NCBI GenBank assembly: GCA_947034895.1
Contig: OX344765.1
Location: forward strand, 48,241,001-48,305,000
Source of the DNA: Rhytidiadelphus loreus
Taxonomy: Eukaryota > Streptophyta > Bryopsida > Hypnales > Hylocomiaceae
Length of the DNA: 64,000 nucleotides
Direction of reading: 5' to 3'
Positions 1 through 64,000 of the stretch are shown here, piece by piece. The position numbers were made by a program, and so were the translations under genes. Every line of letters starts with the position of its first letter. Position 1 is the stretch's first letter. The notes under the pieces are model-generated. The model searched no databases, was not told the origin of the DNA, and saw only the letters and a program-made list of their open reading frames with translations.

Positions 1-1270
1 CAGCGCAGTTGAACGGTTCCTTACAGGGGGAACTGAATATCCTTTGAATTCCGCAAGGGAATATCAGAAGTTCCCCACATGAATTTGCACTAGGAAAGGA
101 GGGATCAGGGAAAGCGGCCATCAGAGGAAATTAGTGGTACAAATCCTCCCTGTTGGCAACCTGCAAACCGAGAATGGCAACCCAGCACCAGCGACAATCT
201 TCCTGTGCTAGAGTACTCTGAAACCCAAAGCCTGTGATTATCTCTTTCCAGGCTCCAATCTTGAAAGGATAACTATTCACCAAGACTGTCAAGGTGTCGA
301 CCTTTCTGCGGCTGACTTGAAAACAGGATAAATTGTTAAAATGTAACCAGAAGTACGACACAAATGTACAGTATCCATGGCAGGAGCTTATCCATCAGCT
401 CTACACAGGGAGTACAAAATTACGATGCAGGAGTTCTGGATATCCTGGCCTGCAATCAGCGTCAACACGTCATCCCCAGCGGACTCGTCATGTCAGGTGA
501 AACTGCCCCTCATCAGACCCAGCGCAGTCCCTTTTTTCTGTAAACTACTGTAAACTGAAGCGCGCATTGCGTCCCTCACTGCACGTCGAGACGTGGGACC
601 CAAGTTCTCCAAGCTCGTCACTCTGACTACAGTATTAATTCGGAGCTGCTAACTTAGACAGGTCGAGCTGGCCTGGCGAGAACCTCATTAAACCAACTGC
701 CGGCGGGGAATAACTAATGCAAAACCTTGTGATCCGGAGCATTTCATGAATTCTAAGGTACTGTGCGTCGACCAGGATTGTCACGGTTTGACGGAGTCGA
801 GACCCACGTTGCGGCGCTTCCGCACCCAAGGCCAGAGTGTGCATGTGACGTCGACCTCCGACCAACACTTGGTTGGCTGGGCTTGATGAAATGAAGGGCC
901 ACTCGCTGCTGCAGGGTTGTGGACGGAGCGGAGCAAGGTGGCGAGGAGGGATTGCGCAGCGAAGGGGGAGGGATAGTGCGCACCGGACACGCGGGGACAG
1001 GCGAGCGAAGATCCTCGCGGACTGTCTGACTGGTGAGGACGGCGGGCGGGCGGTCCGACTGACTGACTGACTGACTGACTGACTGACTGGGGCCCCGAGA
1101 GTTTCGTCCGGCGATTCCGCCGTGCATGGGGGAATGGCGGTGGCGTTGTCTGGCATGGATGCAGCCGCGGCCCCGACCCCGGCAGATTTTCCAGGCCCTT
1201 GCGTTTGGTGCCGTCGCGGCCGTCGCGGCCTGGAATTGAAGCTTAAACCCGAAACTATACCTTGAACAAT
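1..1270. other. GC-rich, low-copy-looking segment, possibly the 5' part of a host gene
   Basis: The stretch from about 750 to 1240 is markedly GC- and CpG-rich compared with the AT-rich DNA that follows, like a promoter or first-exon region. On the minus strand an open frame at 131-361 encodes about 76 residues, and an AG sits just before codons reading SRRKVDTLTV, so it could be an internal exon. I do not recognise the protein. A longer minus-strand frame (635-1318) crosses a GACT microsatellite that translates as repeated SQSV, so I do not trust it as a gene. No transposon ends are visible here. Confidence 0.3.
1057..1088. repeat. (GACT)8 microsatellite
   Basis: Eight uninterrupted GACT units inside the GC-rich segment. 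Confidence 0.95.
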
Positions 1271-1329
1271 CGGCGCTGGTATTACCAAAAAAGGGTGTTG
1301 TTTTCTACACTTTTCCAATACTTTTCCAA

Positions 1330-1426
1330 CACTTTTATGTTTTTGACACTTTTATGTTTTTGACACTTTTGTGTTTTTGACACCATTATGTTTTTGACTC
1401 TGTTATATTTTTGACACCATTATAGA
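1330..1426. repeat. 17-bp minisatellite, about 5.5 copies
   Basis: Consecutive 17-bp units (first copy CACTTTTATGTTTTTGA) begin at 1330, 1347, 1364, 1381, 1398 and 1415. Degenerate reverse-complement versions (AAAAAGTGTTGAAAA type) follow at about 1465-1550. The pair looks like an inverted set of subterminal repeats, but no matching terminal repeat was found. Confidence 0.85.
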
Positions 1427-2003
1427 CACTAATGTATGGACATGTGTGTCACATTTTAGTGCATGAAAAAGTGTTGAAAATTTCTAATGTGGGAAAGAGT
1501 GTCAAAAAAAGTGTTGAAAAGAGTATTGAAACAAATGTCAAAAACAATGTATTTCAATTTGAAAATTAATAACTAAGTCCACAAAGGTCCAAAAAATACA
1601 AAAAAACTTAGGTTTGATTTAGCTTCTTTTGCCTTTCAAGGAAATTTTAAGTAAAAAAACTAATGTATCTTTGTGCTATTGCCCCAGCCAAAAAAAAAGC
1701 AAAAATAATTTGCAAAAGCTTTGAAATTTAATATCATTTATACACAATGGAGTGTAAGGGTTTGGTGTAAAAGGCAACAATGCTAGTGTCTGAGCCCAAA
1801 AATGCGAGCCTCCAAGTCTTGAGCCTAGAGCTTGGGAACAATAAAGATTATCCTTTAAAAATTTCAAGAATAGGTGGTATTTTTTAGAAAAAAATTTGAA
1901 TTTTAGAAAATTTTGATACCTATGACTATAGAAATTATAGGTATTCTATAAACATGGAAGATAATCTGTTCTACTAAATCTAAAAAATTTAAGCAAGGTC
2001 TTT

Positions 2004-2204
2004 AAGTGAATTATTCAAACAATCTAAATATTACTTGAACACCAAACACTTTATCAATTCATTCTATTTCAAGTGAATTATTCAAACAATCTAAATATTA
2101 CTTGAACACCAAACACTTTATCAATTCATTCTATTTCAAGTGAATTATTCAAACAATCTAAATATTACTTGAACACCAAACACTTTATCAATTCATTCTA
2201 TTTC
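2004..2204. repeat. 67-bp unit repeated three times in tandem
   Basis: Three essentially identical 67-bp units start at 2004, 2071 and 2138, beginning AAGTGAATTATTC and ending CATTCTATTTC. Their near-identity in otherwise degenerate AT-rich DNA suggests recent expansion. Confidence 0.95.
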
Positions 2205-2898
2205 AGAAATTTAGTTTGGAATTTAAGAACTTTGCATTTAGTAATAACTATAGAATTACAAAAAAATTCCATTCCTCGCTTTCATTTATAAACCATTTTT
2301 CAACAATATGTCTTATACTACTAATTAACCTCCAAACAAACTTCTTGAAGTAAATCTAGATGTGAAAACCAAAAGTTGTGAAAATCAAAAGTCATAATGA
2401 CAATTACAATATTGTCAGAACTATATATAAACCTCTTTAGTTAGCCAATTTGAGAATTTCAACCCTAGTAAAGAGCAACTTTACTTCATTGAAGCTAAAG
2501 CTAGGGGTATGAATGAATTTGTCTTCTTCAAGATTCATCTTATATAGGTGCTTGCAATTCACATACTGCGGTCAACTACCAATTGTAGCCACAACCATAT
2601 GAACAAAATTAGGGCAAGAATATTCTAGAAACATGCTAATAGAAATGTGGTAGATACTCGAAGAAACATTAGTTCCAGTTTCTAACAATTCTAACCAAAC
2701 AAAATAAAGCTTCAAATCATCTCTAAGTATAGGAATATAAGAACTAAGATTAAGTAGTTGTCTAACAGAGGTAAAAAAAATTAAAGTTCAAGAGGATCAT
2801 CACTCCAAATGTCTCTTCAAACTTCAATGAAAAAAAAACCTCCGCTTTGACACACAATTATGGATTTCATATAATGTATACATATACGACACGTCACC

Positions 2899-3651
2899 GC
2901 TTTCAAGGGGGTTCTTTCGGCTTGAGTTTTCCACATGTGAATTGGCAGAGAGCTGCCTTCAAATGGGAATACTTGAGTGGGGAGAAAAGACAATCAGATT
3001 TTATCCGTGGGTAGAAGGATTTTCAGCAGAAACTCCAAACTCCAATCTAAAAATAGATACGGCAATTAGGATATAGTTTCCGGACTTGGAACCGGTACTA
3101 TAGATGCCATATTCGCTTAAAAAACTTGCTGGCTTGATTGGAGAAGTGATCTCAGTGGAGCAAGTTGAAATGGCCTACGAAAAGCCAATAGGGTCGATAG
3201 TAAACGTGATAGTAGAAGATATTAAAAAGTTGTCGGGGTACGTTAGTATTCTGAAACTACAGTAGGAATTAGACGAGGTATCGTACGTAGATCAAGTCAT
3301 CAGTTACTCTAGGCTACCGAATCAGTACAACCGCTGCAGGTGTTTTGGACATTTGCTTAGCAACTGCCTGCAGGGCAGGAAGCAAGAGCACAAGGGTAAG
3401 GAACCAACAGTAGTACCGAAAACACAGGTGGAGACCAACAACGGCTTCATCAAGGTCAAACGTAAAAGCAAAAAGAGAAATGGCATTGGAAACCGGAAGA
3501 AAGAGAGCAAGCTCGGATAGAAGGAGGACAACAAACTAGAGTAGTAGAATCCACCCGAACCACAGGAAGAAACCGGAGGGATTTCGCTGCTTTCAGAGTA
3601 AGATTTCCCGGCCTTGACGGTAACATTCTCTGAGGGAATCATCCAAGAATG
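2899..3651 (+). pseudogene. Decayed L1-type LINE, ORF1 fragment
   Basis: The translation matches ORF1 of the L1 copy at 24,815-31,746 closely, for example ILEWGEKTIRFYPWVEGFS and a knuckle reading NRCRCFGHLLSNC. The DUF4283-like part is followed by the CCHC-like knuckle near 3330-3370, a basic KRKSKKRN tract, and a LLSE-x-DFPALT motif near 3590. The frame is continuous for about 240 codons but is broken by seven TAG/TAA codons. No frameshift is apparent until a TGA at about 3650. Several stops align with glutamine codons in the other copy. This fragment and the one near 4.7 kb are probably parts of one element. Confidence 0.85.
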
Positions 3652-3698
3652 AGTAGGACACAAAACATAACCTCAAGTTGTGCCTTCTCCTAGGGATA

Positions 3699-4060
3699 GC
3701 AGACCTTCCTTTCTAAAAAGAATCACCATTTGTTCATACTAACTCCAAATGAGTTGACTCTTGACTTTCCAAAAATCTAACTTGATTGTCCTTGTTCTCT
3801 CCAAAATTCAGCTCAATGCAGATCTCCAATTGCTTGGAATAGCTCGCCAAAGTTGATGCTCCCCATTTGCTATAGCAACAGACCTTCTCTTACAAAAACA
3901 ATCGCCAAATCTTCATAGTAACTTCAAATGAGTTGAATCTTAACTCTTTAGAAATGTGACTAGAAGGCACACTTTCCCTTCAAATTTCAATTTTATTCAA
4001 ACTACCATCCATTCACAATTGCTCTCCAAAGTTGGCAGTTCCAAAGGAGACATGAAAATC
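3699..4060. repeat. Diverged tandem duplication of about 180 bp
   Basis: Two blocks, about 3699-3882 and 3883-4060, share ordered segments (GCAGACCTTC.../CAGACCTTCTC..., then CCAAATGAGTTGA.../TCAAATGAGTTGA...). The rest of 3660-4690 is AT-rich with nothing recognisable. It sits where the LINE ORF1 tail would be expected. Confidence 0.55.
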
Positions 4061-4699
4061 TAACTTTTTCTTCATGATTTCTTCCCATCTAACCTAACAC
4101 ACTTCAACTTTTCACCCCATTTTTTACCTCATCAGATGAAAACCTACTCGACAAATTGTCCTACCCTTGCTCCCTACTCAAAATCTCTCTCGTTCTCCAC
4201 CCAAAAACAACCAACACTCCAAAAAAACACAAGAGAATAGAGAGAGAAAGCTTCTAACCCTAATTTCGACTATATCCCCAACTTCCTAACTAACTAACAC
4301 TTCTAATGACTTCATTCATCACTAATTTACTGAAAAATCCATTAAATTATTACTTATTGCCTAAATTAGTGTTTCTACACTATATTAGTGTTCTCATGAT
4401 AGTTTTAAGTTTGATAGCTTCTTTTGTGCTTTTCATATTTCTTCTTATTTGTTGATTTTCAATTTATATGTAGATTCATTTTCAACTTCTAATCTTTGTT
4501 TTCAATTCTTTTTTGTATTTTTTATCTTTTAAATATTTTTGGTTTGCCATTTTGACCTAGTTTCTTGTTCTATACACAAAAAGCCTTTTAACTAATGGTT
4601 ATAGTTTATTCTAATGTACTAACACTTTTGAACTTAAAATCTCACACATAATTTTTATATTTTCAATTATCTTAAAGGTGAACCAATATGGTCGTTCAC

Positions 4700-5070
4700 A
4701 GATAGATAGATATTATCACTGGGGATTTTAGTATGGTCGATGAGGAGGAGGAGGAGTTTGGGAGCGCACTCAATTGTACAAGCCCGAATAGCCGAGAGAG
4801 GATGGTTTGGTCAAGATTATTGAATCATTTCAGGTTGGTCGATGTTTGCACTCGAGTTTGGTTTTTAAGGAATCCTAGAAGATATTTACGTGGGACAATG
4901 GCCAATCGGGATCTAATAGGCGCAGCGCGCATATCGATCGGGTATACATATTTAGCACCTTACGTGGATAGGATGGAATCTTGAATACTCATCCACATAC
5001 TAAATTATTGGACCATGCGTTGGTGCAATTTAGATTATTTCCATTGGTTAAACTGAAAGCCATGAAGGAT
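4700..5070 (+). pseudogene. Decayed L1-type LINE, endonuclease fragment
   Basis: A short open frame (4733-4984, readable from about 4711) contains GDFSMVDEEE, RERMVWSRLLNHFRLVDV and a RISIGYTYLAP stretch. These correspond in order to GGDLNMVE, RERAAWTRLTNHYGLQDAW and RIDRLYLS of the apurinic-type endonuclease in the L1 at 28.2-29.2 kb. The conserved D of RIDRLY is lost, so the domain is not functional. Same strand as the ORF1 fragment and at roughly the right distance from it. Confidence 0.75.
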
Positions 5071-5296
5071 AATTTCTAGCTTGATGTTTTACAAGTATCC
5101 ACAACATCACAATGGATTATAAGAAGGCGACTAAAAGCACATCTTCTGGGTTGAAGATTCAAAAGCAAAAGCAAAGGTGTAAAAGACTCACAAACTAACA
5201 AATGCAAAGTTAAGAAAATAGCAAGATCTCTAGATAGGGTAAGTCTTTAGATTGAATTTTTTGTTGTTTGATTTCGGATCATGTTTTGGTTTTGAT

Positions 5297-6697
5297 CTTG
5301 TGGTACCACAAGAAGGAAGAATGACACTTAGTTGAAAAATTTCAGAGAGCAAAAAGTCAATTTTTTTATAAATGGTCGCAATGTTTTCCGTGCTCTAAAG
5401 TGTCTTGCGGTACTGCAAGAGGGCATTCAAGATGCAAATCCTTTTAACTTTTCATTTTGACCATTTGCTACTAAACATCATTTGATTTTGATTTCTTAAA
5501 GATTTCTATTTGGAATCCAAATCTTATGGTACAGAATCTAGAGTTTGTTCAAAATCCAAATGCTTGTATAGATGACTTGAATGGAGATCTCAATGATTTT
5601 AAAACTCATTTGTGGTGAGAGCTGAAATCCCAATTGCAGTTTAGGAAAAATATAGTTTTAAAACTCCATAGCAATATTTTGCATGCAATCCCACTATCTC
5701 AAAAAAATAATGCAAAAGAAAAGCATGATAACTTCAACCTTAATTTTCTTGTGGTACTGCAAGGGGAATGTAAACTATTTTGTTCACATTATTTTATAGT
5801 ACATATCCAAGATTAAGGTGGATGTGAATCTCCAAGAATTTTATTATTTCAAAAAATTTCATGACCAAAATTCTTCTTGTAGTACCGCAATGTAATCAAA
5901 GTAAGGTTTGCTCTAGGTTTTCTTAAGAGGAAACTCATAATTAAATGTGGATTGTATGATGAAATTCTATAGAAATTGCTTTATGCAAGTTCAAATAACT
6001 CTTCTTGCAAAATTGCAATGTGAAACAAGGTTGTTTTGATTAATTTAATTAACACCTAACTCAGAATTTGAGAGTAATGAACCTTGAGTTGAGCGAAAGG
6101 TATCATACAAAAATTTATTGGTGTATAAACTAAATTTTACTTGTGATACTGCAATGAAAATGGAAGATGGTATGCTTTTAATTCGGTGAGGGTTGCCATT
6201 GAAATTTAGGTGCCTTAAAGTCAAAGGTAGTCAAATGAAATGTTAGGTGCCCTAACTACAATCCTTTTTGCGGTACCGCAAGGCAAATGAGGTATACTTT
6301 TCTAAATTGTTTTAGAAATCGCTCTAAAATTGAGGAAAATCAAAGTCAAGCTTAGCTTATGTTTTTTTTAAATAAAAAATTGTGTGATGATGTAAATCCT
6401 TTTTACATTACTACAATGAAAATGAAAGATGCTCTGGAATTTTCAATTTTGTTACATACGTGATATTTGTAATTTATAAAAGCAACAATTTGTGGCTTCA
6501 CAAAATGCAAGCTTGTGCTTTTAAAGAAAATTAAAATAAACATATTTGAGGATGTGGTACCACAAGGGTTATTGTTGGTAGATTTAAATTAATTTGTTAG
6601 GATTACATAATGTTGTTTGGCTAATGAAATCCCTTCATCCTAATTGACAACATTTTAGAGGGATAAATAGTCTTGAATTACCTTGTGGTACCGCAAG
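5297..6697. repeat. Array of palindromic 16-mers with about 130-bp period
   Basis: The motif CTTGYGGTACYRCAAG, centred on GGTACC, recurs at 5297, 5404, 5523 (weak), 5748, 5876, 6004, 6140, 6267, 6401 (weak), 6551 and 6682. The copy at 5297-5312 is a perfect 16-bp palindrome. Spacings are 107, 119, 225 (about two periods), 128, 128, 136, 127, 134, 150 and 131 bp. Sequence between motifs is much more diverged, with faint similarity between some units (about 6152-6179 and 6413-6442). The best description is an ancient tandem repeat in which only the palindromic core stayed recognisable. It has no coding sense that I can see. Confidence 0.8.
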
Positions 6698-7440
6698 GTG
6701 TAATTGCAAAGTTATCATTTCTTTGTAACCTAAAAAATTGATGTGATTGAATCAATTGCATTCAAGTGCACCCTCAAATGTTCCATTATTGACAATTGCA
6801 CAGTTGCACCTAGTGTGGTGAGATGCACTTCTAAATTTTATCGAGATTTAGACATTTGGTTTGTCATGTGTTCTTTAAATATATGTGAATATAAATATTC
6901 ATTGTACATGTCACTAATATTGCCATGTTCCTTACTATATGCAAGACTTTAGTGTTGTTCATGACAATGATTTTAGACCTATTTATTCAATATCAAAGAG
7001 TCTATTCTTGAGCTAGTAAGCCTCAATGAGATTCTAGAAGCGGTAGATATGTATTTTGACCAAAAGAAATCATGAAATAGTATTGGTCCCATAGTTTGGC
7101 CCACTTCAAGTAGTGATAGTGAATACTCAAATGATGAAGATTCAAAGATGACCCAATGTTCATTGATTCCAATATTATTTAGCACTCATATCTAATAAAG
7201 AGTTTGTTTCAGGCATCATATTATAGTCTATATTTTTTACACGATTACCTCAATTAATTGCAATAGTTCCATATTGATGTGGTCTTATATAAAGAATTTT
7301 TTGGTCTCAATTATTTATGTGCACTTGTAGAGTAATGAACATTTTAAACTTTATTTTTTGTAGAAGGTTTATCATATGATTTGTGCTTTATTTTATACTA
7401 ATTGAATTGTCTACTTTGTGAATTTGTCAAGGTACCATTG
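6698..7440. other. AT-rich sequence, nothing recognised
   Basis: No convincing coding frame, repeat array or transposon end. Short open frames here have no recognisable motifs. Confidence 0.5.
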
Positions 7441-8094
7441 GAAGCAATTTCTTTAAAGGGAAAAGGGACAATCCAAGTTAGAGGCTAAGGATCAAAAGTA
7501 CCAAGGCCAATGAAATAAATAAAACTTGGGCAAAAAGCTAAGCAATGATCCGTTGGGAAAACTAAAGAATGTTACCAAGGTAAGGGAATTCACATGCTAG
7601 AAAAGGAAGGGGAGAAAAGTGGAACATTGGAACCAAAGGCCCCATAAAGGGGAGGGGAAGGCCAACAAAGGCACTTTCTCCAAAAAGGACTTAGCTAGAT
7701 TAAAAACATAAGGGGAAAACCAAGGAAAAGAAGCAAAAGAGGAAACCAAAGGAGAAAGGCTAAAGAGGAGAAGCAAATGGAGAAGACCAAGGAGAAAGAG
7801 ACAAGGGGAAAACCAAGGGAAAAAGGAACCGAGAAGGAACCGAGAAGGAACCGAGAAGGAACTGAAGAAATTAGGACAACTCCTAGAAATAAGAGTAGAA
7901 ATAGTCTAGGAAACACTAAATCCCGGGTGCCAAAAATTGACCCTTAAAAGTGCATTTTGCAGAAAATGCCTTAGAACAAAAAAAAGGGGAAAATAATGGA
8001 ACCCGAAGAAATCGAAAGGGAGGCTAGACTACATGGGCATTGGCAACTTAGGGCAAGAGAATGGAGAGCAACTCATGACCAATAAGGAAGGTCC
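7440..8094. repeat. Purine-rich low-complexity tract with 12-bp repeats
   Basis: The plus strand is strongly A+G biased with recurrent AAGGGGAAAACCAAGG-like words. At 7825-7866 a 12-bp unit, GGAACCGAGAAG, is repeated three to four times. It lies immediately 5' of the coding part of the R2-like LINE and may be its degenerate leader. Confidence 0.5.
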
Positions 8095-10213
8095 ATGAAA
8101 TGGACCACAAAGCCAGTCAAGGGAAAAATGGAGGAGGATGGGAGCATAATGGGGGACTTTAGGAGGCAAGCAACAATAATACTAAAGGGGGCAGAAACCT
8201 TAGAAAATCTAAGGTATGCCCCCGCGGCGATGGTGAAGAATTTTGACCCCAAACCAGAAAGAGGTTTAGAGGTATATCTTCAAACATATTTAAGTATGGA
8301 ACAAAAAAATTAGAGAAGGCAGAAATGGAGATGGATAGAAGCAAGGGAAAAAAAGTAGATGCCTTAGTAAGATAGGGGTTAAACCTAACAACAACAAGGA
8401 TCTTTAGGACTGTCAAGCATTGGCCCACAACATCAACGCTAGGCAGTCACCAAGGAGAAGCAAGAGAAATGAACACATGAGGGCTAAGAGAAGAGGGAAA
8501 GAGTGCACTGAACCGAAGATACATTGGTGCAGTGCACAAATTCCACAGATGGCTACAAGAGGGTGAAGCAAACAAGGCGGCGGTTGAGGCAACAATTGAG
8601 GAACTATGTGAGCATGCAAGGCCCAGTTTTTTGGGGGACATCACCGAAATGGAACAAATGTAGGAATTCCCACAAGGGGAAGAATACCTTAAGGAATTAT
8701 GGCAAAACAATGAGATCCTTAGTATAAAGCTCACTTAGAATTTTGAGGAAGGTGAAGATGATATCATCTTCAAGAAAATAGGGCAGATCATAAGGGAGGG
8801 AGATGGGAATAGAGGCCCAGGATATAACCAAATCACATATAGAATACTAAAACAATGTAATCAACCCAAGTTGATTAAATGGCTAATCAACACATTCAAC
8901 GTTCAAACGAAGTTTGGCATCATCTATAAGGGGTACAAGTTAGGGTTTGTATCATATATACCCAAACCCAGAGCGCCAAATACAAGGGCACCAAACCTAA
9001 GACCGGTGACTTTACTACCGGTTTTCTTCAAGATCATAAGTAAGTATATCACATACTTTGACTATGAGGCTATGAAGGAAAAATTGAAGGGAGCATATGC
9101 ACACACTCCCTTCATATTTCAAATGGGAGTAAATCCGGGAGTGATGGGATGCAGGGATGCAAACTTCAAGCTATCTGCAGTGTTAGAGGATAGTAGACAT
9201 AAACATAATCAAATCTTTTGTCTATTCACAGATTTCAAAGGAGCCTTCACATCATTACCACTAGGACTCATCATAAAGACAATTGACATATTACCAATCT
9301 GCCCAATCCTTAAGGTAATGTGGAAGGAAACCACGGCGGAGAACCAAATGAGACTTATAGTAAATGGGACATCATCAGAGCTAATTCCCATCACAAGGGG
9401 AGTAGCACAAGAGAATACAATTAGTCCCTCACATTTGCAATTGTAAAAGAAACTGTAGCAAAATGGATAACAAAGGAATGTAAGGGATATGCCATTGCAG
9501 GAATCGAAGTGAAGGGAATGGACTATATGGACGATGAGGTAAGACTGGCAGATACAAAAATAAACATGAGAAGAATGGCAAACATACAAAGTAGGTTTGC
9601 TATATGGGCAGAAATGAAGTTTGGGATTCACAAGTGTGCATATTGGACCAGAAAATTCCATAAGGGAAAAAGGGAAGAAATCACGTTAGGGGGGTTTAAC
9701 CTATGTGGAGAAGCAATACCTAAGTTAGAAGGGTTGGAGGCCTTCAAATACTTAAGGGAGCACAAGGCACCAACATCAAATGCCACAAACAAGAAACCAA
9801 CTTTCTCCGCGAATGCAAATGGGGAGATAGAAGAAGACCACGTAGGTAAGAGAGCATTGGGGAAATATAAAGCAAGGGTGGACCAATTTGACACACCAAG
9901 AATCTAGAAGTTACACTATGTAGGAAAGTTGGATTTCTTGTCACAAGCAGCAAGGCCACTTATGGAAATACTATACCCAATGAACCCACCGCCCAACTAC
10001 ATACTAGATGAGGCCACAATGATTCAATATAAAGCTGCAAGAAAAATCATAGGGTGGCCTTCAAGAAGAGGAGGGAAGATATAGTTGGAGAAGAATACAA
10101 ACTATTTGGGCTCAGATTGCCTAACTTCAGGACAATCAAAGATGCAATGTTAGTCAACACAGCATATGCATTCATGCACAACAAAAAACCCTAGGTAAGA
10201 AGGCTCTTCAAAC
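8095..10213 (+). pseudogene. R2-like (REL-endonuclease) LINE, 5' part with reverse transcriptase
   Basis: The reading frame carries RT landmarks in order: a GPGYNQITY block (about 8816), RPVTLLPVFFKIISKYI (about 9003), FTDFKGAFTSLPL (motif A, about 9227), an ISP block after GVAQE (about 9400), the catalytic YMDD at 9524-9535, and EGLEAFKYL (about 9730). Motif order and the IPKLEGLEAFKYL block fit R2/CRE-type non-LTR retrotransposons. Stops (TGA at 8477; TAG near 8650, 8736, 9905 and 10082) and a frameshift near 9430 make it a pseudogene. It breaks at 10,213, where the hAT element is inserted. The reading frame resumes at 38,988 after the duplicated CTTCAAAC. Confidence 0.8.
10206..10213. repeat. 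Target-site duplication CTTCAAAC, left copy
   Basis: This 8-bp sequence directly precedes CAGGGTTG. An identical copy directly follows CAACCCTG at 38,988-38,995. Eight bases is the normal hAT duplication length. Confidence 0.95.
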
Positions 10214-10313
10214 CAGGGTTGCCAGGACGCCGAGATGTCCGGACGTCCAGCGTCCGCGTCCGGAATCCCCCGGACGTCCAGTTTTTTTTTTTTACCTAGG
10301 GTAAATTAAAAAG

Positions 10314-10565
10314 TTACCTTGCCCGACGGTTTGTCCGGGACTTTCGACGGCCTGGCCGATCGGACGGCCACTCCCGATCCGATGGCTTGATCGGACGGCC
10401 TAATCGAACGGTCCGATCGGGTATACTCTTCCGACGGTCTGATCGGATGGCCACATCCGATCCAACAGCCAGGTCCGATCCGACGGCCTTATCGGACGGG
10501 CTGATCAGATATCCTCTTCCGACGGTCTGATTGGATGGCCACATCCGATCCGACAGCCTGGTTTA
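10314..10565. promoter_or_regulatory. Left subterminal cluster of TCCGACGGCC-type motifs
   Basis: About fifteen direct and inverted variants of GATCGGACGGCC / TCCGACGGCC occur in 250 bp (for example near 10,372, 10,394, 10,430, 10,477 and 10,520). In hAT elements the transposase binds short repeated subterminal motifs, so this is a likely transposase-binding region. The same motif family recurs at five other places in the element. Confidence 0.75.
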
Positions 10566-12110
10566 ATCAAGCCCTTTTCTTGACAAAAGTATAATGTATG
10601 AGTGAAAAAAATTTAGAAATAAAAAATTTTAATTCTGAAAAATCTTTGTGTTGCCCGGTCTCCCAAGTTTTGAGTTACATGGGCATAACTTTTGTAGAGG
10701 GGTACCGATTGAAAAAAAAATTATATTTTCACAAAGGTAATCCATTTTTCTATCTTCAAAAAAAATTTAAGAAAATCAGGAGACAAATTCAGCCTATAGG
10801 TACCAACCTGAAATCCATTTGTCAACGGAAGGGACGCTTTGTCCTTTAGGGGTTCAAATGAGCTATGAAAAGAAATAGAACCCATTGTTGAACTTCGGTA
10901 TACAATAAGTTTTGTTTAAGGTTCCTATTGACGGTCATGGAAATTATTCTAACAAAAAGAAAAAGAAAAAGGTACAAGGTCTAAATACTAAATAGTGTCG
11001 AAATGCACGATGGTACTATTTTTTTAGGGTTTTATAGAAATGCCATTTTTTTAATTAACAAGGATTTAGGCCCAAAAATTAACCCATTCTTGTACTTTAG
11101 GGAGTACTGAAAGAATCCCCATTTGAACTCATGAAAGTAATTTGACTTCGAAAAAAATTAAAATTCTTAAAAATTCTGTATCGTTCCCAATTGTAGAATT
11201 CAACACATTTTTATTCTAACCATTTCTTTCTTAAGCCCTAAAGGACTGAGCCATTTTCTGGGTCCAAAATCACTGAAAACTGCCATTTCTGCTGCGATCA
11301 TTCACGATGTTGTGAAAATGTTTTCTTTGAAAATGTAACCGTAAGATCTTGAAGTGAACTTGTATGAGAGGGTGTGGTAAACTTTTTGGGAGTTTTCACT
11401 GTACGGATAAAGAGATATTTGCATTCAAAGTCTTTTTTTCTTTTTTTTTCACTATGCCCCAGAATTTCAGATGCCTTTGACCGCCTCATGCTCAATTTTT
11501 TTGCACTACACACCATAAAATTAAAATTTTTTCCTGTAGGTATTGAAGTTGGGCATATGCATACCAATTTTCAAAGAAATCCAACACACCTAACACCTCC
11601 AAAAAAATTTTGCAATGCCACAATGTCCCAAATATTGACAATGCATTTAGTCATCTTTGAATCAGTTTTCCCACCACATACTTTGAGATTTTGAAAATCC
11701 GAATGATGGATACAAAGGCATACTTATATTTGACAAGCAAGAAATTTTTGTTTGGGAAAATTTCAAAATCTGAGATTCCTATGACTTTCTGAAGTTTGAA
11801 GTTGCTTGGACGATGGGGTTTATAAAGCTTAAAATGAAAACAATCTCCACACACCCTTGCTAATTGCCACCTCAGCATTCAACAACAACAAGTAGTGCCC
11901 TTTTCATTCAAGTCATATGTATCTTTTATAGTTTCATGTGACAAAAAATCATAAGCAGTACTTACTCAAATACATCGAACTTTCAAAATGTATAATTATC
12001 ATATTCCACATATATGGTCATACATCTACATTGCATAATTAGGCACTATATAGTGTGCACGCGTACATCCTCATTCTATATTTATTACATACCTCTATAG
12101 TTCTATGCTA
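10566..12110. other. AT-rich non-coding spacer sharing a module with the CACTA elements
   Basis: No gene is supported. Ordered blocks match the CACTA element at 42.9-46.5 kb: ATTTCAGATGCCTTTGACCG here near 11,464 and ATTTCAGATGACTTTGACCG near 44,923; CTGCCATTTCTGCTGCG here near 11,279 and TGCCAATTCTGTTGCG near 44,737. A block ending in TTTGTCC...TTTAGGG (about 10,700-10,850) is shared with 45.3-45.6 and 48.8-49.05 kb. Confidence 0.6.
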
Positions 12111-12130
12111 CTATAAAGTACGTTGAACTA

Positions 12131-13627
12131 CTAATATGAATGGCGGAAGTGCTCATCCGGCACAGGCCAATTGCACCGACCGGAAAAGAAATTGATGATG
12201 TGAGACAAACCGCCACGGTAATTCGAACCTTCACTGCAAGGCCGCTCCATGTATGAGTGAAACATAAGGGCCAAAACGTGGTGACTCAACTTCGTCAGTT
12301 CAGTTGATTCCCGATGCAACTTGTAATATTCTTCAGATATGCAATCCTTGTTGATGCGTTGAGCGAGTTTACAAACCGCATATTCTTCTGATGCACGTGA
12401 TAGATTTGGAATGATTGACCCATCTGCATCTCTTTTGTGCACATATGCAATCTTCGGGTCCACCCACCACCTCTTTCTCAAAGCCTCCTCCATGTCACTT
12501 GCACATGTAAACGTGTACAAAGACTTCATTGGTTCAGAAGCTACGGTAGTCATGCCCCAATCGCAGACTCCAATGTACACGCGTGACTCGTCTTCAGGAA
12601 AGTGAAACATTATGTTGTCTGGAGAGATATCATTGTGAAGATGTCCAGAAATGTGCACCGCATTCATGATGTGCAATAATGCCCATGCGAGTTGCGTGCA
12701 CTTCTTCCTAAATCGTCCGAGATGGTAAGCTTCAATCAACTCTACCTCTGTTGGCCTCGAATAGTGCAACCGAATGGCAATGTTGTCTGGATAATTATTA
12801 TCCAAGTGCATCATGTGCCGTAGTGTTCCGCCATTCCACCAATACGAATACCCTTCATTTGTTGTTCTATGAACTGTAGCAAACCGTATAACTTCAGGAT
12901 GTGGAATCCGCACTGCCATTGACTCGTTCTGGTGTTCCAATCTTGCAAGATGAGGCTGTGTGCGGTGTTGATTGGATAACTTTGCTGCAAACTCCCAAAA
13001 TGTAGCTATCCCTGGACACCTTTCAATTCGAACCCTACGAATTGTTGCATATCCACCCTTCATGGGTTTTTTGGTCTTGAGCGATTACTCGTGCTGTGTC
13101 GGGAAGCGCTATGAGGTGTTGTCTGCCCCGATTCAGTTCAGCCACTCCATCAGTGCTATTCCACCAACCCAAAGATCCTCGTCTGTTACGGCTCTTTGCA
13201 AACGGCTTGCATCGTGCAACAAACAAATCAGCTTTCAGAATGACTTCACGAAAATCCTCATCATTTTCCCGATATTGAGAGCCATACCTTGCTAGCACCA
13301 TTGATGCATTCCACAATGCATCGTGGACCCTATTCTCCAAGAATTTTGGAAAGCCTTTCTTCTCCGTCTCGTAGTGCCATTCCGGAACGCTAAGCGCATT
13401 CATCATCAGTTGCCACATGTCGCCTTGAATTTCTGCGAGCACTCCTCGTTGTACCTAACGTATTTGTTGTGTAGTGACATCGTGGTTTCTGACTCATAGA
13501 AATTGACGATCAACTTGATCAAAAATCTCTTGCATGCATCAGAGTGAATGTCCCTACTTGCCTCATTGTGTGAACCTCCTTCATGCTCCACTTGTTTCCT
13601 CTTTGCAGCCTTCTTTGTTCGTGGCAT
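12131..13627 (-). pseudogene. Protein-kinase-like cargo gene of the giant hAT, with two frameshifts
   Basis: The chosen start, MPRTKKAAKRK at 13,627, gives a basic nuclear-signal-like N-terminus. The C-terminal 310 residues look like a kinase: a glycine-rich loop-like GGYATIRRV, a candidate VAIK lysine in WEFAAKLSN, an H-x-D-x4-N catalytic loop in HNDISPDNIM (about 12,610-12,645), and CDWG in the DFG position (about 12,555). It ends with tandem TAG codons. The middle segment (about 13,050-13,440) reads in a different frame. The frame returns to that of the N-terminus near 13,050 at a run of six A's, so two compensating indels are present, or assembly errors. A GC-rich motif cluster lies just upstream. 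Whether it has kinase activity, and on what, is unknown. Confidence 0.7.
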
Positions 13628-13837
13628 CGTGATGAACTTCTTGTACGAATGAATATTCGCAAATTGAAATGATAATTTCAAGTTCAAGTGAAACTCGAAC
13701 CAAAACTGAAAAAATGGCAATAAGGGGCCCCCCAAATCTCACTCTTGCTTTCCCAAGAAGAGGAACCAATGGGGGCATGAACCACCAAGCTCTTCGCTTC
13801 ACTCTTGCAATATGCAAGGGGGAAAACAAAAGTGAGG

Positions 13838-13994
13838 ATCGGACGGGCCCGTCTGACTCTCTTATACCTTTCCGATGCCCTTTTTCCGACGCACGGTCCA
13901 CGTCGGAAATCCGACGCCCACGACGCGGCCGATAGATCGGACGGCCCCTGCGAGGCGGACGGGCTGCCATGCGACAGATCGGACGGCTCCGATA
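13838..13994. promoter_or_regulatory. TCCGACGGCC-type motif cluster upstream of the kinase-like gene
   Basis: Several variants (TCCGACGCACGG, GATCGGACGGCCCC, GATCGGACGGCTCC) occur 210-370 bp upstream of the kinase-like start on the minus strand. Same motif family as the subterminal clusters. Inferred promoter-proximal element. Confidence 0.65.
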
Positions 13995-15480
13995 AATTCA
14001 ATTTTCACCCCTTAATCCTTTACTTCCTAAGAAGCCCATTTTCGGCCTCACATTTTTGCAACAATTTCGAAGAGTTTATATGGAGATTTTTATTTATTTT
14101 AATAAAAAAAATTCTTTTAAACCAATGCATCCAATATTCTTTTATTTTTTTCTTGAAACAAATGGACAATTTGCATGCAATATTCTTCACTCAAGCTAAT
14201 GATATAATGAAATTTTCCATTTAGATTATACTTTCCACGATACGAACATTCAAAGTTTGTAACTTAAAATCATGAATTAGCATTCCAAGTGGAAGAAAAG
14301 AATTTCTTTCAAGATAATCCTATGATACCCCACAAAACAAGAAAATCCATAACTTTCGCATCATGAATCCAATTGGAATGAATCAAAGCATCCCATTTAG
14401 AAAAATCCAATATAATATACAAGAAAAAAAAAATTCAATTTTGATTCAAATTTCTAGTGGATTTTTTGGGTTGCTCGGTCTCATCTATTTTGAAATTAAT
14501 AGGTTATGGTGCAAAAAAATTTGCGCACGGACACCAACAAAAACATAATATATATTTCCTAAGAACTCATCAATTTATCTATCTTATGAAAAAATTCCTA
14601 AAAATTTCAATAAAATATGAGACCACCCAAAATTCATTTTGTCCCCCTTTACTTGACAAAATCACGAAATTCGTTAAAGTAGGAGGTCCACAAAACAAAA
14701 TTACACCATGTAAGGGACGCAACTAAATTTCAAAGAATTGAAACAACTTCAAGTACTTTTCAAGGAAATTTCATTGATATATTGAGAAAATTGACTTGTA
14801 AATCAAGTCCTTTCCTATTATGTACATGAAGCTTCATGGAATTAGTTATGAAATTTTGAATGAAATTTTGGAAATAGAAAAAATAGGAATGCATTTACAT
14901 TAGTTAAATTTAAGCACTCTTTCTTTATGTTTTTCATAGGAAGAAGAGGAAGATTACCAAATATTGAAACCGTGACTCCAAACATTTTTGTCCATCACAA
15001 TTCACAAGGCTCAAGGTGTGTGTTGGACATAGGTGTACTAATAAGTGACAATTTACTTTATGTAGGAGGGTCTACAAAATATAACATGCTACCTTATGCT
15101 TTTTTTAAAATAAAAATTAGGTAACAATAAGTTCGAAGCACTTCAATATTTTCCATAGACATCTGGGATAAACAATTAAACATGCCATCTATGATGGTGC
15201 ATTCACATTTTCACATTCGAATGACAAAATGGTAAAAGCTGGGCCATTGCTATACTTAGCTTCCAAAACACCATGGCTTGATCCATTGCATAGCAATGAC
15301 ATTCAATAATACCATGAACATGAGAAATCTATCATTCTAATAATATATTTCAATACATTGCAATTGTAGCGGTTTTGCATTGTACGTGACAACTGACGAC
15401 CACTCATTGACACCATTACACTATGCTTGCTACATTCTATATTGCATCATTGTATGGAAAACAACTAAATCTAAATTTAG
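13995..15480. other. AT-rich spacer, no gene seen
   Basis: Non-coding. The part at about 14,340-14,720 is related to the AT-rich module near 10,600-10,850 and to the one in the CACTA elements near 45.3 and 48.8 kb (GAATCAAAG..., CCTATCTT-like and TTTGTCCCCC landmarks in order). Confidence 0.5.
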
Positions 15481-15525
15481 AACCCATATTGTAAGACAAA
15501 CAATACAATAGTGTTTGATTCGGCT

Positions 15526-16530
15526 TCATTCAGAATCTGAATCCGTGTCATCTCTCTGACTTGGGCCTGTAGGACCACCACCATAAACACCGAGATATGG
15601 TCCTCCGCCATAGTAGTCGGGAACATATCCGCTTTGTCCACCTCCTCGTCTATAATTTGCGGAGGAAGGACCTCCAAAAGTTGGAGGAGGAATTGAATCA
15701 CCGTGGAGTGATCCTCTTTCAGTTGAACCGCCATAATAAGAGCCTCCAACGTTTTGAGAGCCATGTTGGGGGTCATGGCCATAGTGTAAACCATAGGACC
15801 CATGTGGTAGGTCATATGCACCACGGTCACGTTGGTAGAATCCATCATACCCATCTTGTCGACCACGGTCCTCTACGCTTCTACGCATCGCTTCTTGCAT
15901 TTGTTGTTCGTATTCAATGTCTTCTCGATCTTTTTTACGCTCGTGCTCCTCTCCCAATGTCACTGGTGCTGGAGCTCCACCCTCATCCCCGTCACTCGAC
16001 CATTCATCTTCTCCATGTGGCACCGCAACTGCAGAAAATCCAAACTGCCCTCGATTGGACCACTCTGGCTGGCAATCACTTGCAGTAGTCCAGCTAGTAT
16101 AAATCATTGCATCATTCCGATTCAGACTATCCATATGTTTCCCATAAATGGTACACCAATCCACATCTTTGTGGAGTACAATCTCTGCCCAAATCATAGC
16201 CATATTAGAATAATTCATTATATTAGGTTTGGAGTCACGTAAACCCGCTGAACGCGTTACTTCTTCGTAACGGTGAAGAAAGTGTTGGCTCGTACATGTG
16301 GACATTTGTCCTTCACATCGACGAACTTGGCCTTCAGCGCGTTCTCGTAACCACATTTTGGAGAGGTCAGTCATCTTGATGTACTTCTTGCACGTGGTGC
16401 AGTTCCAAACTTTCTTTGGCTCTTCTTCCCATCCATCTTCAGCTACGCAATTAGGGTTTTCCCAGTCAGCCCAATTCATATCTTGAGATTTTCCTTTCTT
16501 ACTCTTACTTGATGGTTTAGGGCGAGACAT
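15526..16530 (-). CDS. Unrecognised cargo protein with the domain shared with the RING gene
   Basis: This uninterrupted 334-residue frame begins MSRPKPSSKSKKGKSQ; the ATG at 16,530 is preferred to one 23 codons upstream because it starts a basic, nuclear-signal-like N-terminus as in the other cargo proteins. It ends in TGA. Residues of about 40-135 are homologous to the N-terminal part of the RING-H2 gene at 19.9 kb: CKKYIKM, a KMW block, SQHFLHRYEEV, NYSNMAMIWAEIVL and VDW align with CKQFVKM, KLW, SHFVHRSDEV, NYSTASMMYAELIL and VNW. Cys and His residues in this block could bind metal. The C-terminal half is low-complexity, Gly/Tyr/Ser-rich with an acidic tail (DDTDSDSE), probably disordered. 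Function unknown. Confidence 0.7.
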   Translation of the reverse strand: MSRPKPSSKSKKGKSQDMNWADWENPNCVAEDGWEEEPKKVWNCTTCKKYIKMTDLSKMWLRERAEGQVRRCEGQMSTCTSQHFLHRYEEVTRSAGLRDSKPNIMNYSNMAMIWAEIVLHKDVDWCTIYGKHMDSLNRNDAMIYTSWTTASDCQPEWSNRGQFGFSAVAVPHGEDEWSSDGDEGGAPAPVTLGEEHERKKDREDIEYEQQMQEAMRRSVEDRGRQDGYDGFYQRDRGAYDLPHGSYGLHYGHDPQHGSQNVGGSYYGGSTERGSLHGDSIPPPTFGGPSSANYRRGGGQSGYVPDYYGGGPYLGVYGGGPTGPSQRDDTDSDSE

Positions 16531-16842
16531 GATAACCTTGATTACAATGAAGATAATTGATGTCCGAATTTTCCCAAAAAATTGCACCAAGTGCACCAAG
16601 TGCTTCTCACTTCAAAATTCAAATGCAAAGGAGTGAAACGGTTTTCTAATTCACAATTCCTCGCATACAAGAAATTATTCAAACCACATCACTTAAAACC
16701 ACCAAGTATCCAAGCACAACCGTTCACACACCAAACCGAAAGGGGCGCGCAGAGCCACAGATTCACATCGGGCACTGGAAAACCCACTTCGGGAGGGAAA
16801 TGGCTGTGGAAAAATGAGGCGTCGGAAACGCTATTTATGGCT

Positions 16843-17056
16843 TCCGACGGCGCTTTAGGGTCCGTCCGAATCGGACGGCCTGTTTTCCGACGCCCCCATC
16901 GTGCGGCCCGAAACCGTCGCACGATGAATCGCACGGTCACCGAGAAAGTGCGGACGCACCGACATGCGGACGAACAGGTCGAACGGCGCGTCGGAAGGTC
17001 GGACGGGGTGTCGGAAAGTCGGATGGGGCGTCAGAAGGGCGGAGGGGCCGTCCGGC
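16843..17056. promoter_or_regulatory. TCCGACGGCC-type motif cluster upstream of the 15.5-16.5 kb gene
   Basis: Variants such as TTCCGACGGCGC, AATCGGACGGCC, GGTCGGACGGGG and GTCGGATGGGG lie 310-530 bp upstream of the minus-strand gene. Same family as the element's subterminal repeats. Confidence 0.65.
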
Positions 17057-17159
17057 GAGGAGAATTTTGGGAAACAAGGAAAGTTTTGCCCCTTTCGAAA
17101 TTGCAGGCTTTGCCTTGCAGCAGGGGCAATGAAGGAGGCAATTCAGCGTACCCTTTTTT

Positions 17160-19110
17160 GGCCCCCCCTGTGAGCACGTAAAAAATTTTGGAACTGAACC
17201 GTAGGATCTTAAACGTTAGCTGTAACACACTAAATCCTTGTATAACATGTAGAAGGAAAATAACAAGAAGAAAGAAGTATGGAATTTTTGAATTCCCAAA
17301 TTCATGAGGTTTTTGCTATACCCTTGAAAAATTAGGATCCCATTGCTTCGAAATGCGTAATTTTTTTAATAAATCATGTACATCCTCTAATTCGCTTTCT
17401 TGAAATAATTGTAGAAATTCATGAACTACGGTTATCTTGGGGGGGGGGTCATTTAGAGTGTCCATTAGAAACTACGTGCGAACAAAACTGTGGACCCCCT
17501 ATGTATTTTTTGAATTTTAAATAAAACAAAATTAAAAAAATATGAATAGATTTTCCTACTTTAGAAGTTTATGTTTTGAATTATTGATATTTTTATTTGT
17601 TAATAATAATTAGTTACAAATTTTTGAAGTAAAAAGATACACTGTAGAACTGAAAAATAACTTTCACACCCCTATATTACTCTAATATAATAAAAAATTG
17701 TCTAAAAAATGAACAAAAAATTCCTAAAAATAACTCATTATTGAAAGCTCATTTTGAATTGAATATTGACTCAATGGTCATCTAAATGTGTCTTCTATAA
17801 TTATTTGAGTTGAAAAACATGCCATTTTAGTTCATTTTCAACCTCTTCTAGAAATCATTTCATATTTTATTTGAGTTGGAAATTTTGGCAATAAAAAGCT
17901 ATAGTCATTATTAAACAATGTTCAAAATTTTAGGTTGAAATTATAGTGTATTAAAAACCACTTGTTCACACGTGATTTGTTATAGTAGAACTAAGTGCAC
18001 CCCCCAAGACGGTTATGGCCTTATGGGGCACTTACAACTGCATTTTCTGAGGAAAGAAAGAGAGATTCCATAATTGTTGACCATGTAAAAGTAGAAAAAC
18101 TACCTAGAAGAATTTATTTGAAGAAATATTTATTTTTTGCTCAAATGTGCCCACTTTCTTTCAGTTCCACAAAAACCTATAGAACTTCTTTTCTAGTTAA
18201 TAGTTATCAATCTCACTAACAATTGCATGCAGAAATGAACTCTAAAGATTTATAGATTTATTTTGGCAATACTCAAGAACATGCTCTAATAGGCTAGAAC
18301 TTTGAATAAAGAGATTATCCATAATTCTATAATATAATATATTTTTGTGCAATACTGCAAGGTATAAAAGCTTAACATTTCGTCATACATATAATTAATG
18401 AAACCAAAATTAATAGATTAATGAATTCAAGTTTAGAAAAATTGGTGAAGGCCTTAAAGTTGGCCCCTCTCTCCCCCTTCTCAATGAAATGAAAAAATAT
18501 ATCAATATAGGGTATATGGTTCAAATTTTCCATATTACAATGTCATGAATTCATGAATGAGTAGTACATTTTACAAGTAAATCAAAAACGTTCAAATGAT
18601 CATATGTGACATTCTCCTTCTATTAATTCTCGTACATGAGTGATCATCATATTCAATTGTCAATTTTGTGGGACAACCTTTCACTTCTGCAATTTCCACG
18701 GTGCCATGTAATAATTCATACCCGGAAACATAGAAATGAATAACTAATTAGTCGACAAGGTTCACATGTATAGTACATTTAAATTATCACATGTAGACTA
18801 CAAGTTCAATGGATCAATTACACAATGGTTTCTACATTCAAATTACATTTCAACCAACATTTCCACATTGATTTTTTAAATCATATCTTAAAATCATAAA
18901 AGAAGTCATGTACTTTGTGGATCCAAAAAAATAAATGTCTTCAAATTGCAATGTAATAATTTATCCATGTAACCATGTATAGAGGGCGAGCCAAAATTGC
19001 TACTAGTGGATATTGGGATGGTGGGAATACTCGGTGAAATCGTAAAAGTGATGCTGCATGCTGCACCAATTTTTTGTTGAGCACATGAATATTTTATATG
19101 AAAATTTAAT
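17160..19110. other. AT-rich spacer, no gene seen
   Basis: No coding frame has recognisable content. A single TGCAATACTGCAAGG near 18,348 resembles one unit of the palindrome array at 5.3-6.7 kb. Confidence 0.5.
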
Positions 19111-19115
19111 AATTT

Positions 19116-19155
19116 GTAGGGTTTAGGGTTTAGGGTTTAGGATCTAGGGTTTAGC
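19116..19155 (+). repeat. Short interstitial plant-type telomere-like repeat
   Basis: Four to five TTTAGGG units, one disrupted (GATCTAGGG), lie about 700 bp upstream of the RING gene. Short TTTAGGG/AAACCCTA boxes are common in plant promoters, so this need not be a telomere relic. Confidence 0.8.
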
Positions 19156-19327
19156 ATTAAAAACAGTCTCACAATGTAGGGAAGGAAATGAACAATAAGC
19201 TTTCACACATTGGATGCTTTGTACATTTCATTGATTATTTTTTACAATGATTTAACTATTTCAAGGATCCGTTGTTTGAACAGTGCGTACACAGCTGGAG
19301 GATGACAGTTCAGCAGGTTCGTGCAGA

Positions 19328-19640
19328 GGAGACGATGGCCTGATCGGAGACCTGAAGACCTAAAATCCATCCGACGGCCTGATCCGACAGCTTGATCCGA
19401 CGGCCACGGCCTGTTCGGTCCGCCTAATCGGTCATAGGCGACTCCGAAACTTAGTCTTCCGACGGCCCCGACGTCTTCGATCCGACGGCAGCGTTCGATC
19501 CGACGGCCTCATCGGACGGCGACGGCCTGTTCAGTCCGCCTGATCGGACGACTAGGTCCAATCCGACGGCCCAAAGTCGGACGGATCGCGGTCCGGAACC
19601 AAACCGGTATTAGGGTTGGTTTCGGACAGCTATATGATCG
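19328..19640. promoter_or_regulatory. TCCGACGGCC-type motif cluster upstream of the RING gene
   Basis: About fifteen motif variants (GATCCGACGGCC, CTTCCGACGGCC, GATCGGACGGGC) lie 220-530 bp upstream of the ATG at 19,857. It is the densest of the internal clusters. Confidence 0.7.
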
Positions 19641-19856
19641 GACGGGCCCTTCATTTCTTTTCACTTCTTCTCTTCAAGCTTGCCAAGTCAGATGTGCTGC
19701 TGTTGCCTCTGGCACTAGTTGCTCTTACTTGGTGGAGAGAAGGGGTCCAACATATTTTATTACAGTGTGACTTTGGCAGATTTAAATTACCTACACATAT
19801 ATTTCAATTGACTGAATTTTTTACTTTGAATTGCTCTTCAATTCAAAGTACCAAGC

Positions 19857-22800
19857 ATGGCCGTGGAAGGTGATGGAAGGGCTATTGGGACAACTTCAAC
19901 ACAACCTCCACCGAAGAAAATTAAAACAAGGGGGGCGGGACATGCGTTGCAGTATGACATTTTAGATGATCAGAACATCAAAGCGGAGCCTGACTGGGAG
20001 AAAGTGGAGGCCGAATATTGGAGCTCTAAAATGTGCAAACAATTTGTCAAAATGTACCACATTGACAAGTTGTGGCCTCGGGATTGCCACGCAGCCCACA
20101 CAAGATATTTCAATTGTAAGCCATGGACTTGCAAGGATAGTCATTTTGTACATCGATCAGACGAGGTGTGGAAGGCCCTCTTCGGCAACAAGGCAAGGAG
20201 TAAAGGATACATAAATTACAGCACAGCATCTATGATGTATGCAGAACTCATATTGGGTCGGAAGGTGAATTGGAGCACGTTTCCAACGACATCGCAATTG
20301 CCGCTGCAACTTCCGAAAAATCAAAAGGATATTCCTGATTTATACAACCATGGGGCACAAACGACTGAATCTAAAATAGTATTCAAAAATACTAGAGCAC
20401 CTACAATGAAGGTTTCACAGGGCGTAGGCAACGCAGTACAGTTGGACCCCACACAACTAGGAGCGGAGGCTACTAATGCCTCTTCGGGAGGTGTATTTCG
20501 AAAGGTCAATTTCAAGGATCCGGAGACTTGTTTACCCACCTCGGTTCATGTACCAATCACGGGTGAGCAAAGCATTGCTCCAAACAAGCACAACCTCGTG
20601 AAAGAAGTTGCCCCCTCTTCCTCGTCGCGAGAAGACATGGATGAAGACAAAGTTGCAAGAGCAAATGCTACAATTGCATGGCTTATAGACAGCGATGCTC
20701 TCGATAGTTTGAAGTACGTTCCTCCAAACGTGGACTCGTCAACGCCGCCTAGTCCAATATTGAGCCCGATCCGTGAAGTTCAACCGTCAGGTCTGTTCGT
20801 AGAGCGACTTCAAAACGTGGCAACGACCTCCAATATTGATGGCGAGGAGATTGTGCGCAAGTATCCGCTCTTGTGCACTTTAACTCCAAGAAGATTGCAA
20901 TATGTGGGTCAAATTCCAAATCCGGAGCATCTTGAAATTATACTTAGGTGCGGAGTTGAGTACCCATCTCAAATGGATGGATCGAGAGAAGGTGAACCCG
21001 TGAACGAGGCCGAGTGCTCTACGGCAATCGAAAACAAACTTGGGCTTCACGATTTTGTGACATCCGCTCAAGCAATAACATGTTCTGTTGAAGCTGTAGT
21101 GAAAATTGCCTCGTTGGCTATGGAATTGGCCAAGAATTTATCCACGTTATCGCATCCACTATTGAAGGGTGGATTGGCTTTTCACAAGTTTGCTAGTGGA
21201 GCGCTAACACTTCTTGATGAGAAGTACAACTACTTGAAGACAATCGTGGAGCTGGAGTAGAAGAATGACGAGTGGAGTAAAAAGTATGGAAGGGTCGTTC
21301 AAAATTGTGAGTCATTGGGAAGGCAATTGGTGGCGTCAAGGAGGAAGTATAGCGACAAATATTTGAAGGAACGAAATGAAGAAAAGGGCCTCTCTACAAT
21401 GGAGACCCAACTACCGAGGTCGCAAAAAACTCAAGAAAGCGATCAACTCTCTCTTCCATTTGAGAAGGCCAAAGCAGTGGAGGAGCTTGAGACCAGAAAG
21501 GTGGATGAGGTTCCAACTTGGAGCGAGTTGAATCGAAGATTGAATGAGGTAAACCAAGAAAATGCCTTTCTTCAATCGAGGTTGGACCGGATGAAACAAG
21601 TGGAGAACATGGATGAATGTCTACCGACGAGCGGATCGGAGTCTCGGTGGTTGACATGGATACAACAACTTCAAGACAAACCGTCTTTAGCATCTCGGGC
21701 AATGATCGGGATTCGCACCCTTGCAATGAAGTCGGATGAAGATTGCAATGTCGTTGAGTCTACTTTGAAGAAATTCAAAAGTGCGGTCGAGCAACATTCT
21801 TGGGGGTCTATGCCAATGACATGTTGGGGAGACATGGATGCCATGTATGAGCGGTTGAACCACGCCAAGAAGGAATCGCTAGCCCACAATCGCGACATCA
21901 ATTGGACTTTTGAAGTAGAGGAAGGATGGACTCCTTACACAACGCTTTCAGCACACATCAAGAAGAACGAGAAGATAGTTGTGCATGGTTCTAATCCAAA
22001 CAATGAAATGTTGAAGGGTCATTGTAGCATTTGCCAAGGTCCTTTTGGGCCTGAAGGAGCCTTCACCATGGGCCATTGTTGCCACGTTTTTCATATCAAA
22101 TGCGTTGTGCAAGCATCTCTTTTTCGATTCGTTTGTGCCGAGTGCCATTCTCCTTTGAGTCCGAGGTTCTACGAGATGTTTGGCATCTTGGAAGGTATGC
22201 CCCCCGGCCACGAATACAATAGATGGACTCTTCCACTTGACCAAGGGCCATACAAATTCCAGAATTATTCGCATTGGGGAAAACCCCTCATATGGGATCC
22301 AAAGGAAGAGAAGCATGAATTGTATAATGCATCCATGCAACCGGTGGATTCCTTCATGTGGATGACCCAAAATATGGAAGTGGAGTTGCGGGCTCGTGCC
22401 AATGATGATGGCGAGGCTCGTGAATTGTTTTGTCGCAGTATGGGAGGGCATTGGAGCATGCAACACCATAAATTTTTCCGGTTTCCCGAAAAAGAAGTAC
22501 AGAAAGGGCCAAATGGCAATTGGATAGAGGTGGAGCATCCTCTTGGCTTCAGTGAACAGTACAAGGCATACAATCACGTTCCTATAGGCAGGGCACTGTT
22601 CTTATCTAAGCTGGAAGAAGCTGCATCAATTCGTGTTCAGGTGGAAACGGATGGAGAATCAAACAAAGGGGATTCGTTCGTGGAGGTGGCAGGGGCATTT
22701 GATAGGAGGGTGGCCGACATCATAGGTCAATGGAGGGCGTTCCTATTGGAAGGAGTCACCGAAAGGTTTAGGGTAAACAACCCTAGTGATGACCATATGG

Positions 22801-23111
22801 TGAATGTGCTGGTAAATCGAGTGGACGCTGCTCTGAGAGCCTTAAAGGCGATGGATGTGGATTTGACTCCGAAGCGCAAACAGAAGCGGAAGATTGAAGA
22901 TGACAATGACTATTCTCCGGAAACAATACGACAATTTGTCGTTGTTGACAGGGCAACCAAATCAAAATGGTTCTTAAGCTCAACAAGCCCTGGGGGAATT
23001 TCTCGTCACGAAAGTCCAAGGATTGTCGCTCAAGTGGCGCAACGCAATCCAGAGGGGTCCTCTGGTCAGTCTGGTGGTTCGGGAGATGGCAACAATGATA
23101 GAATTAAATAG
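19857..23111 (+). pseudogene. RING-H2 cargo gene with one in-frame TAG
   Basis: From the ATG at 19,857 (MAVEGDGRAIG, then a basic PPPKKIKTRG) a single frame runs about 1,084 codons to TAG at 23,109-23,111, interrupted only by TAG at 21,258-21,260. Residues of about 40-140 form the domain shared with the 15.5-16.5 kb protein. The region around the TAG is predicted coiled coil (Glu/Lys/Arg-rich, about residues 450-590). A RING-H2 motif follows at about residues 722-766 (22,020-22,160): CSIC, then GHCCHVFHIKC and CAEC, giving the C-x2-C, C-x-H-x2-H-x2-C, C-x2-C pattern of E3 ubiquitin ligases. A Ser/Gly-rich tail follows. A GC-rich motif cluster lies upstream. One nonsense codon may mean a recent loss, readthrough or a sequencing error. 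E3 activity is inferred from the motif only. Confidence 0.72.
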
Positions 23112-23557
23112 AAATGGACCAATAGGTCTATTGCAATAGAAGAAATAGAACTCTATACTCGATAGACTTTTGTTTTAATGTCACGAGGTGAAAATAGTAG
23201 TAAATAATTGTAATCACGGCATGTCTTGTTTTGCCTTTAATATCTACGTATATATGTCTTTTTATATATACATATATATATATATATATTTATTTATTTA
23301 TTTATTTATATTTCAATGTTCATGATATGTATGGATCTTTCAATACATGCTAGTTTGTTGAATCGGTTGGTCAAATGTCGCTTTTTTTTTCTTTCGCTAT
23401 GATATAATGATTTGTTCAAAGAATATGTAGTATTTTTTCCATTGTAACATTATTTCATTGCAAAAATATGAACTCCAAAATTTTTTGGCACAAAAGGCTC
23501 TAATCAATTCCTACAAACTTGTTAGTATTGCTTTGCACAACTAGTACTTTACACCAC
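23112..23557. other. 3' flank of the RING gene with an AT microsatellite
   Basis: AT-rich sequence with a (TA)n/(TTTA)n run at about 23,261-23,312. No gene is seen. It ends at the ACCAC duplication that flanks the LTR-like unit. Confidence 0.6.
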
Positions 23558-24799
23558 TGTGGGCGCTTATTTACCCACCCTTGATAAATCGGCGAACACA
23601 ACCAGGTTCTAGTTCTATGATAGTGTCCTATTCTAACAGGTGTCTAGGCGTCAATCCATTGTGCCTTCCAAGCAATGGATCTTTTGTGCTAAATTCCTAA
23701 TCGTGACTTCCTAATCGTGGTTCTAATTGACTCTTCTGTTGAATATCTTGCTAGGTTATGTTTTATGTTCCTTATTTCTAAAGTTTACTCTGCTGCCCTA
23801 ATGGTAAGAGGTCCTCTCACGCCATTTCCAAAAACCTAAGGCTCGTTCAAATTGGACTCTCTAATCACCCGCTATGGGTGGATGAAGTTTTGACCGCAAG
23901 GCTATCGAATTTCATCCATGGTTTCCCATGGCTTCCCAACTCGGTAGAGGTCGAAATTTGACCTACGGACCTGACCCCCTACTATCTAGCTAAATCCTAA
24001 GTTTCTACTTGGTTGGATGAAATCTCCCCGATTTCATCCGTCCCGGGTCCTAAACTTCATCCGTCAATATCTCGGTCGTCCTAACTCCGATTCCTGAGTG
24101 TCTTATGTTTTCGGAAACCTCTCGGAGTCTACTCTAAACCTACCTACTCTAATCTGACCTGACCTGGACCTAGAAACATTTAGCTCTCGGCCTTCCTATG
24201 TTCTTAGCCCCGCCGGAGGGTGGGGGAATAGTTAGTAGTTTACCCCGGCGTGGAAGTCCGTCTCCCAGCTTATAGCGCCTTCCCCTTCCTCCATGGCAAG
24301 CGGCGAAGGGCAACCTCCTCCTCCAAGCTAGGGAGCGCGGTGATTGATCTTAGTGGCCAACGATGACCGTCCTCCTTGAAAGAATTCTTTCTTCCTTCTC
24401 TCCTTGGTTCTCCTCGAAAGAATTCTTTTTCCTTTGCCCCTCGGTCCTCCTCAACCCGCGTGCCCCATTAAAGGGCCCGGTTGGGCGTGCCTTCCTTGTC
24501 TTGAAAAGTCAAAGGGGTGGTTAACTACCACTTACGCCCGGAGAAAATGCCGTGCGCGTAAGTTTTCTCCTAATGGAGGGAGGGATTCCCCCCTTATCTC
24601 CACTATAGTCTCCTCTTCCTATCTAAGCTCTACCACCTCATCTTCTCCCTCATTCGAAGGTGGTTGCCGTGGTTGCTTTTTGCAGGGAAGTAGTGGTGTT
24701 GTGATGATGTTGGCGCAACTCCTTGGTCTTTGACTAGCTTTAGTTACCCCGGCATGTAGGCAAGCGTTGTATCATCTTCCTATCTACTAGTTAGTTCCC

Positions 24800-24814
24800 T
24801 TCTCCCTCCTTGCT
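24800..24814. repeat. L1 target-site duplication, left copy
   Basis: TTCTCCCTCCTTGCT here is repeated exactly at 31,747-31,761. It marks both ends of the L1 insertion. Confidence 0.92.
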
Positions 24815-24877
24815 TGTGAAACCCAAGAAGGGCGCGGGACGGGGGGCGAGGGCCCCCTTCAAATTAATACGAAAGAA

Positions 24878-27800
24878 TTAAATACAAAGCGGCGCAGGAA
24901 CCGTGAAGTTCCATTTCCCTCTTCCGCTGCAACAGAAGAGGGGGGCCCATTCCAGGTGAAACGCATTTTCAATGCTCTCCCGAGCTTCTATGTCTTTAAC
25001 AACGTTGTGAAAATGTTTCCATATTGCCATTCCGGCATGAAGCGTGGCGATCTAGGTTGAGGTAAGGATTCTATTTTGGTTAGTTTCTAAGTTGGCGTAT
25101 CTCTTGCTGCATCTGTCAGTCCATATGAACCACACCAGAAAGCTTCTAAGAAGGTCCCACGGCTGTTTTTTATAGACAAACTTTTCTATTTTATCAGTGC
25201 AATTCGTTCTAATGTTACCTAGAAGGATCTGCTCTAAGTTTACAAAAGGGGGGCTATTGTTTTGGGTTGCTAAAATGTTAGTCCTGGTCCACAACTCCCG
25301 GGTGACGTTGCATTCCCAAAACAAGTGCTGGGTGGTTTCACGTGGGTGGTCACACATTGAGCATCCTGTTGCTGCTGTAGGTATCCTCCAGCTAAGCCAT
25401 TCCCTTGTTACTATCCCCATGTTGAGTATTTGCCATGTGAAAGCAGCTTGCTTTCTTGGCCTAGCGTTGTGCCATAATAGCGTTAGGGTTTGTTTGATCT
25501 GCTGCTTCGTGTATCCCTTGTCCGCTAGCGTTCTAACACAAGTTGGGACTTCCCCTACCTTTCCTAACCTCTGTTTGTAACCCCTCTTGGATGTGTATGC
25601 GTAGAATGGGACCTCTTTCAAGGCCCCGATCTTCTTCCACTTCCAGTCACCAGGGTCCCAGTCCAGGGTGCTGAGTTCCGGGTTAGTGAGTGCCCAGATC
25701 TTATCTGGGTGCATTGGAGCCTCTTCTGGGTTACATTCTACAAAAGACTTTGCGCCTGTGCTCCATCTTATTACACGTGCCCTTACTAGTCCTTCTTCTA
25801 GTGCTGCGCCCTGTTCTTACTCTTCTAGTAGCCCTGTTTGCTGTCGTAAAAACGATTTCACTGAGGCTCTGTTTCCCGTTTTTACAAAGGCTATCCTCGA
25901 AGTCCCGGGTGCCATTACCCACCCACCTCGGTCAACCGCGCTTTTTCTATCCCTAGGGTCCCAGGGTATGTGTGCGAGCGTTTTCCTCCTCCTTGTTCGC
26001 CCTTTTTCTGTGACTGCCCCTTTCCTTGGGAGCTTCGCTTGTATCTGATCTGATGAGAGCCAGTCCTCCTTCTCCTTGTCCCACATATCGTTCACCCTTG
26101 CAATACCTGCCTTGGCCCATGGATGAAGTCCACAGTTTTCACCCATGCCTAGCGGTGTGTTTTCTTACTCCAAGATCAGCGGGTTCCCGAAGAGGGGCTG
26201 GCGCAATATGCTGTCCACCTCTCCTGGTTCCATCATGGCTAAATTGCCTCTGACCGCTATGAAGGCCTTGAGGCACGCATCTGTGAGTGCAGAATGGTTA
26301 TTTCTTCTCACCCCTTTGTTGAAGAACAGCCAGTTTGGTGATTCCGGCCATTTGGCGTCTCCCAACGGCCTACCTGTATTGATTTTGTGTCTCAGAAGCA
26401 CCTTCCAAGGCTCATTCCCTGGTGCCAGCCCCCTGACCACCATTTTGGCGAGGAGTGCTTGTGTCTGAATTTGTGGGTCCAGCAGCTTAACCCCCCCCTC
26501 TGCTAATGGTTGTATGCAGGCATTCCACATTACTTGCGGCGCGCACCCCCCCTCGTCACGCCCGGTCCACACATATGTACGCATCAACCCTCTGATCAGG
26601 TCGCAATTCTTCACCGACAGTCCACAGCAGGCCGCTGTGTACCAGCAGGTAGCCAGCAGAACCGTATTGCAAACTAGGATCCTGCCCGCCAGGGATATTG
26701 TTTTTGCAGCCCACTGCATGAGTTTTTTTTTAAGCGAGTTGAGTAAGGGTCTGGTGTTGGTGTCCGGTGGCAGGTGAAACCCTATCAGCGGCCCCAAATA
26801 CCTTACCCCCGTGCCTTGTGGTACCCATTTTATCCCTAAATCCTCTCCCCAGTTTGTATCCCTTTCCCATGCTGAAGCCCATATTATAGCTGATTTGTCC
26901 CAATTCAGCTTGGATCCCGATGCGCGGCAGAAAATTTCGAGGATTCTTTGAGCTATGGCTAAGTTTAGTGCCGTACCCAAGAGATACAGCGCCATGTCGT
27001 CCGCGTATCCCGCGTCAAGCAGCTCCTTTCCTCCTGGTAACTTCAGCCCTTTAATTCCATATCTATCGTCCTCCAGCATGAATCCTAAGGCGTCTACCAC
27101 CACCACGAATAAAAACGGTGCTAACGGGCATCCTTGTCTTACTGATCTAGATAGTCCGAAGCTCTCCCCCACTTCTCCGTTTACCAGGACGGCTGAGGTG
27201 GCGTTTTTGTATAACTCCATTACCCATTTTATGAAATCGCTGTGAAACCCCTTTTCCTCAGTACTGCTTCCATAAAGGGCCACGATATGCGGTCATAAGC
27301 CTTTTCAAAATCTAGTAGTAACAGTGCTAAATCCTGTCCAGATTCTTCTGCATAATGCATCGCCTCTTGGGCTAGAAAGACGTTATCTAAAATACACCTT
27401 CCCTGCACATAACCGGTTTGGCTGGGCCTTACCACCTCTGGTAAGATGGCTTGAAGCCTGCATGCTAATATCTTTGCCACCACTTTATAAAATGAGGAGA
27501 GCAAAGTAATCGGCCTGTAATTTTTTATCAAGGAAGCGTCGCCTCCTTTGGGCAAAAGGGTAATGATTCCCTTGTTGTGTTCCTCCGTGAGTTCACCAGA
27601 ATTCAGCATCTCGTTGACTGCCTTGAGCAGCTCACATTCCACTGTCTCTGTACATGATTTGAAGAAGTCCGTGGGTATCCCGTCCTCCCCAGCGGCCTTC
27701 CCTGTGGACAGCTCTTTGATAGCTTCCTGCAGTTCCGGTAAGAGGACCTGTTTTGACAGCAGTTTGTTTTGAGCTGCCGTGACTGTTGTCGGGATGCTAG

Positions 27801-29178
27801 ACAGTACCGTTTCCCTGGCCTCGATGACCTCCGCTGTCTCTGGCTCCGCTGTGTATAAATTGCGGTAAAATTCCGTGATAGCCTCAGCTTTGGGCCCTTG
27901 CTCCGTCAGAATGTCTGTCCCTACTTTAAGCTGCGGTATGTGTAACCGTTTCCTCACATCTTTAAACACCAGGAAAAATTCCTTCGAGCACCTGTCGCCG
28001 TTTTTCAGCCATCTAGCCGACACCGCGTGGTACTGTGTTTCTAAAACGTCCATCGTGATCTCGTGTAGCGAAGTTCGGGCTAGGTCCAGCCTTTCCGAAG
28101 CCTCCTCGTCCCACGGGTTCCACTGCAATATGGCTTCTTCTGTTTTTATGCTTTCTAAGGCTGCGTGCTCCGCTTTGTATTTGGCTGTACGCCGTTCATT
28201 GGCGATTTTCCTAGCCTCCGCTAGTACTCTTTTCTATGCGTCCGTAACCCACTGCATCCATGAGTCACCTTCCGCTGGACCTGACGCCTGTTGCCACGCT
28301 TTTGCTAGTCTGTCCTTGGCGTCCTGGCTTTGCAACAGCTCCAGTCTGATCGATGTGCGCTTCGTTTTTTTCCTCACGCTGGGTAGCAGTCGCAAGGAGA
28401 CCGGGGCGTGGTCTGAAATTTTTGAGTGTGGGTGGGTGCAAAAAGTCCCACCTTGATTCTGCAGTCCCACCGACAGGTATAGCCTATCTATGCGTGCCCC
28501 CCTTTTCTGCACGCCTTTTCTGTTATTATCCCATGTAAGCCGTTTATCTGATTCCTTTCTAACCGAATCCGAGTGCCATGCATCCTGCAGGCCGTAATGG
28601 TTGGTGAGTCGCGTCCAAGCCGCTCTCTCTCTGTGGTTAGGTTGTGTGCAGAGCCTTGAGTTCCCGCATCTATCCTCATTAGCTTCTACCATGTTTAGAT
28701 CACCTCCTAGGATGTAGGCATCCCCTTCTATGTCTTTTTCCACAATTTTCTGCCACAGCGTGCACCGGTCCTGGGATGTCCCTGGCGCATATATATTTAT
28801 AATTGTGAGCCATTTCTGCGTTTCTGTGAGCAGCGTCACGTATTGCGCGTGACCTTCCTGTATCAGCCCTTGTGCTGTGACCTGAGCTGCGAGTCCTTTT
28901 GTTAACAGTAGGGCTGTGCCCGCGCGCCATCTCCCTGCTTCACCCTCGCCTTTCAGCGCCGGGTTCCAGGCTCTGAAGCCATTAGCATAGGGTAGACTCC
29001 GGCTCCGGTATTTGCATCTGTCCGTATCCATCCAGTGCTCCTGCAGCATGATGATTTGTGGCTGATAAGACATTCTTTCGAATAATCTCCTTATGTGCAC
29101 CTGTTTTTGGGACCCTCGGGTACCCACCCCTGCGCCCCGTATATTTAGGGTAGCTACTGTGATTCCTTTCGCTATCAT
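24878..29178 (-). pseudogene. L1 ORF2: endonuclease, reverse transcriptase, zf-RVT
   Basis: ATG at 29,178 overlaps the ORF1 stop. The N-terminal endonuclease shows TLNIRGAG, LQEHW, INIYAPG, GGDLNMVE, RIDRLYL and SDHAPV. The reverse transcriptase shows NYRPITLLSSFYKVVAKIL, QTGYVQGRCILDN, LLLDFEKAYDRI, VRQGCPLAPFLF, the catalytic YADD and GVRYLGPLIG. A zinc finger, CSMCDHPRETTQHLFWEC, lies near the C-terminus. Breaks: TAG 28,234-28,236; a frameshift near 27,250 in an AAAAGGGG run; TAA 26,165-26,167; TAA 25,817-25,819; TAG 25,052-25,054. Coding similarity continues across each break. The last stop is TAA at 24,878-24,880. ORF2 normally nicks DNA and copies the LINE RNA at the nick. Confidence 0.9.
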
Positions 29179-31253
29179 TCTTCTGTTTGCTCCGGCGAGC
29201 CTGCCATTTCCACGTCCCTTGTTTCCTGTTCTTCAATCTGAGCTTGACCTGAATTGGCTTGTTCCGCTACCTGCATCCCTGGCCACCAGTCCGCTTGGAT
29301 CAATTCCGGCTCAGCTAGTTCGGTCCAGATTTGCAGCAGGAGATTGGCTTTCGTCCAGCCTCCTTTTGATTCTAATTTTGATACATTTTTTTCCTCTATC
29401 CAATGCTGATCTACCCCCTTGGTGCATTTCGCCTTCTCGGTAACCTTTATGACTGCTAGCACTGTGAGCTCGTGTTTCCCTTTTGATCCATCCCATCTCG
29501 CGGACCATTCTACGGAGTTCCAGTGCTGGATCCTTGGGGGTTTCCTTACCGTGACTCTGAGATGCTCCCGAAGCAATTCTAACACTCTCCCTTTCCAGCG
29601 CTCCAGGTCATCCCCACTGTCAAATTCCAGAGGTATCGGACTGCTGAGGCCTTGTGTTTCCCCTTTTGTGTCCAGTAGGAGCTGTCGTTCGCCTTTAACC
29701 TCTTTGAACAGTAGGGGCCAGACCGATATGGACCTGTCCCCTTTGCTCGGGTGCCTTTGTTCTTCCATCTGGAACGTTTCTAGGAGTTCGTTCGGGTTCC
29801 ACTGTGCCCACCACCTGCTCGATGGCTTGACTGTAGATTTCCGGGTGGTTTCCTCCCAGAACTTCCCTTGTAGGGGATCTTCTGCTAAGAAATCATCCTC
29901 TCCTGATTCGGTATGGCTTCCTCCCTCCGAGGCTTCCTTACCTACGCATTCCATTGATATCTTTTTTTTGACGCTCTTCTCCCCCCCTTCCGCTGCTCTG
30001 CGATCAGTTATGGGTGTCCGCGCCGGCGATTTTAGCATCTCCGAGAAGGTTTCTTTGCCGCTCCTTTCTCTGTTTTTGCTGTCCGTAGCCGAGGCCGTCA
30101 GCGTTGGGAACTCCTGCTCCGATAGCAGCTGTATCTCCCCATCCTGCTTTTCCGTTGTTTCTGTCTGTTTCTTCTGATCCGGCTGTCCATCTTCCTTGCG
30201 CCCCTACTTACTGTCTTTCTTGCGATTCTCCCCTCCGTTTCGCTTCTTGCGCTTGCGTTTAACCTCTATGAATCCATCGTTCTCCTCTGTCTGCATTTTC
30301 TGAGATGCGGCCGTTGCCTCCGGTCTCTGCTCCAGTTTCTTGCTTCTCGGGCAGTCATGCAGCAGGTGGCCAAAGTTACGGCAGCGGTTATACTGGTTCG
30401 GTAGTCCTGAGTAGCTGACCACTTGGTCCACGTACTGTACCTCCTCCGACTCGTGTCGCAGCTTGGGTATGCTTACGTAACCTGGTAGCTTCTTTATGTC
30501 CTCTACTATGACGTTGACTATCGGTCCTGCAGGCCTTTTACAGGCCGTATCAGTCTAATCTACTGATATCACTTCCCCTATCAAACCGGCTATTTTCCTA
30601 AGCCAGTCCTGTGTTTGCAGTACCGGCTCCAGATCCGGGAACTGTACCCTTATAGCCGTGCCTATTTTTAAGTTGGGGTTCGGGGTTTCAGCTGAAAATC
30701 CTTCTACCCATGGGTAGAATCTAATCGTCCTTTCCCCCCATTCGAGAATTCCCATTTGCAGACAGCTTTCAGCCATTCTACTCGTGGAAAACTCTAGTCT
30801 GAAAAAACCCCTTGAAAGCAGCTGCAAGTTACTGAAAAAGTCTTTCCTTTTCCCCTCTAGGAATTTAAGCAAGGGTAAGTGCCCTGAGACGGGGCCGAAA
30901 ACCTTACCCAAGACTATCCGTTGGTACAGTTCCTTGCTCTCGCTCCTCAGGTTCTACAGTTCCGTTGCCGAAAGCTGCACCTTAGGTCTCCAGGTTAGAT
31001 CGATCTTGGGCTGCGTCTGCGCCTTGGGCGCGTGCGGCTCCTTCTCGGGCGAGCTACGTCGCTCCTGCTGCTCCGCCACCTTGTGAAGAGCTTCTTTAGA
31101 CGGGTCAGTTGAGACCCATCCTTCGTCCTCCAGCTCCGGTAAGCTTTGCGCCTGGTCCAGTTCCATGTTCGTTTTTTGTGCGGTACCGATCTTCTCTTCT
31201 TGGCTGTGTCTTTGCAATTTGACGGCGACCTAGGATCGGTGTTGGCGATGCAT
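29175..31253 (-). pseudogene. L1 ORF1 (DUF4283-like, zinc knuckle) with in-frame TAG codons
   Basis: The likely ATG is at 31,253 (MHRQHRS). The frame reaches TGA at 29,175-29,177 with no frameshift, but TAG occurs at 31,230-31,232, 30,954-30,956, 30,555-30,557 and 30,204-30,206. Residues from RGFFRLEF to GEVISVD resemble the DUF4283 RNA-binding region of plant L1 ORF1. The knuckle at about 30,390 reads YNRCRNFGHLLHDC, where Tyr replaces the expected first Cys. A basic KRKRKKRN tract follows, then a C-terminal domain of about 290 residues. ORF1 proteins coat LINE RNA. The TAG at 30,555 aligns with a Gln codon in the copy at 2.9-3.65 kb. Confidence 0.85.
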
Positions 31254-31794
31254 GGTCTTGGGTCTAAGCGCTATGCTATAGCAATCTAAACAGCTTTCTA
31301 ATCACACTAGTACCCTAAGCACTCTTCCTTCCCGTCTAAACCCTAAGCTGTCTTGGGTTTGAGGCGATCCAGAGGCCCTAGCAGTTCCCTTTCTTTTTCC
31401 TATTCTTCACTCGTTCCTTAGCTCTGCTTTCTCTCTCCTTAGGACTGTCGGAGAGGCTCCCCGATCCGTGGAATGCACTGGAATTGGCCCAGCGGTGCCA
31501 CCGCGGCTGCCGAAACCCTAACAGGGTTTTACTGAAACTGTCCGGGGACTGTTCAATACTGCTCCGATTCCTTAGATTCCACTCTTGATCAGCTCGCCTC
31601 TGCTCTCGTCCCTTTGGGTGCGATTGCTATGCTAAAAAATCTCGCTCAAAACTGAAATCGGATTGAAAATCTGCCTTGAAACGGCCAAAAACGAAGTAAC
31701 CCTAATTTCGGGTCTCTAGGAGCTCTCCAACAGTGTAACGTGAGAATTCTCCCTCCTTGCTAACTCTCTTTTTTAGCTTAAGTCAGTCCTTTTG

Positions 31795-32400
31795 GGGGGT
31801 TTAGACCCAGACCTGAAAACTGAGACCCCTCTCCAGCGACTGAACCACCCCGCAGCTAAGCCCACCCGGCGACTGAACCCACCCCACAGCTGAGCCCACC
31901 CGGCGACTGAACCCACCCCGCAACTGTGCGACCCACCCTGCGACTGAACCCAACCCCGCAATTGTGTTCCCCTCCCCCGACTGAGCCCCTTCCCCACGAC
32001 TGGGACCCCTAACCCGGCGACTGAACCACTCCGCAGCTGAGACCCACCCAGCGATTGAACCCACCCCGCAATTGAGCCCCTTACCCGGCGACTGAGCCCT
32101 TCCCTGTGACTGGACCCTTCCCCGTGACCGGACCCACCCCGCAGTTGAGACCCACCCGGCGACTGAGCCCTCTCCCTGCAGCCAAACCCTCTTCCCGACT
32201 GAACCCACCCCGCAGCTGAGCCCCTTACCCGGCGACTGAACCCACTCGGCGACTGAGACCCACCTCGCAGCTGAGACCCATCCGGCGACTGAACCCACCC
32301 CGCAGCTGAGACCCATCCGGCGACTGAACCCACCCCGCAGCTAGACCCTCACCCGGCGACTGAACCCTTCCCCGTGACTAGACCCACCCCACGGTTGAGA
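31795..32400. repeat. GC-rich minisatellite inside LTR copy 1
   Basis: About 600 bp of degenerate 16-34-bp units built from GGCGACTGAACCCACC and CCGCAGCTGAGACCCACC. Long open frames across it on the minus strand (Gly/Ser/Trp-rich repeats) are products of the repeat, not genes. Confidence 0.9.
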
Positions 32401-33154
32401 CCCCTTTTGGAGGGGGTTTTTAGGAACTATCAAAGCACAATGGCTACTACTAAATTGATGGTAGATAGGCTCTCCAAGACTTGAGTGACTGTTTTTTGGA
32501 CGCTAAACTTTGAATAGTTCCCAAATGTTTTGGAAACTAAATTTTAGAACTGGCCACGAGGGGGGTGCAAAGCTTCGCCGTTAATTTGGTTTTAACACCA
32601 AATTTAGGACTGCCACTCCCTGGAGGCTCAAAGCTCCACCGTTTGGTGAATGTTTAACACACAATTTAGGATAGACTTGAACACGGAAAGGTGAGGTTTG
32701 GTTGCCCCGGAGGGGAACTACTCCACTCTTTTCCAACACAACGAAAAGACGTGGCAATGCAAGTGAGAGACTTGGTTAGTAACGTAAGTAACGCGTGGTT
32801 AGTAAAAAGGAGGTTAGTATACCATGGACAACGTAAGACTAGAGGCCCCCCAAAGCGGCATCGCCAAGGTACGGTGGAGGGTGGCTCTAGGGTTAGTAAG
32901 GGATGCACAAGAAGGACAATTGGATATACTCGGGTAGAAGTAAGGCCCTCAAAGGACACACAAAAGTTTACAAAGAACCAAAGGGGAAGGACCTTCCACG
33001 GACCTTCAACACTACAATGAAATAACAACAAAGAAATGAGCAGGGTGCTCCAAAAACACCGTGGGGAGCTTTGGCAAATACCAAAATATAAAAAGAGGTC
33101 GGACCCACGGACCCAAAACAAGCATTGGGGGTGTTTTGGGAGAGAGAAGGGCCC

Positions 33155-33163
33155 CCTTTTATA
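33155..33163 (-). promoter_or_regulatory. TATA box of LTR copy 1
   Basis: TATAAAAGG on the minus strand sits in a block well conserved among all three copies, followed by CCC-rich and CCAAAACACCCCC sequence. Likely core promoter of the LTR. Confidence 0.6.
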
Positions 33164-34439
33164 GGTTTCCAAGGGCCCACTCCCCCCCTCGACGAGTAAC
33201 CTCATCCATCCGGATTTTCATCCAAATTTGAGATTTTCACCTAATTTTGGGTTTTACTCTGGCCCTAACTTCTAACTTTTGGAGTTTAGCTCGGAATTGC
33301 AAATGGATTGCGCCAATGGCTTCAGAATGCCATTTTTAGCCTGAAGGATCCCCTACCCCCTATTTCTATCACAAAAACCCATCGGAAACTAGCACCAACT
33401 GGGGCCAATTAAAAGGGTAAAAACCTAACTTTTGGGGTTTACCTCTTTTGGCTTGGGTAACTAGCTATGGTTGTTGGTGAGGCTCTAGGGATTAAGAAAA
33501 GACTCCTTGGTGTCATCGTTCCGACTTCGTACGCTCCCGGGACGCCAGTCAACCCCGCAAAGATCTTGCCGTAATTATTAATTGGGGGGATGTTGTCAGT
33601 TTCGGCTGCTTCCCGCTATTGGAACACCATGAAATTTGTTGGGGCGCGTTATTAACATAAAAGATGCTAGTCTAATTTTTAGTGAGATTTTACCGCGGCC
33701 TGGGTATTTTCCATGAATTTCCCCACGTGGCCTTTGGCAGTTGACTGCTCGGAAAAAGACCCTTTGGAGATCAGAAAAAACCGAGACTTTTTTGGGGAAC
33801 CTCTCATGGAGTCTCCCAAGCCACGTGCCAAGTCTTGGGCTATTCTGGCACACAGTCGGTGGCGAGGTGAAAACTGACTTCGGTTGAATCACCGGCAGTC
33901 AGGGAATCTTTCACACGTGAGGGAATCTTGGCGAATGGATTTTGCCGTGGACACCCCGACATGTTCCAGATCCGATAACACTATCCGGCAGCCATGGATT
34001 CCTCCATGCGGCCTGTCTGGGACAAGTAACACCAACAAGCTAACAATTTGGATTCCTAATGTTTCATCGGTGGAATGGGGAAACTAGAAACTATCTTTGG
34101 AGATTTACGTGGGGACCTCCCTAACTCTCCTAAGACTAATTTAGCCTATCATGGTCACATGCACTAGGTTTTGGGCTATTTTGGGTAAGTTCCCAGTAGC
34201 CCTCTTGTTTTCCACTAATTATGGGTTCTAACCTATTTACAAGTGGGTTTTATGGGTAATCTATGGATAAAAGGCTATTTATGACCAAATGCTATATTGG
34301 TACGTGACATACCTATTTTGGTTCTACACTCTTTAGGGGGCTTTTTGTAGTACTTTATGCCTTAATTTGTAATAAACTAAAAAAAAGAAAACAATGAGTC
34401 CCAAGTGACGAATTTGGGGCTCACAACCACTCGCATGCT

Positions 34440-34525
34440 TGAAGGTATTAATCAGAGCCGGGATTTGAACCCGCGACCTCCCCGATTGGAAGAAGGCAAG
34501 TCCAAATGTTTGGATAAGCCTTGGA
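34440..34525 (-). other. tRNA-like tract with a B-box
   Basis: The reverse strand contains GGTCGCGGGTTCAAATCC, a good polymerase III B-box and T-arm. I find no convincing A-box or full cloverleaf. Likely a tRNA-derived remnant between the LTR insertion and the transposase promoter. Confidence 0.3.
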
Positions 34526-34597
34526 CACTTGTGTTGAATGTGTGAAACAGTTCTATTTGAAACTGAACTACGGGAAGTTCCGAATCCGCATAAAAAG

Positions 34598-34760
34598 ATC
34601 GGATGGGCTGATCCGACGGCCAATTCGGACGGCCTGGTCAGATCGGACGGCTTGTTCGGACGACTTGTTCCGACGGCCTATTCGACGGCCTGTTCCAACG
34701 AGCTAGCCCGATCCGACGAAATGTTCGGACGGGATGGTCAAATCGGACGGGCAATTCTAG
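34598..34760. promoter_or_regulatory. TCCGACGGCC-type motif cluster upstream of the transposase
   Basis: About ten variants (GATCCGACGGCC, AATTCGGACGGCC, GATCGGACGGCT, TTCCGACGGCC) lie 330-490 bp upstream of the transposase ATG. Confidence 0.7.
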
Positions 34761-35086
34761 GGAGAATGAGTCCGTTGGTACTGTTTTTAAAATTCATTTT
34801 TTTGAATAACGGTTAGCGCCACCTGTATTCAGCTGCAAAGTATAAGTAGAAGAAACAAGGCGTATGAAGGCACTCCAAATCCACTGAACACTACGATTTC
34901 CAAGGGCTAGGAGCTGCAATTTATTTTGTGTCCCTTGCTTGGTAATGCATCGTTTGGTAGAAGGGGGGCCTTGAATTTCAAGGTGTTGTGTACGACTCTA
35001 AACCCAATTTTAAACATTGGTTCACTTGTGTTTACATTTACAAAAACTTGCGAATTTGAAGAAGTTCAAGTTTGGAACTTGTGACC

Positions 35087-38000
35087 ATGAGCAAGGATTT
35101 TGCTTCTTGGTATGTTGTCCCGTCGGCGGGTAAAATACAATGCAAGGCTTGCAACAACGTGTTTACAAGGAAAACGAGCCGTATGTTGAGTCACTTAGGA
35201 TATGAATCGATTGCCGGTTCTCGTGATAGGGGAGTGAGTTTGTGTCCCAAATTGTCATCGGAAACTCGAAGTCTATTTCTTCGATGCAATGGGGCATTTC
35301 CACGAAGACCTGTTTGCGGAAATGTGGATGTCAACAACTTGCCGATGGTTGAAAGTGATATGTCAGATGGGAGGGGCATACCACGTTCTACGCAAGAAGA
35401 TTCTTGTACAATACCGGAAGAAGTCGTTGGAGGGGGGTCCGAAGTAACTCCAAGTATGCAAACATGTACTCGTGTTGACATTCGCAGGGCCTCAAGCAGT
35501 AGGCCTCCAATACAAAGTAGGCTTTTGGATGGCTTTCAAGAAACAAAAAAAACAAAATTTGAATGCAGTGTGGGCCAATTTCTTCTATGCGGCAAATATA
35601 CCATTTTCAGTGGCCCGAAATGTAGCTTTCAGAGAAGCGGTGAAAAAACCCTCCGAGTATGGTACGGCCTACACTCCGCCATCATATCATGATCTACGGC
35701 ATAAATTGCTTGATCAAGCCAAGGCAGATGTCGTGGAGAAGGTGCATAGAAGGACCGAAGACAGCGTCAGGAAGTTTGGAGCAACATTGTCCATTGATGG
35801 ATGGAGCTCAGTTACAAACCGTCCACTGATCAATGCCATGCTTGTATCTTCAGCGGGTGAGCAATTCCTTGGATCGGTGGATACTAGTGGGGTGGAAAAG
35901 ACAGCACAATATTTGGCCTCAATTTTAGAAAAATTCATAGAGCAGGTGGGTCCTACGAATGTGGTGCAAGTGAGCGCAGACAATGCTCCAGTGAATCCGG
36001 CAGCATGGAATTTGGTGACGAACAAATATCCACACATTTTTTTTCAAGGATGCGTGGTGCATGCCTTGAATTTGTTGCTCAAAGATTGGAGAAAGGAGAA
36101 ATGGATTGAAGAGTCGGTAAAGAGAGCCCAAACCGTAGTGAATTTCTTCAAGAAAAGACACATGCCACTTACTATATTTCGGAAGTATGAGACAAAGTAC
36201 AGTTTGTTGAAGCCAGTGGAAACAAGGTTTGCCTCTGTGTTTATCATGATTGATCGTTTGTTGGAAGTCAAAAGAGCATTGCAACAAAGTGTAGTGGATC
36301 CACAGTGGGTGGCATATGTGAATACACTGAACGACAATGGCAAAGCCAAATCTCGCACGAAGTCTCGTGATGTGAAGAGGTTCATTCTAGAGGAGCATTA
36401 TTGGGACCGGTGGACAAATTTGCGGGAATTGGTGGGCCCCGTTGTATATGGTCTACGTGATTTGGATGCAAAGATGCCATGCATGGGAAAGGTGTTGCAT
36501 ATTATGAGGAATTTAGAGAAACATGTCCTTAGCCTAGAAGGGCATCCTTTTTGTTTGGCAACAAACCTCGCCGAACCATTGGAGCAATCCTTTTTCAAAC
36601 GCCGTGGAATGGGGGAGACAGATTTACATTATGCAAGAGCTCTTTTGAATCCATACCTTCTGCATGATAAGGAACTAGCCGACGACCAAGATGCAATGGA
36701 CGCATGCAAGCGTGTTCTAATGAAAATTTGCAAACAAGGAGAGTACGCCTCAGTGATAAAAGAATTTGTAGCCTTCCGCCATAGGGAACCTCCGTTTCAC
36801 AACATGTTAAACTCGGATGAGCAACAATTGTTGGCGGCTCGGCGCATGCTTGGTGGGATTTTGAAGGTGCATGTGGGAAGCTCATTGCTCCAATAGCCAA
36901 GCGAATTTTGGCACAACCGGTATCCTCGTCTTCATGTGAACGAAATTGGAGTAGTTATTCTTTTGTTCACAACAAATCTCGGAACAAGTTGACAACGCAG
37001 AGGGCGGCAGACTTGGTGTATATGTACACCAATTCCAAGGTCTTGGCAGCATCAAAGGAAAAGGATGAGAAGAAGTGGTACAATGACAACGTGGATTCGG
37101 AAGATTCAGAGGGGTTTATCTCGGAAGACGAGGAGGATGGTGGGTCAGTTGGGCCTCTATTGGATGACGAAGATGCCATGAATTACGACGGGCACAATTT
37201 TGATGATGAAATGTTCGATAGCCCAAGTCGGCCCAATGAAGATCTTCGAGCCAATGATCGAGACATCTATGACTTTCCATTGGATGAGGATAATGATGGG
37301 TATGATGAAGATGTACCTTCCATAGCTAGATTTGTGGATGGAAGTGGGTTCATGAGTAGCGAAAAAGTTCTATCGGAAAAAGAAGACGCTTATGTAGAGG
37401 CTAATGAGAGAACAATTCCCCATGATGGGACTCAAAGAATGGATGAAGATCTTTTTCCACTTGAGTCTCCGTTTAGAGGAGTGTTGTGAGCGGAAGAAAA
37501 TGACAAACACATCGGCAAGGGAGGACGTGAGCCTTGGGAGGTGAATGTCAAAATGAACGTTGGCAACACGAGTGTTGAGTCAACCATTGTATTGGCAAGT
37601 GCGAACAGTGGTCACCCAAGTATTCCAAACCCTAAGGCAAATGAAGCGGAGAAGAATGTTGATCTATATGTGGTGGGGTTTAGAAGTCCAATTTCGTACA
37701 TCAATGGAGAAGCCAAGAAAGAACTCATGCAAGATTTTGAAGTACCACCATCTAGCATCCCTCCACGTGCACAATTGAAAACCCCTAGTCAAATTTCGGA
37801 TGGCGTTGGGAGCATAGGGCTTGGAAAACAGATTGCAAATATTTCAAAAGAAAGGCGGCCTAGTCAAGGTATTTTATCATCCACGGACGATGACAAAGAT
37901 GAGACATTGGCTTCAATGTTCATTCGGCATTCTCGTAATGCACCACCACGACGGCCCCCAACAATGTCAGTGCCTAAACCACAATCTTCAATCTCACCGA

Positions 38001-38419
38001 AGATAATCATTCATGGAGGCAGTGGAGGGCCCTCAACAATAAAATTAGAGGGCGGGGGATCACCTAGAGCCAATAAGAAGAGAGTCATGCAACCTTTTGC
38101 AATATCCCCGTTGAAAAAAACAAGAACCAGTGGAAACCTTCTTGATGCACGTCCACATGTTTCAAAGAGGAAAATGAAAAGTGTTATTGGCATTAAGGAA
38201 CAAAATGGGAAATCCTTATTATGAGTAAAAGAAGAACTCAAAAAGGACAAACGAAGAAGAAGCCTTTCATCCACGCAAGTACAAGAGGGAAGAACGACAT
38301 GTCTAGGCTCTTCATCAGATGATATGGAAGACACATCCGACGACGAAGACGCAAGATTGGGAAATGGGTGTAAGAGTAGTGGGGCAGAGGTGAAAGGAGA
38401 TTTTGATTACAATCCTTAA
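35087..38419 (+). pseudogene. hAT transposase (BED finger, DUF659, dimerisation) with a long C-terminal extension
   Basis: The chosen start is MSKDFASWYVV at 35,087. A BED-type finger (CKACNNVFTRKTSRMLSHL) comes first. DUF659-type catalytic-core blocks follow: LSIDGWSSV and VQVSADNAP with the expected Asp residues, and CVVHALNLLLKD. The dimerisation region has AKRILAQPVSSSSCERNWS. Unusually, about 450 codons continue past it: an acidic stretch (SEDEEDGG), then Pro/Ser-rich and basic sequence to TAA at 38,417. Breaks: frameshifts near 35,540 (an A run) and 36,895, and TGA at 37,487-37,489 and 38,222-38,224. It lies at the right end of the giant hAT and would bind its ends and cut it out. As read it is inactive. 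Confidence 0.88.
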
Positions 38420-38796
38420 AAATAGAAAGGACATAGGCTTAAATGTTCATGTGCTCATATTACATAAAGCACAGATTGTCGTACTGACAATTGATGGTTA
38501 GAGACTTTGATTGTAATACTCCTAAACTTATTGATGGTGGTAATACCATTATTTTTGAAGGGGGCACTTAACCAAAGATGATTTCAATCCAAAATATCAA
38601 TTGATTGTGTCATTTGTATGTTGCTTTTCTACAATGAAGCATGATATATTGCAAGATGATGAAAAAAATTAAAAATTAGGCTTCATACTTGTGGTAATTG
38701 AAATGCTTTTGAAAGGCTAGAGGATCATGATGATATGATTGTTAATCCTGTTTCAACCAAGGTTGCAATTCAGGAGGACAGCTGTGACTATGTCAG
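38420..38796. other. 3' region between transposase and right subterminal repeats
   Basis: AT-rich, non-coding. Nothing further recognised. Confidence 0.5.
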
Positions 38797-38987
38797 AATT
38801 CCGACGGCCCGAGGCAGCGTCGGAATTCCGACAACCGAGGCAGCGTCCGAATTCCAACGCCTGAATTTACCCCGAGGTAAATCGGACGGACGGCTCCGTT
38901 TTACCCAGCGTCCCCCGCGTCCGCCACGTCTGGACGTCCGCTTTTTGGACGCGATTTTGGGCTGGACACTCCAATTCGTCAACCCTG
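38797..38987. promoter_or_regulatory. Right subterminal region of the giant hAT
   Basis: It contains ATTCCGACGGCCC, ATTCCGACAACC and AATCGGACGGACGG, then GTCCGCCACGTCTGGACGTCC, mirroring GGACGTCCAGCGTCCGCG at the left end. It ends CAACCCTG at 38,980-38,987. Confidence 0.75.
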
Positions 38988-38995
38988 CTTCAAAC
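38988..38995. repeat. Target-site duplication CTTCAAAC, right copy
   Basis: Exact match to 10,206-10,213. Confidence 0.95.
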
Positions 38996-40506
38996 ATATG
39001 GCAGAAGAGATTTCAGATGAGGAATGCAACCGGTATCCCAAGTGATCCACAAGGTAAGATCTTCATGGATTGGAATGTCACATATGGGATACCGGTTAGG
39101 GACAAAAACACACAAACAAAAGGATTGGCATATTGGGAGCCAACATATAGCAACCCAAAGGTGCAAAGGAAGATAGGAACAAGGGGAAGGGGAAAATGAA
39201 GAACATATATGGCCCATTTGTACCATGGATGCCAATCATTGGGGGTGAGAATCACCGCAGTTGGGGCATACATGGTACAATTCCAGAACGGGGCCATTGA
39301 AGACAACGAAGCAACAAAGATAGTGAGAGGGGGGGGATGAAATGGATCTGGAGGAGGAGAAGAAGGAATTGAAAGAATATATTAAGGAAGCAATAAGGTA
39401 TAGAGACAGAAAGGAGTTAGTGGAGAAAATAACCACTAAACAGTTTCTAATGGTAGAAACACAAGCGGCAGGAAGTAGGAATGGCTTAGAACAGCATGTC
39501 TAAGCATGCCAAAATACAAGACTATGGTGGCGGCGACATTCAACATGCTACCAGTAAAATCAGTAGTAAGCACATAGAAGAGGAGGGGACAAGTAAACTG
39601 CACAAATTGCAGAAAAAACAAAAAAGAGACACTAAAACACTTGGTCTGCAGTTGTAAGCATCCAGTATATGAAGCAATAAGGATCAAGAGGCATGACAAG
39701 GCAGTATGTGAACTATATTGTTGGGTAAAGTTAAGGGAAGAGAAAGAAAAACTAGAGAACTATCAAATATAGATGGCAGATAATACATAGGGCACGCCAA
39801 GTAGAAACCCAACCATATTCTCGGAGGTATTGGAAGACAGAAACATAACACACAGAAAGCCAGACATGATCTTCCAGTACCAACCCACACCACAAAGGGG
39901 CCCAAGTGGCATACTAAGGGCAAGGAACCATCAAATAGAAATATGGGAAGTATCTATAGTAATGGATAATGCTATAGGTAAAGCAAGAGAACAGAAGGTG
40001 GAAAGGTATCAAGAATTGATAGAGGCAATAAGAGGAATTAGGCCGGAGAGTGAGATACACCTCCGGCCTATAATACTAGAGGTAATGGAAACAATATCGG
40101 CTACTCTAACGAAAACACTAAAAAAGTACAACCAAAAGCACAAACTTCTTGGGTAATTCACCAAATCATACAAGCCATCGGGAACCATAATCATAAATTA
40201 TGGATAGTAAGGGATCAAATGCACAATAGACAAGTTAACCACCCACATGAAAGGCCCGAGACATGGGCACCCGAATGCAGGTGGCTAAGAAGAGAATACT
40301 TCAAGTATTGTGAGAACTTGGAGCAAAGGGAGGAGTGGGAGATCAAGTCAAGAGGCCCAAGATCGGAACTGCCGGTGCTAGCGAACAGGAGGAGGATAGA
40401 CAGATATTACATGAGGGTGATGAGCAATGTTACCAAATGGGTAAGCAACGCCCCGCAACTCCGCAAGTACAACAAGCGTTTTGAAGAGGTGCTTTCAAGA
40501 AGATAG
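38988..40506 (+). pseudogene. R2-like LINE, 3' part with zinc finger and restriction-like endonuclease
   Basis: This continues the LINE cut at 10,213. In order: a C-x2-C-x9-H-x4-C finger (CTNCRKNKKETLKHLVCSC, about 39,598-39,655) followed by IKRHDKAV, as in the C-terminus of R2-type ORFs; then RKPDMIFQY (about 39,856) and IEIWEVSIVMD with downstream EQKVERYQEL, matching the PD...E...K arrangement of the restriction-like endonuclease; then a tail ending VLSRR at 40,506. TAG codons near 39,580, 39,770 and 39,788 and frame changes near 39,200, 39,490 and 40,150 disable it. The endonuclease class is inferred from residue pattern and position. Confidence 0.75.
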
Positions 40507-42893
40507 GCTAAGCTGAGCAGGGTGATTCCAAGAAGCCTAAACAGTAGGGACAAGACCCTGCTCACGATCTAGCATGAAATTCAACAACACTCATGTTAGT
40601 AGTTAAGGTAAATAGGAGGAAAGATTAGATCCATCCAATTATCTAGCTACATGACTAGGTCTAGATGCTAGGAGGCAAACCTATGTTATGTAGAACATCT
40701 AATGCAACCAAAGGGACTAAGGCTAGAAGTCTTTAGCTATAGAACTAGAGGGTGTTAGATAGTAAATACAAACAAGGAAAACCTCGACGTTCTCAAACCT
40801 GCCCCCATACTTAGGAAATTCATAAACTAGACCTAAGTAGGGACCAAAAAAAATCCATCTTGGTAGGGGTGAGGGCCATCATGAACCGGATCCGGTAACC
40901 ACATGTTGAGAGAATGTTGTTATTTTGTTTTCAAGTAATAATAAAGAGGAGACCCAATTTGTCCATAGAGATGCAACTCTAAAAACCTAATGAAAGTGAC
41001 ATTAGGAGAAACTAGTCATGGAAATTATCCCAACTAGGCCTCAACAAAACCGGAGAAGGGGACCCGGGAGATGCGATCCAAAAACAAACACAAAGGGCAA
41101 TGTGTTAATAAAAGGAAAAAGCTTCAAATGGACAAAGAAAGATACCCACCATTATTTTGAGGAAAATACCCTAAGATTTAGACACATGTTAAGAGCCGTG
41201 TACACCAATGCTAACAGAGGTCAAGAAATCACAAGTGATTACATCCAATTTTCTAGAAATAGAGCAACTAGAGTTTGGGAACAAAGGTGCAAATGTGAAG
41301 GTGTCCAATAACAACGATGAAGAACAATTGATAAGCAAGAGGTAGTTGAAGATGACATTCGACACCAACATAAAGTCAACTCCATAGCCACCATTAATAG
41401 TTTACGGGTGAAGCTAGTCTACTTATCACACATGAGCATTTCTTTGTGTCTCATGATGCCCATATCTGTGGTTAGACCCACTTTAGCATGAGATTTGACA
41501 AAGCTAGAGTGCGAGTTTGAATACGGCTATCGAGAAGGTGCCTACTTGTTTTATGTTTCTACCACCAATGAAAAAAGTGGGATGGAGGTCAAAACAACGA
41601 AAGCACAGACTTCCTTCAATTCACATTGGAAGGCAAAGGTAAAAAATTTGATTAATTTTTGGACAATGAGCCGGAGCTTAGGTAGTTGAAGAACTTGAAA
41701 GTTTTTTTATTTGTAACGGTAATCACCGTCACAAAGCGTGGATGTCTCACATCCTCAAGCTTCATAGTACTGATTGTGCTTAGCATTTCAATGTTGATAG
41801 CATAGTATTACAAATCAAATGACAAACAAGTATTGTCATGCAAGCGGTGCATGACATCAACAAGTAAGCCTTTATTAGTTTATTTGTTTTTCATTCTTGT
41901 ATTCTATATTATGAATTTTTGGCATTAGATTTCTATAATGTTTTTCCATGTTCTCTATATAATTTACATACAATGTATTGATGTACATGCACACAAAAAA
42001 TCCACATGTTAAAACAAAATTGGTCTATACTCTGTATCAAATATAGAAGTATGGAATCATGCCTGTACAGAAGTTGAAAGTGCCAAGAAAATATGGTATT
42101 CTATGCCATTGGAAGTTTTACTTCCTTCATTTTTAGGATATTTCTATCACAATTAAATTATCTTTTATTTTATATTTTTAATTATTTTATAAATAATATT
42201 GTTGTAATTAAAATTGTATGCATTTGTGTAGCATGAGATTGCTACTACAACCGTCGCAGTTGTTAGAGTTTATTATAAAAATATTGTAGAGGGTGAGGGG
42301 GATGAAGTTGGAGCAGTGGCTGCTATGCGCAAAAGGGCAAAAGATAAGATATCAACTTTTTACTACAAGCTTGCAAAGATGGTGGCAGTAGCAAATCCAA
42401 GTTTTGGTCTAGAATGGCCTCAAGAGGTAATGTTCTTCAACAAATGTTTGCATTGATTTTGAAAACACATTATACATTAACGTATTAGATGTTCTTGCCT
42501 GTCATTGACTATATTAGTATTCATGCGTCATTTTATATTTGCAAATTGAACGCTACTAGAGCTTGAACATTGAGCCAAAGATGATGCTTGATAAGTTGTA
42601 GCTTATTTTGAACTTTGTTGTTGAAGCACCATTTAAAGTGTAATGGTTGAAATGGTGGAATTTGTCCACCCATTCTCGTGAAGTGAGGAAATTTCCACCA
42701 ATTTCCACATGAATAATGGCAAATTGACGGCTTTCCTTCATAAAGCAGTATCGTGGGTTGGAGTAAGTGCTAAACCAGAAATTTTGTTTTGCATGCAATG
42801 CCATTGACCTTCTATGTTCATTGATTATGTATTCATTAGATTCAAATTTATATTTAATTGTTGAAATTGTGCATATGACTTTAGATTGAAGAT
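40507..42893. other. AT-rich sequence with possible degenerate exons
   Basis: An open frame at 41,018-41,311 (MEIIPTRPQQNRR..., 97 residues) is unassigned. A segment at about 42,233-42,427 reads as an exon-like frame (VYYKNIVEGEGDEVGAVAAM, ending EWPQE), with TTTGTGTAG before it and GTAATG after it like splice sites. I cannot assign a family. Confidence 0.3.
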
Positions 42894-43200
42894 CACTAGT
42901 AGAAAATTCAGCGTCCATAGTGACAGAAAAGTGTTGATTTGATTGTTAATTCTTGTGTTGATTTGGATGAGTTGACCCGGACGTTAAATAGCAAAAAAGT
43001 GTTGATTTGGACGTCCAAATCAACACTCTTGTGTAATTTATGAACATGAAAGTGTTGATTTGGCAACAAGAATATGTTGATTTTCAACAATTTTTTTTAT
43101 AAAATTTGAATTTTAAAAAAAAAAGCTGTCCTATGGGGCGGTGCCACTTGGGCAGGCCGCCATGCGGGCAGTGCCGCCTAGGCAGGCTTGATAGGAAGTT

Positions 43201-43273
43201 GGCCTCGGGGTTTGAACACAAGACTTTGGAATTAACATTCTCAAGGTCTTGAACCATTCAACCACCTAAATGG
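43201..43273 (-). other. tRNA-like sequence in CACTA copy 1
   Basis: On the minus strand an A-box-like TGGTTGAATGG and a B-box-like TGTTCAAACCC lie about 40 bp apart, as in a tRNA or tRNA-derived SINE. The cloverleaf is imperfect. A different tRNA-like tract lies at the same relative position in CACTA copy 2. Confidence 0.45.
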
Positions 43274-43329
43274 TTTCATGTCCATTGAAAAAAAAACTTT
43301 ATTTTTAACTTCTATGTTTTTCTTACATG

Positions 43330-43670
43330 TGCCTTGTGAAGTCAGAAGACTTCAAGGCCGATTTTCGCATAGTAAATTAACTTTTTTTTTGACAATTTGA
43401 ACTAAGAAAAGTTGGTAAATAAAGTTAAATTTCATCTCCAAAAATCCGTTTTCAATTTGGAGTTTTAAATAAGAAGTTATGGACAAAATTCAGAAAGGAT
43501 GTTAAAAAGTGAAAAAAAAATGGCACTCTCTGAATTTTGCCCATAACTTATTATCAAAAACTCCAAATTGCAAAAGGATTTTTGGAGATGCAATTTAACT
43601 TTATTTTACAACTTTTCTTAGTTCAAAGTTTAAAAAAAAAAGTTAATTCACTATGTGAAAACGGACCCTG
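43330..43670. repeat. Foldback of about 300 bp in CACTA copy 1
   Basis: Left arm CATAGTAAATTAACTTTTT...CATCTCCAAAAATCCG is answered by GGATTTTTGGAGATGC...AAAGTTAATTCACTATG, centred near 43,510. Transcription would give a long hairpin. Confidence 0.75.
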
Positions 43671-46476
43671 AAGTATACTGAATTCTGAAAATACCGATTT
43701 TTGAATGATGAAGTTATTTAAAAAAAATATATATGTGAATATGAAATATGCTTTTGAAGTATTAAGTATAAATTTTCAACATATTTCTTTAACATATAAT
43801 AAAAACTTGAAAGTTTTCGAATTGACATACAATTTTTTAAATAAATTCTTTGAAAGATAGAACATAACAACTAAATTAACCTCTAATTGACCAAATGGCA
43901 ATTTTTGGAAATAAAGATATTTTGGATAGCTCAATGTGGACAAAATTTCAATTTTTTTGCTTTCAAATTTTGACAAGTCGTGTGCTGGAAGAGTAGCTTT
44001 ATGACACAACAACTCTTAAAACTTTTGATCATATGATTAAAAAATTTATGCATGATATGTGACTTTCATTAATTTTTTGAAAACTTGAAAGTCTCAAAAA
44101 TATTTGAAAAATGTTCAATTAGTTATTTAATTTCTTACACCCCAAATAGTCACATCAAATACCTTAAAGTAAAATCGGACTATTAAACCAAATTAATTCT
44201 TTTATTTCATTGATGTACAAATTTCATATATTTCTTTCTAGTAATAAAATATATTTTCTATTTATTTTGTGTTTATTCAATAATTTTGAAGGAAAACAAA
44301 ATTACTCTGATTTTTCAAAGTAAAGGTAGAAATAAAATTATATCAATTACAATATATATATTAGAATACTAAAAAAAAGATGAATGAAAACCACACCATT
44401 TTGTATTATTTGGATTTCAATTTCAATAATTCTTTCAATTTAAGACATTTCTAACAGCTTTAAAATGAAATAGGAACAAAAGTTGTCAAGCTTTGCTTTC
44501 CTAGATGAAATTGAATTCCAAAAATAGTTATTTTAAGAGTTGTAATCGAGGTTGGCCAAAATGCATTCATTTTGTGTATACTAGCATGTTAAAGAGTTTA
44601 TCATGATTGGAATTGACATTTTAAAATTTTATAACTAAATTTGAAAGAACTTTGAACTTCAAATAATAACAATCCCTCAAAATTGGTAACCCCTAAACTC
44701 CCAAGGCCATTTTTCTGTCAAAAAATACTCAAAATTGCCAATTCTGTTGCGTTCATCCAAGAAAACAAAAGAAAACATTATTTTAGCATCTAAGTGTAGG
44801 ATCTTGTACTTCACTTCTCTAAGATCAAGTGGTAAAGAATTCATGAAGTTTGACCGTGTAGATTGGAAGATATTAGCATTCTAAGTTGAAAAATAAAGTT
44901 TTTTTGAACATTGTCCTGCAATTTCAGATGACTTTGACCGCCATTTGTGGAATTTTTTTTCACTACAGACTTTGAATTAAGAAAAAATTATATTGAAGAA
45001 CTGAGTTGGAAGTCTATTCCTTTTTTCTTAGAAAAAATACAATTGATTTTCATTTTTTTTAAAACTGTTTAGTAGAAGTAGGTCCAAGTTTGAAAATTGT
45101 TAATAACTCTTAGATGGGATTGAAATTCAATAATCCCAATGGTGAGATTGTTTTAGCAAACAAATACAACATTCCAAAAAGAAAATTCGAATAATTGTAG
45201 AAATTGCATTTGAAAATGAATCCTACAAGTTATTTTTTCAAGAAGATGCTTAGACTGCCCGAAAAGTAAGATTGTCCATAACTTTCTCATTATTATTCCA
45301 ATTACAATGAATCAAAGCTTCACATGTAGACAAAAATGTAACATTTTAGGGAAAAAATAAAATAAAATTTATTTTGACTTTCTGCAAATTTTTTTGTGTT
45401 CCCCATCAAGTTCAATTCTAGGCTTTTGTAGTATAACTTTTGCTTTCGGGCTCCAATTGGAATAGAGATTATATTAACACAAAAGTAATAAATTTTCCTA
45501 TCTTGTGGAAAAGTTTGTTTAAAAATTGAAGTCAAAGGGACATGCCAGTAATCCTATTTGTCCCCCGAGGGAACAATGGAACTTTAGGGAATAATCCTCC
45601 AATCAAAAGTTATGAACAAAATGGAGATAAGTTTTGGAAATTATTTCTTTGTAAATGTAGCATACTGTGATACTGAAGGTTGTTTTTGCTTATATAGTAA
45701 AAGAATTTATTCGAAAACATTTTGAATAGAAAAAAGTCATTTATTCAAAACAAACTTTCATCACCAGAATTCCATTTGAGGTTTTGAGATTTTACTCAAA
45801 AGTTGTGAACAAAGTTCAAAGGAAGGTTGGAAGAACATTACTTTTGAGATTTTTGAGATTTTTGAGATTTTTGTCCATAACTTTTGATTAGAGGATGTAA
45901 ACCCTAAACAAATGTGTGGAGATGAATTTTTTTTTAAATTTACAACTTCTTTGAGTTTAAAGTTTTTTCCAAAACATCCTTTTGCTATACCAAAACGGCC
46001 TCCAAAGTCCTTTGAATTTGTACGAAAAAAATTTCCAACACTCCATTGAATTTTGTCTATAACTTTTGATTGAAAATTTTAAATCTCAAACGGATTGTTG
46101 GAGATGAAAGTTGATTTAATTCTTCAACTTTCTTCTGTTGAAAGTTTTTTGAAAAATAATCATTTATTATGCGCAAATGACCTCCAAAGTCTTCTGACTT
46201 TAATGAACACCAAATTGACAATACTTAATTTTTTTGGAAAACTACATTGTATAATGAAGGTTTCAAGAGATTCTTAGAAATTCCAAAAGATTCCAGAAGA
46301 TTCTTGAAGGTTCAAAAAATGTTCAACAAAAATTTGTTGATTTTGTCACTAATTGTCCAAATCAACAGAAAAAAGTGTCACCATTAACAAAAAAATGTGA
46401 AATTGGACATTGCAGTACCCAAATCAACAGAAATATGTTGATTTTCTGTTGATTTGGACGTCATTTTCTACTAGTG

Positions 46477-47401
46477 AGATGCTATTGTTGAAGCCATCGA
46501 TGATTGTCTATAGGGAGACAATTTGTCACTTGATATGGAGAATTCACTTTAGCCACAATCACCTTTAGATTATGGAGTATAAAGGTCTAGGATCATGCAT
46601 TCTGTAGTGATCTAACTGGCAAGGGGTATTTCAAAAAAATATATATCTTCCTAAAATACCATGTAAATGATCAAGTTATTAAATACGTTGTCTTCACGTA
46701 TATATTTATAGCTCTTCATTTTTAGTGTACTTGTTGCTATAAGTCTCTTATTACTTAGAAATTACATGATGTTCTAACATGGGATTTGGAGAGGAGAGCA
46801 AATATTTCAAGTTGGAGTTGTTCAACAAAAAAGTCATCTCAAAAATCAATTTGTCTCCTTTTTGAACACATGGATCGATCACAAATCCTCTAAGTGCATG
46901 CTTTTGTTGAACCAAATGAAAACTTGGACAACATTGCATCTAAATGGGGGTAGATGGTATTTGGATTGTGAGCTGCCATTCACTACACTTTCAGAGGTGC
47001 CAACAAGGCAAAACATTCAGGCGGCGGGGGGTTCAAATGTTGTTCTTGATGAGTATGGAAGCTTGGAGCAATATGCGAAGGAAAAAGTCATTTTGAGGTG
47101 CCAAGTAGAAGATCGGAGAAAGGAAGAGAAGCTATAGTATAATGCAGAAAAGGTTGCTACAAAGAAAACAAAGAAGAAGCGCAAGGCAGCTAAAAAAACC
47201 ATAGAGAAGGAAGCCCAAAAGTCAAAGGGAAAAATGCCTCTTAGCGGACCACCCGCTTTGGCAATTCTTACCTCATGATTGGATGACTCAATTGTAAGAG
47301 CTCCATTGACAATTCAATTCACAACTCATATGCTTTTCTCACTCAAGAGCTTCAAACTCATAGCATTCTTCCAACAAAAAAGAAACTAAGATGAATCAGT
47401 C
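46477..47401 (+). other. Segment between CACTA copies, with a coding-like stretch
   Basis: At about 46,862-47,275 one plus-strand frame reads as protein (MLLLNQMKTWTTLHLNGGRW, EYGSLEQYAKEKVI, then a Lys-rich KKTKKKRKAAKK tract), with a TAG at 47,135-47,137. Together with 40.5-42.9 kb and 50.5-50.6 kb it may be a broken gene into which both CACTA elements inserted. Family unknown. Confidence 0.35.
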
Positions 47402-47677
47402 CACTAGTAGAAAATTCAACATCCAAATTCACAAAAAAGTGTTGATTTGGACGAAATAGTTTTTGTTGATTTGGACAAAATCCAACCAAAATTTGTTCAA
47501 AATTCTATTGATTTGGACAAAGTTCCAACTAAAACTTGTTGATTTGGACAAATATTTAAACCAAAATTTGTTCATTCTTTTTTAACATTTGCAATTTTTT
47601 TTAATAAAATACAATTTTTTTTAAAAGCCACGCGGGCAATGCCTAGGTGGCAAACCGCCACATGGGCAAGGGGAGGC

Positions 47678-47740
47678 AATTGGGTTTGAAGCTTGCACCC
47701 CTTGGCTAGGGGTCCAAAGCTCTATCCATTGCACCATATG
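47678..47740 (-). other. tRNA-like sequence in CACTA copy 2
   Basis: The minus strand has an A-box-like TGGTGCAATGGA and a B-box-like CTTCAAACCC. It lies about 280 bp from the left end, matching the tRNA-like tract of copy 1 in place but not in sequence. Both are preceded by a GC-rich GCCTAGG(T/C)GGC block. Confidence 0.4.
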
Positions 47741-47844
47741 TAAATGTATATGATTTAAACATGAACAAATAATTATTTATTTCCGTTTTTCAATCTTTGT
47801 CACTTGTTGTTTCAAATCAGTCAACTTTGGGGGCTGTTTTCTCA

Positions 47845-48150
47845 TAGTATAGTACCTTTTTTCAAAAAACTTCAAGTTAATAAAAGTTTTAAATTCAAGT
47901 TAAGTTTCATCTCCAACAATCCGTTTGTGATTTTGAGTCTCCAATTGAAAGTTATGAGCAAAATTTAGAGACAGTGTTTACAAATGTAAAAAAAAATTCA
48001 TTTCAAACCCTCTCTGAATTTTGTTCATAACTTTTAATTGGAGACTCAAAATCACAAACGGATTGTTGTAGGTTAAATTTAACTTGATTTTCCAACTTTC
48101 TTTAGTCTCAAGTTTTTTTTTTAAAAGTACTGTACTATGCAAAAACAGCC
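47845..48150. repeat. Foldback of about 300 bp in CACTA copy 2
   Basis: CATAGTATAGTACC...CATCTCCAACAATCCGTTTG is answered by CAAACGGATTGTTG...AGTACTGTACTATG, centred near 47,990. Homologous to the foldback in copy 1. Confidence 0.75.
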
Positions 48151-50500
48151 TCCAAAGTTTGCTGAGTTGAAAAAGACTGAATTGTGAATTACTAAGTTAA
48201 TAGAAAATATTCCTATTGCATATAGAATGTCAAACTTGGTGGTTTAAACATTTCCCACATGAAATTTTAGTAACAAGAACTTCAATACAATTTAATATAT
48301 TATGAATATTTGGCAAACATTTTACTAGGAGGTGATTATTTTGGACACAATTCATATTCAAATTTTTTGTAATGTAGAACATACAATTTGAATAGCTCTA
48401 AATTAGAATTTGAAAATTCTTCATCTAGAATTTAAATATTTAAAAAAAATTATGTTGAAGAATTGTGTTGAAAGTCTAGAATTTAAAATAAGATAAAAAA
48501 ACATGCTTGATTTTCATTTTTTTTGGAATTATTAAGATTGAAAAAAAATCAAATCATTAATAGCTCTAAAATGGGATTGAAACACAATAATGTCAATGGT
48601 GAGATTTTTCTAAATAGAAAACTTAACCTTGTTAAACAATTTTTTTGAAAAATTGTATAAATTGCATTCAAAATTGAATCCTATAAGTTATTTTTTGAAG
48701 AAGATGCTGAAATAGCTCGAAAAACAAGATTGTTTGTAACTTTCACATTACTAATCCAAATGGAATGAATCAAAGCTTCACATGTAGACAAAAATATGAT
48801 CTTCAAGAAAAAAAAAATTAAAAAATTAATTTCAAGTTTTTGTAGATTTCTTTTTCTACCCAGTGACGTGAAAATTATGTTTAAGATGCCATTACTTTTG
48901 CTCTTGGGCACCAATTGAAATATAGTTTATATTCCCATAAAGCTAATAAGTTTTCCTATCTTATGAGAAAGTTTCAAAAAGTTTTACTAAAAATTTAAAT
49001 CATACAAACTTGCCTGAAATCTATTTTGTCTCCCAAGGGAACAATGGTCCTTTAGGGGTTAGAAAAATTAAAATTAAAATTTAGACCCCTAAAGAACAAA
49101 GTAGACTTTTTTGACAATATAGCTAGTGTTTTTGGTCATGTATTTAGAAACGGAATTCCCTTTTGTTCCACTAAAAATTTTACACAACATGTGGTGAAGG
49201 AATAGTTTGAAGGACTCACAATTTTTATGACTTTTGATTACACCATGAGAAAGTTATTGTATGATGTATAGGTTTTTTAGGTATGTATGCATGTAAGCCA
49301 AATAGATTTGAATGTATTTTTCAAATAAATAGGAATTTAAAATAGGTTTTCTAAAATATTAATTTTGTCAGAAGTTTCAAATTGTTCTATATAGATTAGG
49401 GAGGTGAACCTCATGAAGAATTTCAATTTCCAATTTAAAGTGGAATTTCTACACTAAAGTAAATTTCAAAACTTTTTATTGATGCAATTTTAAATATTAA
49501 AAAAAAAAAAAAAAAAAAAAATAGGATGGAAATTGTTGATTACAACATGTACATTAGTACATTGCAACCATTAGGTTTGGAAATCTTTAGTTTCATAACT
49601 AGAATTCTTTTCATTGAATGTTGTAAATCAATCTCAATTTCTATCCACTTATCATTTTCTCCAAGTATGAATATAAAATACTTTTTGTTGCAATTTTTAA
49701 TATAGATTCTTTAACATATTTTTTCAGTATATGATGGAAAATTACAAATTGTAGAATTGATATTTACCTTAATTTTTTGGATAAAATTTTGGAAAAGTAA
49801 AATTTAATCATTTGGGATGAATGAAACACTATTTCCAAGCATCATGATGTTGCAATTGGTGAAGTTTTTTATTTTACAATTTCAAGAAGGAATAATAGAT
49901 GAAAATAAATATAAGCTAGATCATCTAGTTAGATCTGTTGAAAAAATAAACATAAATGAAGATTTCAGCCTTGCTTTAAAGACTTATATTTAAAAGCAAT
50001 TATGGGCCTTTCGTATGTTGAAAACTTTGATACAATCAAATTATTTGAATCAAAGTTGAATTACATTATGAATTTAATTAGATCTTCAATGGAATTCAAA
50101 ATCTAATTGAAAATAAAATACAATTTGAAGTTTTGAACTCTAAGTTTATAATTTCTTAAAATTTCTTAAAAATTCCATAAACAATCCAAAACCAACCCAA
50201 AACCAACCTCAAAACAACCCCCAAACAATCCCAAACAACCTCCAAACAATCCCAAAACAACCCCAAAACAATCCCAAAACAACCTCCAAAACATTGAAAA
50301 CAATCCTAAAACAACCAAAAACATTCAACAAAAATCTGTTGATTTGGTCATTGCACTATTCAAATGAACAAAAATTTGTTAAACCATTGTGTTAGCTTGG
50401 ATTCAAATCAACCAGAAAATGTAAAGACGGTCATTGTAGTACCCAAATCAACAAGTTTTTGATGATTTTCTGTTGATATGGACATAATTTTCTACTATTG

Positions 50501-51180
50501 GTCATTGGGGTAACAAAGTTCATTGAGAATACAACTGTGGAGGCCTTACTAGAAGGTATGAATGATCCAATACCAGCTAACTATGCTCGCTTTCTTGAGT
50601 TTTATTGAAAGGTATGATGTTCTTTAATTAGTTGAAATATTGCAATAGAGTTTGTTTGGTGACTACATACTACACTAATAATGATGATAAATAGTGTTGG
50701 CAACACTATTTACGAAGCTCAACACTAAATGTCAACAATCTTGTTAATGACTTAATGTTACCAACACTATTTATCAACATAGATACTAAATGTAAACTAC
50801 TAGATATAAATTTTTTACATGTTCACATTTAGTGTTACCTATTATTTCATTTAATTGCAATGAAATAAAAACACTTAAATATACAAATGCTTTTTCAAAT
50901 GAATACTTTCTTAGATAAAAATTAAAGCCTTTGCAAATTAACATTCTCTACTTTCAAAATACAAGCAAAAGACAAAAAAAAATCTAAAAAAGGAATTCTT
51001 TTCATATGATAAGAATGAATAAAATTAGAAATAGATTAAATATACAATAAATTCATAAGAAAAATATTCATTGCAAATATGAAATATAAAAAACATACAA
51101 TTTGAATTACAAAATGTATCACAAGAACTAGAATTGAAGGAAAAAATATAAAAAATTCATATTTATAAACAATGCAAAAA
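50501..51180. other. AT-rich spacer
   Basis: Short repeats around AAATAGTGTTGGCAACACTATTT (about 50,687-50,710) resemble subterminal repeats of another element. CACTAATAATGATG at about 50,672 could be an end, but no partner was found. Confidence 0.35.
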
Positions 51181-51195
51181 TAACAAAACCAATAT

Positions 51196-52277
51196 CTAAA
51201 TTGGCTTACCATATTGAGCTACATCTTGCCCATCAAAGTACAGTCGATGTTTAGCAACTATTTTTTGAAGATGTGGAAATAATTGATCCAAACTCCAAGT
51301 GCCATCAAGACCTAATGCCAAACCACAACAAATCATGGCTTTTCTAGCATAAGACATGTTATTGCAATCTACTTGTCTGTTGACATCTTCAACACTATCA
51401 ACTGCCAATTGAAGATAAAATCTCTTACCAGGGTTGGTAAGTTTACCAGACCATTGACCATCTCCACGAGCAATATTCTGCTAAGCATTGGCTCCAATTA
51501 ATTCTGCCTTCTTGACTTCCCAATGCTTTGTCCAGGCATCTTTTATCTTTGAAATGATAAATGTACTATCCGCAGGTTGACAAAGATGTGTTAAGCAAGG
51601 TGGCAAATACCTCAAAATTGTTTGCTTTTTAGCCAAAACGGTCCCCAATATTGCAGTGATGTTGTGACTAGTACAATTATCAACCCAAACCATTTTAGTT
51701 CAATGTTGCACATCAGCTTGAAAAGCCTGAGATTCTTTAAAGTATTGAGGAAACAATGATTGGTCCATCCAACCTTTGGGTCCATTTCTATAAGTCACTC
51801 CTGGAATGTCATCATCAAGGCCTCTAATGGGATTACTATTTGCATTAGGAGCTTCTATCGTGGCTCGACGTCCTCCAAAGATTCTGACAACCATAGTCAT
51901 AGAATCTCTACCTGAAACTACTTCAACATATTTTACAGAAGTGTCTCCTCGAAATCCCAAAGTACGACCGTTGTCAATGTTGACAACAAAATGAATCTCA
52001 TCTATGTTTTCTATGAGGTTTTCATCTAACAAGTTAGATTGAAATCCCCTTTACAAGACACCCAAATGATATGTTGTTTGCATTTCAATGAAATGCTCCT
52101 TTTCTACACTACATGTCAATCTACCTCGTTGAGATAGAAGAACAATATTGTGAACATCCATAAATTGTTGCATCCAACTATGACATATTTTTTATGTAAG
52201 TAATATGCCATCTTTTGGATCTCTAGACTGTTGTGTGTATATAGAGTCTTGAGCCACTAATATGCTCAATACTAGTT
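51196..52277 (-). pseudogene. pogo/DDE_1-type transposase, C-terminal part
   Basis: Reading minus: NIVLLSQRGRLTC and FIEMQTTYHLGVL, then NIDEIHF, a core ending MVWVDNCTSHN, and LRYLPPCLTHLCQPADSTFI. The DN-x2-H...LPP-x-TH-x2-QPxD pattern is that of the DDE_1 (CENP-B/pogo/Tc5-like) superfamily. Stops: TAA near 52,187 and 52,050, TGA near 51,703, TAG near 51,482. The gene continues upstream at 60,175 beyond the LTR unit at 52,278-60,174. Confidence 0.65.
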
Positions 52278-55200
52278 TGTGGGTGCTTATTTATCCACCC
52301 TTGGTAATCAGCGAACACAACCAGGTTCTAGTTTGATGGTAAATTCTATCCTAACGGGTGTTTAAGTGTTAATCCATTGTGCCTTCCAAGCAATGGATCT
52401 TTTGCTAATCTTCCTAATTGGTCCTCTCGGATGATGGTTCTAAACCAAGTTCTAGGCTACGTACGTACTAGAGATGGTTTTGTGACCCTACTTCTAAATT
52501 ATAATCTACCATACTCAAGGGGAGGGGGACCTCACGTTATTTCTAAAAACCTAAAGTTTGCTCAAATTGGACACTCTGGTGACCTACTATGGGTGGATGA
52601 AGTTTGGGTTGAGAGGCTATCCTACTTCATCCACAATTTCCTAAAGGCTCCCGTTTCTGATTGAGGGCGAAACTTGAACTACGAACCTAACTTCCTATGT
52701 TCTAACTAAGTCCTAAGTTTGGGCATGATTGGATGAGATTTCCCCGGATTCATCCGTTATGAGTCCTAAACTTCATCCATCCGTATCTTGGTCGTTCTAA
52801 CTTTGATTTGTGCGTGTCTTATGTTTTTGGAAACCTCTCAAGGTCTACTCTAAGATTCTCTAATCATATTCAACCTAACTTGTCCTCTAATGGTACCGAG
52901 CTCTCGGCCTATTTGAGATTTTTACCTCTAGTGGGCCAATAATACGGGGGAAGGTTAGGTTCTTACGCTAGCATAGTGGTCCATGAGGAGGGCGGTCGAT
53001 CCCCCTTCTTCCACCATGGCGAGTTGTGACAGTAGGCCACTCGTTGGTCAACACAATATGTATTTGTACACTTCAAAAGACCAGCAATTTTTTACCTACG
53101 TGTCGCCTCCTTTTTCTTTTCTTTTGCCTTAACCCACGTGCCCCATTGATGGGGAGTAGTGGGTTGGGCATCTACCTACTTAGAAAGTCAAACTATGGCT
53201 TAACTACCACTTACGCATCATCTTATCCTAATGGTGGAAAGAATTCTAGAAAGTCAAAATAGGGCCTAACTACCACTTACGCATCAACTTACCCTAATGG
53301 TGGAGTGGATTCCCCTTCTATCCTACCCGATGGTGCTCCCTTCCTATCTAAGCTCCCCTCCACTTCTCCTCATTGTATTTGGAGGTGGTGATGTGTGGTG
53401 TTGGAGGGGAGAGTTGGTGAGGTTGAGATGGAAACGTCTCTTGTCCTTGGGTCGCATCTCTCTTAGTGTTGATGCGGATTTCTCCCCTTCTTAAATTGAC
53501 TCTTGCTAGTTAGGTTCTAGTCTTTCCTATCACTATCCTAGCCTCTATAGCCTCTATGCCAATTCCTACCTTTGCTATGCTAATTTCTTTCTCCCTTCCT
53601 TTGTTTTCTATACTATCTACTTTGTTAATTTCTTCCCCCCTCTCCTGAAGATAAAAAAAACAAGAAAACGACACCGTCGACCTTGGCCGAGCTACCTTCG
53701 AGGGCCGCCTGGGCGAGCTGCCTAGGCAAGCTGTCGGGCTGAGCTTCCTGGGCTGGCTGCCGAGCCCGATGGCTGTTGGGTAAGCTGCCTTGTGCGGGCG
53801 ACCTAAAAAAAAAAACTTTTGAACTAGAGAAAAGGAAGGGGCCTACTTCCTTGGTGGCTATAATAAGACATGAACTAGCATTGATTCTTTAAAGGTTGAC
53901 ACTCTATTTTGGAGGCTAAACTTTGGCTAGTTTTCCACATGTTTTGAAAACTAAACTTTGGGGCTACCCGTTAGGGGGGTGCAAGGTTTCGCCGTCCGTT
54001 TGGTTTTAACACCAAATTTAGGATTGCCTATCCCCTAGGGTTCAAAGCTTCGCCGTCAGGGCCTTTTAATACACAATTTAGGACTGAAACTGACGTGAAA
54101 AGGTGGAGTCTGGTTACCTCAAGGGGAACTACCCCACTCTTTTTCCAATAGAACCAACAACTAGACTCAAGTCAAATGGAACGCAGGTTAGTAAGAAGGG
54201 GGTTAGTGCAACAAGAAAAGACACTTGGAACTAGAGGCCCTCCAAAGCGGCATCGCCAAGGTATGGTGGAGGGTGGCTTTAGAGTTAGTACAAGACACCA
54301 AGGACTACCAAAGACACTCAACGTGGCAACACAAAACAAAACACACGCAAGAAGAATAAAGACTAAGGGAAGGACCCCCACGGACCTTCAACAACTGAAA
54401 ATATAATAACAAAAGGAGCAAGAAGTGCTCCGAAAACACCGTAGGGAGTTTTGGCCAAGTTGCCAAAACATACAAGATAAGTTGGACCCACGGACCCAAA
54501 ACAAGTATTGGGGGTGTTTTGGGAGGGAGAAGGGCCCCCTTTTATAGGATTCCAAGGGCCTACTCCCAACCTTGACTTACAACTAGTAACCTCATCCATC
54601 CGGATTTTCATCCTTACCTCTTGAGATTTTCACCTAATTTTCACCTAATTTTGGGTTTTACGTTGGTCCTAACTTCTATCTTTTGGAGTTTAACTCCGAA
54701 TTGCAAACGGATTGGGCCAATGGATTCAGAAGGCTATTTTTAGTCTATAGAACTCCAAGACCCCTATTTCTATAGCGAAAAACCCATCGGAAACTAGTGC
54801 CAATTGAAACTAGTTAAAAGAGTAAAAACCTAACTTTTGGAGTTTATCTTTTTTGGCCTAGGTAACTAGCTAGGGTTGTTGAAGAGGCTCTAGGGAGTAA
54901 GAAAAGACTCCTTGATGTCTTTGTTCTGACTTCGTACGCTCTTAGGACACTAGTCAACCCCGTAAAGATCCTGCCGTAATTAATAATTGGGGGAATGTTG
55001 ATGATCTCAGCTACCTCCCGCTATCGGAACATCATGAAATTTGTCGGGACCCGTCATTAACATAAAAGATGCTAATCTAATTTTTAATGCAACCTGGATA
55101 ATTTACATGAGATTTTCATGAGATTTTACCGCAACCTGGGTAATTTACATGAATTTCCCGTCATGGCTTTTGGCGGTTGTCCGCTTGGAAAAAGATCTTC

Positions 55201-56468
55201 TGGAGATTGTGAGCCCCAAATTCGTCACTTGGGACTCATTGTTTTCTTTTTTTTAGTTTATTACAAATTAAGGCATAAAGTACTACAAAAAGCCCAAAAA
55301 AGAGTGTAGAACCAAAATAGGTATGTCACGTACCAGTATAGCATTTGGTCATAAATAGCCTTTTATCCATAGATTACCCATAAAACCCACTTGTATATAG
55401 GTTAGAACCTGTAATTAGTGGGAAACAATAGGGCTACTAGGAACTTACCCAAAATAGCCCAAACCTAGTGCATGTGACCATGATAGGCTAAATTAGTCTT
55501 AGGAGAGTTAGGGGGGTCCCCACGTAAATCTCCAAAGATAGGTTCTAGTTTCCCCATTCCACCGACGAAACATTAGAAATCCAAATTGTTAGCTTGCAGG
55601 TGTTACTTGTCCCAGACAGGCCGCATGGAGGAATCCACAGCCGCCGGATAGTGTTCTCGGATCTGGAACATGTCGGGATGTCCACGGCAAAACCCATTCG
55701 CCGAGATTCCCTCACATGTAAAAGATTCCCTGACTGCCGGTGATTCAACCGAAGTCAGTTTTCACCTCGCCACCAACTGTGTGCCAGAATAGCCCAAGAC
55801 TTGGCACGTGGCTTGGGGGACTCCATGAGAGGTTCCCCAAAAAGTCTCGGTTTTTTCTGATCTCCAAAGGATCTTTTTCCGAGCAGTCAACCGCCAAAGG
55901 CCACGTTGGGAAATTCATGGAAAATACCTAGGCCGCGGTAAAATCTCACTAAAAATTAGACTAGTATCTTTTATGTTAATGACGCGCCCCGACAAATTTC
56001 ATGGTGTTCCAATAGCGGGAAGCAGCCGAAACTGACAACATCCCCCCAATTAATAATTACGACAGGATCTTTGCGGGGTTGACCGGCGTCCCGGGAGCGT
56101 ACGAAGTCGGAACGAAGACATCAAGGAGCCTTTTCTTACTCCCTAGAGCCTCCCCAACAACCCTAGCTAGTTACCCAGGCCAAAAGAGGTAAACCCCAAA
56201 AGTTAGGTTTTTACCCTTTTAATTGACTCCAGTTGGCACTAGTTTCCGATGGGTTTTTTGTGATAGAAATAGGGGGTAGGGGATCCTTCAGGCTAAAAAT
56301 GGAATTCTGAAGCCATTGGCGCAATCCATTTGCAATTCCGAGCTAAACTCCAAAAGTTAGAGGTTAGGACCAGCGTAAAACCCAAAATTAGGTGAAAATC
56401 TCAAATTTGGATGAAAATCCGGATGGATGAGGTTACTCGTCGAGGGGGGGAGTGGGCCCTTGGAAACC

Positions 56469-56476
56469 TATAAAAG
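56469..56476 (+). promoter_or_regulatory. TATA box of LTR copy 3
   Basis: TATAAAAGG in a block conserved among the three copies, followed by CTCTCCCAAAACACCCCC. Confidence 0.6.
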
Positions 56477-57309
56477 GGGGCCCTTCTCTCTCCCAAAACA
56501 CCCCCAATACTTGTTTTGGGTCCGTGGGTCCAAGTTATCTTGGAATTTTTGGCGTTTAGGCCAAAAAACCTCTACGGTGTTTTTGGAGCACTTTTGGCTC
56601 CCGTTGTTGTTCTATTTGCAGCTTTTAAAGGTCCTTGGAGTCCTTCTTCTCGTACGTATGTACTTTGTGTGTTTTCTTTGGCCATCTTTTGGTCCCATTT
56701 GAAGAGTCTTTGGTGAAGTTTATCTTGTGTCGTGCATTAACCCCAGAGTAACCCCCCACCGTACCTTGGCGATGCCGCTTTGGGGGGCCTTTGGTGCATA
56801 AGTCTCTTAACGTTACTATCTTGCATGTACATGTGCCTTAAAAGAAAGATCTAACCCTAGTAACCCTTTCCCTTGTTGTGTGGACCCCACCCTTCGGGGG
56901 ACGACGAAGCTTTGACCTTGTGACCCCTTGAGTCCTAAAGAGTGTGTTAAAACGAGTCCTAGACGGCGGAGCTTTGAATCCCAAACCCTTGCAAGTCCTA
57001 AAGTCGGTGTTAAAACCGATTCTACGGCGAAGCTTTGGACCCGGGAAGGTCTAGGTTCCAAAGTTTAGTTCCCAAGATTTTCTTGGGAAAAAGTAAAGTT
57101 TAGCTCCCAAGATACCCCCTAGGTGGTAGAAAGGCGGAAGAAACCCTCCCATAGGATAGCTTGGTTAACTCCCAGTTCATCCCACAACGGCGAAGCTCTG
57201 CCCTCAAAAACGTCACATTTAGTCCAGCCCTTGTTTTACCCTGACCACAAGAAATAATATCCAATTTAGTTTTTAGTTGAGTGGGTTCCCATACGGGAAT
57301 CCGAGAGGA

Positions 57310-57605
57310 GGGATTTAGAAGGGAAGAAAAAGGACCAGCCAGCCACCAGCACCAGACCAGCCACCAGCACCAGTACCGAAGTAGCCCAGCAGCAGTACCG
57401 GAGCAACCCGGCAACCAGCAGCGGCAGTACCGGCAGTAGTACCGGCAAGCCAGCCGGCTGGGGAGTCGGGGAGTCAGGGAGCTTGGGCGGGGTATCGGGG
57501 GAGTCCAAGGGGCTCGGGCTGGGGAATCGGGGAGTCCTGGGAGCTTGGGCTGGGGCATCGGGGAAGTCCAGGGGTGCTTGGGCTGGGGAGTCCAAGGGGG
57601 GGGGG
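57310..57605. repeat. GC-rich minisatellite inside LTR copy 3
   Basis: Units of CCAGCACCAG/CAGTACCGG, then GGGGAGTC-type and GCTTGGGCTGGGG-type units. It sits in the same slot as the unrelated tandem repeats of copies 1 and 2. Open frames across it are repeat artefacts. Confidence 0.8.
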
Positions 57606-58499
57606 AAGGAGAAATCCTTACCTCAAATAATTCAGCACTACGGGACGATGCCCTGCGGGGCCCCACCACACTTTTGGTTTTTTTTTCATCACACTAAGGT
57701 TGAAAACCGGGAGTCTAGTTAAGGACTAACGGAAGACCAACTCAAGGCTAAAGGAAGAAGGGGGGAAGAGAAGTCGCCATCCTACGCATCCAAACCTGCA
57801 CAACCTCTCAAGGTCCCTCACCAACAAGCCACCTCACACAATGATGACAAAATTAGGAAGGGGGTAGTTATAGGAGAGGAAGAAGGGAGAGACGATAAAT
57901 AGTGTTGCGTCATAGGATTAGGTAGGAAATCTCAAAAGCTTCTTACAACCATTAGGAAAGAGATTAGGATGACACCAAAATGACGACGTAAGGGAATAGG
58001 TGACTCTTCCATTAGATTAGCGTCATATGGTGTAAGGTCTCATTTAAGGGGTTGGTAGGAATAGTGTTGAAGTAAAAGAAAAAGAGGCAAGGAGAAAGGA
58101 AGGGACCATTAAGGGTCTTTAGAGCGTGCCACTTCGCCGAAGACTAAGCCGTGGGCATTTTACTACTTCAAAATACGTGTCAACTATGGAATACGAGCAC
58201 GCGGTCGGAGGTATGGAGGAAAATGCCGCGCATGCCAACAACGATCAGGTGAGTCACTAAACCAATCCCCGGGGCTTTCTTTCTTTTAATTTACGCTGAA
58301 CCCTGTTAGGTAGCGATTAATTTCGATTAGCAATTAGGAATTAAGGGGGGGGGGAACCTTGAGCTTAGACATAGAAGTTTATCGATAGGACTCGAAGTAT
58401 CCAAACCCATTTCATACGTAGAAGTTGACCATAAAAACAACCAAATTAGACTAAGATAGGATAGGACTAGGAACCAATAACCGTTACAGTCAGAACTCA

Positions 58500-59165
58500 A
58501 CCAAGAAGTAAACACTAGATCAAGACAAAATAATTAAATTAGGAGATAAATTAGATAAAAGATAAATTAAATTAGAAGATTAAATTAGGAGATAAATTAG
58601 GAAAAAAGATCAATTAAATTAGGAGATAAATTAGGAAAAAAGATCAATTAAATTAGGAGATAAATTAGGAGATAAATTAGATAGATTAAATTAGGAGATA
58701 AATTAGAAGATTAAATTAGGAGATAAATTAGGAAAAAAGATCAATTAAATTAGGAGATAAATTAGGAGATAAATTAGATAGATTAAATTAGGAGATAAAT
58801 TAGATAAATTAAATTAGGAGATAAATTAGGAAAAAAGATAAATTAAATTAGGAGATAAATTAGATAAAAGATAAATTAAATTAGAAGATTAAATTAGAAG
58901 ATTAAATTAGGAAAAAAGATAAATTAAATTAGAAGATTAAATTAGGAGATAAATTAGATAAATTAAATTAGGAGATAAATTAGGAAAAAATATCAATTAA
59001 ATTAGGAGATAAATTAGGAGATAAATTAGATAAATTAAATTAGGAGATAAATTAGAGAAAAGATAAATTAAATTAGAAGATTAAATTAGGAAAAAAGATA
59101 AATTAAATTAAGAAATTAAATTAGGAAAAAAGGATAAATTAAATTAGGGAAAAAGATAACTTAGA
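58500..59165. repeat. AT-rich minisatellite, AAATTAGGAGATAAATTAG type
   Basis: About 660 bp of irregular 10-22-bp units (AAATTAGGAGATAAATTAG, GAAAAAAGATAAATT) occur only in LTR copy 3. Copies 1 and 2 lack it at the matching position. Confidence 0.9.
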
Positions 59166-60174
59166 TTAGGAAAAAACCCAATCAACTTAGGAAACCATGG
59201 AAGGGACTTAGGTAATCCCTCCTCAGTCTTAGGAAAGGTCAATTAGCCTCAGATTCCCATAGATTAGGATAGATTCGGTGGTAGTTCGCATAGGCTGCCG
59301 TTAGGAGACGGTTAGCCCGAACTATTCCCTCGCCAATTGGGGGAAACTCCATTGTCACCTGCGGAAACTAGGAACTTAGTAAAGAAGATCCATTGCTTGG
59401 AAGGCACAAATGCACAATGGACCGACGCTTAGTCACCCGTTAGGTTAGAATTTAGTTAACCCCTAGAACCTGGTTGTGTCCGATTAATTACCAAGGGTGG
59501 GTAATTAAGCGCCCACAGAGATAAAAAAAACCGAGACTTTTGGAGGAACCTCTCATGAAATCCTCCAAGCCACGTGCCAAATCTTGGGCTAATCTGGCAT
59601 ACAGTCGGTGGCGAGGCAAAAATTGACTTCGTTTGTATTATTAGCAGTCAAGGAATCTTTTACACGTGAGGGAATCTTGAGGAATGGATCTCGCTAGGAG
59701 TACCCTGACATGTTCTAGATCCAAGAGCACTATCCGACGGCCATGGATTCCTCCATGTGGCCTGTCTTAAATAAGTGACACCTACAAGCTAACAATTGGG
59801 ATTCCTAATATTTCATCGATGGAATGGGGAAACTAGAACCTATTTTTGGAGATTTATGTAGAAACCTCCCTAATTCTCCTGAGACCAATTTAGCCTATCA
59901 CGGTCACATGCACGGAGTTTGGGCTATTTTAGGTAAGTCCCCGATAGCCCTATTGTTTCCCACAATTTATAGGTTCTAACCTATATACAAGTGGGATTTG
60001 TGGGTAATCTATGGATAAAAGGCTATTTATGACCAAATGCTATATTGGTACATGACATACCTATTTTGGTTCTACACTCTTTTGAGGGCTTTTTATATTA
60101 TTTTATGCCTTAATTTGCAACAAAGTAAAAAACAAACAAACTATGAGTCCCAAGTGACAAATTTAGGGCTCACA

Positions 60175-60642
60175 TAGCTCAATTAGCAAGCTCGAAGAAA
60201 ATTTCACCTCAGTCTTTTTGAACCTTTCAAATGCATCAAGAAGTTTAGGATAAAGCCATTATATCCAATCAGAGCGTTTCTGGCCACGCCCAGAAGCTGC
60301 CTTCGTCAACAAGCGCTTCCGAATTCCAACACAACTTCGACTACAAGAAAGAGTCAAATTGGAGTCCTCACCATTGTCATTAGTTAATGTATCAGGCAAC
60401 TTCCACCATCGTGATGCTCTCATAAGGTTGGCACTTTTATGTCCTCGAAAGTGTTGTGAAAAAGCTCCAATTGTGCGTGAACAAAGGCCTCTAAGACCAT
60501 GCAATGACTCATCCTCAATCATCCAAGCAATGAGAATTTTACGTATTGCAATAGTAGAAACTTGTTGCAATGCACGTGAAGTGCCAATGTTTAGATTGAG
60601 GTCATGAAGAGGAGGAGATCGTAGGACTGCATTGACATCCAT
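60175..60642 (-). pseudogene. pogo/DDE_1-type transposase, N-terminal part
   Basis: Starts MDVNAVLRSPPLHDLNL at 60,642. A segment RALQQVSTIAIRKILIAWMI could be the N-terminal helix-turn-helix region. The frame reaches a stop at 60,259, but similarity appears to continue (LDAFERFKK) to the LTR insertion at 60,175 and then to 52,277. The link rests on frame compatibility across the insertion and not on a recognised domain. Confidence 0.45.
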
Positions 60643-61236
60643 GGCAGTAGAAGAAGAAAAATCCTGATAAATAAAATGAACAAAATCAAATTTTATAAAT
60701 AAAAATCATATGTGTAAGAAGAGTGGTACAAACAATGAAAAATAGTGAAATTAGGTTACCCCATACTAATCTCTTCACATTTGACACTATACACATACTT
60801 ACTAATACTACAATATATTTCATGAATACTGAATACAACAAATATTTTTAACAATAAAAATATCAAACAAAAAAAAGAAACAACAATGAATCATATAAAA
60901 AATTATTAAATGTTGACAACATACCTCTTTGTGAAGACAAATGTCTTCTAAAGTTGGTGCAAGAAGGAGGGAAGCTAATACGAGAGGAGGGCAGGTATGA
61001 CAAGTAGGTGGAGGAGTCAAGGTGGAGGGAGAGAGCAAAGAAGAAGGGGGGAGGAGGAAGGAGAAAGAGGGGCAGGGAATAGGGAACAAGAGGAGGGTCC
61101 AGGGAGGAGGGAGGAGGAGCAAGAGGAGGGAGGAAGTAGGGAGGGAGGGATGAGGAGGAGCCAGGGCAGAGTAGGAAGACGAGGAGGGGTTGAAGGGGTT
61201 GCAGGCAAGCAGCAAAGGGGTTCCAAGCGGCGGGGG
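60643..61236. repeat. AT-rich spacer, then a GGA-rich purine tract
   Basis: 60,650-60,930 is AT-rich with nothing recognised. 61,000-61,225 is a plus-strand purine tract of GGGAGGAGGAA-like units. Open frames through it are low-complexity (Pro/Ser/Leu or Arg/Glu/Gly) and not genes. Confidence 0.75.
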
Positions 61237-61417
61237 TGTCAGAATAGAGAGAGAAGAAAACGATGTAATATTATATTAATAATGATGCTTACATATTCAA
61301 GTGTAAGCTTTATACAAAGTATGTATTCTAAAGAGTCACAACTCTCTAGTTCTAAAGAGTCACAATTCTAGGTTAATTAGTACACTCATATATAGTATTT
61401 ATACAGTATGTCTAACA
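61237..61417 (-). mobile_element. Ty1/copia-type LTR, 181 bp
   Basis: In minus sense it begins TGTTAGACATACTG and ends CTATTCTGACA. The purine run GTGGGAG lies just upstream in sense orientation (61,418-61,424 on the plus strand), fitting a polypurine tract before a 3' LTR. The RNase H relic at 62.6-63.1 kb has the same orientation. Confidence 0.65.
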
Positions 61418-62589
61418 CTCCCACTAGTGTGCTAGTTAACTTTCGCTCGTTCGGATGAATGTCACAAAACAGTCATCCAAAACGATTTTCTTTACTCCCA
61501 ACTAGGGTTTAGGATTTAGCTTGTTTTCTCGTGATTGTGCCGCTCAGTTTCCCAGACACTACTTTTTTCCATCCACAGATTATGTGTACTACGTCCATAT
61601 AGGTTGTGAAAGTGGCGATTGTTATGCTTGCAAACTTGAGAAGATGATGCAATTGGTTCTATAATTTGATGGAGCACGATGGTGAGTCCTTGTAACACAG
61701 CGGATAGTTGCTAAAAAGCGGCAATAATTTCAGAGGTATGTTGTAAAGGTTCTTTGAATTGGTAGCACGATCTTGATAGCAAATAGTGCTCTTGTAGATC
61801 TGTGTTGCTCTACCTTCTTTGTTGTACACCTTTGTCTATTTCGGCTTGAAACTTATAATGTTTTGTACCTGATTTTGAGATTTGTTGGAACTATCTTTTG
61901 TGGCGCTTAAGAAGGCATGGAGTTGCTTGGTGATGGAACTGTGCTTTTGGTGACGTCAAGCCGAGGCCAAACCCACCAAAGTTTTGTGAGTTGTATTCCA
62001 ATTGGTTTAAGATTTGGCTTTGTCTCTGTATTTTTGGCTGCCTAGTTGCTTTCAAGGTATATTTGGTTGGTTCTTTTGCACAATTTAGGGTTTTATATGT
62101 ACTTGGAAACATCTGGGAAAGTTTAGCTTGGATATACTTCTGTAAAGCAGGAGAGGTAGGCCCTCCAATATCTGCATCATTATATCCTCGTAATTGAAGC
62201 AGCCTTGATTGGACTGTTGATGTGAGCCTTTCAATTGAGCCTCGATATGGATTGAATAAGCCTTTGATACGCTAAAAAATTTGTATCTTGTCAGGAACAA
62301 AGAAGGCAACTCATCTGATACAAGAAAGATTAAGAACTAGTTTGGAGCAGTAGAGACAATTTCGACTTTGTTGGGCATAGCTGAAGGTATTATTGCTCAT
62401 ACCTTTACTTTGCTTTTGTTTATTTGTCATCCATTCACTGAAATTTTTAGATTGATTTGGTTGTTGTAAAATATCTAAATCAGTTATTCCTTGAGGGGCT
62501 TTTGATATGAAGTTTCTGTTGACAGATGGTGACTCGAAGACGACTCAAGGTATGGAAATCTCCCACATAAAGACTAGTTGAAAGTTGTA
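61418..62589. other. Probable 3' internal region of the copia element
   Basis: Lies between the putative 3' LTR and the RNase H relic. No domain recognised on either strand. Confidence 0.35.
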
Positions 62590-63088
62590 GAGGTTATAAG
62601 TGCTTGAAAATTCTTATTTGGAGGAATCAGACTCATACCAAGTTTAGCCATACAATGAACATGTTTTTCACGTGCTAAAGATTTAGTAAGAATATCATCA
62701 GTCATTTCAGTTGTGGAAATGAATTTGAGTTCAATATCTTTAGCAAGCACTCGTTCATGAGTGAAATGATATTGAGTATCAATATGCTTAGAAAGTGAAT
62801 GATACTTAGGATTATCTGTTAATGCAATAGCACTTTGACTATCACAATAGATAGATGTAGGATAAGGTTGTAAAAATCCAAGTTATTAGAGTAGTTTCCG
62901 CAACCAAATGGCTTCAGTAGTGGCTTTTGCCAAAGCCATGTATTCAGATTATGTTGAAGAAAGAGCAACTGATTGTTGTTTTTTACTACCTCAAGAGATT
63001 ATACCATTAGCTAAAAGGAAACAATAGCCAGAGGTGGAGCGTCTGGTGTCTTTGCAACCAGCCCAATCAGCATCAGAAAAGCCATGAA
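62590..63088 (-). pseudogene. Ty1/copia polyprotein, RNase H end
   Basis: Minus strand reads FSDADWAGCKDTRRSTSG, then an SKKQQSVALSST block, LAKATTEAIWLRKLL, YCDSQSAIAL and the KHIDTQYHFTHERVL block: the classic C-terminal RNase H landmarks of copia pol. Stops (a TGA replacing a Trp codon near 63,000, TAA near 62,950, tandem TAA near 62,885) disable it. The upstream part is replaced at 63,089 by the end of a CACTA element. Confidence 0.88.
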
Positions 63089-63299
63089 CACTACAAGAAA
63101 AACAATGTATAAATGACTGCAAAGAATGACTGCAAAGAATGACTGCATAGGAATCATTGTGGACAAAAATGACTGCAGTGTGATTTTGGCCTCTAGAGTC
63201 ATAGTGGACTAGTCATTTTTATAAATGACTGCCATAGTATTATCACCATCCATTGTGAGCTTGGATGGGGTTTTGGATGAAACTTCCAAAGTGGTAAAT

Positions 63300-63640
63300 C
63301 TAGGAAATTTGAATATTATTTTTTGAAATCTAAGATTATATTCTAAAATCTAGGAAATGTGAATATTTTTCTTCTAAAATCTAGGATTATATTCTAAAAT
63401 CTAGGAAATGTGAATATTTTTCTTCTGAAATCTAGGATTATATTCTGAAATCTAGGAAATGTGAAGAATTTTCTTCTGAAATCTAGAATTGTATTCTAAA
63501 ATCTAGGAAATGTGAATATTATTTTTTTAAATCTAGGATTATATTCTAAAATCTAGGAAATTTAAATATTTTTCTTCTGAAATCTAAGAAATGTGAATAT
63601 TATTTTCTAATATCTAAAAGATTTGAAGATTATTTTCAAG
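63300..63640. repeat. 51-bp tandem repeat, about 6 copies
   Basis: CTAGGAAATGTGAATATT recurs at 63,300, 63,350, 63,401, 63,452, 63,503 and 63,553, so 50-51-bp units, each with an internal TCTAGGATTATATTCT half-repeat. Confidence 0.9.
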
Positions 63641-63667
63641 TTGTGGTGAAATGTGCAAAATGAGTAC

Positions 63668-63815
63668 ACCATATACCAAACACCATATACAAATACATGA
63701 TTCATACACCATATACAAATAAATCATTCATACATCATACACCATATACATGATTCATACATCATACACCATATACATGATTCATACATCATATACAAAT
63801 ACACAATACACTATA
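63668..63815. repeat. CATACACCATATACA-type tandem repeat
   Basis: Degenerate units of CATGATTCATACATCATACACCATATA, five to six copies. Confidence 0.85.
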
Positions 63816-64000
63816 TTTTACATATGTGTCAAATGGATTTTCAAGCCATTTAGTGTGTGAATACAAAGAGTTCAAGTTACAAGCCTTTTATACAAGTGGG
63901 GTGGTAGGAGGCAAGACAAACCATGTGAGATTTGTAAAATGTTGATGCAATAGTAAAGTAGTGATGTGGAAGTCATTATGTAGTTGTGTTAGAGTAGTAG

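Follow-up and report, generated by a model that had tools for sequence, protein, structure and literature searches.

The window (the whole 64,000-nucleotide stretch of DNA that was analyzed) contains, at 10214–38987, a hAT-type transposon that carries a kinase-like gene, a gene for a small Cys/His protein, a RING-H2 gene, and a hAT transposase gene, together with a retroelement that was inserted later. The first-pass annotation had proposed a single hAT insertion holding these four genes. That assignment is supported by the ends of the element, its target duplication, the clean boundary of the nested block, and arrays of a short repeat that are shared by the left end and the genes. All four genes were located, although the Pfam matches of the kinase-like and RING genes lie below the respective cut-offs.

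Ends, nested insertion, and flanks

The left terminal inverted repeat, CAGGGTTG, occupies 10214–10221 on the plus strand, and the right one, CAACCCTG, occupies 38980–38987 on the minus strand. Both are of the CAGGG type and are identical at 8/8 positions, and the two ends diverge from base 9. Immediately outside them, the 8-bp target duplication characteristic of hAT elements is present with 0 mismatches, as CTTCAAAC at 10206–10213 and again at 38988–38995 (neither copy with a strand). Ends and an exact 8-bp duplication had been predicted for this locus, and both were found at these positions.

Because the sequence CAGGGTTG is not rare when taken alone (4 matches found, 2.1 expected), pairs of hAT-type ends were tested over the whole window. 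Among the 28,119 candidate pairs in the window, 10214/38987 alone had no mismatch in either the ends or the duplication; the runner-up, at 6279–6685, had one mismatch in the ends and one in the duplication. A chance pairing of ends was rejected on the grounds that this is the sole flawless pair. Under the definition used in this search, the interior of the element yielded no further pair of hAT-type ends bordered by a duplication, so the gene blocks do not appear as separate elements with ends of their own, an outcome that would have spoken against the initial proposal. The element spans 28,774 bp when the nested block is included and 17,901 bp when the block and one copy of its duplication are subtracted, in agreement with the earlier estimate of ∼17.9 kb.

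The nested block (23558–34425, minus strand, 10,868 bp) is a retroelement that does not belong to the hAT proper. It begins with TG, finishes with CA, and is flanked by copies of ACCAC at 23553–23557 and 34426–34430. Reverse-transcriptase and endonuclease ORFs lie on its minus strand (∼25.05–31.2 kb), as does a weak zinc-knuckle match, and a minisatellite is found inside it at 31.8–32.4 kb. A similar element of 4,310 bp, with its own duplication (GAGAT), is present at 55208–59517. Since the block at 23.5–34.4 kb has its own ends and duplication, it was rejected as cargo of the hAT.

That the hAT received at least one later insertion (23558–34425) raises the question of whether the kinase-like, small-protein, and RING blocks might themselves be independent insertions within a hAT that once held only a transposase. 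The retroelement is marked by clear ends and a duplication; in contrast, no comparable hAT-type boundaries were found around the gene blocks, and the repeat arrays described below tie these blocks to the left end of the element. An origin of the gene blocks by separate nested insertion is, in our judgment, very improbable.

The first-pass annotation had also proposed that the hAT interrupted a LINE, a claim that the flanking sequence bears out only weakly. On the left, two pieces of the flank match successive parts of a reverse-transcriptase profile (E 0.0017 and 0.064, both below cut-off), but pieces of the right flank gave no meaningful Pfam match. When the flanks were joined at the duplication, one reading frame ran uninterrupted through the joint for 22 codons, with stops on either side, a length that chance could give. 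The interruption of a LINE by this hAT is therefore weakly supported.

The transposase gene and the three other genes

The hAT transposase gene (35087–37489, plus strand) encodes a BED zinc finger (E 2.6e-4, 21.4 bits; Pfam cut-off 20.6), a DUF659 domain (E 1e-36, 126.3 bits; cut-off 34.7), and a Dimer_Tnp_hAT domain (E 1.3e-8, 34.9 bits; cut-off 21.4), which were matched in three separate pieces of the broken gene. The dimerization domain and zinc finger by which a hAT transposase is recognized are thus both present. Two frame changes interrupt the gene, and a TGA at 37487–37489 is followed by a 244-codon open frame that extends to 38224. Candidate acidic-triad motifs (SIDGWSS, SADNAP, and CERNWSS) were located; by comparison with other hATs, they may form the catalytic triad. 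The accompanying search of solved structures gave one match (E 1). No Pfam match to a tyrosine recombinase was obtained in the 10 gene pieces scanned.

The kinase-like gene (12131–13627, minus strand) was delimited from its ORFs, an alignment to the relative P0007, and Pfam; it has ∼498 codons and a start codon at 13627. Two frame changes, visible as ORF overlaps near 13.43 and 13.06 kb, cancel each other, and P0007 (491 amino acids) aligns from its first to its last residue over 13627–12134. The Pkinase match of this gene (E 1.9e-6) is below the Pfam cut-off. In an alignment (A1) of 29 of the 81 relatives with the window copy (30 rows), K35 and E54 are kept in 29/29 rows that have a letter at these positions, and H150, N151, D152, N157, D175, W176, and G177 are kept in 30/30 rows. 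The core residues of protein kinases (K, E, D, N, and D) are therefore conserved, and the product is predicted from its sequence to have a protein kinase fold. In this family, HND replaces HRD and DWG replaces DFG, at positions taken as equivalent to those of other kinases. NCBIfam searches with the kinase relatives produced hits to kinase-bearing proteins of bacteria; these were weak and local, with scores far under the cut-offs.

Conservation extends into the leader that precedes the kinase start. The N-terminal extension of P0009 matches 13790–13710 (E 1e-5), in a different frame from the kinase, and that of P0027 matches 13798–13709 (E 2e-4). The N-terminal extension of a third relative, P0017, had no match upstream of the kinase start.

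The small Cys/His-protein gene (15526–16530, minus strand) encodes 334 amino acids from its ATG in an intact reading frame. When 29 of its 38 relatives were aligned with the window copy, C71, C74, C106, and H110 were kept in 30/30 rows. The RING-H2 gene (19857–23111, plus strand) has one in-frame TAG at 21258–21260, and its RING match lies at ∼22.02–22.15 kb. The two ORFs of this gene were also considered as two genes, a reading that was rejected because the relative P0003 spans both halves in one match. In the window copy, the RING match (zf-RING_11, E 9.9e-5) is below cut-off, as is that of P0003. Two other relatives, P0001 (31.8 bits, E 1.7e-7) and P0005 (28.8 bits), match zf-RING_2 above its cut-off of 27.3. 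It is through P0001 and P0005 that the zinc-binding pattern of a RING can be recognized in this family, and a ligase role is predicted for the protein.

Two of these genes had been described as paralogous, and their sequences agree with that description. Three relatives of the small protein (P0088, P0089, and P0091) match not only the small gene but also the N terminus of the RING gene (19911–20282, 31–36% identity, E 3e-16 to 5e-18), showing that the two genes share a domain. The RING gene in the window keeps three of the four Cys/His positions, the first being Ser. A structural model of the Cys/His domain was confident (mean pLDDT 84.2), and a Foldseek comparison of this model with the PDB gave no match at E 0.001 or better.

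Three of the four genes (kinase-like, RING, and transposase) are thus damaged, and the small gene is intact. Some or all of this damage could be sequencing error.

Relatives of the three other genes were sought among ∼5.8 billion proteins, yielding 81 for the kinase, 38 for the small protein, and 6 for the RING protein. These 125 relatives gave 220 matches in the window (E up to 1e-3), with 0 outside the element. For the kinase, the top match has 66% identity over 98% and the highest identity is 77% over 76%. Two kinase relatives are from the moss Ceratodon purpureus (P0033, 54% identity; P0086, 33%), and the more distant of these, P0086, represents 95 member sequences. The two Ceratodon kinase genes are M758_3G001500 and M758_UG149200. 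None of the small-protein relatives (38) or RING relatives (6) carries the name Ceratodon. Another kinase relative, P0008, comes from a genome bin labelled Bacilli, an assignment that is probably due to contamination. The kinase alignment and the RING alignment found no relatives when run against bacterial and archaeal genomic contigs. The same was true of viral contigs when the RING protein, the kinase, small, and RING alignments, and a transposase piece were used as queries, as expected for a plant element. No Rfam family reached its gathering score, and no tRNA gene was detected.

These data bear on whether the hAT simply captured host kinase, RING, and small-protein genes once in its lineage, in the manner of Pack-type elements or ToxhAT cargo. 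Host genes commonly encode kinase and RING domains, and the longest contigs of the kinase (80/81), small-protein (37/38), and RING (6/6) relatives had no size value in common, as a one-time capture would allow. Some overlap could be expected if the genes were always neighbors, so this result speaks weakly against tight linkage, on protein lists that are incomplete and in which 19 kinase, 4 small-protein, and 2 RING relatives lie on contigs of at least 4.4 kb. However, each of the three genes belongs to a divergent family of its own, with relatives elsewhere and with Pfam matches below or near cut-off, which argues against one-time trapping of host genes; the first-pass annotation had named such trapping as an outcome that would contradict it, and as far as the analysis reached the data do not point that way. 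Furthermore, two of the three genes share a domain, all of them have the left-end repeat upstream, and the 95 members for which P0086 stands look like the result of amplification rather than a single host gene. For these reasons, a one-off capture appears quite unlikely. We regard the locus as a strong single case, known from one copy, with good evidence that its gene families occur elsewhere.

Arrays of an end-type repeat

A repeat of ∼13 bp, ATCSGACGGCCTG, fills the left end of the element, recurs upstream of all four genes, and is weakly present at the right end. The left subterminal array (10342–10560, plus strand) includes an 88-bp tandem duplication. The remaining arrays, all on the plus strand, lie upstream of the kinase-like gene (13838–13990), the small gene (16842–17056), the RING gene (19330–19649), and the transposase gene (34598–34754), and in the right subterminal region (38799–38942). 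Each gene has one array, roughly 0.2–0.5 kb upstream of its start codon.

The repeat was evaluated in several ways. Seven 7-mers of the CGGACGG type are common to all six GC-rich tracts of the element, a count that is circular if taken alone because the tracts were picked after looking. A 13-bp pattern derived from these same GC-rich tracts had, with up to 3 mismatches, 53 matches in the window (48 of them in the element) compared with 10.0 expected and a maximum of 18 in 100 shuffles. With a matrix built from 11 left-end sites and a match threshold of 9 bits, 63 matches were found in the window outside the training stretch. The kinase, small-gene, RING, and transposase arrays contained 6, 10, 13, and 9 matrix matches, respectively, numbers that 0/300 shuffles reached in each case (shuffle means of 0.4–1.0); the right-end array contained 3, which 4/300 shuffles reached. 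At 13.0 bits or more, a cut chosen after the list had been seen, the element contains 23 matches and the rest of the window 1 (at 59732). Some circularity attaches to these matrix results, since the sites came from a post hoc pattern, the background and thresholds were self-chosen, and the borders of the arrays were drawn by eye.

The least biased test used exact words from the left tract (10294–10580), which starts behind the poly-T run of the left end. Its 10-mers occur a further 93 times in the window, and 63 of these occurrences fall in the other five arrays, which total 1,252 bp (10, 4, 29, 19, and 1 per array), the remainder being divided among the rest of the hAT (9), the nested block (3), and sequence outside the element (18). 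When 8-mers of the left tract were used, 164 of 548 occurrences fell within arrays, and the four gene arrays account for the five 200-bp bins with the highest counts in the window. These results support the four gene arrays well. The small-gene array has the least support, as only 1 of its 10 matrix matches reaches 13 bits and 4 of the 10 are on the minus strand under the looser scoring. The right-end array, which has a single exact 10-mer in common with the left end, is doubtful. A plant-type telomere-like repeat was also noted, at 19117–19154; together with the kinase relatives from Ceratodon, it suggests that the host is probably a moss or a near relative of mosses.

The repeats have a nearly uniform polarity, with 46/48 pattern matches in the element, 63/63 of the 10-mers in the arrays, and all 23 strong matrix matches on the plus strand. 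The kinase-like and small genes read from the minus strand, yet the repeats upstream of them face the plus direction, and this polarity is not what a plain promoter signal would predict. It is among the observations that favor a composite origin, in which related single-gene elements, each with its own array, landed next to one another and the block is now moved only by its outermost pair of hAT ends; the arrays would then be relics of several subterminal regions instead of promoters. That every gene has its own array resembling the one at the left end is likewise consistent with such an origin. In contrast, the search for end pairs described above recovered none of the internal pairs that such neighbors might have left, and there is just one array per gene, with all four on the upstream side. 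Taken together, these observations make a composite origin unlikely.

The presence of the repeat in the left end and before all four genes instead argues for one co-regulated unit over random cargo. As the arrays are common to the left end and the genes, "cargo" may be the wrong word for the three other genes, which could be part of the element's own machinery.

A proposed model and its relation to known transposons

We favor, with a probability of roughly 65%, the explanation that the insertion at 10214–38987, in a plant genome that is probably a moss's, was originally an autonomous multi-gene hAT in which end-type repeats place the transposase gene and its accessory genes under common control. 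In this model, excision and insertion would depend on binding of the transposase to the arrays at the ends. Ac transposase binds repeats in the ends of Ac, and by analogy the BED-bearing transposase encoded here should bind the end array. The transposase, or a companion (the RING protein or the small Cys/His protein, two products with a domain in common), may bind the gene arrays too, and expression of all four genes would then be tied to the level of transposase. Reuse of the repeat before all four genes suggests feedback, with the entire element's output set by the transposase or a Cys/His protein. As accessory factors, the kinase and the RING-H2 protein could work post-translationally, targeting either the transposase or the host. 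The likeliest routes would be phosphorylation and ubiquitination of the transposase or of a host factor for silencing or the cell cycle; any specific target is guesswork.

A bolder version of this model is offered tentatively, at somewhat less than even odds. It holds that the element represents a new type of plant DNA transposon, a self-regulated four-gene hAT of mosses that forms a regulon under its end repeat, that phosphorylation and ubiquitination belong to its transposition machinery, and that the Cys/His domain is a new DNA-binding domain. A hAT with its own kinase and RING-type gene and with its end repeat reused before every gene would indicate that transposons of the cut-and-paste kind can acquire multi-gene regulation like that of viruses. 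It would also offer a direct test of transposase-level control in plants and a home for three orphan protein families of public protein data. No report of a hAT with this gene set was found in the open-licence literature as searched by title and the start of the abstract, where absence is weak evidence.

Starships of fungi resemble the present element in being giant, cargo-carrying eukaryotic DNA elements. They differ from it in that they are classified by a tyrosine recombinase and reach up to ∼700 kb, whereas this element has a hAT transposase and hAT ends. The main text of a review of giant eukaryotic transposons does not use the word hAT (PMC6431247).

Among plant DNA transposons, multi-gene systems are known from other superfamilies. 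PIF/Harbinger is described as requiring two element-encoded proteins (PMC2836001). The present element resembles MuDR, En/Spm, and PIF/Harbinger in combining a transposase with an element-encoded helper, although those systems have one helper each, compared with three extra genes here. MuDR and En/Spm each encode a transposase plus a helper, and all three systems belong to other transposase superfamilies, with other duplication lengths, than hAT. We know of no kinase or RING helper in any of them.

The hATs are usually known as elements with a single gene and a length of a few kilobases; several are used as genetic tools. ToxhAT of fungi is a large hAT-type element of 14 kb with a non-transposase gene (PMC9594970). 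The element analyzed here is similar to ToxhAT in being large, of hAT type, and in carrying a gene beyond the transposase. ToxhAT differs in being fungal and in carrying the effector gene ToxA. To our knowledge, ToxhAT has no kinase/RING/Cys-His gene set and no shared arrays.

A counterpart for the arrays is found in the Ac/Ds system of maize. Ac is a 4.6-kb element with one 3.8-kb transcript and one transposase, and its transposase binds the AAACGG subterminal repeats of Ac/Ds, the repeated hexamers being bound cooperatively within 200 bp of the Ac ends (PMC3260210). The present element shares with Ac/Ds, also of the hAT superfamily, 8-bp duplications, short terminal inverted repeats, and multiple copies of a short subterminal repeat, which here are strong at the left end and doubtful at the right. 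Membership of the Ac/Ds family itself would call for 11-bp Ac ends and AAACGG subterminal repeats; the present analysis covered the 8-bp ends and the 13-bp repeat of the element. Unlike Ac as described there, it is 17.9 kb long and holds four genes, and its repeat, which is longer and different, also occurs before every gene. What is new here is that an end-type repeat recurs just before all four genes of a hAT.

Leader and repeats of the hAT element

The leader at 13709-13798, upstream of the start codon of the kinase-like gene, is kept in two relatives of the kinase-like protein (P0009 and P0027) and is not conserved in a third, P0017. Because the match in P0009 lies in a frame that differs from the kinase frame, the untranslated leader itself seems, from these sequence comparisons, to be conserved. 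Copies of the 13-bp repeat across 10342-38942 are nearly all on the plus strand, yet two of the four genes of the element are on the minus strand. The element also contains a short array of TAGGGTT, a plant telomere-type repeat, at 19117-19154.

Retroelement copies and a possible small element

A second copy of the nested retroelement (55208-59517, 4,310 bp) has TG...CA ends and a GAGAT duplication, and its host is another repeat that spans ∼53932-55207 and resumes at 59525-60139. Within the nested retroelement, a GC-rich minisatellite of ∼17-18-bp units is present at 31836-32403. Immediately outside it, the stretch at 34440-34535 looks by eye like a 3' tRNA half; a search for tRNA genes with ARAGORN gave none.

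The 407 bp at 6279-6685 have near-matching ends (CAAGG.../...CCTTG) and an 8-bp flanking repeat with one mismatch, and are a possible non-autonomous DNA element, although this end pair may have arisen by chance, given the 28,119 pairs tested.

Open frame downstream of the transposase

Directly 3' of the transposase TGA and in the same frame is a 244-codon open frame (37490-38224), which is perhaps a lost C-terminal extension of the transposase or a read-through product.
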